Source of the DNA: Acanthornis magna
Taxonomy: Eukaryota; Chordata; Aves; Passeriformes; Acanthizidae
Assembly (NCBI GenBank): GCA_036785705.1
Contig: JAWUZG010000356.1
Coordinates: forward strand, 310,001 to 374,000
Length of the DNA: 64,000 nt
Direction of reading: 5' to 3'
Position 1 is the first letter of the stretch; each line of letters starts with the position of its first letter. This document shows, one piece after another, positions 1 to 64,000 of the stretch. The notes under the pieces were generated by a model. It worked only from the letters and a program-made list of their open reading frames with translations. It was not told the origin of the DNA and did not search any database. The translations under genes and the position numbers were made by a program.

Positions 1-1230
1 ATAGAACAGCTCTCTGGGATGTATGTCTAGAATTTGCTTGACTCACCTTAGCCTGGATTATTAATTACTCATGTTAATTCCACATGTGTGTGTGTGTGAC
101 TTTGATGAAAAAAGCCCCAGTTAGAGGTTTTCTTGTGTATTTGATCTGTAACTGTAGCTTTGATCTGCTTTTGTTTCATTGCCAGACAGTGAATACTATA
201 CAGCCAGCTACTCATCTATGAAAATTCTGATGTTTCATTTTTTGTCAGTCCCGTGATCTGTAGTTTGAAATAAGCAATGAGAAGTAAGAAATTAGATAAT
301 GTTACCAAACCAAGTGCTCAGAATTTACTGCCAGTGATTGAATCACTGATCCAGTTGGTTCATTTATGTTCTTGTGTTCACATCTTGGGCATATATATTC
401 AAGGGTTGCTGTTCAGATAATTTTGGTTTTTGGCTTTGTAATACTTGTAGCACATAATCTGGGTTGTCCACACTGTGTGCTTCACATGAGAGTAAGAACA
501 CTGGAGCTCATTTCTACCTCAGTTTCCTCTCATTTGTTGTTTGTATTATAATTTCTGTTTTCTCCCCACTGTTTGGATGCATCACGACCCTTAAATTTTT
601 AATTTTAATTTGCTTTAACTACTTTTTAAATGGTTTTGAGAACTTGCACTATTTTATTTTTTTGCTTTTTAACTTTGGTCCTGGGTTTCCCCATCTTGTT
701 CTTAAATTCCACACTGTAGTATCTGACTTTGGTCTAGAAAGTGTGTGGTTATGATCAACCCGGGCATCAAGGGCTATGGTAGCGAATTTTTGGTCTCTAA
801 TGGGTCTACCCAGTTGTTTTCCTGTCTGGAAGAAGAAAACATCACAGTTAAATATCCTGCATGACACTGAAGCAAAGAGCTAAAAAGAAATGAAGAGAGC
901 TATCCCCAGCTGCTCAATGAATTTGCATACAAAGGTTTATACATTTTCCCTCTTCAGCAGGTCTAGAGTCAGCTAGAAAGAAAAGTAAACCTAATTAAAA
1001 ACACCCTTTTTTCCAGGGCTGCTCTCTGGCAGAGTTTCCTTGAGACACAGGAAATTGTGCTCTCATCAGTTGGGCTCCAAAACCAGACAAAATCGGTCTT
1101 CAGGACAAACCTGTCAGCATGAGAACTGCTGAAAGTTTCTGGTTTTCTGTGTTGGTAGAACACCACCTTTTAGAGGGCCACTCACCTTTGTGTGACTAGA
1201 ACAGAAATGTCAAACAGGTCCCTATTCTCC

Positions 1231-1354
1231 TAAAAAAAACAAAACAAAAAACCACACAAAAAATCCAAACAAACAAACAAGCAAACAAACAAAACCAACA
1301 ACCAACAAACAAACAAACAAACAAAAAAACCCAAAACAAAAAAAAAAATCAAAC
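1231..1354. repeat. A-rich (CAAA)n simple repeat
   Basis: About 120 bp made almost only of A and C, with repeated AAAC/CAAA units and A runs. It is a low-complexity tract. Its complement-type composition (GTTT-rich) recurs 1.4 kb downstream at 2742-2860. Confidence 0.9.
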
Positions 1355-2355
1355 TGTCACAGTGGAATTCTTACAACGGAAAGGAATGTTCTCACATTTC
1401 AGATTATGACTGCTCACTTCCCTGGAGGCCAGACAGAAAAACTCAAGGTTTCTTCATCTCCCTGTCTGAGTGGCTGGCAGGGCAGCTGCCTGAAGCACCA
1501 GTTGGAGGTGAGTTCTGTGTGTCACTGTTGATGTTTTGGGAGCAATGCTGGACTTGGCAGGGGCTGTGCTTCAGCTTTTGTTCATGTCATGGCTTTGCAC
1601 ACTGAAGCCATTCACAGAATGACTTCATACTCGCATCCAAAGGAGAAGGGCATACTCACTTGGATATCAGAAGGATACTCACTTGTGTCTCTTCGACTTT
1701 GAAATGTGCCACTAGTGTGTACATGTGCAACATTTTCTCCTGTTACAGTTCTGTTGAAGGGTTTGATCTCATCTCGGACCTCTTTGGCTGAGAGAAAGGT
1801 CCCCTCTGTGCCCCTTTTCTGACTGTATGAAGGGAAGGTGGCTGGCAGCATGCCTTCTGCATTTACTGCTAGGACAGAATCTCCCCTGGTGCCAGCACAC
1901 ATCCCTCCTGTGAGCTCCATATGGCCCCACATCTCAAAGGAACACTTAGAGGTCAGCAGCATATCTTTTACCTTGGAGCTTACCTTTATTGTTACAGTCC
2001 CATCCTGACACCTTCTGGGCAGGAGCCTTTGTGTGGGTATGAACTCAGCAGCCTGAGTTGTCAGTTCCCCTGTAAAATCCCTCAGCTACAGGAGGGGTGA
2101 GAGGGAATATGTTTAGAGAAGAAATTTGCCATATTTGCATGATGTTAGTAACCCAAACAGCTATGCAGGAGTCATTCTACTTAATTTCAGAAAAAAAAAA
2201 AATCTCCATCCTGTGTGTCACCAAATATTTCACAGAAATTGATAAAGAATAATTTAACTAAGAAACACTGTCAGTGCAGCTGAAATTTGAAATTCTGAAC
2301 TTGTGAGATGTGGTGGTTCATAACATTGTGGTCTTATTCTCACCAATGTGCCCAG

Positions 2356-2399
2356 GCACACACACATACACACACACACAAATATACACACACACATCC
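2356..2399. repeat. Imperfect (CA)n microsatellite
   Basis: Runs of CA are interrupted by ATA and AATA. It is an ordinary dinucleotide microsatellite. The apparent short peptides rich in T, H and C across it are translation artefacts. Confidence 0.9.
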
Positions 2400-2741
2400 A
2401 CCCATGTCCACATGTGCTCAAAATTGCCTGGAATAAGACGTATTTACAGAAAATACTTGCCTGTAGGGTTGTTGTGGTAGGATTCACACCCCATACTTTA
2501 TACCTGAGAGTGGACTGTTTACAACCTTTGCTAAACATAACAGCATTTTAAGGAAGGAGTTTGCAGGAACATTTGGCTTTCCATCCCCCAGTGGATCGCA
2601 CTTTGACCCTTTTTTGAACATTTTTCATATATGGCACAATTGCTAAAATCCCAGTTGTTTCCTATTTACTTGATTGTAGAAGTTTGTTATGTACATATGT
2701 TTTTTGATTCAGATGGCATGATAAGGGCTGGTTTAAATAAC

Positions 2742-2860
2742 GGTTTGTTTGTTTTGTTTTTTGGTGCGGGGGTTTTTTTGTTGTTTGTTTTGGGGGGTTT
2801 TTTGTTGTTGGGGGGGTTGGGGGTTTTTTTTGTTTGTTTGTTAGTTTGGTTTTTTTCTTG
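2742..2860. repeat. GTTT / poly-G-T low-complexity tract
   Basis: About 120 bp of T runs and G runs with GTTT units, including runs of six or seven G. The overlapping 77-codon hydrophobic frame (2631-2864) owes its F/G/L/V composition to this tract and is not credible as a gene. Confidence 0.85.
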
Positions 2861-3741
2861 TTAATAGAAATTATCTCCTTTAAGGAGTTTTATGGCTAAC
2901 AGCAATGTCACCTTTGTTTAGCGTATTTGGGGGGCTCATTCCTTGTTCAGATGCCTAGAAGGCCTCAGCACAGAAAAAATGTTGCCTAATCTTTAACATA
3001 ACTCAGAAGTCTTGCTGAGAAGTTGAAACAGGATTAGAAAACTCAGTGTCTGATCCTTTGAGGACTGCTGCTTCAAAGGAGCTATACAAAGCTGCACAAA
3101 AAAAAGGAGTGAATGAACAAGATTGAGCCCTTTGAAATATTTACTGTTCAATGAATTTGGAGAGGAAGGCAGAATATGATGAGGCCTTCCCACTCCTGAA
3201 AGGTGATAGTATCCTCTTGTTTTATTAATAGGAAAAGTATGATATTACTACTTTGACATTTCTTTTGTTTGGCAGAACCTGGAGACACTGATTTAAGTAT
3301 TATACCATATATCTATACATACATATGCAAGTGGTAGAAAAAAACTTAAAAGTTCCATTTATTACTCACTATTATCTTCTTTTTTTTCCCCCGGAGTACT
3401 TCCATTCCCTGTAAAACACATCCAGTAACTGGATCAATAGCCATCATATATAAAACACTAATCATTAAGAATAATTCTTTTACATGGTTTACACTATCGC
3501 TCAATGTCCTGGTAGCAGTTCCTCTCAATTTCAAAGCAGTTGTCGAGCTTGAATTCTTGTTTTGGCTCTGCAACAGATGGAGATGTGCGTGTCCTGATGA
3601 AAATTCAGACTTGGAAGGGAACTGTTCCCCTATCACACAGTGTGTACCAAGCCTGTGCCTGAATTTATTTACCCAGCCACTATTTGCAAACAATTATGTG
3701 TTTCTCTGGTTTCCTGCAGTTTCTCAGCTTCTTCTCTCAAA

Positions 3742-3770
3742 TTTTTTTTTTTTTTTTTTTTGTTTTTTTG
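3742..3770. repeat. Poly-T tract
   Basis: A homopolymer of about 20 T followed by G and seven more T. On the minus strand it would read as an A tail, but I recognise no retroposed sequence next to it. Confidence 0.8.
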
Positions 3771-6700
3771 GAAACACAGGCTTCAGGTTTTTGTTGATAA
3801 ACTTGAATGTTTTCATTTTATATTTCCTTATGCTCATCTTCTGAAAGCATCTTAAAAGATCACCTGATCCATAGAGTAAACTATAATTTCATTAAAATGG
3901 GTAGACTTCAGGTGACAATATGATCCATCGAGATAATATCATCCAAAGGACACAGCACAGCACGCCTTAGAAGCCTAGGGGCTCAGACTTTGTTATCCAT
4001 GCGGTGTTGTGTTTATATGAGCTCCTAAATGCAAGGAAAACTTTTCAACCATAAACCAAACATAGCTTTTCATATTTTATTTGGCAACTTCATTGGCGAG
4101 TTGCTGTATGGAGCCAGTAAAACTCAACGTGGAGGAACAACTTTTGCCATCTCAGCTTGAGAATGAGGATCCCAGTAACCAGGCATATGCCCTTCCTGTG
4201 TGCATGGTATTGTGTTTTTAATTGCATTTAGTGCAAAGGTTAATAAGAGCTTGCTAATAGATTTAGGAAAAATAATTGTTGAAAACAAAACCCAGTCCCG
4301 AGTCAAAAGTTCATTGGTTTTGAGAGGATTGTAAAAATATTTCAGGGGAGGCCTTAAATTCTTCAGTGGATTGCTATTTATCTATGGTCATGCACATGCT
4401 AAATAATGATATTAAATAAGTTACTCTCCTGTTGTGTTTTATAAGAGAGCAAAGCCTTCCAGCTATATAAACAACACTTTATTTTTCCAGCATTATGGAA
4501 TAAAATGGAGAGATGGCCTTGTGGGTTGACTATTTGAGGTTCATGACTGAACAGCAATTTCCAAAGCTAAGCCTAACTGTGATGATAAGTTATGCCTTTT
4601 GTAATGCTCCCTCATGCAAATTAAGGCATCTTTTGAGCAACCTGTGCACATTACATTTCATATTTGGTAAATCTTATGCATTTCCCATCATGTTGGAAGG
4701 AACTGCCAGTGTTTTAAAAAAGCAATTTATTTTGTTGTCTTTGAAGTAGCTGATGCATTAGTAACCCTGCCACCTTTGAAATTAAACAGGATTTTGTCTG
4801 CAGTTGGAACACTCTGAAGTGTTCTTCTATTTTTAAATCTCATATGCGTATTTGAAATGCCTTCAGCTCTCCTGCAGATGGGTTTTTTTTTAATGATTGC
4901 TGTTGTCTCTAAATGGGTCTTGGCATTTTTATTCAGTTTGTGATGAAGCAATTATTTTTGCTAATTGAATGTACAGGGAATGACTTGAGACAGGGAGCAA
5001 ACAACATCACATAGTCATGGGTGCTTTAGAACTAAGGTCATCCAAAATACAGCATAGCAGCCTTTGTATTTCATCTTCTAACTCTCCCAATAGATGAGTA
5101 AATTTAATGTCTCTGACTCCAAGGCTTTATTACTTCCTCAAGTAGAAGAGAAATATTCACTTTACATGTGTACAGCTTGCAAAAGAAGTGTCCTAAGTGA
5201 TGTTTGCCAAAGGACATTGGTGTTGGTACACTGCGTGTTATCATTAACTGCTCAAGTACTACACTGGTGAGTATAAATAACAGGAAGATAGATGTGCTGT
5301 CAGATTCTTCTGACTACCTGAGATATTTCGGCACAGAATCAGAGCAGTGGAAGGAGAGACAGCTTTGAGCCAGACCTGCAGGTCTCAGATGCTTGCAACA
5401 ACAGTAGATATTTGTGCATGCTGGGAAGATAGAAATGTTCCAGTAATTTCTCTCCCAGTCCCTTGCTGACTATAGCTTAGAGCAGTGTAAAAAGTACCTT
5501 ACTGTCACTTCTTCAGTGTTGATCATCACCAAACATGACAATAAATAAGTTTCAGGCTAAATCAGCCATCTAATTCCTTCAAACAGTCTTCAAAACATAC
5601 TGCTTTCTACTGAACTGTATTGATAGGAAAAACTAAAGAAAGAAGGAAGCTTACTAAATGCACAGCAATTGAGCAGTGGGATAAGAATGCTTTGGGAGAG
5701 GATGAAGTTAACAAGAGAAAACTGAGCTACATTTTAGAGAGCTATTGCTCACTGAGAGCCCTGTTCAATGCACATCTGTTGCCAAGAAAGGAAATCAAAC
5801 TAGGCTTACTGAGAGTGGCAAAATAAGTAATATTTGAAAATACCATATGGATAACATTAGTCACTTGGTCCTGGACAAGGTGAACTATGAGGTTAATCTA
5901 GTATGGCAAATCCCATTGATAATGTTGGCATGTGCTCCACAAAATTGCCTGCCCAGGGAACAAGGGAAACATTGTTTTTTTACTGTGTGACACAGGAGAC
6001 CTAAAGCAGTCAAAAATCCAGTTACTGGAAGATAGTACACACCAGACAGGAGGTATTTGCTAAAATTACACATGCTGGACATTGCTGCCCTAATTTCCCT
6101 GTATAATTGCTGAATTTGTATTGTAGCATATGCATCACTAAATTTCCTAAAACTGCGAAGCAATTTGATCAGCTCTATTGAGGAGTTTTTATGTGTCAAA
6201 CCTTGTAAAGTACTGTTTGTGAAAGAACCATGAAAGAGAAAGCCACAGAATCCCTTTAAAATATGTCAAACAAATCAAGCAAGGACAAAAATCAGGTGAC
6301 AGAAATTGCATTTCTTTTTGTGAACAGGAAAAAAGGAATTTTGCTGTAAGCTAGGCCATGCTCTTCCATCACTTAGCACCATTAATGCTGCACTAACATA
6401 GCCTAATCCTTTTTGTCAATGTATTTCTGTTAATTTGACAGCCTTTGGTAACATTCACATCTCTCTTGGGATGTTAATATATCCTGGGTTGAAGTGAATA
6501 GAGTGTGAAATCATGGTTTATAGCTCATTTTGAAATTATTTTCTTCTTCAGAAGATTAGAGAAACCCATATGCATGGTTCAAACTCTCCCCTACCCATGT
6601 GATGGGGAATGGAATAAACAAATAAATATTGGTCAGCGTCCTTGCAGCACGCTGTTGCACTATGTCTGGCCTTGGGAGAGCTGTATTAATTCCACTGCAG

Positions 6701-8721
6701 TGCTCTGTCAGAGGAGTAATCCTCCACTCAGAGTCAGGTGAAGTTTCCCTAGAGCTGTGGCACAGTGGATCTGCCACCTACCTGTGGATGTTGGCGAGCT
6801 CCCAAATACTTTGGAGTTGAGTATGTGTGTCTAAGAGCCACTTTGAAAACATCAGGGCTAAAGATGTGGACAAGTCATTGTGCTTTTAAATAAGACATTA
6901 TGGTCAGTGGTTTTTTTGTCTTCCATGTGATAATCATGGTCTTGTTAGATTTCCACATTCCCATGGGAATGAAGTTAGGATGTGCACAGAAATACTCCCA
7001 TTCATTTTGTATTCTTTCCAGTGCGCTTTTCATCTACACATCATGGAGCAGAAAATGAGAGGCTTGCACTCCCCTAATTCTCACAGGGGATCATTAGGAT
7101 TCCCCACTGTTGTCTAATCATGTGCTGTCCCATTGATGTGTAGTCAATTGCTGGGTAATTGTGTTTTGTGGAGTAGATCTCGCTTGAGTAAAGCAGTGTG
7201 TTGGCTTTAGTTCCGGGAAACTGGTATGGATTTTTAAGCTCTTAAATGAACAACAGATCATTCTGTGCTCCACAATGTATAAGCACAAAGTATGGAGGGA
7301 ATAAGTAATGGAGAAAGGAACATTTAAAATTTATGTTTGCAGGTGGACTTGTGTGTGGAAGAAGTATCTCACATGCATGGCAAATCAGCTTATTTTTAAT
7401 TTTTGAAATGCTGGAAGGAGTTTGTGAATAAGACTGCCAGTGGGGCTGCCTTAGCCACTGGAATATGCCTGTCATAACACACTGGGTTGAAGTTCCTGCT
7501 GTGAACTGGGGAGCTGTGAGGCCTGAGCAACACCAGGGAGAGTAAATGAGTGGTGTGGAGGAAAAAAGTTGTCTTCAAACTCTTTTTTTATTGTGTGCTC
7601 CTCATGCTCTGAGCTGCAGTCGTTAGCCCACTGTGGGTGAATGGAGTAGAGTTCCAGCTGAAGCCGTGCTGTGTACCCAAGCTTCTTTGGTCTGGATAAT
7701 ATTGCTGAGTGTTTTCTGCAAGTTGAGGGAATGCAGGGCCCCGCAGTCTAATATTCAGGTATATATTAGGAAAAGAATCCCTTGGCACCAGGGCAGTTAT
7801 GGCGAGCCCCATGATGTCTCATGGGCATAGGCCATTATTTATGAAACAAAACTTATAAAACAAAATCTCTTCCCCACAAAGTTATAGATGGCAGGGTGGA
7901 GGGAAAACTGACTCTTTTCACAGAAGTACCAAATTCACTGAATTCACCACATCAACTTCATTTTGTACGGTCTAGCTGGTTGGCCCAGAAAGTGCTTCTG
8001 TCTTTGAGGGTTTCTGCAGGTGGGGGTCGTGCCTGTCCCAGGCAGCCAGTGGGGTCATCTGCTGGGGGGGACACTTTGGGCTGTCTGGCCTGGCTTGGCT
8101 TTTGCTTTGTTGCCACCTCTGTGGGGTACACTAGGCTATTTTCAAGCTAGTGGTATTATTAGGCTAAATGACTTTAAACCAGGAACCTTCATGAGTGTGT
8201 GGGTGCTGCAGGGCAGTGTTGATCAGCCTCGGTGTGAAACTGAGAGCAGCAGCACAGGAAAGGTTACTTAATGTTATTTTATGGCAGCACATACGTTTTG
8301 CAAATGGCTGTTTTGAAGGTCAGCCTTTTGCACGTGCTGCTTTTCCCAGTTCCCTGTCTGCCTTCAGCTCACAGCCAGGCTGGCCATGGTTATTACCTTA
8401 GAGTCATTTTTTGAGTTGCATTTGAGATGAAGATAAGAGGTAGGGCAGATTATCGGTGATAGCTGATGAGGTTGTTATGATGAGACATTAGCTAGGGATG
8501 GGAGAAAAGGGAGAAAATAATAATGTGTTCGCTTTCCTGTGTGATAATGGTGTGGCAGTTTCTGTGCACATACAACGCCAGTAACTCCGTGTGTTGAGAA
8601 CCACGAACAGAAGGTTATAAAGGCTGCAGAGCAGTTCCAGCTGCTGTTTTATGCAGATGCACCACAGTATGAAATGATGAAATTTGCTTGTAGCAAGTTT
8701 TGCTTCCTCTTATTTTATTAC

Positions 8722-8776
8722 ATTTTGTATACTTTTTATACTGTATTTTGTATACTTTTTTATACCGTATTTTGTG
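8722..8776. repeat. Short AT-rich tandem repeat, ~23-bp unit
   Basis: Two consecutive 23-24-bp units beginning ATTTTGTATACTTTTT, plus the start of a third (ATTTTGTG). The units differ by one T and one C/T change. Confidence 0.8.
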
Positions 8777-11700
8777 TTCTATCATAAAACTCCATTTTCA
8801 CTGACCCATAGATTTTTTTAATATGCACCAGCTCTCTCAGACAAGGCAGACGCAATTTTTCTTAACATATTTTTCAGCAAGACCAAGGAAAAAGAGTGAA
8901 TTATGATGAATTTTGTATAAAAAGGTACATCAGAAAATAATCTGAATTAAGACTAAATGCTTGGGTTTATATTTTTCTTACTTTTCTTTCTTATTTAACT
9001 GCTCTATCCTTTTTCCCTAGTCCTTGTCTAAAGATTGAAAAATTCATAGTAAAAGAAGTATGTGATCACAATCCGATCTTTACTGTGCAGACAAATGCAG
9101 AATTCCTTCAGTTTAATGACTCCACTGATTAAAAAACTCATAGGAAAGACTGGGAGGAACTGTAAAAGTTCAGTAAAATTAAGAAGTCCTGGGGGTTTTT
9201 GTTTTGTTTTGTTTTGTGAATATAATTACTGAATAAGCAGGTCCCAAGAAAATGTTGAGCTGAAACCAAATCCTTAATTTGGCCATTGAAGTTGAATTCA
9301 TAATTCCTCAGTGAAGTTATTTTTACTGCTTAAGGTGAAGAAGTTCTAAATATTACTGTAATATCACCGATTGTTAAACATGGAGGTAAAAGCTGAGTAT
9401 TTATGCTTTATGAGAAGGTAGAGGAGTGGTACAAGACATCATGACTATTGTTATATTTTTATTCCTTGACAGACAGCTACTAACACCTTGTACTATAAAA
9501 TATGGGCATATATGCCAAATAACATTGGTTACACATTGTTCTTTGTGGCATTTTCAACACATCCACTAAGTCTCTGTTCTACTCACCACTCTCTTATTGC
9601 CTGCAGAGAGCTTTGCCAATACTTGATGAGTCATCACATGATTTCTGAATTTAAGGAAAATAAATGCTCATTTGATATGAACAGGGCTGATGCCACTAAG
9701 AGGACTTTGGGGTTTGCAGGTTTATCACAAGTTGCATGTGTGTTACCTTCACAATAAGGCTTTAGGTGTTAGAAGGATGAAGAATGCAGTCTATTACTAC
9801 CTCTTAACAGATATCAGGACTATCCTGTTCACAGGGATGGATGTGTACTTGAGGCAGCCACCATGCTAATTACCACTTCCTCAACTTGGGAATCCCAGTT
9901 TGTTCATCAAACATGAAATATCAAAGTCAACAACAGTCTGGCATTTAGTATTTTCATATTCACATCTTCACTGTTACTGGTATGTTTTTTTAAGTCATAT
10001 TTTACGCATCCAGTTGCAAACACGAGTTGGTTTTCAGTGTAAGGACAGCTGGTAAGGGCAGATTGGGAATGCAGGAAAACAAGAACGAATTGCCCAGGCC
10101 TATCAGTTGTGCAGCAGAGGGATATAGGAATTGAAATGTCAGTGTTTTGGAGAGGGGGTGATCAATGTGAATTTGAAGCTTGTTTCTGCCTCACTTCAAG
10201 TGACAAAATATTCCTGACATCAGCTTTAGGAAAGAGACTTATATTACCTGTGAATTGGTTAGGGACTGCCTTGCAAGGAGAACTTTGTATATATTATCAA
10301 TTGCAGTATTTTTGAAACAAACACAACCAAGACTCATAATTTCACAGCAAGGACAAGAAAACAAATCTCAGTGGCAGGCTCACACTGAAGGAAAGGAACT
10401 AAAAGGTACCAAGCCTACCTCACTCCAAAGATAAAGGTTATAAGAGCAGCTCTTATACACCTCAGTGCAGAAGCTTGCATCCACTAAATGGCCATCTGCT
10501 GAGTAGAAAAAATAAATGGAAGTGTGAAGGGTTTTTCTTGGCATAGCATAATGTCAGATACCCATATCTGCAATTTAAGATTATACTACACTGGGAAGTA
10601 AAGCAAAAATAACCCTAAAAAATCTCCAGCCTTTTCCAGCTGATTGTTGCCTAGGATAATTCAATTACATATTATACATGTAGAATGAATTATTTAAAAA
10701 TCCAGTATTAAAAGACTTAAAAAGCAGCAATTCTTTTATTTCCCTGCTAAATGTAACCACCAAGACTTTGTCCTTCTGTAAGTAAAATCAGAAATATCTA
10801 AACTTTTGCCAGGGTGTGTGTCCTGTTGGATCTATATATTCACTAGAAACACAAGGGTGCTAGGGTAGGAATCACCAACCTGTTCTATGCATATCATTGA
10901 ATATTCCTTGTAGATGATAGCTGTGAGTCTTTTGTGAGTTGCTGTGCCCATCAGTACCACTGGATCCTCTAGGGCTTGTGCTCAGGCTGGAGAGATGTCC
11001 TGAAACACCTTGTGCACAGCCATGGATAAAGGCCCAAATATAGATTTGCACATAGAGTGCAAATCTCAAAAGCAGGGCAGAAACACAACCATGTATAAAG
11101 ATTTGATTTTATCAGTAACCTGGCAAGCAGAGTCTAGAAAAAGAAAGAGGCCTCTGTTCAGCATATTGCCAGCTTTTCTGTTGTGTCCTAAATTTTTTGT
11201 ACCAGTAACATTTCTCAAGGTGTTGGTAGGAATTTCTTCATGAGCAAGGCTGCAAGATATGGTTCTACTAATGCCAATATCTTTTGAGGTGTATGGCTGC
11301 TCCATTCGGTGGGGATTTGTACTGATGGGTAGCTCTCTAGAAGCCAGCTGAAATATGTACCCATATGAATTTATGTTGGTTGTAAAATTACATGACAGAA
11401 GTGCAGTATTTCCTGCGAATTATTGCTGTATGCCTTCCTAAGTCTCTCATCTTACATTACATTTCCTAAACTCAGGGCTAAAATGCTGTACTTTTTAGGC
11501 ATGTATTTCAAAGGTCAGCATGGAGTTATATCTCAATTCATATATAAGAAAGAAAAATAATAATTGCAAGGAAGTGTTACTATTCATTGGCTTTTCCATC
11601 AATCTCCTTCTTGTTTTTACTTCATTTGCAGCATATGATTTCAGGGCATGAAGCCAAAAAGTGGACTTTTGCATCAGCTAGTCTCACTTGCATATAGCAA

Positions 11701-13370
11701 CTCCTCAATTATCACTTAGCTTCTCCTTTGTTATGCTCTGTGCTCCTTAGTTTATAAGGATTACTTTCAGTAAGACAGTTAAACTCAATATAAATGTGCT
11801 TTGAGATTAATACCTTGCCTGTTAATTTGTTCCCAGCTTCTCATCTTCATGGTTAAAAATAGACATCAGGTAGGAATCTGAATGCACTTAGTTTTGGCTT
11901 TTAGCTGACTGTTCTTGCTGCCTACCAAGAGTGTTAAGTCATAACAGACATCTGGCTATATATAGAGAGGAAAAAACTGTAAATATTATTTGAATGCTAA
12001 GTGTACTTCAGGATTTTTAAGACATCTCACTATAAGCCTTATTAGTCTTTTATGTTCTTGCATTTCCGGGCTGGTATGACCTGAACAGAGAGAATGAGAT
12101 TGTCATTTCCCTTCTGCTAGGGGCGAATATAATTTATTTTTCTTCTTCTTATTGGACTCTCTTAACAGGAATTAAGGCTCATTGCTTTAAAGACACATGT
12201 GTTTAATAACAGGGATTTGATGTGTGCTGATCTCAGTGCCCATATGAAGTCTCCTGCAGATCAGAAGCAGTGCACAGCTGCAGATATTTGTGCACATGAA
12301 GTGCCTTAGAGGACCACTGCCTAACTGCATGCATTTTACATGCTTTTCTTCTGATATGGATCTAAAGCTGCCAACAACAGCGTGGGAGCAGCAAAACTTA
12401 AAAGGAAAGGAAGGAATGTTTCCAATAAAATTTGCCTCCCTTGCATAGTCTAAGTGACAGCAAGCATTCCAGCTTTGAGGGCTTCCAGTTGGCATTGTAT
12501 GAAAATATATTTCAAAGTGGGGAGAAAATATGAATATAAAGAGGAGGAAGAATGAACTGCGGCACCACTGGGCTTCATTCACAGCCAAGGCTGTGGAGAG
12601 GGAAGTGGTGACAACTTTGGAGTTATATGTGCGTAAGAGCAAAGTTTCCCACATGTGTTCTCATCAGTATCACAGTTTGGGGTGCTTGGTAATGGAGGTT
12701 TGGGCTTCAGCCAGTGGGAGGCAAGGCCAACCACAAAGTTCAGATCTGGATCCAAATGCCTGCGTGTTTGGGAGTAGTTATCCCTCTGGTTCGAGATTTT
12801 ACTCATCTTAGCCATGCACAAAAATAAGTAACAAACATGAAAAAAGATGATTTTCAAGTTGGAGCTGTAATACTTTAAGTATTTAAGCCCTTTAGCAGTT
12901 TTGATTAACCAGGGGATTACATGAGATTTTGTGTGCCATTTACTTTATAAATTTGCTAAAATGAAATATATGACAAATACTTTGTCATTTGTACTGCAGA
13001 TCAATCTTAAATGAGCCTGAAATGAGGTTTGGAGTAAATACCACTTGTGCCTCCGTATCAGATCTTGTGCTTTAGGGAGCACTTGGTTATCTGCAGGAGA
13101 GAGAGTGAGCTCCTACCATACTCTAAAACCAGCTCTTCAGCTGTACTAAGGGAGAAGAGATGGAGGCCACTGTGCTGGCAGTGACGTGGCAACCACTTGC
13201 CAATGTCACAAAGCCATGGGCAGAAATGGCTGCTGTGAGTTGCACTTGCTGTAGAACATTGCTGCATTTTGCTAAATATCCTCATTTTCTGCTTGGAAGA
13301 TCTGATTTTTTCCCCATTTCGGGGGACTCTGCTTCTACAAGCATAAATGTGGATATTTTGTGCTTCTACT

Positions 13371-13426
13371 TATTCTACACCCTGCAATTAGGTCATCTTC
13401 CTGACCTAATTGCATGGGGTAGAATA
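13371..13426. other. Strong imperfect hairpin (left arm copy)
   Basis: Two 25-nt arms, 13371-13395 and 13402-13426, flank a 6-nt loop (TCTTCC). They pair as TATTCTAC...GCAATTAGGTCA with TGACCTAATTGC...GTAGAATA, with two or three mismatches. Weaker pairing extends outward by about 12 nt on each side (CTTCT / AGAAG). The size resembles a small foldback element or a precursor-miRNA-like stem. Nothing in the sequence shows that it is transcribed. Confidence 0.7.
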
Positions 13427-13591
13427 TACAGAAGATGCTGGAGAGTGCTTAATTTATTTGGAGTTGAGGAGATGGCTTCAGTTGCCGGAGTTGGCACAGC
13501 AGCAGCCTACAACCATTGCTCTTGCACTTCTGTTGTGGCAGGAGCTCCTTGGTTCTTGGAGGTGCTAGAAAATCCCTGCTTCTTGTAAGAA

Positions 13592-13655
13592 GAATTCTTT
13601 GCTACAATTTCACCCCCTGAATTCTTTGCTACAATTTCACCCCCTGAAACCCCCT
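13592..13655. repeat. 27-bp tandem duplication plus 10-bp unit (left arm)
   Basis: A 27-bp unit starting GAATTCTTTGCTAC and ending CACCCCCT is present twice in tandem (13592-13618, 13619-13645), followed by a 10-bp unit GAAACCCCCT. Counted on the opposite strand as TTTCAGGGGG, the left arm has two 10-bp units and the right arm three. Confidence 0.85.
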
Positions 13656-16600
13656 GAAACTCTGCCTGAGTTGGGGTCAAAAGCACATCCAGCAGCTCCT
13701 TTGGAATAAGAGGCAATGGAATTGTGACAATCATTTTCCATTTTATTCCATTTCAACCACAGATAAAACTAACACCAATTTAATTAAACGATCTTGCATA
13801 TATTGATCAGATTCTGAAATTTGCATTTAATACTAATAGCTGCAGTGGCTCGTAACATATTATATAGAATAAACAGGTTTTGAAGAGATTATTTGCTATG
13901 TTGGTGGTGGTTTTGTAAGAAAAGAAGCTAGTGGCCCTTTCTAAAAGCTTTGTAACTCAGGGTCTCCTAAATAATAAATGTCTGCCTTGAAAATAAGGCT
14001 GTCCCATGTTCCCTTGTGTCCTGGTGGTTAGGTCACACGAAGCAAACAATTGAGCAAGCACACTGCATAAGTCTGACAATAGATAGGTCCTTGGGAGCAG
14101 TTGTTCACGCTTTAGCTGTTCTTTTAAAAGAGCATGATCATTCTAATGTAAACCAAAGGTGTTTCTTTTTTCCTGCTCATACAAAAAAAACCACATCTGA
14201 GTAGTCCTCATGCTCCTTCTAATTATATGAGCTACTGATTTTGGGTTAATGTTCTTCGTTCCAATTCAGACTGTTCCTGTTAAGATGCAGCTGGCGTCAA
14301 AATGATCCTATCTTATGACTACTACTGTATATGATATAATTAAGGAGTAATCCCTTTCAAAATTGGTCATTAGCATTAGCTAGCAATTTGCTAAATTTGC
14401 TTCAAAAGGTTAATGCTACAGCTGTGGTAAACAATAACTAATTTCATGGGGATTTATTGCTGTTAAAAAGTATAATCAGTTTCTAATAGCAATACTTAAT
14501 TTTTAAAAAAAACTGTAGACTGGTTGACTGCACTCGGATTGCTTACAATGGATATTTTCCTGGCAGATGGGTAATCCTCTGTTAGTAATTTCAATTCTGA
14601 GTTCTCAGATTTAGCACTTCAATTATGCATTCTTCGTTTGTTTTATTAATTGTTTGGTTATATTTGACAATGCTGAACTATACATGCATGCATAATATAT
14701 GACATATTATTCATGAAATTTTGCAATGTGACAGGCTCTGGTTACTCATGAGTAATACAGCAACCGTCACATAATAAATAAAGTAAAGTGACTTTATGTA
14801 AACTTGTTCTAAGTCCTTAAACATAATTATCTGAATTGTTGAAAGGAAATAAGTGTTGAAATTACTCTGATGCGTGATGTAGTAATTTGAGGAAATAAAT
14901 TCTTATGCAATAGGTAGAACTCTTCTAAAGATGTTTATGAAAGGAACAAATGAGATAAATGGAGATATTCTGTGCTTAATACCAAGGCTGAAGGTGGCTG
15001 AGATTGGTGTGCTAACCCTTGCTGTAAATTTCTGCTGCTTTATTAACTGCAGCAGAACTGGATATAATTACATAGGCATAGAATTTAGCCGGGAGGGAAT
15101 ATTGCTACTGTATGGAGCTGAAGTTCTTGCAGGATAGGAAACACGTGACTGATGAATTCTGTGAGTTGCTGGAGAGCCTCATTCATGTCTCTGGTTTCAT
15201 GTCTCTTCTGGTCATAAAACCCAATAACCTCAGCTCCCTCTCAGTGCCTTCAGATGCAAATATTCTGCCATGGAAATCTAAAGTAAACCTTTAGTTTGAA
15301 TCAAACAAAATGAAAACAGTTTGCTGAGTTGCGGAGTCTCATTTCAGGTGACTTTGAGGTGTGTGTGGCAGGTGTGTGCTGCTCTGGTGCCTCGTGGGAG
15401 CTGTGTGTGGGTGCGTTCTTCCCTCATTCTTCACTCCTCCTGTACTGCCTGACCCCCAGATCTCTGTGTGCAGAGATATTCTGAATTTGGCAAAAGGCTG
15501 AGTCTGACCACAGAGTTTGCAGGTGACGGAGAAGGTGAAGTGACAGTCGCTGGAACTACAGCTCCCACAGTTCTCCAGGGCTTGAGGATTGCAGGTTTTG
15601 CACTGAAGTTGTCTTTTTTGAAAAGTAACATTACATAAGGACTCAGGGAAATATATTCCAGTGCTTGCATTAAATGTTTTGAGGCTTTTGTTCCAAAGTA
15701 CTTTTGTTTGTATTGAAAGTACCAGGAAAACACTTATATTTTCAAAATTTAAAAAAAAAAAAAAAAAAAATCCAGAACATTTCATTCTGTAAAGCATTTT
15801 GATGTATAAAAACTCCACAATTTTTCCTTAGGCTGCATGATATTACACTAGTCTTGTTTTTAGTGAAATATTTTTCAGTGATTTCTCACATTATATAGGG
15901 GTTCTGTATACAAAGAAGGAGAAATAATGGTTGCAGATAATTTTTTTCGCTTACTGAATTCCATAAAATGCATACTCACCTTCTTTGCACTTACAGAGTA
16001 AAATTATTTTTAAAATTTCCAAATATTTTGTTAAATCTTCCTTCTTGTTGCTTTTTTCTTCCCCTCTAAAGCCCATATTAGCATTCCTACTTTAGGACTT
16101 TTACCAATTGTTTAAATTACAATACAATTTTGAGATAATTCAACCTCTAAATAGCAGAATTTAGTAGCAAATTATCACCTTAAGTGAAATCACAGAAATC
16201 ATTGATGCAATAATCCATTACACTTTTGTTACCAGTTTCTTGTTGGTTGTTATTCACCTGCATTACAGTCAGTAACTTCACAGGAGAAAAGCAGACCTCA
16301 GTAGAAAGAACATCAACCAACCTGGTCAAGACTACCACCTCCAAATTTACAGTTTTTATTATATTTTTATATTTCTATTATATTCATATGCTCTGGACAG
16401 TTCCTCCAGCTTCATTTAGACAGGGTCAATAGAACCTAACCGTTCTTTTCTGGGTTTCTAGAGAGAATTAGAAAATAGTATCTGTTCATTTCCTTGCAAA
16501 TCTCAACATTTTATCAAGACAGGAATGCATTACTGCAAAGAGTTCATTTGTGAAGCAGGTTCCACAGATTAGATTTAAAGATTTAAATAGGTATTTTTTT

Positions 16601-18183
16601 TGTGATTGTCATTTTTGTTTCCCTTTTGAATTGTCTTTAAAGACAAACTGGCAGCCTTGTAAATTAAATAGAAATTGTTATGTCTGAAATTCATGTGCAT
16701 TCATTAATATTGGAAGTTAATGTTATAAAAATCTTCAGCCGTATCATAATCTCTTTAAGTGCTACTAATGCATACTCATACTTTTCTTATGTTGTCTTCT
16801 GTCACTAAAAAGTAGATTCTGCTTTCATTTACTGTAGCTACAAACTACTGACAGCATAGCTCATTTCCGAGCATGTAAAACTGTAATTAAGATTGTGGCA
16901 TGCAGTTTTGCCTCCCTGGTGCACTACAAAAAGAAAACTGACTTTCCCCAAAATTTCTTATCTGCAAAAGGAATTTTGGGACACTTTAAGAGAGTGCATT
17001 CAGTGACTTTTTATAATCTTTATTTCCTACTCCATTACAGAATTGCATAGACTAATAGCACTATTTTTTTTAAGCAGAACTAGATTCAGCTTGTGAGCGG
17101 TAAACCACAATTCAGTAGAAAAAGGTCTATGTGAAAATTCATTGCAAACATAAACAAGAATATCTCTGTTGACTGCACTGGCCTTGTGCATTTCAGGAGA
17201 CAGAGTAGTCTAAGAAGTCAGTACCTCAGTCAGGACAGATGGATGTATTTTACTCTCTTTTAGTCTCGTTCTATCAGCTGTGTGATTCAGCTGGCATCTG
17301 TGCTTTGGTTTTCATGCTACAGATCCTGTTATATCAGTTCCAGTGACACAGAAGTAGTAATTCATCTGTATGCTGACTTTCCTGACACAGGTATGTTTGA
17401 GATCATGGAGGTGTTATTTTAAAGAGCACATTGTTACATTGGTCATGGAGTTACACAGCAGTGTCTGTTTTACAGAGAAGTGTGTATGAATGAAATGCAC
17501 TGTTACTATTGAATAATTAAGCTTCATTGTGGCAATTTTTACGTATGAAGAGTAGGAGAGGAGATCTGTCAGTAGCATCTGAATAATAAGTCTGAGATGT
17601 ACCAAATGCCTTGTGGAAATGTGGTTCCTAGAGCTGTTCTCCCATGCTGAATTCTAAATATAGGCTTCTGAGATGGAGTAAAATCAGCATTCAAAGCATA
17701 TTTGTGTTAGGGCTGTTAAAGGATTTACTTCCCATTCACTACCAGCATTTTTGCTCTCACATTTCTCATCCGTTTACCTACAGACTTACCACAGGGCTTC
17801 ATTGTGTGCCCTCTTCTGTCACACAAATGTGCTGGCTAGCAGAAAACCAACCATTACTGTATTGATTTTCTTTCATGCCTGCAAGTCATGAAGGTTTTGT
17901 GATTAATATAAATCAATATTTGTGGTAGAGCAGAAAGTGATTTGCGTAACTGCTGATGAAAAAGAGAACACTGAAACTTTCATTCAACATCATTTTTATC
18001 TGTAAATATTTGTCTTAATAGGATTTCCACTGTACCAGGCTTCATACTGTGAAGCAGGAAGTTTTTGGTGTGATATTGGCAGAATTTCCTCAGCTGTGAC
18101 CCCCTACAATTTTAACACAATTTTAAAAAGAGCTAGAATCTAAGCTAGATACCCTGCTTCCTTATTACTTGTTAGAGGAGAGA

Positions 18184-18390
18184 TGGGATGGGATGGGATG
18201 GGATAGGGATAGAATAGAATAGAATAGAATAGAATAGAATAGAATAGAATAGAATAGAATAGAATAGAATAGAATAGAATAGAATAGAATAGATTATTTC
18301 AGTTGAAGTGCAATAATCACCTAGTCCACCCACCTGACCAAGGACCAACCAAGTCAAAGCTTGTACGTAAGGGCCTTGTCGAAATGCCTC
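18184..18390 (-). mobile_element. CR1 LINE 3' end with (AGAAT)n tail, part 1
   Basis: Read on the minus strand this is the end of an avian CR1 retrotransposon. The 3' region includes the typical block read on the plus strand as TTTCAGTTG...CACCTAGTCCA...CTGACCA. It ends in a pentanucleotide tail, here (AGAAT)n at 18211-18295 followed by GGGAT units. CR1 elements end in short repeats rather than poly-A. The element is interrupted at 18390 by an LTR and resumes at 19784. It is 5'-truncated, as most CR1 copies are. Confidence 0.85.
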
Positions 18391-19783
18391 TGTGGTAGTT
18401 TTGCCTGGCCCAGTTTTTGCCAGTGGATAGGGTGGGGTACAAAGATGGCTCCTGCATGTCCTGAGTAAAGATTCTGGACATTTCTCCACCATGTCCAGCA
18501 GAGCCAATCTCTGATGGCTCTGAAGATGATGGACATGCTGCTGGCCAAACCTGGGCCAATTAGAGATGTTAGTTACGCCTCTGTGAAAACATATTTAAGA
18601 AGAAATCAAAACAAGGTAAGCACGCACTTCTTTGTAGCCAGGGAAGGAGGAGGAGGAGGTAAAAATATGTGAGGGAGAACAACATGGAGGCACCAAGGTC
18701 AGTGGAGAAGGTGGGGGAGGAGATGCTCCAGGCGCCGGAGCTGAAAACCCTCTGCCAGCCGTGGTGAAGACCATTGGGGGAGCAGGTGGTCCCCCTGCAG
18801 CCCATGGGGTCCAGGGGGATGCAGAGAACCCCCCACAGCCTGTGGGGAGGTGCCCACGCCAGAGGAGCAGGTGGAAGCCTGCAGGAAGCTGTGATCCAGT
18901 GGGAGTCCCAGAGACTGAGAGTTGCAAAGGCCTTGCAGGAGAGAGAAAGGCCTTGCTCCCGGGATGGAAACAGCCTGGCCTCGGCTTGGAAGTCTGCAGC
19001 CTGGAGAGAATCTCGGACAGCAGCAATCGGGCGGGGCTGCTCGTGAGATTGGACCCACGCCAAAGAAGTTCGCAGAGGACTGTCTCTCGTGGGAGGGATC
19101 CCCATGGCTAAGTAGAGGATTCTTTTCCCCTGATGGACTGACCCTGACCAAAGGAAAACCCCCATGCCCTGCCCCCACCCCGGAGCTGTTGGTTAGAAGG
19201 AAGGAGGGAGGGGGTGAGCTGAGAAACGGCCTTAATAGGGAGAGGGGTGAGCAGAAAAACAGTGTTTGTAGCAGAAGAATTGTGGCGTTGGACTGACTAA
19301 GAAAAGCCACATATCTTGCCCCAACCCGGATCTGCTGGTTGAATGGAAGGAGGGGGCGAATAGAGAAACAGTGTCTGTAGCAGAAGAATTGTGATGGACT
19401 GACTTAAAGAAAAAACCCCACACCCTGCCCCTGCCTGGGAGTTGTTGGTTAGTTAGAAAGGTGGGAGGGGGTGAGCTGGGAAGCGGTGCCTTAAGAGGGA
19501 AGGGGGGTCAGTGAAGAAACGGTGTCTTGAGAGCTTATTTTTATCTCTGATTTATCCTCCGACTCTGTTAGACTAATAAATCACTTTTTTTTTGCAACTT
19601 TAAGTTTCCCCGCCTGCTTTTGCCCTGAATCTAGTGCGTCCCCTTATCAGTGGTCTTATCTCAACTCATAAGTCCAGTGTTTTGTGTTAATTTTCCCTCT
19701 CCTCTGCATAGCTGCAGCAGGAGAGAGCATAGAGAGCAAACGTCGTAGGTGCCTGGCATTTAGCCAGGGTCAAACCCACGACA
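18391..19783 (+). mobile_element. Solo LTR, ERVL-type, 1393 bp, inserted in CR1
   Basis: The element begins TGTGGTAG and ends CCCACGACA, giving the TG...CA termini of an LTR. The host 5-mer GCCTC occurs on both sides (18386-18390 and 19784-19788), and removing the insert restores a continuous CR1 reading. Plus-strand promoter features are CCAAT at 18556-18560 and the TATA-like ATATTTAAG at 18591-18599. A polyadenylation signal AATAAA lies at 19575-19580, about 200 bp before the end. The 5-bp duplication fits ERVL-class integration. The layout resembles LTRs of passerine ERVL families (recall, not searched). No internal retroviral genes are present. Open frames of up to 203 codons on its minus strand are GC-rich by-products. 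Confidence 0.85.
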
Positions 19784-19930
19784 GCCTCTTAAACCCTGAC
19801 AGGCTTGGGACCTCACTACCTCTCTAGGAAAGGCTGTTCCAGTGTTTGACCCCCCTTTCAGTTAAAAAATGCTTCCTACAGTCCAGTCTAAAGCTCCAGA
19901 TGAAGGGCATTAAATTGTTCCTTGAAAACT
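19784..19930 (-). mobile_element. CR1 LINE 3' region, part 2
   Basis: This continues the CR1 split by the LTR at 18391-19783. Plus-strand blocks CTGACAGGCTTGGG, CTGTTCCAGTGTTTGACC and AAATGCTTCCTACAGTCCAG are the familiar CR1 3'-UTR series, seen here in reverse orientation. The 5' boundary near 19930 is approximate, because similarity fades. Confidence 0.8.
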
Positions 19931-22778
19931 GAAAGAGTTGTACATAGTGTACAGGTGCGAGGTGAAAGAGTGTGCATAGTGATAATGCTGGGCTTTTTGC
20001 AGGCTAGAAAATTGCAGTCTTAGCTATATAGCTTATCTGCTCTTCTCTGTAATAGCAGGAGGAGAGCAGATAAGTATTTATACACCTATTTTATATAAGT
20101 TCACCAGTATTTCCCTTTTGCTTTCCTCATGCGGGATTCATTTCAGTCTCTTTTTTACCAACCCTCTATAAAGAGATCAAAAAACAACAACTGTAAACTT
20201 TGAAATTGTAATTAATAACTTAATCTATTAAAGGTATGTGTTCATATGCTACATGCATACAAGTATAGTATAAGAGTATTATGCAAGTGATGGGGAAATG
20301 ATTTTCACATAAAGTCTTTGTAGATATTATGGATGTGATTCATAGGTCAAATTGCAGCTAGAAATTATATTCTTCCTGTGCTCTTTTTTTCAAGAAAAAA
20401 ATAAGCTATTGCTGTGGACTTGGTATATAATCATTTTAAGGCATAAAAGGATGTGTATGGATTTTGAAAACTTAGTTACTGGTTTTCAAAATGGAAGAAA
20501 TCCAGAGCATGATCCTCTTCCACACTTTTTTCAGCTGTTTGTACAAATTCTGCACAGAAAACTGGCCTGCCACACATGTTGTAAAATATATATATATATT
20601 AGAAAACAGTTTTGCAATACTTCATTTTTCTCACTGTTATGACTGGATTTGTATCAACAAATCCACCTTTTAAAAGCTTCACATTGTAAGTATGTGAGTA
20701 GCTCAGGGAAAACAGGTCTCTGATATGGGCTAGTAACTGAGTGTACTGAAGTAAATGGTGGTTCTGTATCCCTTTAACGTTTAAAATTACTTAAAACTGT
20801 ATTACAGCTAAATTAGCTATGCTTTCGGGGCTACATATGTTTTTATATTTCTAAGGAACACAGCATAGCAAATGGTCTAATCTGACTGCCACCGCCTGTC
20901 TTTGGACCTGAGTATGTGAAATGTCAGTGATCACAGTCATAGACTTTGGCAGTTTGTTGTCGATAAAAGATGTACAGTCCTAAACAGACATCAGTATTGT
21001 AACACACTGTAGAAAATCCCCATTTCAGTGTTGAGATATACAATTTTCAAAGTAAAGAAATCAAAAGGGGGAATGCTTCCATCCAGCCTGTCTACAGCAT
21101 GAACTGAGAAAGGGAAAAAATAAGTGATTAAATTTTGATCAACTTTATGCAGATGTTTGTATCAAAGAACTCTTTTTGAATCTTTGTTTCTTGGTATTAG
21201 AAATGGATGTTTGGCACAAGCTGGATGCATAGAAGTCAGACTGTCAGACTGCTTGTATTTTTTGGTAGAATTAAGGCTGAGAAATGCAGGTGAATCCTTG
21301 GAAGTTAACATTGCATACACTGATGAGAATTGTAGAATGTGCAAATTATATGTTACACTAGATAGAGATTTCCTTTTAATGCTAAAGAGTTTTCTCTGGT
21401 GGTTCTTGTATTTATGTCATTTGTGTGAGTGTTGTGTCATTTGTATGAGTGTTGTAACAACTAGTGTGGCAACAATTTTGCTTGTGCATGATTGCTGTCA
21501 AACTCAGTGTCCCAGAACCAAGGAATTTGCCTGATATTGACATGAGTCACTGGTTATCTGATGCAGAAACAAGGTTTGCATAAATCCCAGCACTTTACAT
21601 CAGTAGTTTGACCAGTAAATCATGTGTAGTTTCATTACTCTTGTTTTGTACTTGTTTTTTGAGACACTGGTATTCATCCCTGCCAACTGCTTGTCAGTCT
21701 GGTACTTTCTGAATGACTACCTTGTCTCTTACTTCTGAATAACAGCAGGGGCAGGTGGCTGCGTAGTTTCCAATCAAGAAGGAATGCTAATGAATTATAA
21801 AGAACTTCTGACTTGCATTTAATAGCACCATGACATGTTATAACAGCCTGCCAAACACAACATTTCTTATAAATCACACTTCAAGGGACAAAAGTATCCA
21901 CCTCTCATATCTGAGGCCTCTGCAAAAGTCAGTGTTTGAAGATGACACAATTTGCTCCACCTTGTAAAGTACCCTCTTATGAGAAATGTTTCTTTCTTTC
22001 ATGCACAAAATAAGATAATTTAACATTTTCTCACTTCTCCCCAACCACAACGGCACTGAGCACTTTGTCTCATTTTAGGAAACACTCTATTGTTCTTTTG
22101 CAGGAAGAAAATCCATTTCAGGGATGGTGTTTGAATAATAATTGGCAGCATGCCTGAAGTATTGACATTGACATATTGACATTGACTCATTGGAGGCCAA
22201 ATCTGAGTCGGGGTTAGCAGCTGTGCAGATAACAGGCACGGATAAGGGAACCATTCAAATGGCCCCATCTTGATTTGTATCCGTTTTTGTCTTCTAGCTG
22301 TTTCAGAAGCACAGGTGTTCTTCACTCTGGAGCAGTGAATTGCGGGTCCTCTGGCCGTAACCTCACCTTCAGTGAGGGTCATCGGGACTTGGAACGGTGC
22401 TCTGGACTTGGTTGGTAAAGTGCCTGTTTTTCCATGGAGCACAGCTTCAGTCTCCAGGCAGGAAGAGGTGGGCAGGTGCGTGTGGAGAAGATGACGAATG
22501 TGCAGAGTTTCGGCAAAGTGGAACTTCCAAGCTGTTCAATACCTTGGCAAGGTAAGCTGCTTTCTCATCTCGCCATTTTTCTTGCCCGAGACTTCACTTG
22601 CTATGGCCTGCCACGCAATATTTCCTAAATATTTCCTCCTGTTGTCTCTCTCCGCCGGGGTTGTACACGGACTCTCTGGAAGGCTTGAGGCCAGGCCTGA
22701 ACCTATGTCTTGGATGTTTTTGACCACTTGGAGTCCTCTGTGTTTTGAGGCTTCCATTGACACGTTCAGCCTTAGCAC
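19931..22778. other. Arm interval, no gene recognised
   Basis: AT-rich sequence mirrored at 51390-54225. It contains a short (TA)n run near 20590 and a small ATTGACATTGAC duplication near 22160-22190. Open frames of up to 164 codons overlap the start of the CT tract and have no domain that I recognise. Confidence 0.7.
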
Positions 22779-24000
22779 CTTCCTTTCTTTCTCTCTTTCT
22801 CTTTTTCTTTCTCACTTTCTTTCTTTCTCTCTCTCTCTCTTTGTCTCTCTCTCTCTTTTTTCTTTCATTCTTTTCCTCTTCTTTATTGCTTTCTTTATCT
22901 CTCTCTTTCTCTCTATCTTTCCCTTTCTTTCTTTCTTTCTTTCTTTCCCTCATTCTCTCTTTTCTCTCATTCAATCTTTATCACTCTCTTAATCTCTCTT
23001 TCTATCTTTCTCTCCTTTTTTCTTTCCCTCTTTCTCTCTCTCTCTCTTTCTTTCTCTCTTCCCCTCTTTCTTTCTTAATTCCTCTCTCTCTTTCTATCCT
23101 TCTCCCTTTCTTTCTTTCTCTCTCTCTTTCATTCTTTCTTTTGCTTCCTCCTCCCCTCCCTTCCTCCCTCCCTTCCTTCCTTCCTTCCTCCCTCCCTTCC
23201 TTCCTTCCTCCCTTCCTCCCTCCCTCCCTCCCTCCCTCCCTCCCTCCCTCCCTCCCTCCCTCCCTCCCTCCCTCCCTCCCTCCCTCCCTCCCTCCCTCCC
23301 TCCCTCCCTCCCTCCCTTCCTCCCTCCCCCTTCCTTCCTTCCTCCCTTCCTTCCTCCCTCCCTCCCTCCCTTCCTCCCTCCCTCCCTTCCTCCCTTCCTC
23401 CCTTCCTCCCTTCCTCCCTTTCCCTCCCTCCCTCCCTCCCTCCCTCCCTCCCTTCCTTCCTTCCTTCCTTCTCCTCCTTCCTTCCTTCCTTCCTTCCTTC
23501 CTTCCTTCCTTCCGCACCCTTCCTTCCTTCCTTCCTCCTTCCTTCCTTCCTTCCTTCCTTCCTTCCTTCCTTCCTTCCTTCCTTCTTCCTTCCGCACCCT
23601 TCCTTCCGCACCCTTCCTTCCGCACCCTTCCTTCTCGCACCCTTCCTTCCTTCCGCACCCTTCCTTCCTCCGCACCCTTCTTCCTTCCTTCCTTCCTTCC
23701 TTCCTTCCTTTCCTTCCTTCCTTCCTTCCTTCCTTCCTTCCTTCCTTCCTTCCGCACCCTTCCTTCCTTCCGCACCCTTCCTTCCTTCCTTCCTTCCTTC
23801 CTTCCTTCCTTCCTTCCTTCCTTCCTTCCTTCCTTCCTTCCTTCCGCTCCCTTCCTCCTTCCTTCCTTCCTTCCTTCCTTCCTTCCTTCCTTCCTTCCTT
23901 CCTTCCTTCCTTCCTTCCTTCCTTCCTTCTTCCTTCCTTCCTTCCTTCCTTCCTTCCTTCCTTCCTTCCTCTCTTTCTTTCTCTCCTTTCTTTTCCTCTC
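22779..24000. repeat. Giant polypyrimidine tract (CTTT)n-(CCCT)n-(CCTT)n, left arm
   Basis: About 1.2 kb of almost pure pyrimidine on the plus strand. It grades from CTTT/CT repeats (22779-23150) through CCCT/CCTT mixtures (about 23150-23460) to CCTT with about a dozen embedded CCGCACCC blocks (about 23513-23775). The apparent proteins of up to 493 residues across it (repeated E-G-R-K on one strand, S-F-L-P on the other) are repeat artefacts. The right-arm counterpart is less than half as long and lacks both the CCCT block and the CCGCACCC interruptions. Mirror-repeat purine tracts of this kind can form triplex DNA (established for such sequences; not shown here). Confidence 0.95.
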
Positions 24001-24949
24001 TTGTTTTCTGCCATCCTCCACACTTCCTGAGGCGCCATGGTGCCACAGGGGAGCCTGGCTTCCAATAACATTCCACGGCGTCAACACAGCCAGCATCTCA
24101 GGGTGCCTGCCTGTGACACGGTGACAACACCGCCGTGTCACAATGGCCCCTGGCTTGGGCAAGATCCAGGGTGCCAGTTGGCCCTTGGCTGGTGGGAGCG
24201 GCTGGCTGGCTGGCTGGGAGCTCCTGCCTGGCCAGAGGCTGGGGGAGAAGCGGCAGGGGCAGGGCGCACACAGTGTTGTGGGCCCCTTCCTCGTGTGCCC
24301 ACGAGGCCCGAGGCTGGCCCTGCCGCAGGCCTGGTGGTACGCAAGGCCCGCTGCTGTGAGCCTTGGCTGTGCAGGTGACAGCGGTGTCCTGGCGTGGAGC
24401 ATGGCTGCTCCAGGCCGGGGGGGTGGGGAGTGGGGGCCGCCTGGGGTGGGAAAGCGGCAGGGATGAGCCCTTGGCCTGCACACTGTGCTGCAGCTGCCCG
24501 TGCCGCGGGAGACTGAGTCCCTGTGCGAGCGAGCGAAGGCAGGTAGCCCTCTCCATCAACAGCCAGGGCCCTGCCACCCCCCCAGCTCCCTGCAAAGGCC
24601 AGCTTGGGCAGGCTTGGAGGCCAAAAGGGCAGTGGCAGGCAGTCTGCCGCTCCGACTTGTGTCTAGAGGTGAGGCAGAAATGTGCCATTTGGAGGGGGTG
24701 GGTGCCTCTTTCCTGCAGTCACAGCCACCCCGGGAGCACAGCCGGAGTTGGGCGGGGCACGGGGGGAGGGAAAGCTGGGGGGGTGGGAAGGAGCAGGTTG
24801 CGCAGCAAAGCCCCGCCCCCGCCAAGAGGGCAGAATCATTGGCAAGTCACTCCTGGAGGCGCTTGAAAGCCCAGGGGGGCGCTTCCCGATGGAGGGAAGC
24901 AGGAGCCCGAGCACTGCCAGGGTGGCAGCACATAGGCTGGCGAGAGAAA
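24001..24949. other. GC-rich block, possible CpG-rich island
   Basis: About 0.95 kb with much higher GC and more CG dinucleotides than the surroundings, between the polypyrimidine tract and the 270-bp repeats. Many overlapping open frames exist on both strands, as expected where stop codons are rare, and none has a recognisable domain. It includes the hairpin at 24113-24143 and a short TGGC run near 24200. It could be an old promoter or simply GC-rich repeat DNA. The right-arm copy is 49914-50865. Confidence 0.55.
24113..24143. other. GC-rich hairpin (left arm copy)
   Basis: Arms TGTGACACGGTG (24113-24124) and CGCCGTGTCACA (24132-24143) pair at 11 of 12 positions around a 7-nt loop. The right-arm copy is at 50723-50753. 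No function is evident. Confidence 0.7.
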
Positions 24950-25217
24950 GCGTGAGAAAGAAGCGGGCGGCTCTCTGCGGTCCGGCAAAGATGCAAACAG
25001 AAGAGGCTATGTGGAGAACACATTCTCCACGCACGCTACCTTCTCCGGGAGCTGCAACTGCACGAGTTTTGTAAGACTAAAGCTGGGGCAAAGTGTTTCT
25101 CTCTCTCTCTCGCTCCCTCTCTCTCTGCACATTGTCCCCGTGTCCCGGTGCTGCCAGAACATCGTAGCAGCGAGAAACATCCTTTGGAGATGAGCCTGCA
25201 TGCTGCTATGCCTGCCG
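24950..25217 (+). repeat. 270-bp repeat unit, copy A
   Basis: This unit starts near GAGAAAGAAGCGGGC and passes through a self-complementary block (GTGGAGAA, two to four bases, TTCTCCAC). It then has a CT microsatellite (CTCTCTCTCTCGCTCCCTC) and ends at CTATGCCTGCC. It recurs as copy B (25336-25601), inverted copies C and D (25600-26099), one copy in the right arm (49646-49913) and a diverged copy in the spacer (42358-42545). The origin is unknown. It does not end TG...CA as an LTR would, and no coding frame stands out. Confidence 0.8.
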
Positions 25218-25335
25218 GTGCAGTTTGGATGTGAAATGCAGGGTGCACAGCAGCTCCGCGTTCTCCGGCACCTCGCTCCGGCTTCTAGCCGCCTAAGACG
25301 CACCTTCGCCGGCTAGGCGTTCTTAGCTCGCAAAG

Positions 25336-25601
25336 CACGAGAAAGAAGCGGGCGGCTCTCTGCGGTCCGGCACAGATGCGAACAGAAGAGGCTACGTGGA
25401 GAATACATTCTCCACGCACGCTACCTTCTCTGGGAGCTGCAACTGCACGAGTTTTGTAAGACTAAAGCTGGGGAAAAGTGTTTCTCTCTCTCTCTCGCTC
25501 CCTCTCTCTCTGCACATTGTCCCCGTGTCCCGGTGCTGCCAGACCTTCGTAGCAGCGAGAAACATCCTTTGGAGATGAGCCTGCATGATGCTATGCCTGC
25601 C
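25336..25601 (+). repeat. 270-bp repeat unit, copy B
   Basis: A direct repeat of copy A, about 386 bp further on. It differs at several bases, for example AGACCTTCGTAGC where A has AGAACATCGTAGC. The right arm's only copy matches A at one end and B at the other, as expected from recombination between the two direct repeats or if the left arm is the expanded state. Confidence 0.8.
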
Positions 25602-25745
25602 CCAGGCTTTAGTCTTACAGAACTCGTGCAGTGGAAGCTCCCAGAGAAGGTGGCGTGCGTGGAGAATGTATTCTCCACGTAGCCTCTTCTGTTCACGTCT
25701 TTGCAGGACTGCAGAGAGCTGTCCGCTTCTTTCTCGCGCTTTGTG
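25600..25745 (-). repeat. 270-bp repeat unit, inverted partial copy C
   Basis: The reverse complement of the first half of copy B, starting at the CCCCAGGCTTTAGTCTTAC block. Its GTGGAGAAT...ATTCTCCAC block (25659-25678) pairs with that of B (25396-25415), coordinate sum 51074. Confidence 0.8.
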
Positions 25746-25858
25746 AGCCAAGGGTGCCTAGCCGGCAAAGGTGCGTCTTTGGCGGCTAGAAGCCGGAGCG
25801 AGGTGCCGGAGAACGCGGAGCTGCTGTGCACCCTGCATTTCACATCCAAACTGCACCG

Positions 25859-26099
25859 GCAGGCATAGCAGCATGCAGGCTCATCTCCAAAGGATGTTTC
25901 TCGCTGCTACGATGTTCTGGCAGCACCGGGACACGGGGACAATGTGCAGAGAGAGAGGGAGCGAGAGAGAAACACTTTGCCCCAGCTTTAGTCTTACAAA
26001 ACTCGTGCAGTTGCAGCTCCCAGAGAAGGTAGCGTGCGTGGAGAATGTGTTCTGCACATGGCCTCTTCTGTTTGCTTCTTTGCTGGACCACAGAGAGTG
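25859..26099 (-). repeat. 270-bp repeat unit, inverted copy D
   Basis: The reverse complement of copy A. Homology extends beyond the unit into the linker (25218-25303 against 25771-25858), with the same coordinate sum of 51074 shifting by 6 bp after a CT-repeat length change. A-B and C-D are therefore arms of one local palindrome, not independent insertions. Confidence 0.8.
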
Positions 26100-26121
26100 A
26101 AGAGAGGGTGACCAAGTGAAT

Positions 26122-26265
26122 TAAGCAGGTAGCTGCTCTGGGAGATGCTGTTCCATGTGAGTGTGTGGCATATGGAAGGTTGAGAGTTTGTCCAGGTGTC
26201 CGGCTGTATGTCGGTACTTAATGGTGTTTTTCTGTGTCTGTGATGTGACTGGTGCCATACACTTG
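26122..26265. repeat. 145-bp inverted repeat, outer copy (left arm)
   Basis: From TAAGCAGGTAGCTGC to GCCATACACTTG. It is the reverse complement of 28190-28334 with scattered mismatches. The two copies bound a 1.92-kb segment. In the right arm the equivalent is cut to a 45-bp stub (49590-49634). Confidence 0.85.
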
Positions 26266-26987
26266 TTGTTGCACAGTGTTTGCATTGTAATCCTCTATTT
26301 AAAGGTCCGTTAGAAAAAGCTTTTCAGGCCTTTGTGTTTGTGGTATCGCTGGAGAATACCCGTAGAAGAAAATCTTTGCTATTTCTGCTGCTGTGACCAC
26401 GTCGTAGTGCATTAGTAGAGATATTCTGTAAGAAGGAACCTCAGGCTGTGAGTCTGCCAGTGAAGCAACTTGAGTGGATGCAGGAACCATGGAGCACATT
26501 GTGGGGCAAGCTGGAAACTTGTACAAGTATTGGGCCCAAACCACAGGAGGCTGAAGACACCACTGGAGTGCTAAAAGACTGTTGTGGATTTTGTGCCAAC
26601 TCCTCAGACACGCTCTGAAGAGCGTCTTCTTATTCATGCTGGATGCCAGGGTGAATGTCTGTTATTTGCGTACAAAGTAGCAGCTGAGAAGAACACAGAG
26701 CTTTGAAAAGCAGTTAGTGGAACGAGACAAGGCCATAGAACAGCTGAGGACTGATATGATGTTGCAAAGGCAGGCATTTGTGGCTGCTGCCACCACACTG
26801 CAATCTGAGATCTCAGAAAGTTAGGCCTGTAAGTGAGGTTCTGTCCTAAGTTACAAGTGAAGTTAAATAGAAGTCTTGTTCCTTTGTTAAATGTTTAAGT
26901 TTTAAGTAGAAGTAAAGTGAAAGTGCTGGTAAACTTTTAAGCCATGTTCCTTTTTATCCTTACCTCACTGTCCTTTTGTCACATGCA

Positions 26988-27048
<61 letters not shown>

Positions 27049-28189
27049 TTCCTGGTTCATTTTTCTTTTGATTTCCTGGACTTTATTTGCTTTGTTGTTG
27101 CTTGTTTTTCCTTGGTGTGCCTTAACTGCTCGTTAAGCAACAGTTCATTGAATGTTGTCAATGAACTGTGTTGTGCTGTCGCTTGATATTCAGTCTGGTT
27201 TTTGCTGATACTCCTGCTGATGATTTTGAAAGTGATCTCAAACCCTCAGTTACAACCTTGGATGCAGGAAATTCAAAGAAATTCTTGGTGCTGCAGCCAA
27301 ATTCTTTTGAGCAGAATGCACTTGAAATTAATGCACAGGGTACAAATTTGCTCGCCTTGGCTGCTCAGGGATGTGGTGCTAAATACCCCGCAGGAAATAA
27401 TTAACCATGCTCTGAGCGCCTGGGGTGTGACCTGTGAAATCGTACACAGTGAATGAAAGAAAAAGGGATGGAAACAGCGATTTTTATCGGGAACATCTGT
27501 TACTATGAGAAATAGACTGATTGAGACTACTCCCCAAGCATGCACAAATGTGATAATGAGCCTTTTAATTAATAAAACAGGAAATCCTCTGGATGAGATA
27601 ATTGAAAATATACAAGGCTAGGTGACCTTGGGGAGTGGAACGCCCAGAATCGAGATAAGAATCAAGAAAACCTGCCTATTAGCCTTTTGATACCACACGG
27701 TGGCTACATGCCAGACTTAAAATTCCAGGAGGAGATGCAGAAATCCAAGCAACTATTAATGATTTGTTACCAGCAAGTCATTTTCTGTTTTGTTTTCAGC
27801 CCTGCTCTAGTAGCAAGTGAATTTGTAGTGTTAAATTCTGTACACCCACAGTATGGAGTGGCCTTACAAGTTGCTGGTTTTAACGTTTATCCAAGCAAAA
27901 TGGATTATCTAATTTGTGATTCAGTCTTCTAGACTGGAGATTTCATTCTATGAATTTTCAAAGTATGTGCTGCAAGTTTTGGGGATGACGGAAAGCAAAA
28001 AGGTTGTTTGCAATAGTGTTGGAAAACTGCAGTAAGCAGAACCTCCAGAGCGCAGGCTGGTGTGTGCTGTCTTTGGAGAAGAGCTGTTAGTGAGCGATGG
28101 GCAGAGCTAGCTGATTTCCTTCAAGGGAAAACTGGAGAGCAAAGTAACCAGGTGACCTCGACCTGGGAGATTGTCAAGCCGCGCCACTA
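26266..28189 (+). pseudogene. Inverted-repeat-bounded segment with decayed, retroelement-like frames
   Basis: A 1.9-kb unit between 145-bp inverted repeats. Several frames look like broken coding sequence. One is a 47-codon frame at 26681-26824, ending in a stop, with charged and leucine spacing like a coiled coil (QLVERDKAIEQLRTDM). Others are a frame at 27202-27456 (NTPQEIINHALSAWGV), a piece at about 27500-27622 (RNRLIETTPQACTNVI) and a frame at 27687-27932. I cannot assign any of them. The mixture of amphipathic helices and basic stretches suggests gag-like or other retroelement origin, but no catalytic or zinc-binding motif is visible. A perfect donor-like GTAAGT lies at 26829. The right-arm copy is 47674-49589. 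Confidence 0.4.
26985..27046. repeat. Compound (AC)n(AG)n microsatellite (left arm)
   Basis: AC repeats run directly into AG repeats. The right-arm counterpart (about 48818-48870) is 8 bp shorter. It marks the outer edge of the tract in which the two arms look identical. Confidence 0.9.
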
Positions 28190-28334
28190 CAAGTGTATGG
28201 TGCCAGTCACATCACAGACACAGAAAAACACCATTAAGTTCCCACATACAGCCGGGCACCTGGACTAAATCTTGACCTTCCATATGCCACACACTCACAC
28301 AGAACAGCATCTCTCAGTGCAGCTACCTGCTTCA
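28190..28334. repeat. 145-bp inverted repeat, inner copy (left arm)
   Basis: Inverted partner of 26122-26265, starting CAAGTGTATGGTGCC. Its own mirror copy in the right arm is 47529-47673, complete. Confidence 0.85.
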
Positions 28335-28380
28335 CTCTCCTGGTGCAGCCCTGCGCTTAGCTGATTGAGCCCTGCTCTTT

Positions 28381-28433
28381 TCACACACCCATCCACGCAC
28401 CCACCCACCCACACACCCACACCCACACCCACC
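28381..28433. repeat. (CCCACA)n-like simple repeat (left arm)
   Basis: Imperfect CCCA/CCCACA repeats just inside the inner 145-bp repeat. Mirror copy at 47430-47482, same length. Confidence 0.85.
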
Positions 28434-31400
28434 AGCCTCTCTTGGTGCAGCTATGCGTTTCACTCTCTTGGTGCAACTACGCGCTCCACTGCCCAAGCCC
28501 TGTCTGGTCTTTGCGTCAATTTTTGTGCTCTGGGCATCCCATCATGCTCATTGCCATTAATGTTAATGTTCTGGAGGATGCCTGTGCACAAAAAATCTGA
28601 AACACAGTTGTGATTGGAAAGCAACTTAATCTTCTTAGTTGCTGTAGCCAATAGTACATACCAGCTCCTGGATTCTTGAAAAGCCACTGAGCAGGAGAAA
28701 GAGATGGAGCATGGTGCTCAGGGGGGAGGGGGAGGTCGGCTGTGCACCTTCAGGGTGTCCCCTGGACCCAAGAGGAATGCTTCATGTCCTCCTCTCCCCC
28801 TCCACCCCAGAACCCCACCTTATCTGTCCTCCTCCTGGAATGGTGGAATTTTTTCCAGTTACCATGTCATCTCACGCTTGGCCAGAGGGTGAGATGGGGC
28901 CACAATGGCTCGTGATAGCACCTCCATGCTAACAACAGCTCCGTTATGCATTGTACCACTTCCACAGGTTAACTTCCCATCGACTGCCAACACATTCTTT
29001 TTCTTTAGGGTCAAGTTCCAAGCAGTTAAACAAGAAAGTTTTCTTCATTGTCTTTTCTTCATTATCTCGTGAACGTGCACAACAGCACAGGACCAAATAT
29101 GGCAGGGCTTTCGACATGAATTCAGTCCCAGACACAAGCAGTAAGCAGGTCTAGGTTACGGAATGGGCATGAAAGGGAATGCACAGCAAGGATGGTTTAG
29201 CAAGGCAAGACAAGCGAGGGGTACGCTCATGGATTACTGGCAGATGGAAGCAGCCAGGAAAGACTGATTTGACTGGCCTTGGTCTCACCTGCACCAGCTC
29301 TAATCTGCACCTAAAACACTGGGACTACCTGCTTTCCTTGCAATGCAGAAGAAGTGTCATCTTGGTCCCAGAGCCCAGAAGAGAAATGTGAATTGCCTGT
29401 CCAAAATGCCATCCATGCAAGAATTGGTGCCAGACAAAAGCTGCCGGGACAGACGGGTCTGGCTTCACATGACCTCCTATGAGCTTCCTCTTACATGCTC
29501 CTGAAACACTGCGGGTATGTGAAGGCCTTGAAGGCTTCCTCAGGGAAGCAGGCAGGGCAAGACAAGTTGAAGAAATGCCCTGAAAAGAGGGGTCTTGAAT
29601 TCCAGGTGGGGGAGGGGTGAGCAAGGTCCTGCAAGGCAAGTGAGGGCTTCGAGGGCAACACAAGGCAACTGCTGCATTTACAGGGCAAGGGAGAGGTAGG
29701 CAAGGCAATGAGAGTCCTAGAAGGAGAAGGGAAGGCAAGGCTGGAAGTTTGCAGGGTGTAAAGCGAAGGAAGCTCTCATTTGATTGTGGAGCGAATGGAC
29801 CTTTTCTAACTTAAGCACCAAGGTCTGAGCAACCTTTTCCTCCTGGCACATCTGTGCATGCGAGGTGCAGCCAGAAACTTCTCAGTTTAGATTCAGACTG
29901 CAAGCGGGACAGAGAACGTGACAGTGCAAATAGCTGGGAAGGAGAGCGCGTGGCATTGGCACGTTTTGACAGAAGCACTCGTCTGTGCGAGAAGGAGATG
30001 GACGTATGGGACTCTGGCAATGTGACAATACACTCAGCTGAGAAGCAAAGTGCAGAGCCTCAGTGCGTGCTCTGGAGAGGAAATGCTGCAAGGAAAGGGC
30101 AAGGGGGCGGGTCAGAGAAAGTGTTCTCTCGTGGCCCATTGAGCTGTTTGCAGTGGAACTGCTCTTCACTTTAAGGACTCTGCCATCCTGAGAGCCTGTG
30201 CTCACGTGTAGCTGAGAAGCGAAGTGAGAATCACCCGTATGTCTGGCAGAGTTTGTAAGCTGCAAGGGGAAACCAGGCCTGGCTCTTGGCTGTGGCACTT
30301 GTTGCAAGGAAGCAGCTGCTGGATGTTTTAAGCTTTTTGGGATCTGTGAGAGTGAAAAACTACGCTGCTACCTAATGAAACGAATGATTGTTGACCATCT
30401 GGCAGATTCTAATTACATAAAGCAGGATGCGGACTTTCCCCCTTTCACCCCAGTAGTTTTGCCTTTTCATTGAGCAATCTTTTTGGAGGATACTGTGAGA
30501 TGCCTTGCCTTGAAAACTGGAAGTGCCCTCAGTTCACCCTCTAAGAAACATGGAAAACAACTCAAGTCAATTTCAGAATTGCCCTGAGCAGAGCTGCTGT
30601 TTCAGTACTTGAAATTGCCATTGAAAAGATTTGCAAGAACCACCATTTTATTATGCAAATATGTGAAATACAGCAGCAGCTTCATCTTATTCTCACCGGC
30701 GTCATTGGAAGTTTTGCTGTTTGCTGAAACCCGAAACAGATCAAACACGAGACGCTTCATAGGCCAAGCTCACTGACCTTCATGCAAATAGCACTCGATT
30801 ACTTCAACGTACCATTGCAACATACAGGAAAATGGAAGTGTCTGCGCAGGAAAATGGAAGTCTTGTTCTTCACAGGGGCACAAAACCTTTCCAGCACAGA
30901 AAGTCTGGGAGTAATTCATCACACCTCAGCATGCCACTGCTGGCCAAAGAGCTACACCATGCTTGTGTTCATGATACTCTCAGGGCTCAAAGTCCCAGAG
31001 AACTCTCCACCTTACAGACACACAAGGAAAGCCCACTGAAAGTACAGTCCTCCTGACAGCTCACTGAAACCAGTGACTCTCGACAGCTAGAAGTTCACAG
31101 CATCAGGCCGGCCAATTCTGTCCACAGACACGTTTAGTTTTAATGAATCCAGAACAAAGTAGCATTTCTATCGTCTTTGGCTCTACTAAGATGTTTTATG
31201 TAACAGCAAGAATGAATTTCCTTAGACAATGATAAGTAATGGTGGCGATAATGTACATTTTGCTGCTATCTTCTGTCAAAGTAATGCTAGTCAAATACCT
31301 CATCAACTCTTACTGTGAAAACACACTGCCGGAATGGTAGAGCCATTTTGAATCTCTACAAGACACTTCAACCATGTGTCTTGCTCAATCTATCTGCGGC

Positions 31401-32485
31401 TCCTTTCCTTCGGCAGAACTTTTTGGCACCATTAGCCCACATTGCTGAACTGAATTCAGTACAAAAGCAGTGAAGACAGGAAAGGATCCCTTTCAATTTG
31501 AATGGTGATAAAAAAGCAAATCAAATAAAAGCATTTTACAGCAGCAGCAAGATTTTATATGTCGCTAGCAAACCATACAAAAAATGCATATTTACAGGGG
31601 TTTTAAAAAAATTTCAGAGAGTTACAGAGAAAAAGTATAGTTGATTAAAATGCAGATCTAAATCTAAACCACACAGTATCTTGAAAGGCGACATGCAAAA
31701 GAACAAGAGGAAGTAAAAAAAGAAAGAAAACTAAAGGAAGTCAGAAATAAGACACAACCTCTCCTCCTTTTCATCTTCCTACAGTATCTTAGAAGTACCC
31801 GATGGTGTCTTAAAAGTCATGGAAGTAGAAAACTGTGCCAAGAACAAGTGTGGAAAACTGTGGAAAACTGTGCTCTCCAAACATAAAAATCAGGTTTGTT
31901 TTTATGACAATTGAAGCTGCATGCAGTGCATAAGGTAAGTGCATGTTTTGTATATTCAAAAAACAACTTAAAAATATTTCCCAGCTGAAGGAACTACTAG
32001 TTCTTTGTTTTCAGTTACTTGTCTAAACATGGTGTACATTAGAAGACTGCAGACATGTCGTTCATGGCATAGTTACCAACTGCAAATGAAGCAAGCATTT
32101 TGTGTGCTTCAAAAAGGAAAATATTTTAGAGTGCATTTGTTACTAGTTTAAAAGCTTAGAATATGCGTCAAATATGCAAGCTGGGGACTGAATGGATTAT
32201 TTGCTGGAATTAGGCCAAATGACATGAGCTTTCAAAGAGAAAAAGTATTCTATTCTCCCACATGACAATTCTCAAGTAGACTCATAACCCTTAAGCACAA
32301 TATGCAACAGGGATACAACAGAAAAGCTTAAGCAACACTGTTGACCTCAAAAGGCTTCGCCTGCTTCACACAAATACAGGAGATGAATTACCAGTTTTAG
32401 ATAAACATAGCTATTTGGAGCTTTCCGTGAAAAATTTAAATGACAGTCATGACAGTCAAATTCTGAGCAAACGTGAGCTAAGTAC
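28434..32485. other. Innermost left arm, no gene recognised
   Basis: About 4 kb mirrored without any net length change at 43378-47429 (coordinate sum 75863 throughout). Open frames of up to 141 codons (29882-30307, minus) have no recognisable domain. Degenerate GCAAGGCAA motifs recur between 29550 and 29740. Sequence beyond about 31000 is AT-rich. In every stretch compared by eye the two arms were identical here. Confidence 0.75.
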
Positions 32486-32544
32486 TACAGCCAAATTTGG
32501 ATGGCTGTCTTTGGGATAGTTTCTGAAAGAGCTAGAATATCCTA

Positions 32545-32852
32545 TGAGGGTTGGAGACCAAGGCCATTCAGTTTTATTTTGGTTACAGGTAGGAGCTGTA
32601 ATGCAGAAAAGTACGACTAACTTAAAATTTTGTAGGCCATTTTCAGATTTGAGTCTTCAATTCTTATTCCTTTCTTCTATAGAAATTCTTATCGTCCCAT
32701 GGGGTTCTTCTGCAAAAACAAAATTTAAAATCTTGCCCTTTTTTAGGCAAAAAGGAATTAAAATGATGGAACAATCCAGGGGGTATTAATCCTATGTTCC
32801 TTTCTTGGGGTATTGGTGGCTATCCATGTATCATAATTGGATGAGCCCTTTT
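32545..32852 (-). pseudogene. Probable ERVL remnant downstream of RT start
   Basis: Minus-strand sequence continues from the reverse-transcriptase fragment past its stop. A short match to the expected next RT residues (AHPIM) follows directly in frame. After that I can no longer align the reading to RT, so the rest may be another part of the provirus joined by deletion, or unrelated. Confidence 0.35.
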
Positions 32853-33425
32853 TCAAATAGATGTTATCAGTTCTGCCAAATTCGGGACTGCAGCAGTCAG
32901 AGGGTCAGTATTGGCATTTAGCCTTCGAAAATCAACTGTAAGTTGCCACTTCCCGTTAGGTTTTTTTACGGGCCATCCAGGGGAGTTGAAAGGAGAATGA
33001 CTATTTATCACAACTCCCTGTTCTTTCATTTCTTGCGTAACTGGTTTTATACCTTCCTTAGCTCCCAAAGGAGGGGGATACTGCTTGACATGAGTGTTCT
33101 TGCTAAACGATAGTGGTGGAGCTTCTTGTAACAGTCTGATGCACAGTTGGGGTATCCCAAAAGACCACAGTAGTCCTTCTGTATCCTCCCACTGTCTTCC
33201 CTTCAGGACATCTATCCTTAACAAGTTCAAAGGAATATTGCCAATCACCATTACAAGAGTAATTGAGCTCTCTTCCCCCGGCAGGGTTAATTTTACTGCA
33301 GCAACATTCATGACTTCTGTTGATCCCAAAGCGTTTAGCACGGATAGATTTTGCTTTAAGGGAGCAACTCCATACTTCTTGGCATCCTCCTCAGTCCGGG
33401 CAGAAATCTGTGTACCTGTATCAAT
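32853..33425 (-). pseudogene. pol: ERVL protease and N-terminal reverse transcriptase (fragment)
   Basis: Minus-strand reading. It starts with the aspartic-protease active-site triad D-T-G (about 33414-33422), then a protease body containing a V-M-V-I-G-N-I motif. The N-terminal RT fingers region follows: a proline-rich stretch, E-G-I-K-P-V, then FNSPGWPVKKPNGKWQL with VDFRRLN and an AAVPNL block. The proline, alanine and valine pattern after the RRLN motif is typical of class III (ERVL) pol rather than gamma- or betaretroviruses. A stop ends the frame at 32853, long before the YXDD catalytic motif, so no active enzyme can be made. An in-frame TGA lies just upstream of the protease triad (33426-33428). 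Confidence 0.8.
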
Positions 33426-34440
33426 TCAAAAGGTCACTGATGCTTGTTTAGGTCCCATGATAGCAGTGATTAACACATCTCCTTTTTCTGTTTTAGTGAG
33501 CTGTCGAATAGAAATCCTTTCTCCATTTCCCCACCCACCACTAGGAAACGGAGAGTCTAGTTTCCCTGTTTGGGGGGGAAAAGTTTGCTTTGATGTTTTG
33601 TCTGCACCGTCAATGAAAGGGGGGGCAGAAGCCGTGGCGGGTGCACTTTCTTTCACCGGTTTTGGCGCACACCACCGGTTTGCTCAATTGATCTCAAGGT
33701 AAGCCATCCATTAAATCTTTAGGAATTCCTTTTTTAAGCCTAAACACCACCAATCAAGCTGGACCAAAAGCGAATTACGTTGTGACTGCTCTTTGGCAAC
33801 ATCTGCAGTTCTACTGGGATGGGGGAGTGCATTTTGAACTCCTACATGTTGGATGCCACTTGATCTTTCTTCTAAAGGCTTGACAAGATAGTATTTTCTA
33901 CCTTAATCAATTAATTCTTGTGCTACCTCCCCCCATGTCCAGACTTTAGCTCTAGGGTGAGGTCTGTTACCTAGTGGGGCTGGTGTTGAAAAGTCAGAGG
34001 AATTTCCCTAAGAGTCTGTAACAGTACTGCCTGTATTTTTGCTATTATCACTTCCGCGCATAAAATTCTCCAACTTTTCCACAGGACTTATTGATGCTGT
34101 GGTTCTCTGGAGACTTATCCCTGTGCCTTTAAGTGACTTGGGGAGCCCCCTTATTAAGGGAGTCATCATTTCAGGGTTAACAGGCAACAGCATTGTTGAT
34201 TCGCATCCGGGAATTAATTTTCTCTCGTATCATTTGTAGGCAAGCAGCTTTGTGTATACTTCCTAGTAATTGGTCAACTGTGCCTCTTATTGCCAAGGGG
34301 TCTCCCCTATCCAGAGGGTTTAACCCTCCAACCCAGTAAGCAGCACGCTGAGTTAAGGACCATGGGCCCCAGCAATCGCCTGGTGGTAAGAAAAGTCCGT
34401 GGCCCCAGCAACCCTCAGCTTCCTTTTCGCTCCGTTGAAT
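33426..34440 (-). pseudogene. gag: ERVL gag C-terminal half, decayed
   Basis: After an in-frame TAA near 34440, gag-like reading continues on the minus strand. It has a capsid block with NPLDRGDPLAIRGTVDQLL and KAACLQMIREK, similar to ERVL capsid. Shifted frames (34008-34193) follow, and then a 76-codon frame (33426-33656) leading to the protease. At least one stop and one or more frame changes break it. I see no clear CCHC zinc knuckle. Confidence 0.7.
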
Positions 34441-34995
34441 TTAGTCATCCCCAGTTAAAGACACACGCCACACATATTCTGTTTCAGATTCTTTGATAAG
34501 ACGGCCATATTCCTTTCTTAACTTTGCCAGTTGCATGGCAGAAGAGGGCGTTTCCTTGGTACTCATATGGGGGTCTGTATCTTCATCATTAAGAGAAGAA
34601 AATTCTGTTTTGGTTAAGAGTCCTAAATGAGGGAGATTTTTATCAAGTTTTCTCATCTCTTCCAATTCCCTTTGTGGATACATCAGGTTAATTTGGCGGG
34701 TAAGCCTTTCCTCAGGTTCTGATGATACTATATCCTGTGAACTAGTGTTCTGTGAATTAGTGGTACTGGTAATACAATTTACTTCAAGAGCAACTCTTAA
34801 TGGATGGATTTCTTCCTCCTCGCACTTCAATTCCTTTTCTAGATTGGAAATTGTTGCTTGGTGACAGTACACCAGGTTTTCTAGGGATTCCATGGTTTTT
34901 TCTTCATTACTACGCTGCCTAAGATGGTCTTGAACAGCTGCAACCACGCTGGCACCCAAAACACAGCAGACTATTGCCCTGGCTTTTCCTGGCAC
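34441..34995 (-). pseudogene. gag: ERVL gag N-terminal half
   Basis: A 184-codon minus-strand frame. A helical, charged region (residues about 20-65, coiled-coil-like, with NLEKELKCEEEE) precedes a serine/threonine/asparagine-rich linker. It ends in the block KEYGRLIKESETEYVWRVSL, a recognisable ERVL gag motif. It lies about 640 bp inside the provirus from the putative primer-binding site, as expected for gag. The frame ends at a stop that interrupts clear downstream homology, so the gene is broken. It is the longest surviving piece of this provirus. Confidence 0.75.
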
Positions 34996-35650
34996 TAAAA
35001 ACTTAACCTTAGCCTCATTTTGCCATCAAGAAATTCAGTCCATTATACTCTGCAAATTTTTCCAATTGTCTCGAGCCCAGTCTTCCCCAATAGGAGAGGG
35101 TGGAGCACCATATTTAGCCAAAAATGCAAAAAATAAATCTCTATCATTAATCAACTGAGAATCTCTATTCTCCTGTTTTTCAGTCATCATTTTCCCTATG
35201 CTGACTCAGAAACAAAACATTCTCCAAAAACAGTCTCAGAAACAACAACAACAAGTACCTCAAATCCACTTCAGAAAATTAGGCCCCAAAACCAATCTTC
35301 ACTTGAGAAAGACAGGCCTCAAAAACAATTTCAGAAACAACAACAAGCAACCCAAATTCAGTTGAGAAAGTTAGGCCCCAAAAACAATCTCCACTTGAGA
35401 AAGTCAGGCCTCAAAAACAACCTCAGAAACAACAAGAAAAAAGAACCAACACAAAATTACTTGAGAAAGTTAGGCACTTGCCAACGGCCACTTGTACTCT
35501 TCCTCAAGTAGCTAACAAAAAAATTCAACTCCCTTTTTTTTTTTTTCATTTTACATTCCAATAGCCAGAGTCCCAATAGAGTCCTCAAAAAAGGAGTTTG
35601 GAGGGCTTTTACCCCTCTGGTTCTATCAGGATCCTGTCCGTGATGCCAAT
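34996..35650 (-). other. ERVL untranslated leader with minisatellite and putative primer-binding site
   Basis: The region between the LTR end and gag on the minus strand. The end nearest the LTR holds TGGCATCACGGACAGGAT (complement of 35631-35648), which starts with TGG as primer-binding sites do. I cannot name the tRNA, and the six bases between it and the LTR end are more than usual. The middle contains a tandem repeat, listed separately. Confidence 0.45.
35237..35476. repeat. ~93-bp minisatellite in ERVL leader
   Basis: Units start at CAGAAACAACAA at 35237, 35332 and 35424, giving about 2.5 copies of a 92-95-bp unit. Shared blocks are GAGAAAG(T)TAGGCCCC and CAGGCCTCAAAAACAA. A unit also looks internally duplicated (two GAGAAAG...AGGCC blocks each). 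Confidence 0.8.
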
Positions 35651-35654
35651 TTAA

Positions 35655-36200
35655 TGTCACGGCCTGCTCATAAGCGGATGTGTGATGGTTCATTTCAGCC
35701 ATGATCTCAGAGTGCAAAACCAAAGATAGGATAGCAAAAGTAATTCAACAAGTCAAGGGAGTTAAATTTCAATCCAAAGAGAAACTCTATCTATTGTGCC
35801 CGTAAAGCAGCTTGCGATAGAAAGAGAGAGAGAAAATAAAGGAAAAGATAGGAAGGAAAGGGAGGAAAAAGGAAAAGGTCCACAGAGGTCCAGCATCTCT
35901 GGGGGTCCCAGTCCAGAAGGTGTTCCTCTGCCTCTGTCTTCGGTCGATGTGATTTCACGGTGGCGAAGATCTTCAGAGTTCAGTTGTTCCAGAGCTGTCT
36001 TTTATGTTAGTCCATACACCTGGTCCCCCCTTGTGACCTGCCTTTGCTCCCCCTTACTTCTTGTGGAGATATGCCAAACTCTATCTGGCAGGCCACACAT
36101 GCCAAGAGAGGAGTGTCTGAGGCGCGGTCGGCTTTGGAGGCAGAGAGTCTGTGGTCTCGTGCTCTATGGATCTTTTACAATGGTAGGGACTTGAGGACAG
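35655..36200 (-). mobile_element. Putative ERVL 5' LTR (outer boundary uncertain)
   Basis: Minus-strand sequence ending GGCCGTGACA at 35655, directly before the putative primer-binding site, as a 5' LTR should. A TATA-like CATAAAA reads on the minus strand at 36000-36006. A long pyrimidine-rich stretch follows it, seen as GAGA/GGAA-rich sequence on the plus strand at 35820-35880. I cannot find a convincing TG start, so the outer limit of about 36200 is a guess. No matching 3' LTR is seen in the spacer. Confidence 0.4.
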
Positions 36201-36738
36201 GTGCAAAGCCTTCCTTCCGTACCAACTTTAGCAGGCACAGCATTCTTTGCCTAAGTCCTGCACCTGTGGTTTCTGATGAGAAATGTTGAGACAGAACTCG
36301 ATTCTTTGACCGATTCTTACACAGGGTCACTGGACACACTGCACGGTCAGAGCTGCTCTGCCAGTTGGTGGCGGCTGGGTCAGCTTTCCGACCGAGGGGT
36401 GAGAAGCACCGAGCACAGCAGGACGAGCTGGCGGCCAGGGGAGTCGGGCATGTGGGACTGGAGATCTGGGCTCTGAGCCACCGAGTAGCCCCTGGGAGGA
36501 GAGATATTAACATCAAGGCTTCTCTCATTAGGAAATCAAGTTCCGTAAGGAATAATAAAAGGCACTCCAATATGGAGAATGTGTTGCAATACTTTGAAAC
36601 TGCACCGACTCTTCGGGATACCTCCAGGGGAAGAGCGCAGCTTTCAAGCGGGGGGAGGACAAGCCAAAGGCGAAGCAGCCGCGGTGGGGGAGTCGGCTGT
36701 TGGGGTGGTAACTGCAGACATGAGTCCTGAACCGAGCG
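36201..36738. other. Unassigned interval between LTR and gag-like frame
   Basis: Moderately GC-rich. On the minus strand, just downstream of the 36739-37449 frame, a shifted frame is rich in T, A, S and P, as expected for the linker after a Gag matrix domain. The interval may therefore be decayed gag of that element. Otherwise nothing recognised. Confidence 0.4.
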
Positions 36739-37449
36739 CTACGTCATTAGTAATTTTTCGGTTATTTCATCCCCTTTTCTGTAGCTGCCTCCCACAACTT
36801 GACAAAAGAAGCAGTCTGCATATCCTTTCTCTTCCCGCTTTCTTCTACTTCTTTTTAAGACGTCCTGCACCACCCTCCAATTATTCGTCAAAGATTTGGC
36901 AGTTTCATAGCCCCGGGAAGCAGAGTCAAAGATAAGTTGTCCCGCTTGCTTCCAGATCATCACAGCAAAGGCATTTCCAGAGCCAACCTCTAAGCCCAGG
37001 CTCCTATGCCACAACAGCAGGGTCCTCAACAAGGCCCTCCATGCAAACAGCACAGTCTTTTCCTGGCTAGACAAATGATACCCCATATCTGGGGTGTCCC
37101 CAGCGGCTCGCCTGCATTCCAGGTGTCTAAAAATATGGTTGGGACCTGAGCAGAATCCTCCCCTCTCACGCTTCCCTGGGCTCCATCTCCGCAGTGCGTC
37201 ATCCACCGCTCTTTGTGCTATGCCGTCCACTGCAGCTGACGATTCACCGATCATTACCCGAAGCTGTTGTATCACTTCGGGGTCACCGGATGTCATTGTT
37301 GAGACGGAGGTGACACGTAAAAAACCACAACAGCTTCTGGTCAAAGAAAGTTTGGGAGATTTGAACTGCATAAGCTTTTCATCAATTCTTTTTTGCATCA
37401 GATTGGCTATGAAACGGCTCATCTGAGATGACTTGGTTGAGGGTTCCAA
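36739..37449 (-). pseudogene. gag: Gag matrix-like 236-codon frame, beta/ERVK-like
   Basis: The longest non-repetitive frame in the window, starting at an ATG and free of stops for 236 codons. The C-terminal half (residues about 130-205) has the pattern of a helical Gag matrix domain as I know it from avian ERVK-type elements: LLLWHRSLGLE, then W-K-Q-A-G-Q-L, then T-N-N-W-R-V-V followed by a basic K/R-rich helix. The N-terminal third is unfamiliar. Downstream sequence becomes T/A/P-rich in a shifted frame, so full Gag is not encoded. It lies outside the ERVL LTR and is probably a different element. Assignment is from pattern memory only; a chance or host-derived frame is possible. Confidence 0.4.
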
Positions 37450-37966
37450 AAGCCTGTAAGCAGGTATTGAAAGTCATTGCTGTACATTTGGTAACTTGTG
37501 ATAGAGCCAGCCCCTCAGCAAGTTACTACCAACGAGTTTGTGCTGCAGAGCATCATCTGCATTTCTTTGCATTACCTTTGTGTCTGGATGTCCCTGAATG
37601 TATTGCAGGGCATTGCCCAGCTTTGTAGTAAGTGCCAATTCATGGCCCAAGAAGCCAGAAGGGAAGTATATGGGGGAGACTGAAGACCTTTCTTGCTCTT
37701 TTCACATGCAGAATGAAAGATGGTTGGAGCGAGCATCAATTATGTACTCAAGTCACCACGTTGTCTCCATGGAAATGAGTCTAGACTTCCTATGGGCTGC
37801 TGAGAAAGTAAGAATTTTGTTTGACAGAAAAATTCATCCTTTTGACATTGGTTTCCCTTGTAATGAATGAGGGAAAACAACTGATCAGAAATTTCTTATG
37901 GGTAAGGAAAAAAGACAAAGTTGAAGATTGGGAGAAACATAGGAAGATGATAAAATAGGCAGGAAA
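37450..37966. other. Unassigned spacer sequence
   Basis: No gene or repeat recognised. It lies upstream of the gag-like frame on that frame's strand and could hold its leader, but I see no primer-binding site or LTR end. Confidence 0.5.
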
Positions 37967-37967
37967 A

Positions 37968-37999
<32 letters not shown>

Positions 38000-38033
38000 G
38001 GGAGGGGGGAGAGAGAGAGAGAGAGAGAGAGAA
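37967..38033. repeat. (GA)n microsatellite
   Basis: Two GA runs separated by a G-rich interruption (GGGGAGGGGGG). Confidence 0.9.
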
Positions 38034-38194
38034 GTAGGTTGGGGCATTTGTATGAAAGGGGGAAAAATCAAAGTGGTTTTTCCTCTGCGTGGTTTAGCTC
38101 CTTCAACTGACATACTGTTTTAAATAAGTTCCAATTACGAAACACTTGTCTTTTCTTTATGCTTGTGACCCAGAATGCTATTTTTAGAACTTTG

Positions 38195-38402
38195 GTGGTT
38201 TTTGGGGGTTTTTTTTGGTTTTTTGTTTGTGGTTTGTTTTGTTTGGTTTTTTGTTTGGTTTTGGGTGCTTTTTGTTGGGGTTTTTTTGTTGGTTTTTTTT
38301 GTTTTTGTTTTGTTTTTGTCGGGGTTTTTTTTTAATTTTGGGGTTTTTTTGGTTTTGGGGTGTTTTTTTGTTTGTTTGTGGTGTTTTTGGTTTTTGTTTC
38401 TG
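38195..38402. repeat. G/T low-complexity tract
   Basis: About 210 bp composed of T runs and G runs (GGTTTTTTGTTT-type). Open frames rich in F, G and W on one strand and K, N, P and Q on the other are artefacts of it. Composition is like 2742-2860. Scattered GGGG runs are mostly too far apart for a canonical G-quadruplex. Confidence 0.9.
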
Positions 38403-40124
38403 GGCATGAGAGGCAAAGGGAGAGGCGGAAAAGATAGATTTTGGCAAAAAAGAGTTTCAGTTGACAGAAGACAGAAGTCTTCCCAAAATGTTTCTGACTA
38501 CCTCCATTGCAGAATCTTAGGTAATCTTACTTCTATTACTGCATTACAGTGCTTTCAGACAAGAATCATTCTATTCCACAAGGTGCATAGGGAATGGGAA
38601 TGTAACTCTTAGGTGTCCTCTCTGTTGGAGAAGAGTCTCACTAAGATGCACAAAAAATGGAAACATCTGTGTTTTTCCAGGCAGATATGCTTTAAAGCAG
38701 ATGTGAATTCATCTATATATTCAAAGAGTATTTATGAATGTGATTTCATACTAAATTTCCAGGTGGTGATACTAAACTAAAACGAAATTAAATACTAGCC
38801 ATCATTTTAATGATAGAGTTAGTGTCTATTTGATGCTTCATGAGAATAGTTCTTTATAGTCCTTCCCTTGCTGACATCAGTAGCTTTTGTGTTTTCCTGG
38901 TTGTGCTGGTGGCTATACCTTGGTTATGAATAGAAAGGAATAAGTTTTAGAGATATGCTGCAAGTAAGCAGATTGGTAGTTCCAGTTCCATTTCTCATTG
39001 TCTAAGAAGAAGTCTAATTCTTTTTGGACTTTTCATAGACCTCTGACTAGGCTAGTGTTAGTCTTGGATTGACCCAGCAAGTTTTCAGCTACTAAGCTTG
39101 AGTAATGAATGTAAAGGGAAAAGTCTGAGAGCTTAGCTGGTTGGTGTGTCAGCAGCTTCTCAATAGTAAGAGATTGATGTTCTCAAGTTTGTGACTTCAG
39201 CTAGCTGATTATGCCCACTCCAAAAGAGGGTGAGAAGGTTGGTTCCCTAAATGGTGAGATAATTCTTCCTGCTATTTGTGACTGTTTTGCGTGACTGGTG
39301 TTTATTACAGAAGGTTGGATGAAATTGTGTGCATGTGGTCTTGGGGGAAAGAGAATATTCTTTAGTCAATTGCATGTAGGCTTTTATCAAACGGAGATGG
39401 TCTTCAAGGACTGGAAACTTAAAAGACAGTAATTCTTGCTAGTTTCAGTTCCATTTTTAGACTCAACAAACAGAATGTTCAACCTCCCCCAACAGGGAGG
39501 GAAATTGAATTTGGCTTCCTCCTTCTTAGAAAGAAGCTCATGAAAAGGATCAGAGCAGGCTGTAAAAGCAGAAGAGCGTCATGAAGAAGACCAATCCTAT
39601 CCTCTTAGTATTACTCTTGGGCATTGGATTTGAATGAAATGTGTCAAATCTGTGTTCCTGGCTATCACATCAGTATGAGGTACTTCAGCTGCTGTACACC
39701 TCTCCTAAAGCTAAAAATAGAATCCAAATAGTCTTGATTCCATGGTCACAATTCCCCCTGTGACTTTGGCACGTGAGAAAGGTGCAAGAAAGTGTATCTG
39801 TAAATTATTTCAATCATCTATCTAAATCACTAGTCATTGATTTCCTGTAGATTTAAGGCGGTCAGTTGCCCATATCTTTCAGAATTTTTGGTCATGTTTT
39901 TCCTGGGATTCTTTTAATCTTTCCCCATTAGTTCAGTGTCGGCTCTCAATCCCTTTCTCACATTTGAAGTACCTCGATAGCCTGGAAATGTGGGGTTATT
40001 TTTATTTATCACATCATTATTCTCTTCCAAGGGTTGTTTGCCTGAGGTCTCATTTATGCTGATTTTCTGCTAGTTTATTTTCAGACAGGTGTTTCAGTAG
40101 TGAGAACTAACTTGCAGTGGGAAC
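38403..40124. other. Unassigned spacer sequence
   Basis: About 1.7 kb with no open frame above 100 codons outside the GT tract, and no motif that I recognise. It could be decayed ERV interior, given the LTR that follows. Confidence 0.5.
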
Positions 40125-40408
40125 TGTTAGCTTGCCTCGGTTCACAGGCATCAATTCTAGCTCAAAACAAGCAAGAACCACAAGTAGCGATAAGAAGAGA
40201 CTGGCAGCTGGTGTTATTGCAAGATGTTACGCTAACTCTAGGTAGCCAATGACATTGTGGGGTGGTGAATTGGGAGCCAATGGATAGGAGACATAAATGT
40301 TAGAAAAAGTAGAAAAGAGGCCTTGTAAAATAAAGAGTAGTTCCTTTCTTTGACCAGAAGCTGTTGTGGTGAGTTTTTTTACGTGCCATGTCCGTCTCAA
40401 TAACGACA
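40125..40408 (+). mobile_element. LTR-like module 1, ERVK/alpharetrovirus-like
   Basis: Plus-strand features stand in LTR order: two CCAAT boxes (40246-40250, 40277-40281), a TATA-like ATAAATG near 40292, AATAAA at 40329-40334, then a TTTGACCA...GGTG block. The module ends TAACGACA at 40408. The spacing and the block after the polyadenylation signal resemble avian alpha/beta-type LTRs. The start is uncertain: TGTTAGC at 40125 and TGTTATTG near 40212 are both possible. No target duplication was found. Confidence 0.5.
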
Positions 40409-40710
40409 GTTTCGGAATAGCAAGTACACATCTCTCTAGCCTGCTTTTCTTTTTAGTTGGTCTGTCTTGCAAATGGAATGACTTGAACATCTCAGACAAG
40501 AATTTCTCTCCAGAAGACATTTCACTTGAAGGGCATATATTTATATCTCTAAGATCATCTACTGATGAGGCCGACAGCTGGTCTGAGGCCTCACAGAGTT
40601 GGACCTAAATGCAGTCAGAATTTACCCGTGAGATTTTGCAGCCCCAGTGAAAGCCAGAGCAAAAGCCAAGAAGATAATCAGTGAAAGAAAACGCTCTGGA
40701 CACAAAGAGA
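40409..40710. other. Unassigned interval between LTR-like modules
   Basis: About 300 bp. An 80-codon frame (40366-40608) crosses in from the LTR and has no recognisable domain. Confidence 0.5.
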
Positions 40711-40983
40711 TGTTCTTGTTATGGAGCATGAAGTGTGTACAAGAAGGAACTTGCCCAGAATTTGTAACCAACTCTACTTTTGCTTGTATAGCTCATTGTA
40801 TTACTGCTTGAATTGCCATTGTTTGTTAGACAGCCTTGTCATTGTTTGCTAGCAGCCAATCTTCATGTGCCACAGTAATTATGAAAAGGTGTAAGAGCAG
40901 CAGCAGCAGAGAATAATAAAAAACTTCTTCTGGCTTTGGATTACAAGAAGCGTGTGTGTCGTTGTCAGTCTCGAGAAGTGACA
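40711..40983 (+). mobile_element. LTR-like module 2
   Basis: The candidate start is TGTTCTTG at 40711. CCAAT is at 40856-40860, a TATA-like ATGAAAAGG near 40880 and AATAAA at 40915-40920. The module ends GAAGTGACA at 40983. It has the same order of signals as module 1 but a different sequence. No target duplication is seen, so boundaries and solo status are uncertain. Confidence 0.45.
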
Positions 40984-42357
40984 ATCTACCTAAAATCTTG
41001 GCACTGAAGAAACTAGTGGTTTGCCAGGAAGATGAGAAGTAGAAATGCTACAGAGCTGCTATGTGCCTATTAATGGGATGCCAGGCAGTGAAGCAGTGGA
41101 CATTTCTGGGGTTGAGCACAATGTTGCTGCCTTGGTGTCAGTTTTCTCAATGTATCAGTGGCATTTCTAGCTAGAAGTATGCTGCCCAGAGTCTTTCTAG
41201 TATTTGATGCTGTTTCTTTGCTGTCATTTTCATACCTTCCTTCTGATCAAAGGATGATATACTCCTTCTCTTTTGAAAATCCCTGTTAGAAAACACTATC
41301 TTGGACTAGTCATCACTCCCCTTTTCTTTTGCCTCATTTGTCATTTTCATAGACTCATTGCAAATTTCTGCTAAAGTCGATAAGAATTCTAGCGTTTCTT
41401 ATACCACTTAACAGGGTTGATGCTCTTGAGTGCTTTCCTCTTTCCTACTGCTTGTTTCTGACCTAGTGGCCTCTTATGGTGATCAGCATTTTGCTGTGAT
41501 TTGGTCAAATCTGGCATCCCAACTCACAACTCGTATGGTGGGATTTAAAGGGCTTGGATGGCTTCCTTTCAGAGACTGCCATGCACTGCTCTATAAGTCA
41601 CCAGGACTTCATCTTCCATAGGTCGTTTCAGGATTGAATGCCCTTCCTTGGAATGTAGACAATCTAGCAGAAAGCACCACATTCCCTGCAAGGCCTGTCT
41701 TCCCAAAGGACCATTAAGAAAGATTGCTTTTCTCCTCTGACTAATGTGCCAGTATTTGGATGGAGCATTTAGTACCAAAAGTGAACCTGTTGGAACCTGG
41801 GATCTCATCACAGGCAATATCTCATGCTTGCCTGTAAGACTTGCTCTTTTGGATCCTAATTCTATTCAGAGTACATGTAGGATTTTTTTCACTGAAGCCA
41901 CTCATCAATGTCTCTTTTCTTATCAAATGAGTCTGAAGTGTGCATCCTGAGGATGCATCCCCACTCAAGGTTATAAGGTTAATTCTAATATTGGTGGCTC
42001 ACACCTGCAGTTACATTTGGAAAAGAGTTGATTTTCCAAAGCTACGTGTTGCAGGCCTTTGAAGACAAAAGGCAGTCTTTGCCTTTTGCAAGAATTCCCC
42101 CTAGGAGGACTTGTGTTCATTTTGATTTCTAAGCTGTTGGCCCTGTTGCTGGCTTCACTGTTGCTTAAGAATCTAAAAAAGCAGATTGTATTCTCTTCTT
42201 GTACGCTCATTCCCCCCTCTCTGCTTTGGGTGCCCTAGTCTACCAGCCAGTAGGACTCATTTGGTATCCATTACTAGCGCAAATTCTGCATCGTTTCAGG
42301 CACTTACAAACGCCAGTTGCCAAGGAGCATAACCATTCAAGGGGCAAAGAATCGGAG
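40984..42357. other. Unassigned spacer sequence
   Basis: About 1.4 kb. Open frames are at most 82 codons, and no family is recognised. Confidence 0.5.
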
Positions 42358-42545
42358 GGCTGAGCGAACGGCTCTTTGCAGCGTGGCAAGGCTGCCAACA
42401 GAAGGGGCTACTTGGAGAGTACATTCTCCACAGATGCTACCTCCTCTGGCAGCTCCAGCTGCTCAAGTTCTGCAAGCTTGACGCTGGGGCAAAGTGCTTC
42501 TCTCTCTCTCTCTTTCTTGCTCGCTCCCTCTGTCTCTCTCTCCCC
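42358..42545 (+). repeat. Diverged 270-bp repeat unit in the spacer
   Basis: Same order of blocks as copy A at 24950: a GGCTCT...GGC start, GAAGGGGCTACTTGGAGAG, ACATTCTCCAC, a CCTCTGGCAGCTCCAGCTGC block, GCTGGGGCAAAGTG, and CTCTCTCT followed by CGCTCCCTC. It carries many substitutions and its right part is missing after the CT repeat. It is much older than the arm copies, or belongs to another subfamily. Confidence 0.75.
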
Positions 42546-43377
42546 CACAAAAGAAGTCTGTCTGAAATGTTACTCAGAGTTTAAAAGGCCACCCTGTACA
42601 ATGTGTTGCTGACAGTGTGCGGTAACTGCAGCTTAGCTTCTGGTGATGGTAACGTGGGTTAAATGTCATTCCTTCTGCTGTGCTGGAAACTCTGCGGCTG
42701 TCTACGCAGACATACACAACAAAGGCTAGGATGGTTTAGCTCGAGAACTAAAGTTAAAGTGTGTTTTAAAACCTTGCCAGCAAGGTGAATTCAACCTCCT
42801 TTATTTATGTACACTGGAGTCCAAAGAGAATTTCCATGTAGTTTTTGTCATTTCCATCTGTCATTTCCAGCTGTCATTGCTTAGCTGCTGAATGTGAGAC
42901 TCCCTCAAGATTGATGTAAGTTGCCTAGTTCAGAGGGGGTCAATAGACGTGCTCCTGCTCTGGCAGGAGAGTGGCTTAGATGAGAAGATTTTTGCAGTCT
43001 TACTGCAGTCTACTCTGTGTGATCTCGATAAGAAACTGGTGGGAAGTTTTCTGAAGGTAGTCAGGAAGTTGGCAACATGGACAGCTTAGAATGGAATGCT
43101 TGCTGCAGTGCTGCCATGGTAAAGATAGAAAGAACTGAAAAGATTAAAAAGGGCAAACCAAAAAGAAGCAGTTGAAAGTAAAAGAAAATTAACCATTCTT
43201 CCATTCTTCAAATGGATCACTCTTTCAGTCATCATTTTAATGCCATTTCACAGCCTGAGTTGGTATCCCTGAGAAGGAATCTGAGGCAGAGCAAGCTTTG
43301 GGATGGAGTCGATGCGATAAACAGAGGCCAAGTGGCATTTTTTGCATAAAATAGAAGTAGTGCTTGAGATACTTCAG
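42546..43377. other. Unassigned spacer end
   Basis: No gene or repeat recognised up to the right-arm edge at 43378. Confidence 0.5.
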
Positions 43378-46300
43378 GTACTTAGCTCACGTTTGCTCAG
43401 AATTTGACTGTCATGACTGTCATTTAAATTTTTCACGGAAAGCTCCAAATAGCTATGTTTATCTAAAACTGGTAATTCATCTCCTGTATTTGTGTGAAGC
43501 AGGCGAAGCCTTTTGAGGTCAACAGTGTTGCTTAAGCTTTTCTGTTGTATCCCTGTTGCATATTGTGCTTAAGGGTTATGAGTCTACTTGAGAATTGTCA
43601 TGTGGGAGAATAGAATACTTTTTCTCTTTGAAAGCTCATGTCATTTGGCCTAATTCCAGCAAATAATCCATTCAGTCCCCAGCTTGCATATTTGACGCAT
43701 ATTCTAAGCTTTTAAACTAGTAACAAATGCACTCTAAAATATTTTCCTTTTTGAAGCACACAAAATGCTTGCTTCATTTGCAGTTGGTAACTATGCCATG
43801 AACGACATGTCTGCAGTCTTCTAATGTACACCATGTTTAGACAAGTAACTGAAAACAAAGAACTAGTAGTTCCTTCAGCTGGGAAATATTTTTAAGTTGT
43901 TTTTTGAATATACAAAACATGCACTTACCTTATGCACTGCATGCAGCTTCAATTGTCATAAAAACAAACCTGATTTTTATGTTTGGAGAGCACAGTTTTC
44001 CACAGTTTTCCACACTTGTTCTTGGCACAGTTTTCTACTTCCATGACTTTTAAGACACCATCGGGTACTTCTAAGATACTGTAGGAAGATGAAAAGGAGG
44101 AGAGGTTGTGTCTTATTTCTGACTTCCTTTAGTTTTCTTTCTTTTTTTACTTCCTCTTGTTCTTTTGCATGTCGCCTTTCAAGATACTGTGTGGTTTAGA
44201 TTTAGATCTGCATTTTAATCAACTATACTTTTTCTCTGTAACTCTCTGAAATTTTTTTAAAACCCCTGTAAATATGCATTTTTTGTATGGTTTGCTAGCG
44301 ACATATAAAATCTTGCTGCTGCTGTAAAATGCTTTTATTTGATTTGCTTTTTTATCACCATTCAAATTGAAAGGGATCCTTTCCTGTCTTCACTGCTTTT
44401 GTACTGAATTCAGTTCAGCAATGTGGGCTAATGGTGCCAAAAAGTTCTGCCGAAGGAAAGGAGCCGCAGATAGATTGAGCAAGACACATGGTTGAAGTGT
44501 CTTGTAGAGATTCAAAATGGCTCTACCATTCCGGCAGTGTGTTTTCACAGTAAGAGTTGATGAGGTATTTGACTAGCATTACTTTGACAGAAGATAGCAG
44601 CAAAATGTACATTATCGCCACCATTACTTATCATTGTCTAAGGAAATTCATTCTTGCTGTTACATAAAACATCTTAGTAGAGCCAAAGACGATAGAAATG
44701 CTACTTTGTTCTGGATTCATTAAAACTAAACGTGTCTGTGGACAGAATTGGCCGGCCTGATGCTGTGAACTTCTAGCTGTCGAGAGTCACTGGTTTCAGT
44801 GAGCTGTCAGGAGGACTGTACTTTCAGTGGGCTTTCCTTGTGTGTCTGTAAGGTGGAGAGTTCTCTGGGACTTTGAGCCCTGAGAGTATCATGAACACAA
44901 GCATGGTGTAGCTCTTTGGCCAGCAGTGGCATGCTGAGGTGTGATGAATTACTCCCAGACTTTCTGTGCTGGAAAGGTTTTGTGCCCCTGTGAAGAACAA
45001 GACTTCCATTTTCCTGCGCAGACACTTCCATTTTCCTGTATGTTGCAATGGTACGTTGAAGTAATCGAGTGCTATTTGCATGAAGGTCAGTGAGCTTGGC
45101 CTATGAAGCGTCTCGTGTTTGATCTGTTTCGGGTTTCAGCAAACAGCAAAACTTCCAATGACGCCGGTGAGAATAAGATGAAGCTGCTGCTGTATTTCAC
45201 ATATTTGCATAATAAAATGGTGGTTCTTGCAAATCTTTTCAATGGCAATTTCAAGTACTGAAACAGCAGCTCTGCTCAGGGCAATTCTGAAATTGACTTG
45301 AGTTGTTTTCCATGTTTCTTAGAGGGTGAACTGAGGGCACTTCCAGTTTTCAAGGCAAGGCATCTCACAGTATCCTCCAAAAAGATTGCTCAATGAAAAG
45401 GCAAAACTACTGGGGTGAAAGGGGGAAAGTCCGCATCCTGCTTTATGTAATTAGAATCTGCCAGATGGTCAACAATCATTCGTTTCATTAGGTAGCAGCG
45501 TAGTTTTTCACTCTCACAGATCCCAAAAAGCTTAAAACATCCAGCAGCTGCTTCCTTGCAACAAGTGCCACAGCCAAGAGCCAGGCCTGGTTTCCCCTTG
45601 CAGCTTACAAACTCTGCCAGACATACGGGTGATTCTCACTTCGCTTCTCAGCTACACGTGAGCACAGGCTCTCAGGATGGCAGAGTCCTTAAAGTGAAGA
45701 GCAGTTCCACTGCAAACAGCTCAATGGGCCACGAGAGAACACTTTCTCTGACCCGCCCCCTTGCCCTTTCCTTGCAGCATTTCCTCTCCAGAGCACGCAC
45801 TGAGGCTCTGCACTTTGCTTCTCAGCTGAGTGTATTGTCACATTGCCAGAGTCCCATACGTCCATCTCCTTCTCGCACAGACGAGTGCTTCTGTCAAAAC
45901 GTGCCAATGCCACGCGCTCTCCTTCCCAGCTATTTGCACTGTCACGTTCTCTGTCCCGCTTGCAGTCTGAATCTAAACTGAGAAGTTTCTGGCTGCACCT
46001 CGCATGCACAGATGTGCCAGGAGGAAAAGGTTGCTCAGACCTTGGTGCTTAAGTTAGAAAAGGTCCATTCGCTCCACAATCAAATGAGAGCTTCCTTCGC
46101 TTTACACCCTGCAAACTTCCAGCCTTGCCTTCCCTTCTCCTTCTAGGACTCTCATTGCCTTGCCTACCTCTCCCTTGCCCTGTAAATGCAGCAGTTGCCT
46201 TGTGTTGCCCTCGAAGCCCTCACTTGCCTTGCAGGACCTTGCTCACCCCTCCCCCACCTGGAATTCAAGACCCCTCTTTTCAGGGCATTTCTTCAACTTG

Positions 46301-47429
46301 TCTTGCCCTGCCTGCTTCCCTGAGGAAGCCTTCAAGGCCTTCACATACCCGCAGTGTTTCAGGAGCATGTAAGAGGAAGCTCATAGGAGGTCATGTGAAG
46401 CCAGACCCGTCTGTCCCGGCAGCTTTTGTCTGGCACCAATTCTTGCATGGATGGCATTTTGGACAGGCAATTCACATTTCTCTTCTGGGCTCTGGGACCA
46501 AGATGACACTTCTTCTGCATTGCAAGGAAAGCAGGTAGTCCCAGTGTTTTAGGTGCAGATTAGAGCTGGTGCAGGTGAGACCAAGGCCAGTCAAATCAGT
46601 CTTTCCTGGCTGCTTCCATCTGCCAGTAATCCATGAGCGTACCCCTCGCTTGTCTTGCCTTGCTAAACCATCCTTGCTGTGCATTCCCTTTCATGCCCAT
46701 TCCGTAACCTAGACCTGCTTACTGCTTGTGTCTGGGACTGAATTCATGTCGAAAGCCCTGCCATATTTGGTCCTGTGCTGTTGTGCACGTTCACGAGATA
46801 ATGAAGAAAAGACAATGAAGAAAACTTTCTTGTTTAACTGCTTGGAACTTGACCCTAAAGAAAAAGAATGTGTTGGCAGTCGATGGGAAGTTAACCTGTG
46901 GAAGTGGTACAATGCATAACGGAGCTGTTGTTAGCATGGAGGTGCTATCACGAGCCATTGTGGCCCCATCTCACCCTCTGGCCAAGCGTGAGATGACATG
47001 GTAACTGGAAAAAATTCCACCATTCCAGGAGGAGGACAGATAAGGTGGGGTTCTGGGGTGGAGGGGGAGAGGAGGACATGAAGCATTCCTCTTGGGTCCA
47101 GGGGACACCCTGAAGGTGCACAGCCGACCTCCCCCTCCCCCCTGAGCACCATGCTCCATCTCTTTCTCCTGCTCAGTGGCTTTTCAAGAATCCAGGAGCT
47201 GGTATGTACTATTGGCTACAGCAACTAAGAAGATTAAGTTGCTTTCCAATCACAACTGTGTTTCAGATTTTTTGTGCACAGGCATCCTCCAGAACATTAA
47301 CATTAATGGCAATGAGCATGATGGGATGCCCAGAGCACAAAAATTGACGCAAAGACCAGACAGGGCTTGGGCAGTGGAGCGCGTAGTTGCACCAAGAGAG
47401 TGAAACGCATAGCTGCACCAAGAGAGGCT
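43378..47429. other. Innermost right arm, no gene recognised
   Basis: Mirror of 28434-32485 with no net length difference. Every open frame of the left copy recurs on the opposite strand with identical translation. Confidence 0.75.
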
Positions 47430-47482
47430 GGTGGGTGTGGGTGTGGGTGTGTGGGTGGGTGGGTGCGTGGATGGGTGTGTGA
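47430..47482. repeat. (TGTGGG)n-like simple repeat (right arm)
   Basis: Mirror of 28381-28433. Confidence 0.85.
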
Positions 47483-47528
47483 AAAGAGCAGGGCTCAATC
47501 AGCTAAGCGCAGGGCTGCACCAGGAGAG

Positions 47529-47673
47529 TGAAGCAGGTAGCTGCACTGAGAGATGCTGTTCTGTGTGAGTGTGTGGCATATGGAAGGTCAAGATTTAGTC
47601 CAGGTGCCCGGCTGTATGTGGGAACTTAATGGTGTTTTTCTGTGTCTGTGATGTGACTGGCACCATACACTTG
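47529..47673. repeat. 145-bp inverted repeat, inner copy (right arm)
   Basis: Mirror of 28190-28334. Its inverted partner survives in the right arm only as the 45-bp stub at 49590-49634. Confidence 0.85.
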
Positions 47674-48814
47674 TAGTGGCGCGGCTTGACAATCTCCCAG
47701 GTCGAGGTCACCTGGTTACTTTGCTCTCCAGTTTTCCCTTGAAGGAAATCAGCTAGCTCTGCCCATCGCTCACTAACAGCTCTTCTCCAAAGACAGCACA
47801 CACCAGCCTGCGCTCTGGAGGTTCTGCTTACTGCAGTTTTCCAACACTATTGCAAACAACCTTTTTGCTTTCCGTCATCCCCAAAACTTGCAGCACATAC
47901 TTTGAAAATTCATAGAATGAAATCTCCAGTCTAGAAGACTGAATCACAAATTAGATAATCCATTTTGCTTGGATAAACGTTAAAACCAGCAACTTGTAAG
48001 GCCACTCCATACTGTGGGTGTACAGAATTTAACACTACAAATTCACTTGCTACTAGAGCAGGGCTGAAAACAAAACAGAAAATGACTTGCTGGTAACAAA
48101 TCATTAATAGTTGCTTGGATTTCTGCATCTCCTCCTGGAATTTTAAGTCTGGCATGTAGCCACCGTGTGGTATCAAAAGGCTAATAGGCAGGTTTTCTTG
48201 ATTCTTATCTCGATTCTGGGCGTTCCACTCCCCAAGGTCACCTAGCCTTGTATATTTTCAATTATCTCATCCAGAGGATTTCCTGTTTTATTAATTAAAA
48301 GGCTCATTATCACATTTGTGCATGCTTGGGGAGTAGTCTCAATCAGTCTATTTCTCATAGTAACAGATGTTCCCGATAAAAATCGCTGTTTCCATCCCTT
48401 TTTCTTTCATTCACTGTGTACGATTTCACAGGTCACACCCCAGGCGCTCAGAGCATGGTTAATTATTTCCTGCGGGGTATTTAGCACCACATCCCTGAGC
48501 AGCCAAGGCGAGCAAATTTGTACCCTGTGCATTAATTTCAAGTGCATTCTGCTCAAAAGAATTTGGCTGCAGCACCAAGAATTTCTTTGAATTTCCTGCA
48601 TCCAAGGTTGTAACTGAGGGTTTGAGATCACTTTCAAAATCATCAGCAGGAGTATCAGCAAAAACCAGACTGAATATCAAGCGACAGCACAACACAGTTC
48701 ATTGACAACATTCAATGAACTGTTGCTTAACGAGCAGTTAAGGCACACCAAGGAAAAACAAGCAACAACAAAGCAAATAAAGTCCAGGAAATCAAAAGAA
48801 AAATGAACCAGGAA

Positions 48815-48867
<53 letters not shown>

Positions 48868-49589
48868 TGCATGTGACAAAAGGACAGTGAGGTAAGGATA
48901 AAAAGGAACATGGCTTAAAAGTTTACCAGCACTTTCACTTTACTTCTACTTAAAACTTAAACATTTAACAAAGGAACAAGACTTCTATTTAACTTCACTT
49001 GTAACTTAGGACAGAACCTCACTTACAGGCCTAACTTTCTGAGATCTCAGATTGCAGTGTGGTGGCAGCAGCCACAAATGCCTGCCTTTGCAACATCATA
49101 TCAGTCCTCAGCTGTTCTATGGCCTTGTCTCGTTCCACTAACTGCTTTTCAAAGCTCTGTGTTCTTTTCAGCTGCTACTTTGTACGCAAATAACAGACAT
49201 TCACCCTGGCATCCAGCATGAATAAGAAGACGCTCTTCAGAGCGTGTCTGAGGAGTTGGCACAAAATCCACAACAGTCTTTTAGCACTCCAGTGGTGTCT
49301 TCAGCCTCCTGTGGTTTGGGCCCAATACTTGTACAAGTTTCCAGCTTTCCCCACAATGTGCTCCATGGTTCCTGCATCCACTCAAGTTGCTTCACTGGCA
49401 GACTCACAGCCTGAGGTTCCTTCTTACAGAATATCTCTACTAATGCACTACGACGTGGTCACAGCAGCAGAAATAGCAAAGATTTTCTTCTACGGGTATT
49501 CTCCAGCGATACCACAAACACAAAGGCCTGAAAAGCTTTTTCTAACGGACCTGTAAATAGAGGATTACAATGCAAACACTGTGCAACAA
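47674..49589 (-). pseudogene. Mirror of the decayed retroelement-like segment
   Basis: Right-arm copy of 26266-28189. The translations of its main frames match the left copy except near the outer end. There the base matching 26507 differs (C left, A right in left-strand sense), and so does one base in the coiled-coil-like frame. Confidence 0.4.
48818..48870. repeat. Compound (CT)n(GT)n microsatellite (right arm)
   Basis: Mirror of 26985-27046, 8 bp shorter. Confidence 0.9.
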
Positions 49590-49634
49590 CAAGTGTATGG
49601 CACCAGTCACATCACAGACACAGAAAAACACCAT
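49590..49634. repeat. 45-bp stub of the 145-bp inverted repeat (right arm)
   Basis: It begins CAAGTGTATGGCACC and stops at ACACCAT, where it joins GCTAAGCCTGGGGCAGG, the edge of the 270-bp unit. The left arm has about 600 bp more between the same two blocks. Confidence 0.85.
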
Positions 49635-49645
49635 GCTAAGCCTGG

Positions 49646-49913
49646 GGCAGGCATAGCATCATGCAGGCTCATCTCCAAAGGATGTTTCTCACTGCTACGA
49701 AGGTCTGGCAGCACCGGGACACGGGGACAATGTGCAGAGAGAGAGGGAGCGAGAGAGAGAGAGAAACACTTTGCCCCAGCTTTAGTCTTACAAAACTCGT
49801 GCAGTTGCAGCTCCCGGAGAAGGTAGCGTGCGTGGAGAATGTGTTCTCCACATAGCCTCTTCTGTTTGCATCTTTGCCGGACCGCAGAGAGCCGCCCGCT
49901 TCTTTCTCACGCT
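49646..49913 (-). repeat. 270-bp repeat unit, single right-arm copy
   Basis: Its inner end matches left copy B (ACCTTCGTAGC variant, CATCATGCAGG) and its outer end matches left copy A (flanked by the CTCTCGCCAGCC sequence). It is either the ancestral single copy or the product of recombination between A and B. Confidence 0.85.
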
Positions 49914-50865
49914 TTCTCTCGCCAGCCTATGTGCTGCCACCCTGGCAGTGCTCGGGCTCCTGCTTCCCTCCATCGGGAAGCGCCCCCCTGGGCTTTCAAG
50001 CGCCTCCAGGAGTGACTTGCCAATGATTCTGCCCTCTTGGCGGGGGCGGGGCTTTGCTGCGCAACCTGCTCCTTCCCACCCCCCCAGCTTTCCCTCCCCC
50101 CGTGCCCCGCCCAACTCCGGCTGTGCTCCCGGGGTGGCTGTGACTGCAGGAAAGGGGCACCCACCCCCTCCAAATGGCACATTTCTGCCTCACCTCTAGA
50201 CACAAGTCGGAGCGGCAGACTGCCTGCCACTGCCCTTTTGGCCTCCAAGCTGCCCAAGCTGGCCTTTGCAGGGAGCTGAGGGGGTGGCAGGGCCCTGGCT
50301 GTTTGCTGGAGAGGGCTGCCTGCCTTCGCTCGCTCGCACAGGGACTCAGTCTCCTGCGGCACGGGCAGCTGCAGCACAGTGTGCAGGCCAAGGGCTCATC
50401 CCTGCCGCTTTCCCACCCCAGGCGGCCCCCACTCCCCACCCCCCCGGCCTGGAGCAGCCATGCTCCACGCCAGGACACTGCTGTCACCTGCACAGCCAAG
50501 GCCTCACAGCAGTGGGCCTTGCGTACCACCAGGCCTGCGGCAGGGCCAGCCTCGGGCCTCGTGGGCACACGAGGAAGGGGCCACAACACTGTGTGCGCCC
50601 TGCCCCTGCCGCTTCTCCCCCAGCCTCTGGCCAGGCAGGAGCTCCCAGCCAGCCAGCCAGCCAGCCACTCCCACAGCCAAGGGCCAACTGGCACCCTGGA
50701 TCTTGCCCAAGCCAGGGGCCATTGTGACACGGCGGTGTTGTCACCGTGTCACAGGCAGGCACCCTGGAGATGCTGGCTGTGTTGACGCCGTGGAATGTTA
50801 TTGGAAGCCAGGCTCCCCTGTGGCACCACGGCGCCTCAGGGAAGTGTGGAGACGGCAGAAAACAA
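49914..50865. other. GC-rich block (right arm)
   Basis: Mirror of 24001-24949 with several small indels that shift open frames between the two copies. This argues against a conserved protein here. The hairpin counterpart is 50723-50753. Confidence 0.55.
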
Positions 50866-51389
50866 GAGAGGAAAAGAAAGAGAGAAAGAAAGAGAGAAAG
50901 AAAGAAAGAAAGAGAGGAAGGAAGGAAGGAAGGAAGGAAGGAAGGAAGGAAGGAAGGAAGGAAGGAAGGAAGGAAGGAAGGAAGGAAGGAAGGAAGGAAG
51001 GAAGGAAGGAAGGAAGGAAGGAAAAGAAAGAATGAAAGAGAGAGAGAAAGAAAGAAAGGGAGAAGGATAGAGAGAAAGAGAGAAAGAGAGGAATTAAGAA
51101 AGAAAGAGGGGAAGAGAGAAAGAAAGAGAGAGAGAGAAAGAGAGAAAGAGGGAAAGAAAAAAGGAGAGAAAGATAGAAAGAGAGATTAAGAGAGTGATAA
51201 AGATTGAAAGAGAGAAAGAGAGAATGAGGGAAAGAAAGAAAGAAAGGGAAAGATAGAGAGAAAGAGAGAGATAAAGAAAGCAAGAAAGAGGAAAAGAATG
51301 AAAGAAAAAAGAGAGAGAGAGACAAAGAGAGAGAGAGAGAAAGAAAGAAAGTGAGAAAGAAAAAGAGAAAGAGAGAAAGAAAGGAAGGT
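50866..51389. repeat. Polypurine tract (GAAA)n-(GGAA)n, right arm
   Basis: About 0.52 kb of nearly pure purine, matching 22779-24000. It has one GGAA block (about 50915-51020) and GAAA/GA repeats. The GGGA block and the interrupting GGGTGCGG blocks of the left arm are absent. Confidence 0.95.
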
Positions 51390-54225
51390 GCTAAGGCTGA
51401 ACGTGTCAATGGAAGCCTCAAAACACAGAGGACTCCAAGTGGTCAAAAACATCCAAGACATAGGTTCAGGCCTGGCCTCAAGCCTTCCAGAGAGTCCGCG
51501 TACAACCCCGGCGGAGAGAGACAACAGGAGGAAATATTTAGGAAATACTGCGTGGCAGGCCATAGCAAGTGAAGTCTCGGGCAAGAAAAATGGCGAGATG
51601 AGAAAGCAGCTTACCTTGCCAAGGTATCGAACAGCTTGGAAGTTCCACTTTGCCGAAACTCTGCACATTCGTCATCTTCTCCACACGCACCTGCCCACCT
51701 CTTCCTGCCTGGAGACTGAAGCTGTGCTCCATGGAAAAACAGGCACTTTACCAACCAAGTCCAGAGCACAGTTCCAAGTCCCGATGACCCTCACTGAAGG
51801 TGAGGTTACGGCCAGAGGACCCGCAATTCACTGCTCCAGAGTGAAGAACACCTGTGCTTCTGAAACAGCTAGAAGACAAAAGCGGATACAAATCAAGATG
51901 GGGCCATTTCAATGGTTCCCTTATCCGTGCCTGTTATCTGCACAGCTGCTAACCCCGACTCAGATTTGGCCTCCAATGAGTCAATGTCAATATGTCAATG
52001 TCAATACTTCAGGCATGCTGCCAATTATTATTCAAACACCATCCCTGAAATGGATTTTCTTCCTGCAAAAGAACAATAGAGTGTTTCCTAAAATGAGACA
52101 AAGTGCTCAGTGCCGTTGTGGTTGGGGAGAAGCGAGAAAATGTTAAATTATCTTATTTTGTGCATGAAAGAAAGAAACATTTCTCATAAGAGGGTACTTT
52201 ACAAGGTGGAGCAAATTGTGTCATCTTCAAACACTGACTTTTGCAGAGGCCTCAGATATGAGAGGTGGATACTTTTGTCCCTTGAAGTGTGATTTATAAG
52301 AAATGTTGTGTTTGGCAGGCTGTTATAACATGTCATGGTGCTATTAAATGCAAGTCAGAAGTTCTTTATAATTCATTAGCATTCCTTCTTGATTGGAAAC
52401 TACGCAGCCACCTGCCCCTGCTGTTATTCAGAAGTAGGAGACAAGGTAGTCATTCAGAAAGTACCAGACTGACAAGCAGTTGGCAGGGATGAATACCAGT
52501 GTCTCAAAAAACAAGTACAAAACAAGAGTAATGAAACTACACATGATTTACTGGTCAAACTAGTGATGTAAAGTGCTGGGACTTATGCAAACCTTGTTTC
52601 TGCATCAGATAACCAGTGACTCATGTCAATATCAGGCAAATTCCTTGGTTCTGGGACACTGAGTTTGACAGCAATCAAGCACAAGCAAAATTGTTGCCAC
52701 ACTAGTTGTTACAACACTCATACAAATGACACAACACTCACACAAATGACATAAATACAAGAACCACCAGAGAAAACTCTTTAGCATCAAAAGGAAATCT
52801 CTATCTAGTGTAACATATAATTTGCACATTCTACAATTCTCATCAGTGTATGCAATGTTAACTTCCAAGGATTCACCTGCATTTCTCAGCCTTAATTCTA
52901 CCAAAAAATACAAGCAGTCTGACTTCTATGCATCCAGCTTGTGCCAAACATCCATTTCTAATACCAAGAAACAAAGATTCAAAAAGAGTTCTTTGATACA
53001 AACATCTGCATAAAGTTGATCAAAATTTAATCACTTATTTTTTCCCTTTCTCAGTTCATGCTGTAGACAGGCTGGATGGAAGCATTCCCCCTTTTGATTT
53101 CTTTACTTTGAAAATTGTATATCTCAACACTGAAATGGGGATTTTCTACAGTGTGTTACAATACTGATGTCTGTTTAGGACTGTACATCTTTTATCGACA
53201 ACAAACTGCCAAAGTCTATGACTGTGATCACTGACATTTCACATACTCAGGTCCAAAGACAGGCGGTGGCAGTCAGATTAGACCATTTGCTATGCTGTGT
53301 TCCTTAGAAATATAAAAACATATGTAGCCCCGAAAGCATAGCTAATTTAGCTGTAATACAGTTTTAAGTAATTTTAAACTTTAAAGGGATACAGAACCAC
53401 CATTTACTTCAGTACACTCAGTTACTAGCCCATATCAGAGACCTGTTTTCCCTGAGCTACTCACATACTTACAATGTGAAGCTTTTAAAAGGTGGATTTG
53501 TTGATACAAATCCAGTCATAACAGTGAGAAAAATGAAGTATTGCAAAACTGTTTTCTAATATATATATATATTTTACAACATGTGTGGCAGGCCAGTTTT
53601 CTGTGCAGAATTTGTACAAACAGCTGAAAAAAGTGTGGAAGAGGATCATGCTCTGGATTTCTTCCATTTTGAAAACCAGTAACTAAGTTTTCAAAATCCA
53701 TACACATCCTTTTATGCCTTAAAATGATTATATACCAAGTCCACAGCAATAGCTTATTTTTTTCTTGAAAAAAAGAGCACAGGAAGAATATAATTTCTAG
53801 CTGCAACTTGACCTATGAATCACATCCATAATATCTACAGACTTTATGTGAAAATCATTTCCCCATCACTTGCATAATACTCTTATACTATACTTGTATG
53901 CATGTAGCATATGAACACATACCTTTAATAGATTAAGTTATTAATTACAATTTCAAAGTTTACAGTTGTTGTTTTTTGATCTCTTTATAGAGGGTTGGTA
54001 AAAAAGAGACTGAAATGAATCCCGCATGAGGAAAGCAAAAGGGAAATACTGGTGAACTTATATAAAATAGGTGTATAAATACTTATCTGCTCTCCTCCTG
54101 CTATTACAGAGAAGAGCAGATAAGCTATATAGCTAAGACTGCAATTTTCTAGCCTGCAAAAAGCCCAGCATTATCACTATGCACACTCTTTCACCTCGCA
54201 CCTGTACACTATGTACAACTCTTTC
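51390..54225. other. Arm interval (right), no gene recognised
   Basis: Mirror of 19931-22778. A 252-codon frame (51388-52146) exists only here because small differences remove stops present in the left copy. It has no recognisable domain and is not supported as a gene. Confidence 0.65.
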
Positions 54226-54372
54226 AGTTTTCAAGGAACAATTTAATGCCCTTCATCTGGAGCTTTAGACTGGACTGTAGCAAGCATTTTTTAACTGAAA
54301 GGGGGGTCAAACACTGGAACAGCCTTTCCTAGAGAGGTAGTGAGGTCCCAAGCCTGTCAGGGTTTAAGAGGC
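54226..54372 (+). mobile_element. CR1 LINE 3' region, part 2 (right arm)
   Basis: Mirror of 19784-19930. It ends at the GAGGC target duplication (54368-54372). Confidence 0.8.
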
Positions 54373-55763
54373 TGTCGTGGGTTTGACCCTGGCTAAATGC
54401 CAGGCACCTACGACGTTTGCTCTCTATGCTCTCTCCTGCTGCAGCTATGCAGAGGAGAGGGAAAATTAACACAAAACACTGGACTTATGAGTTGAGATAA
54501 GACCACTGATAAGGGGACGCACTAGATTCAGGGCAAAAGCAGGCGGGGAAACTTAAAGTTGCAAAAAAAAGTGATTTATTAGTCTAACAGAGTCGGAGGA
54601 TAAATCAGAGATAAAAATAAGCTCTCAAGACACCGTTTCTTCACTGACCCCCCTTCCCTCTTAAGGCAGCGCTTCCCAGCTCACCCCCTCCCACCTTTCT
54701 AACTAACCAACAACTCCCGGGCAGGGGCAGGGTGTGGGGTTTTTTCTTTAAGTCAGTCCATCACAATTCTTCTGCTACAGACACTGTTTCTCTATTCGCC
54801 CCCTCCTTCCATTCAACCAGCAGATCCGGGTTGGGGCAAGATATGTGGCTTTTCTTAGTCAGTCCAACGCCACAATTCTTCTGCTACAAACACTGTTGTT
54901 CTGCTCACCCCTCTCCCTATTAAGGCCATTTCTCAGCTCACCCCCTCCCTCCTTCCTTCTAACCAACAGCTCCGGGGTGGGGGCAGGGCATGGGGGTTTT
55001 CCTTTGGTCAGGGTCAGTCCATCAGGGGAAAAGAATCCTCTACTTAGCCATGGGGATCCCTCCCACGAGAGACAGTCCTCTGCGAACTTCTTTGGCGTGG
55101 GTCCAATCTCACGAGCAGCCCCGCCCGATTGCTGCTGTCCGAGATTCTCTCCAGGCTGCAGACTTCCAAGCTGAGGCCAGGCTGTTTCCATCCCGGGAGC
55201 AAGGCCTTTCTCTCTCCTGCAAGGCTTTTGCAACTCTCAGTCTCTGGGACTCCCACTGGATCACAGCTTCCTGCAGGCTTCCACCTGCTCCTCTGGCGTG
55301 GGCACCTCCCCACAGGCTGTGGGGGGTTCTCTGCATCCCCCTGGACCCCATGGGCTGCAGGGGGACCACCTGCTCCCCCATGGTCTTCACCACGGCTGGC
55401 AGAGGGTTTTCAGCTCCGGCGCCTGGAGCATCTCCTCCCCCACCTTCTCCACTGACCTTGGTGCCTCCATGTTGTTCTCCCTCACATATTTTTACCTCCT
55501 TCTCCTCCTTCCCTGGCTACAAAGAAGTGCGTGCTTACCTTGCTTTGATTTCTTCTTAAATATGTTTTCACAGAGGCGTAACTAACATCTCTAATTGGCC
55601 CAGGTTTGGCCAGCAGCATGTCCATCATCTTCAGAGCCATCAGAGATTGGCTCTGCTGGACATGGTGGAGAAATGTCCAGAATCTTTACTCAGGACATGC
55701 AGGAGCCATCTTTGTACCCCACCCTATCCACTGGCAAAAACTGGGCCAGGCAAAACTACCACA
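54373..55763 (-). mobile_element. Solo LTR, ERVL-type (right arm)
   Basis: Mirror of 18391-19783, 2 bp shorter. The flanking GAGGC is present on both sides (54368-54372, 55764-55768), so both arms carry the same insertion event. Confidence 0.85.
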
Positions 55764-55980
55764 GAGGCATTTTGACAAGGCCCTTACGTACAAGCTTTGA
55801 CTTGGTTGGTCCTTGGTCAGGTGGGTGGACTAGGTGATTATTGCACTTCAACTGAAATAATCTATTGTATTGTATTGTATTGTATTGTATTGTATTGTAT
55901 TGTATTGTATTGTATTCTATTCTATTCTATTCTATTCTATTCTATTCTATCCCTATCCCATCCTATCCCATCCCATCTCT
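55764..55980 (+). mobile_element. CR1 LINE 3' end with (TGTAT)n(TCTAT)n tail (right arm)
   Basis: Mirror of 18184-18390, but the tail differs. Where the left arm has a uniform AGAAT array (ATTCT on the other strand), this copy has about ten TGTAT units followed by TCTAT units. Confidence 0.85.
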
Positions 55981-58900
55981 CCTCTAACAAGTAATAAGGA
56001 AGCAGGGTATCTAGCTTAGATTCTAGCTCTTTTTAAAATTGTGTTAAAATTGTAGGGGGTCACAGCTGAGGAAATTCTGCCAATATCACACCAAAAACTT
56101 CCTGCTTCACAGTATGAAGCCTGGTACAGTGGAAATCCTATTAAGACAAATATTTACAGATAAAAATGATGTTGAATGAAAGTTTCAGTGTTCTCTTTTT
56201 CATCAGCAGTTACGCAAATCACTTTCTGCTCTACCACAAATATTGATTTATATTAATCACAAAACCTTCATGACTTGCAGGCATGAAAGAAAATCAATAC
56301 AGTAATGGTTGGTTTTCTGCTAGCCAGCACATTTGTGTGACAGAAGAGGGCACACAATGAAGCCCTGTGGTAAGTCTGTAGGTAAACGGATGAGAAATGT
56401 GAGAGCAAAAATGCTGGTAGTGAATGGGAAGTAAATCCTTTAACAGCCCTAACACAAATATGCTTTGAATGCTGATTTTACTCCATCTCAGAAGCCTATA
56501 TTTAGAATTCAGCATGGGAGAACAGCTCTAGGAACCACATTTCCACAAGGCATTTGGTACATCTCAGACTTATTATTCAGATGCTACTGACAGATCTCCT
56601 GTCCTACTCTTCATACGTAAAAATTGCCACAATGAAGCTTAATTATTCAGTAGTAACAGTGCATTTCATTCATACACACTTCTCTGTAAAACAGACACTG
56701 CTGTGTAACTCCATGACCAATGTAACAATGTGCTCTTTAAAATAACACCTCCATGATCTCAAACATACCTGTGTCAGAAAAGTCAGCATACAGATGAATT
56801 ACTACTTCTGTGTCACTGGAACTGATATAACAGGATCTGTAGCATGAAAACCAAAGCACAGATGCCAGCTGAATCACACAGCTGATGGAATGAGACTAAA
56901 AGAGAGTAAAATACATCCATCTGTCCTGACTGAGGTACTGACTTCTTAGACTACTCTGTCTCCTGAAATGCACAAGGCCAGTGCAGTCAACAGAGATATT
57001 CTTGTTTATGTTTGCAATGAATTTTCACATAGACCTTTTTCTACTGAATTGTGGTTTACCGCTCACAAGCTGAATCTAGTTCTGCTTAAAAAAAATAGTG
57101 CTATTAGTCTATGCAATTCTGTAATGGAGTAGGAAATAAAGATTATAAAAAGTCACTGAATGCACTCTCTTAAAGTGTCCCAAAATTCCTTTTGCAGATA
57201 AGAAATTCTGGGGAAAGTCAGTTTTCTTTTTGTAGTGCACCAGGGAGGCAAAACTGCATGCCACAATCTTAATTACAGTTTTACATGCTCGGAAATGAGC
57301 TATGCTGTCAGTAGTTTGTAGCTACAGTAAATGAAAGCAGAATCTACTTTTTAGTGACAGAAGACAACATAAGAAAAGTATGAGTATGCATTAGTAGCAC
57401 TTAAAGAGATTATGATACGGCTGAAGATTTTTATAACATTAACTTCCAATATTAATGAATGCACATGAATTTCAGACATAACAATTTCTATTTAATTTAC
57501 AAGGCTGCCAGTTTGTCTTTAAAGACAATTCAAAAGGGAAACAAAAATGACAATCACAAAAAAAATACCTATTTAAATCTTTAAATCTAATCTGTGGAAC
57601 CTGCTTCACAAATGAACTCTTTGCAGTAATGCATTCCTGTCTTGATAAAATGTTGAGATTTGCAAGGAAATGAACAGATACTATTTTCTAATTCTCTCTA
57701 GAAACCCAGAAAAGAACGGTTAGGTTCTATTGACCCTGTCTAAATGAAGCTGGAGGAACTGTCCAGAGCATATGAATATAATATAAATATAAAAATATAA
57801 TAAAAACTGTAAATTTGGAGGTGGTAGTCTTGACCAGGTTGGTTGATGTTCTTTCTACTGAGGTCTGCTTTTCTCCTGTGAAGTTACTGACTGTAATGCA
57901 GGTGAATAACAACCAACAAGAAACTGGTAACAAAAGTGTAATGGATTATTGCATCAATGATTTCTGTGATTTCACTTAAGGTGATAATTTGCTACTAAAT
58001 TCTGCTATTTAGAGGTTGAATTATCTCAAAATTGTATTGTAATTTAAACAATTGGTAAAAGTCCTAAAGTAGGAATGCTAATATGGGCTTTAGAGGGGAA
58101 GAAAAAAGCAACAAGAAGGAAGATTTAACAAAATATTTGGAAATTTTAAAAATAATTTTACTCTGTAAGTGCAAAGAAGGTGAGTATGCATTTTATGGAA
58201 TTCAGTAAGCGAAAAAATTTATCTGCAACCATTATTTCTCCTTCTTTGTATACAGAACCCCTATATAATGTGAGAAATCACTGAAAAATATTTCACTAAA
58301 AACAAGACTAGTGTAATATCATGCAGCCTAAGGAAAAATTGTGGAGTTTTTATACATCAAAATGCTTTACAGAATGAAATGTTCTGGATTTTTTTTATTT
58401 TTTTTTTTAATTTTGAAAATATAAGTGTTTTCCTGGTACTTTCAATACAAACAAAAGTACTTTGGAACAAAAGCCTCAAAACATTTAATGCAAGCACTGG
58501 AATATATTTCCCTGAGTCCTTATGTAATGTTACTTTTCAAAAAAGACAACTTCAGTGCAAAACCTGCAATCCTCAAGCCCTGGAGAACTGTGGGAGCTGT
58601 AGTTCCAGCGACTGTCACTTCACCTTCTCCGTCACCTGCAAACTCTGTGGTCAGACTCAGCCTTTTGCCAAATTCAGAATATCTCTGCACACAGAGATCT
58701 GGGGGTCAGGCAGTACAGGAGGGGTGAAGAATGAGGGAAGAACGCACCCACACACAGCTCCCACGAGGCACCAGAGCAGCACACACCTGCCACACACACC
58801 TCAAAGTCACCTGAAATGAGACTCCGCAACTCAGCAAACTGTTTTCATTTTGTTTGATTCAAACTAAAGGTTTACTTTAGATTTCCATGGCAGAATATTT

Positions 58901-60498
58901 GCATCTGAAGGCACTGAGAGGGAGCTGAGGTTATTGGGTTTTATGACCAGAAGAGACATGAAACCAGAGACATGAATGAGGCTCTCCAGCAACTCACAGA
59001 ATTCATCAGTCACGTGTTTCCTATCCTGCAAGAACTTCAGCTCCACACAGTAGCAATATTCCCTCCCGGCTAAATTCTATGCCTATGTAATTATATCCAG
59101 TTCTGCTGCAGTTAATAAAGCGGCAGAAATTTACAGCAAGGGTTAGCACACCAATCTCAGCCACCTTCAGCCTTGGTATTAAGCACAGAATATCTCCATT
59201 TATCTCATTTGTTCCTTTCATAAACATCTTTAGAAGAGTTCTACCTATTGCATAAGAATTTATTTCCTCAAATTACTACATCACGCATCAGAGTAATTTC
59301 AACACTTATTTCCTTTCAACAATTCAGATAATTATGTTTAAGGACTTAGAACAAGCTTACATAAAGTCACTTTACTTTATTTATTATGTGACGGTTGCTG
59401 TATTACTCATGAGTAACCAGAGCCTGTCACATTGCAAAATTTCATGAATAATATGTCATATATTATGCATGCATGTATAGTTCAGCATTGTCAAATATAA
59501 CCAAACAATTAATAAAACAAACGAAGAATGCATAATTGAAGTGCTAAATCTGAGAACTCAGAATTGAAATTACTAACAGAGGATTACCCATCTGCCAGGA
59601 AAACATCCATTGTAAGCAATCCGAGTGCAGTCAACCAGTCTACAGTTTTTTTTAAAAATTAAGTATTGCTATTAGAAACTGATTATACTTTTTAACAGCA
59701 ATAAATCCCCATGAAATTAGTTATTGTTTACCACAGCTGTAGCATTAACCTTTTGAAGCAAATTTAGCAAATTGCTAGCTAATGCTAATGACCAATTTTG
59801 AAAGGGATTACTCCTTAATTATATCATATACAGTAGTAGTCATAAGATAGGATCATTTTGACGCCAGCTGCATCTTAACAGGAACAGTCTGAATTGGAAC
59901 GAAGAACATTAACCCAAAATCAGTAGCTCATATAATTAGAAGGAGCATGAGGACTACTCAGATGTGGTTTTTTTTGTATGAGCAGGAAAAAAGAAACACC
60001 TTTGGTTTACATTAGAATGATCATGCTCTTTTAAAAGAACAGCTAAAGCGTGAACAACTGCTCCCAAGGACCTATCTATTGTCAGACTTATGCAGTGTGC
60101 TTGCTCAATTGTTTGCTTCGTGTGACCTAACCACCAGGACACAAGGGAACATGGGACAGCCTTATTTTCAAGGCAGACATTTATTATTTAGGAGACCCTG
60201 AGTTACAAAGCTTTTAGAAAGGGCCACTAGCTTCTTTTCTTACAAAACCACCACCAACATAGCAAATAATCTCTTCAAAACCTGTTTATTCTATATAATA
60301 TGTTACGAGCCACTGCAGCTATTAGTATTAAATGCAAATTTCAGAATCTGATCAATATATGCAAGATCGTTTAATTAAATTGGTGTTAGTTTTATCTGTG
60401 GTTGAAATGGAATAAAATGGAAAATGATTGTCACAATTCCATTGCCTCTTATTCCAAAGGAGCTGCTGGATGTGCTTTTGACCCCAACTCAGGCAGAG

Positions 60499-60576
60499 TT
60501 TCAGGGGGTTTCAGGGGGTTTCAGGGGGTGAAATTGTAGCAAAGAATTCAGGGGGTGAAATTGTAGCAAAGAATTC
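60499..60576. repeat. Tandem TTTCAGGGGG units plus 27-bp duplication (right arm)
   Basis: Three TTTCAGGGGG units, against two in the left arm, then two 27-bp units. This accounts for the shift of the coordinate sum from 74158 to 74168. Confidence 0.85.
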
Positions 60577-60741
60577 TTCTTACAAGAAGCAGGGATTTTC
60601 TAGCACCTCCAAGAACCAAGGAGCTCCTGCCACAACAGAAGTGCAAGAGCAATGGTTGTAGGCTGCTGCTGTGCCAACTCCGGCAACTGAAGCCATCTCC
60701 TCAACTCCAAATAAATTAAGCACTCTCCAGCATCTTCTGTA

Positions 60742-60797
60742 TATTCTACCCCATGCAATTAGGTCAGGAAGATGACCTAATTGCAGGGTGTAGAATA
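60742..60797. other. Strong imperfect hairpin (right arm copy)
   Basis: Mirror of 13371-13426, unchanged as far as I compared. Confidence 0.7.
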
Positions 60798-63700
60798 AGT
60801 AGAAGCACAAAATGTCCACATTTATGCTTGTAGAAGCAGAGTCCCCCGAAATGGGGAAAAAATCAGATCTTCCAAGCAGAAAATGAGGATATTTAGCAAA
60901 ATGCAGCAATGTTCTACAGCAAGTGCAACTCACAGCAGCCATTTCTGCCCATGGCTTTGTGACATTGGCAAGTGGTTGCCACGTCACTGCCAGCACAGTG
61001 GCCTCCATCTCTTCTCCCTTAGTACAGCTGAAGAGCTGGTTTTAGAGTATGGTAGGAGCTCACTCTCTCTCCTGCAGATAACCAAGTGCTCCCTAAAGCA
61101 CAAGATCTGATATGGAGGCACAAGTGGTATTTACTCCAAACCTCATTTCAGGCTCATTTAAGATTGATCTGCAGTACAAATGACAAAGTATTTGTCATAT
61201 ATTTCATTCTAGCAAATTTATAAAGTAAATGGCACACAAAATCTCATGTAATCCCCTGGTTAATCAAAACTGCTAAAGGGCTTAAATACTTAAAGTATTA
61301 CAGCTCCAACTTGAAAATCATCTTTTTTCATGTTTGTTACTTATTTTTGTGCATGGCTAAGATGAGTAAAATCTCGAACCAGAGGGATAACTACTCCCAA
61401 ACACGCAGGCATTTGGATCCAGATCTGAACTTTGTGGTTGGCCTTGCCTCCCACTGGCTGAAGCCCAAACCTCCATTACCAAGCACCCCAAACTGTGATA
61501 CTGATGAGAACACATGTGGGAAACTTTGCTCTTACGCACATATAACTCCAAAGTTGTCACCACTTCCCTCTCCACAGCCTTGGCTGTGAATGAAGCCCAG
61601 TGGTGCCGCAGTTCATTCTTCCTCCTCTTTATATTCATATTTTCTCCCCACTTTGAAATATATTTTCATACAATGCCAACTGGAAGCCCTCAAAGCTGGA
61701 ATGCTTGCTGTCACTTAGACTATGCAAGGGAGGCAAATTTTATTGGAAACATTCCTTCCTTTCCTTTTAAGTTTTGCTGCTCCCACGCTGTTGTTGGCAG
61801 CTTTAGATCCATATCAGAAGAAAAGCATGTAAAATGCATGCAGTTAGGCAGTGGTCCTCTAAGGCACTTCATGTGCACAAATATCTGCAGCTGTGCACTG
61901 CTTCTGATCTGCAGGAGACTTCATATGGGCACTGAGATCAGCACACATCAAATCCCTGTTATTAAACACATGTGTCTTTAAAGCAATGAGCCTTAATTCC
62001 TGTTAAGAGAGTCCAATAATAAGAAGAAAAATAAATTATATTCGCCCCTAGCAGAAGGGAAATGATAATCTCATTCTCTCTGTTCAGGTCATACCAGCCT
62101 GGAAATGCAAGAACATAAAAGACTAATAAGGCTTATAGTGAGATGTCTTAAAAATCCTGAAGTACACTTAGCATTCAAATAATATTTACAGTTTTTTCCT
62201 CTCTATATATAGCCAGATGTCTGTTATGACTTAACACTCTTGGTAGGCAGCAAGAACAGTCAGCTAAAAGCCAAAACTAAGTGCATTCAGATTCCTACCT
62301 GATGTCTATTTTTAACCATGAAGATGAGAAGCTGGGAACAAATTAACAGGCAAGGTATTAATCTCAAAGCACATTTATATTGAGTTTAACTGTCTTACTG
62401 AAAGTAATCCTTATAAACTAAGGAGCACAGAGCATAACAAAGGAGAAGCTAAGTGATAATTGAGGAGTTGCTATATGCAAGTGAGACTAGCTGACGCAAA
62501 AGTCCACTTTGGCTTCATGCCCTGAAATCATATGCTGCAAATGAAGTAAAAACACGAAGGAGATTGATGGAAAAGCCAATGAATAGTAACACTTCCTTGC
62601 AATTATTATTTTTCTTTCTTATATATGAATTGAGATATAACTCCATGCTGACCTTTGAAATACATGCCTAAAAAGTACAGCATTTTAGCCCTGAGTTTAG
62701 GAAATGTAATGTAAGATGAGAGACTTAGGAAGGCATACAGCAATAATTCGCAGGAAATACTGCACTTCTGTCATGTAATTTTACAACCAACATAAATTCA
62801 TATGGGTACATATTTCAGCTGGCTTCTAGAGAGCTACCCATCAGTACAAATCCCCACTGAATGGAGCAGCCATACACCTCAAAAGATATTGGCATTAGTA
62901 GAACCATATCTTGCAGCCTTGCTCATGCAGAAATTCCTACCAACACCTTGAGAAATGTTACTGGTACAAAAAATTTAGGACACAACAGAAAAGCTGGCAA
63001 TATGCTGAACAGAGGCCTCTTTCTTTTTCTAGACTCTGCTTGCCAGGTTACTGATAAAATCAAATCTTTATACATGGTTGTGTTTCTGCCCTGCTTTTGA
63101 GATTTGCACTCTATGTGCAAATCTATATTTGGGCCTTTATCCATGGCTGTGCACAAGGTGTTTCAGGACATCTCTCCAGCCTGAGCACAAGCCCTAGAGG
63201 ATCCAGTGGTACTGATGGGCACAGCAACTCACAAAAGACTCACAGCTATCATCTACAAGGAATATTCAATGATATGCATAGAACAGGTTGGTGATTCCTA
63301 CCCTAGCACCCTTGTGTTTCTAGTGAATATATAGATCCAACAGGACACACACCCTGGCAAAAGTTTAGATATTTCTGATTTTACTTACAGAAGGACAAAG
63401 TCTTGGTGGTTACATTTAGCAGGGAAATAAAAGAATTGCTGCTTTTTAAGTCTTTTAATACTGGATTTTTAAATAATTCATTCTACATGTATAATATGTA
63501 ATTGAATTATCCTAGGCAACAATCAGCTGGAAAAGGCTGGAGATTTTTTAGGGTTATTTTTGCTTTACTTCCCAGTGTAGTATAATCTTAAATTGCAGAT
63601 ATGGGTATCTGACATTATACTATGCCAAGAAAAACCCTTCACACTTCCATTTATTTTTTCTACTCAGCAGATGGCCATTTAGTGGATGCAAGCTTCTGCA

Positions 63701-64000
63701 CTGAGGTGTATAAGAGCTGCTCTTATAACCTTTATCTTTGGAGTGAGGTAGGCTTGGTACCTTTTAGTTACTTTCCTTCAGTGTGAGCCTGCCACTGAGA
63801 TTTGTTTTCTTGTCCTTGCTGTGAAATTATGAGTCTTGGTTGTGTTTGTTTCAAAAATACTGCAATTGATAATATATACAAAGTTCTCCTTGCAAGGCAG
63901 TCCCTAACCAATTCACAGGTAATATAAGTCTCTTTCCTAAAGCTGATGTCAGGAATATTTTGTCACTTGAAGTGAGGCAGAGACAAGCTTCAAATTCACA

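Follow-up and report, generated by a model that had tools for sequence, protein, structure and literature searches.

The 64,000-nucleotide stretch of DNA analysed in this study (hereafter the window, corresponding to positions 310001-374000 of contig C356, so that the window start is contig position 310001) probably represents the centre of one palindromic amplicon, which on the sequence evidence would be repeated in tandem every ~425 kb in the genome of a bird. The palindrome was observed on three contigs, all sampled with full arms, and a tandem period, two recurring arm types and the number of copies of a 40-mer from the spacer were all recorded directly. C356 comprises 781,135 bases and is one of the 1,515 contigs of an assembly that totals 1,482,288,618 bases; the window covers approximately one-seventh of one repeat unit. 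The unit is proposed to consist of a left arm of at least ~168 kb, a spacer of 10.9 kb (spacer A), a right arm, and a connecting segment of no more than ~84 kb before the next unit.

Structure of the palindrome in contig C356

Self-BLAST of the window identified 10166-32485 and 43378-64000 as inverted copies and confirmed the large near-identical palindrome reported in the first-pass annotation. Positions 10166-23253 paired with 64000-50911 (13,118 columns, 98.95% identity), 23799-25216 with 51067-49646 (96.57%), and 26221-32485 with 49634-43378 (6,265 columns, 99.82%, with 3 mismatches and 8 gap positions). A chance origin of the arm matches is impossible because of their length. The inner edges were exact, as had been claimed, with 32485/43378 as the last base common to both arms and differing bases thereafter. 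The pairing had also been described as unbroken to the window end, and this was incorrect, as breaks were present at ~23254-23798 and ~25217-26220. The first break is located in a (CTTT/CCTT)n array, recorded in the tandem-repeat rows for both arms, and the second in a rearranged block of approximately 1 kb composed of short internal repeats. This block includes a direct repeat (24947-25216/25332-25601, 95.9%) and an inverted repeat (24971-25473/25600-26097, 93.7%). Position 10166, given as the start of the palindrome, is only the mirror of the window end, and the partner of window positions 1-10165 lies on the contig outside the window. The features of the window are listed in Table 1.

Table 1. 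Features of the window (window coordinates unless marked as contig positions)
Feature	Position	Strand	Details
Left arm, window part	1..32485	+	Extends leftward beyond the window, at least as far as contig 230001
1.39-kb repeat, left-arm copy	18390..19783	.	98.4% identical to the extra left-arm copy (contig 230440-231831)
CTTT/CCTT microsatellite, left arm	22779..23970	+	Longer than its right-arm counterpart; interrupts the alignment
Short direct and inverted internal repeats	24947..26097	.	Rearranged relative to the right arm
Inner left arm	26221..32485	+	Nearly identical to 43378-49634 (99.82%)
Spacer A, 10,892 bp, unmirrored	32486..43377	.	Edges from self-BLAST and base comparison
ORF, weak retroviral-type aspartyl protease match	32853..33425	-	PF13975, E 0.0097, 16.9 bits
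194-aa ORF, homologues in bird genomes	34444..35025	-	14 proteins with E <= 0.001
Right arm, window part, inverted copy	43378..64000	-	Extends right to at least contig 466908
Inner right arm	43378..49634	-	Partner of 26221-32485
AAAG microsatellite, right-arm counterpart	50873..51387	+	Tandem-repeat scan
1.39-kb repeat, right-arm copy	54373..55764	.	98.1%

On the contig, the mirror was followed almost continuously, with small breaks, from 342485 outward to 230001 and from 353378 outward to 466908, extending ~80 kb to the left and ~93 kb to the right of the window. Within this range, contig positions 305535-333253 paired with 388623-360911 at 99.25%. Two larger arm-specific inserts interrupted the mirror: an extra copy of the 1.39-kb repeat, present in the left arm only (contig 230440-231831), and a 4.28-kb insert, present in the right arm only (contig 434265-438547) and flanked by 265-bp direct repeats. 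The contig therefore harbours a large inverted repeat with near-identical arms, which were read almost continuously over at least 112 kb and have an identity of 98.1-99.8% by block.

Further outward, a 1000-base sample at contig position 200001 paired with 496751 with 2 mismatches, and position 516001 paired in inverted orientation with 600206 over 215 positions (94%), the match stopping at the end of the compared piece. The latter pairing is between the right arm and the left arm of the unit that follows, and by the period it stands for approximately contig position 180 kb. These two pairings put the length of each arm at no less than ~168 kb. A sample at 540001 had no mirror in the segment 575501-580000, and the sequence separating adjacent palindromes, ~84 kb at the most, is not, or not wholly, mirrored. 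This sequence contains a 2.1-kb CCT-rich array and a CpG-rich promoter-like segment (within C356:575501-580000), which is reminiscent of an MHC promoter and may serve as a lead.

Recurrence of the unit and number of copies

A 2-kb piece of the spacer was searched against the assembly; the best 40 of 1,298 candidates were 99-100% identical and were distributed over 37 contigs, including C356. The spacer edges and both arms were present on contig C398. Samples of 1.5 kb were taken from C398 and C555 at distances of 30, 60 and 100 kb to either side of the centre, and all 12 matched both C356 arms at 98.4-99.9%.

Direct copies of the unit were also present within single contigs. In C356, positions 660001, 700001 and 740001 corresponded to 239592, 279588 and 319663 (a shift of ~420 kb), and positions 1001 and 40001 corresponded to 424258 and 467570. 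In contig C43, direct copies were located at +424 kb and at +843 to +846 kb, and positions 820001, 1120001 and 1270001 corresponded to C356 395971, 274300 and 427289. Nine of the 16 samples used on C356 and C43 matched at 97.8% or more. Five fell in parts of the unit without reference sequence, including one with a weak match of 77%, and the remaining two (C356 775001 and C43 1196001) matched nothing where the inner arm or spacer was expected. These two samples indicate that some units have another centre, in agreement with the gap between the C43 spacers at 774959 and 1627726. Long units in head-to-tail succession at a regular period, as expected of a tandem amplicon array or macrosatellite, were found.

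A 40-mer from the spacer (window 41600-41639) had 359 exact copies in the whole assembly (177 forward and 182 reverse), and the reversed pattern, used as a control, had none on either strand. Spacing and orientation were analysed for 100 of these copies, whose places are spread over 42 contigs. Among the 58 spacings between neighbours obtained from these 100 places, 35 were 412-470 kb (median 425 kb), 8 were 830-880 kb, which is about two periods, and 15 fitted neither one nor two periods. Neighbours 300-520 kb apart in the same set had the same orientation in 18 cases and opposite orientations in 20. Point samples on six contigs fell in arm sequence in five, namely C8, C135 and C105 (40/40 bases each), C45 (79/80) and C34 (77/80); the sample on C64 did not.

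Spacer A carries retroelement-like ORFs. The match of the first to PF13975 (16.9 bits) is below the cut-off of 28.2 bits, and the second, at 34444..35025, is presumably derived from a retroelement. Eight of the 14 homologues of the latter ORF had a species name and all eight were from birds, which supports the avian origin that had been suggested in the first-pass annotation. The content of these ORFs, and the many spacer copies at 99-100%, would fit a spacer that is a dispersed retroelement, with 359 genome-wide insertions and a separate palindrome in C356. This reading is nevertheless highly improbable, as the arms accompanied the spacer wherever this was examined (in C398 and C555, and as an arm piece of 96% identity in C34) and the spacer spacings were periodic; dispersal of a retroelement alone was disfavoured for the first of these reasons.

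By extrapolation, and assuming one unit per spacer place, 359 units of 425 kb amount to ~153 Mb, or about one-tenth of the assembly. The assembly may include both haplotypes; the figure of ~150 Mb would be halved if the haplotypes were assembled apart, and would be an underestimate if many units lacked spacer A. The array could be real and its size and random orientation inflated by haplotypes, by collapsed or duplicated graph paths and by arbitrary orientation on the part of the assembler. We consider this unlikely. The inner arms are near-identical over 6.3 kb, so that short reads could not fix the orientation, and the assembled genome is larger than is usual for birds. However, unit lengths varied (412-470 kb) and unit sequences differed by up to ~1.6%, which shows that the units are not plain duplicates of a single path.

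Arm divergence, arm types and orientation of the spacer

The divergence between the arms of C356 was stepped, with 0-0.08% in the 6.3 kb adjoining the spacer versus ~1.1% in the outer arms. In 4-kb bins, divergence was 0.28-0.38% at contig 308-328 kb, 0.68% in the 328-kb bin and 2.5% in the short 332-kb bin beside the microsatellite; it was 0.56% at 304 kb and 0.78-1.56% from there outward to 244 kb. Within the inner 6.3 kb, four substitutions separated C356 from C398, each of them common to both arms of its locus, and there were in addition four single-arm substitutions and one difference in the length of an AG repeat. The inner arms of C398 differed by one base in 6,842.

The first-pass annotation had attributed the likeness of the arms to arm-to-arm conversion. 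Homogenisation of the arms was supported for their innermost part, given the low divergence there relative to the outer arms and the four substitutions common to both arms, but not for window positions 18.9-22.8 kb. Identity of the left arm at that location was 99.5-99.8% with the two C398 arms and 99.17% with its own partner, which indicates that homogenisation stops short of this region. Conversion beside the spacer would be expected to yield substitutions shared within a locus, and a recent common origin may be an alternative source of them.

Arm types were scored as L-like or R-like at the sites where the two C356 arms differ. The left arm of C555 was L-like at 35 of 39 sites and its right arm R-like at 21 of 30, and in C398 the left arm was R-like at 25 of 31 sites and the right arm L-like at 20 of 31. 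Two arm types thus recurred across units on other contigs, with exceptions. Contrary or mixed types were recorded for the right arm of C555 at 30 kb (3:1 L-like), the right arm of C398 at 100 kb (8:7), C43 1270001 (4:3) and C356 1001, which is in the right arm and was L-like at its single informative site. The recurrence of two arm classes suggests that the split between arm types predates the spread of the units.

These observations also bear on a possible assembly artefact, a head-to-head join between two haplotypes from a single locus that would make the arms alleles. The divergence of the outer arms was fairly even at ~1.1%, as heterozygosity would be, and the fragmentation into 1,515 contigs attests to the difficulty of assembling the region. 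Such a join is very unlikely, since the same centre and arms recurred on C398 and C555, the unit was in tandem within C356 and C43, and the two arm types recurred across units. A haplotype fold-back was accordingly disfavoured, the palindrome being present on other contigs with matching arm types instead of at a single location.

The direction of the spacer relative to the arm types in C356 was opposite to that in C398 and C555. Together with the even strand count of the 40-mer, this points to repeated inversion of the spacer by exchange between the arms, although the choice of orientation by the assembler could be an alternative explanation. In the preferred reading of a tandem palindromic amplicon, an inverted duplication would have occurred first and its arms would then have diverged by ~1%. 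Tandem amplification of the whole unit would have followed, with unequal exchange as its probable mechanism. Within a unit, crossing-over of one arm with the other would invert the region of the spacer, and the innermost arms would be kept alike by gene conversion close to it.

Gene content, location and relation to known systems

The palindromes of ampliconic sex-chromosome regions have genes in their arms, which are typically expressed in testis. The sequence of the array was read through for ~244 of the ~425 kb around the centre, with small samples elsewhere. No convincing gene was identified by Pfam search of 10 ORFs in the window, nor by Pfam search of 112 ORFs (91 aa or longer) in one arm plus the spacer, hand-picked from the 150 longest of 438 ORFs of at least 65 aa; the latter search returned three families with single members (E 0.0041-0.0097). 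Rfam (at gathering score) and tRNA scans of the window had no hits. In sampled pieces of the array, no tblastn match was obtained for HINT1 (E limit 1), or for the PAK kinase domain, PIM1, SPIN1 and NAPA (E limit 0.1).

The first-pass annotation had pointed to the W, the Z or a germline-restricted chromosome; these and an autosome are all candidate locations. No array of the zebra finch dph6 type was seen: tblastn of the sampled pieces detected nothing and a genome search for PF01902 (DPH6), which is an exon search, located a single place (C34:9884870-9884983). Amplified dph6 is not a feature of all germline-restricted chromosomes. Contigs C34 (15.1 Mb) and C45 (15.0 Mb) harbour array sequence near their right ends, which hints that the array is linked with ordinary chromosome sequence. 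On C45, two spacer places are separated by 464 kb. On C34, two spacer 40-mers in opposite orientation lie 14.8 kb from each other, in addition to the arm piece of 96% identity, and for these reasons this contig may be an edge of the array or an older relative.

The array resembles the PAK3L arrays of zebra finch chromosome Z, which comprise 12 units (median 268 kb) and 35 units (median 59 kb) and are unresolved by ordinary assembly (PMC13060935), in that long near-identical units occur in tandem in a bird. It differs in that the unit here is a palindrome of ~425 kb with ~360 spacer copies, palindromes being unmentioned in the accessible part of that source, and in that the sampled pieces contain no PAK kinase match. 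Large inverted repeats are also shared with the duck W, where 38 palindromes of 15.2-345.5 kb are described as repeat-rich and without robustly expressed genes; those are dispersed and total 3.74 Mb (PMC7787181), whereas here one palindrome type is in tandem, amounting to ~150 Mb by extrapolation. Hundreds of copies of one sequence are likewise described on the germline-restricted chromosome of the zebra finch, where dph6 has an estimated 308 copies, and contigs from FISH in that study matched a dph6 intron, which is invisible to an exon search (PMC6884545). Here DPH6 was found at a single place, and the accessible part of that paper does not mention palindromes. The palindromes of primate Y chromosomes are similar in having long inverted repeats with a spacer and arm-to-arm conversion. 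Their arms are reported to be more than 99.9% alike (PMC3723533), whereas only the innermost arms are near 99.9% here and the outer arms differ by ~1.1%.

The present case joins a tandem array with a palindrome, at a larger scale than the bird systems compared. No palindromic array of such size in birds was found in searches of open-licence papers, which is weak evidence of absence. Large palindromes have mostly been discussed as scattered devices of sex chromosomes. Hundreds of tandem palindromes would provide many parallel copies in one genome, on which it could be measured directly how far arm-to-arm conversion extends, how often the spacer inverts and how variants spread along an array. 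The large size of the assembly and its fragmentation would also be explained in good part by such an array.

A wider reading, which we put forward tentatively and hold to be somewhat doubtful, is that about one-tenth of the assembly consists of ~360 tandem palindromes of ~425 kb with freely flipping centres. These might make up the greater part of a germline-restricted chromosome or another accessory chromosome, or else a block as large as a chromosome within a sex chromosome or an ordinary one; pairing of the arms would be the means of upkeep. If this is true, arm pairing corrects and reshuffles the units in a block that needs no recombination with a homologue.

Insertions in the arms

The 4.28-kb insert of the right arm was flanked by direct repeats of 265 bp, which were 99.2% alike; as bounds of the insert, these repeats would be arranged as in an LTR element. 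Copies related to the 1.39-kb repeat of the left arm occupied both arms (window 18390-19783 and 54373-55764). The empty site for the left-arm insertion presented a 5-base overlap, which looks like a target duplication.

Features located outside the window (C356, the contig of the window; L064, its piece 575501-580000; C34, another contig of the assembly)
Feature	Contig position	L064 position
CpG-rich promoter-like segment	C356:578140-578370	2640-2870
CCT-rich trinucleotide array	C356:575501-577606	1-2106
Two spacer 40-mers, opposite orientation, 14.8 kb apart	C34:15060556-15075368	
4.28-kb insert, right arm only	C356:434265-438547	
1.39-kb GC-richer repeat, inserted in left arm only	C356:230440-231831	

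Sequence between neighbouring palindromes

The CCT-rich array spanned at least 2.1 kb, and each of its strands contained long open frames. In the CpG-rich segment, TGACGTCA, an ATTGG box and GC boxes were present upstream of an ATG, and we presume a resemblance of this segment to an MHC class I promoter plus leader.

Unit edges and centres

The C34 pair of spacer 40-mers was found close to the end of this 15.1-Mb contig, and might possibly represent the edge of a unit or its ancestral form. As neither of two predicted neighbour-unit centres (C356:775001-775500 and, on another contig, C43:1196001-1196500; both outside the window) matched spacer A, the 10.9-kb palindrome spacer, or the inner arm, a second type of unit centre may exist.
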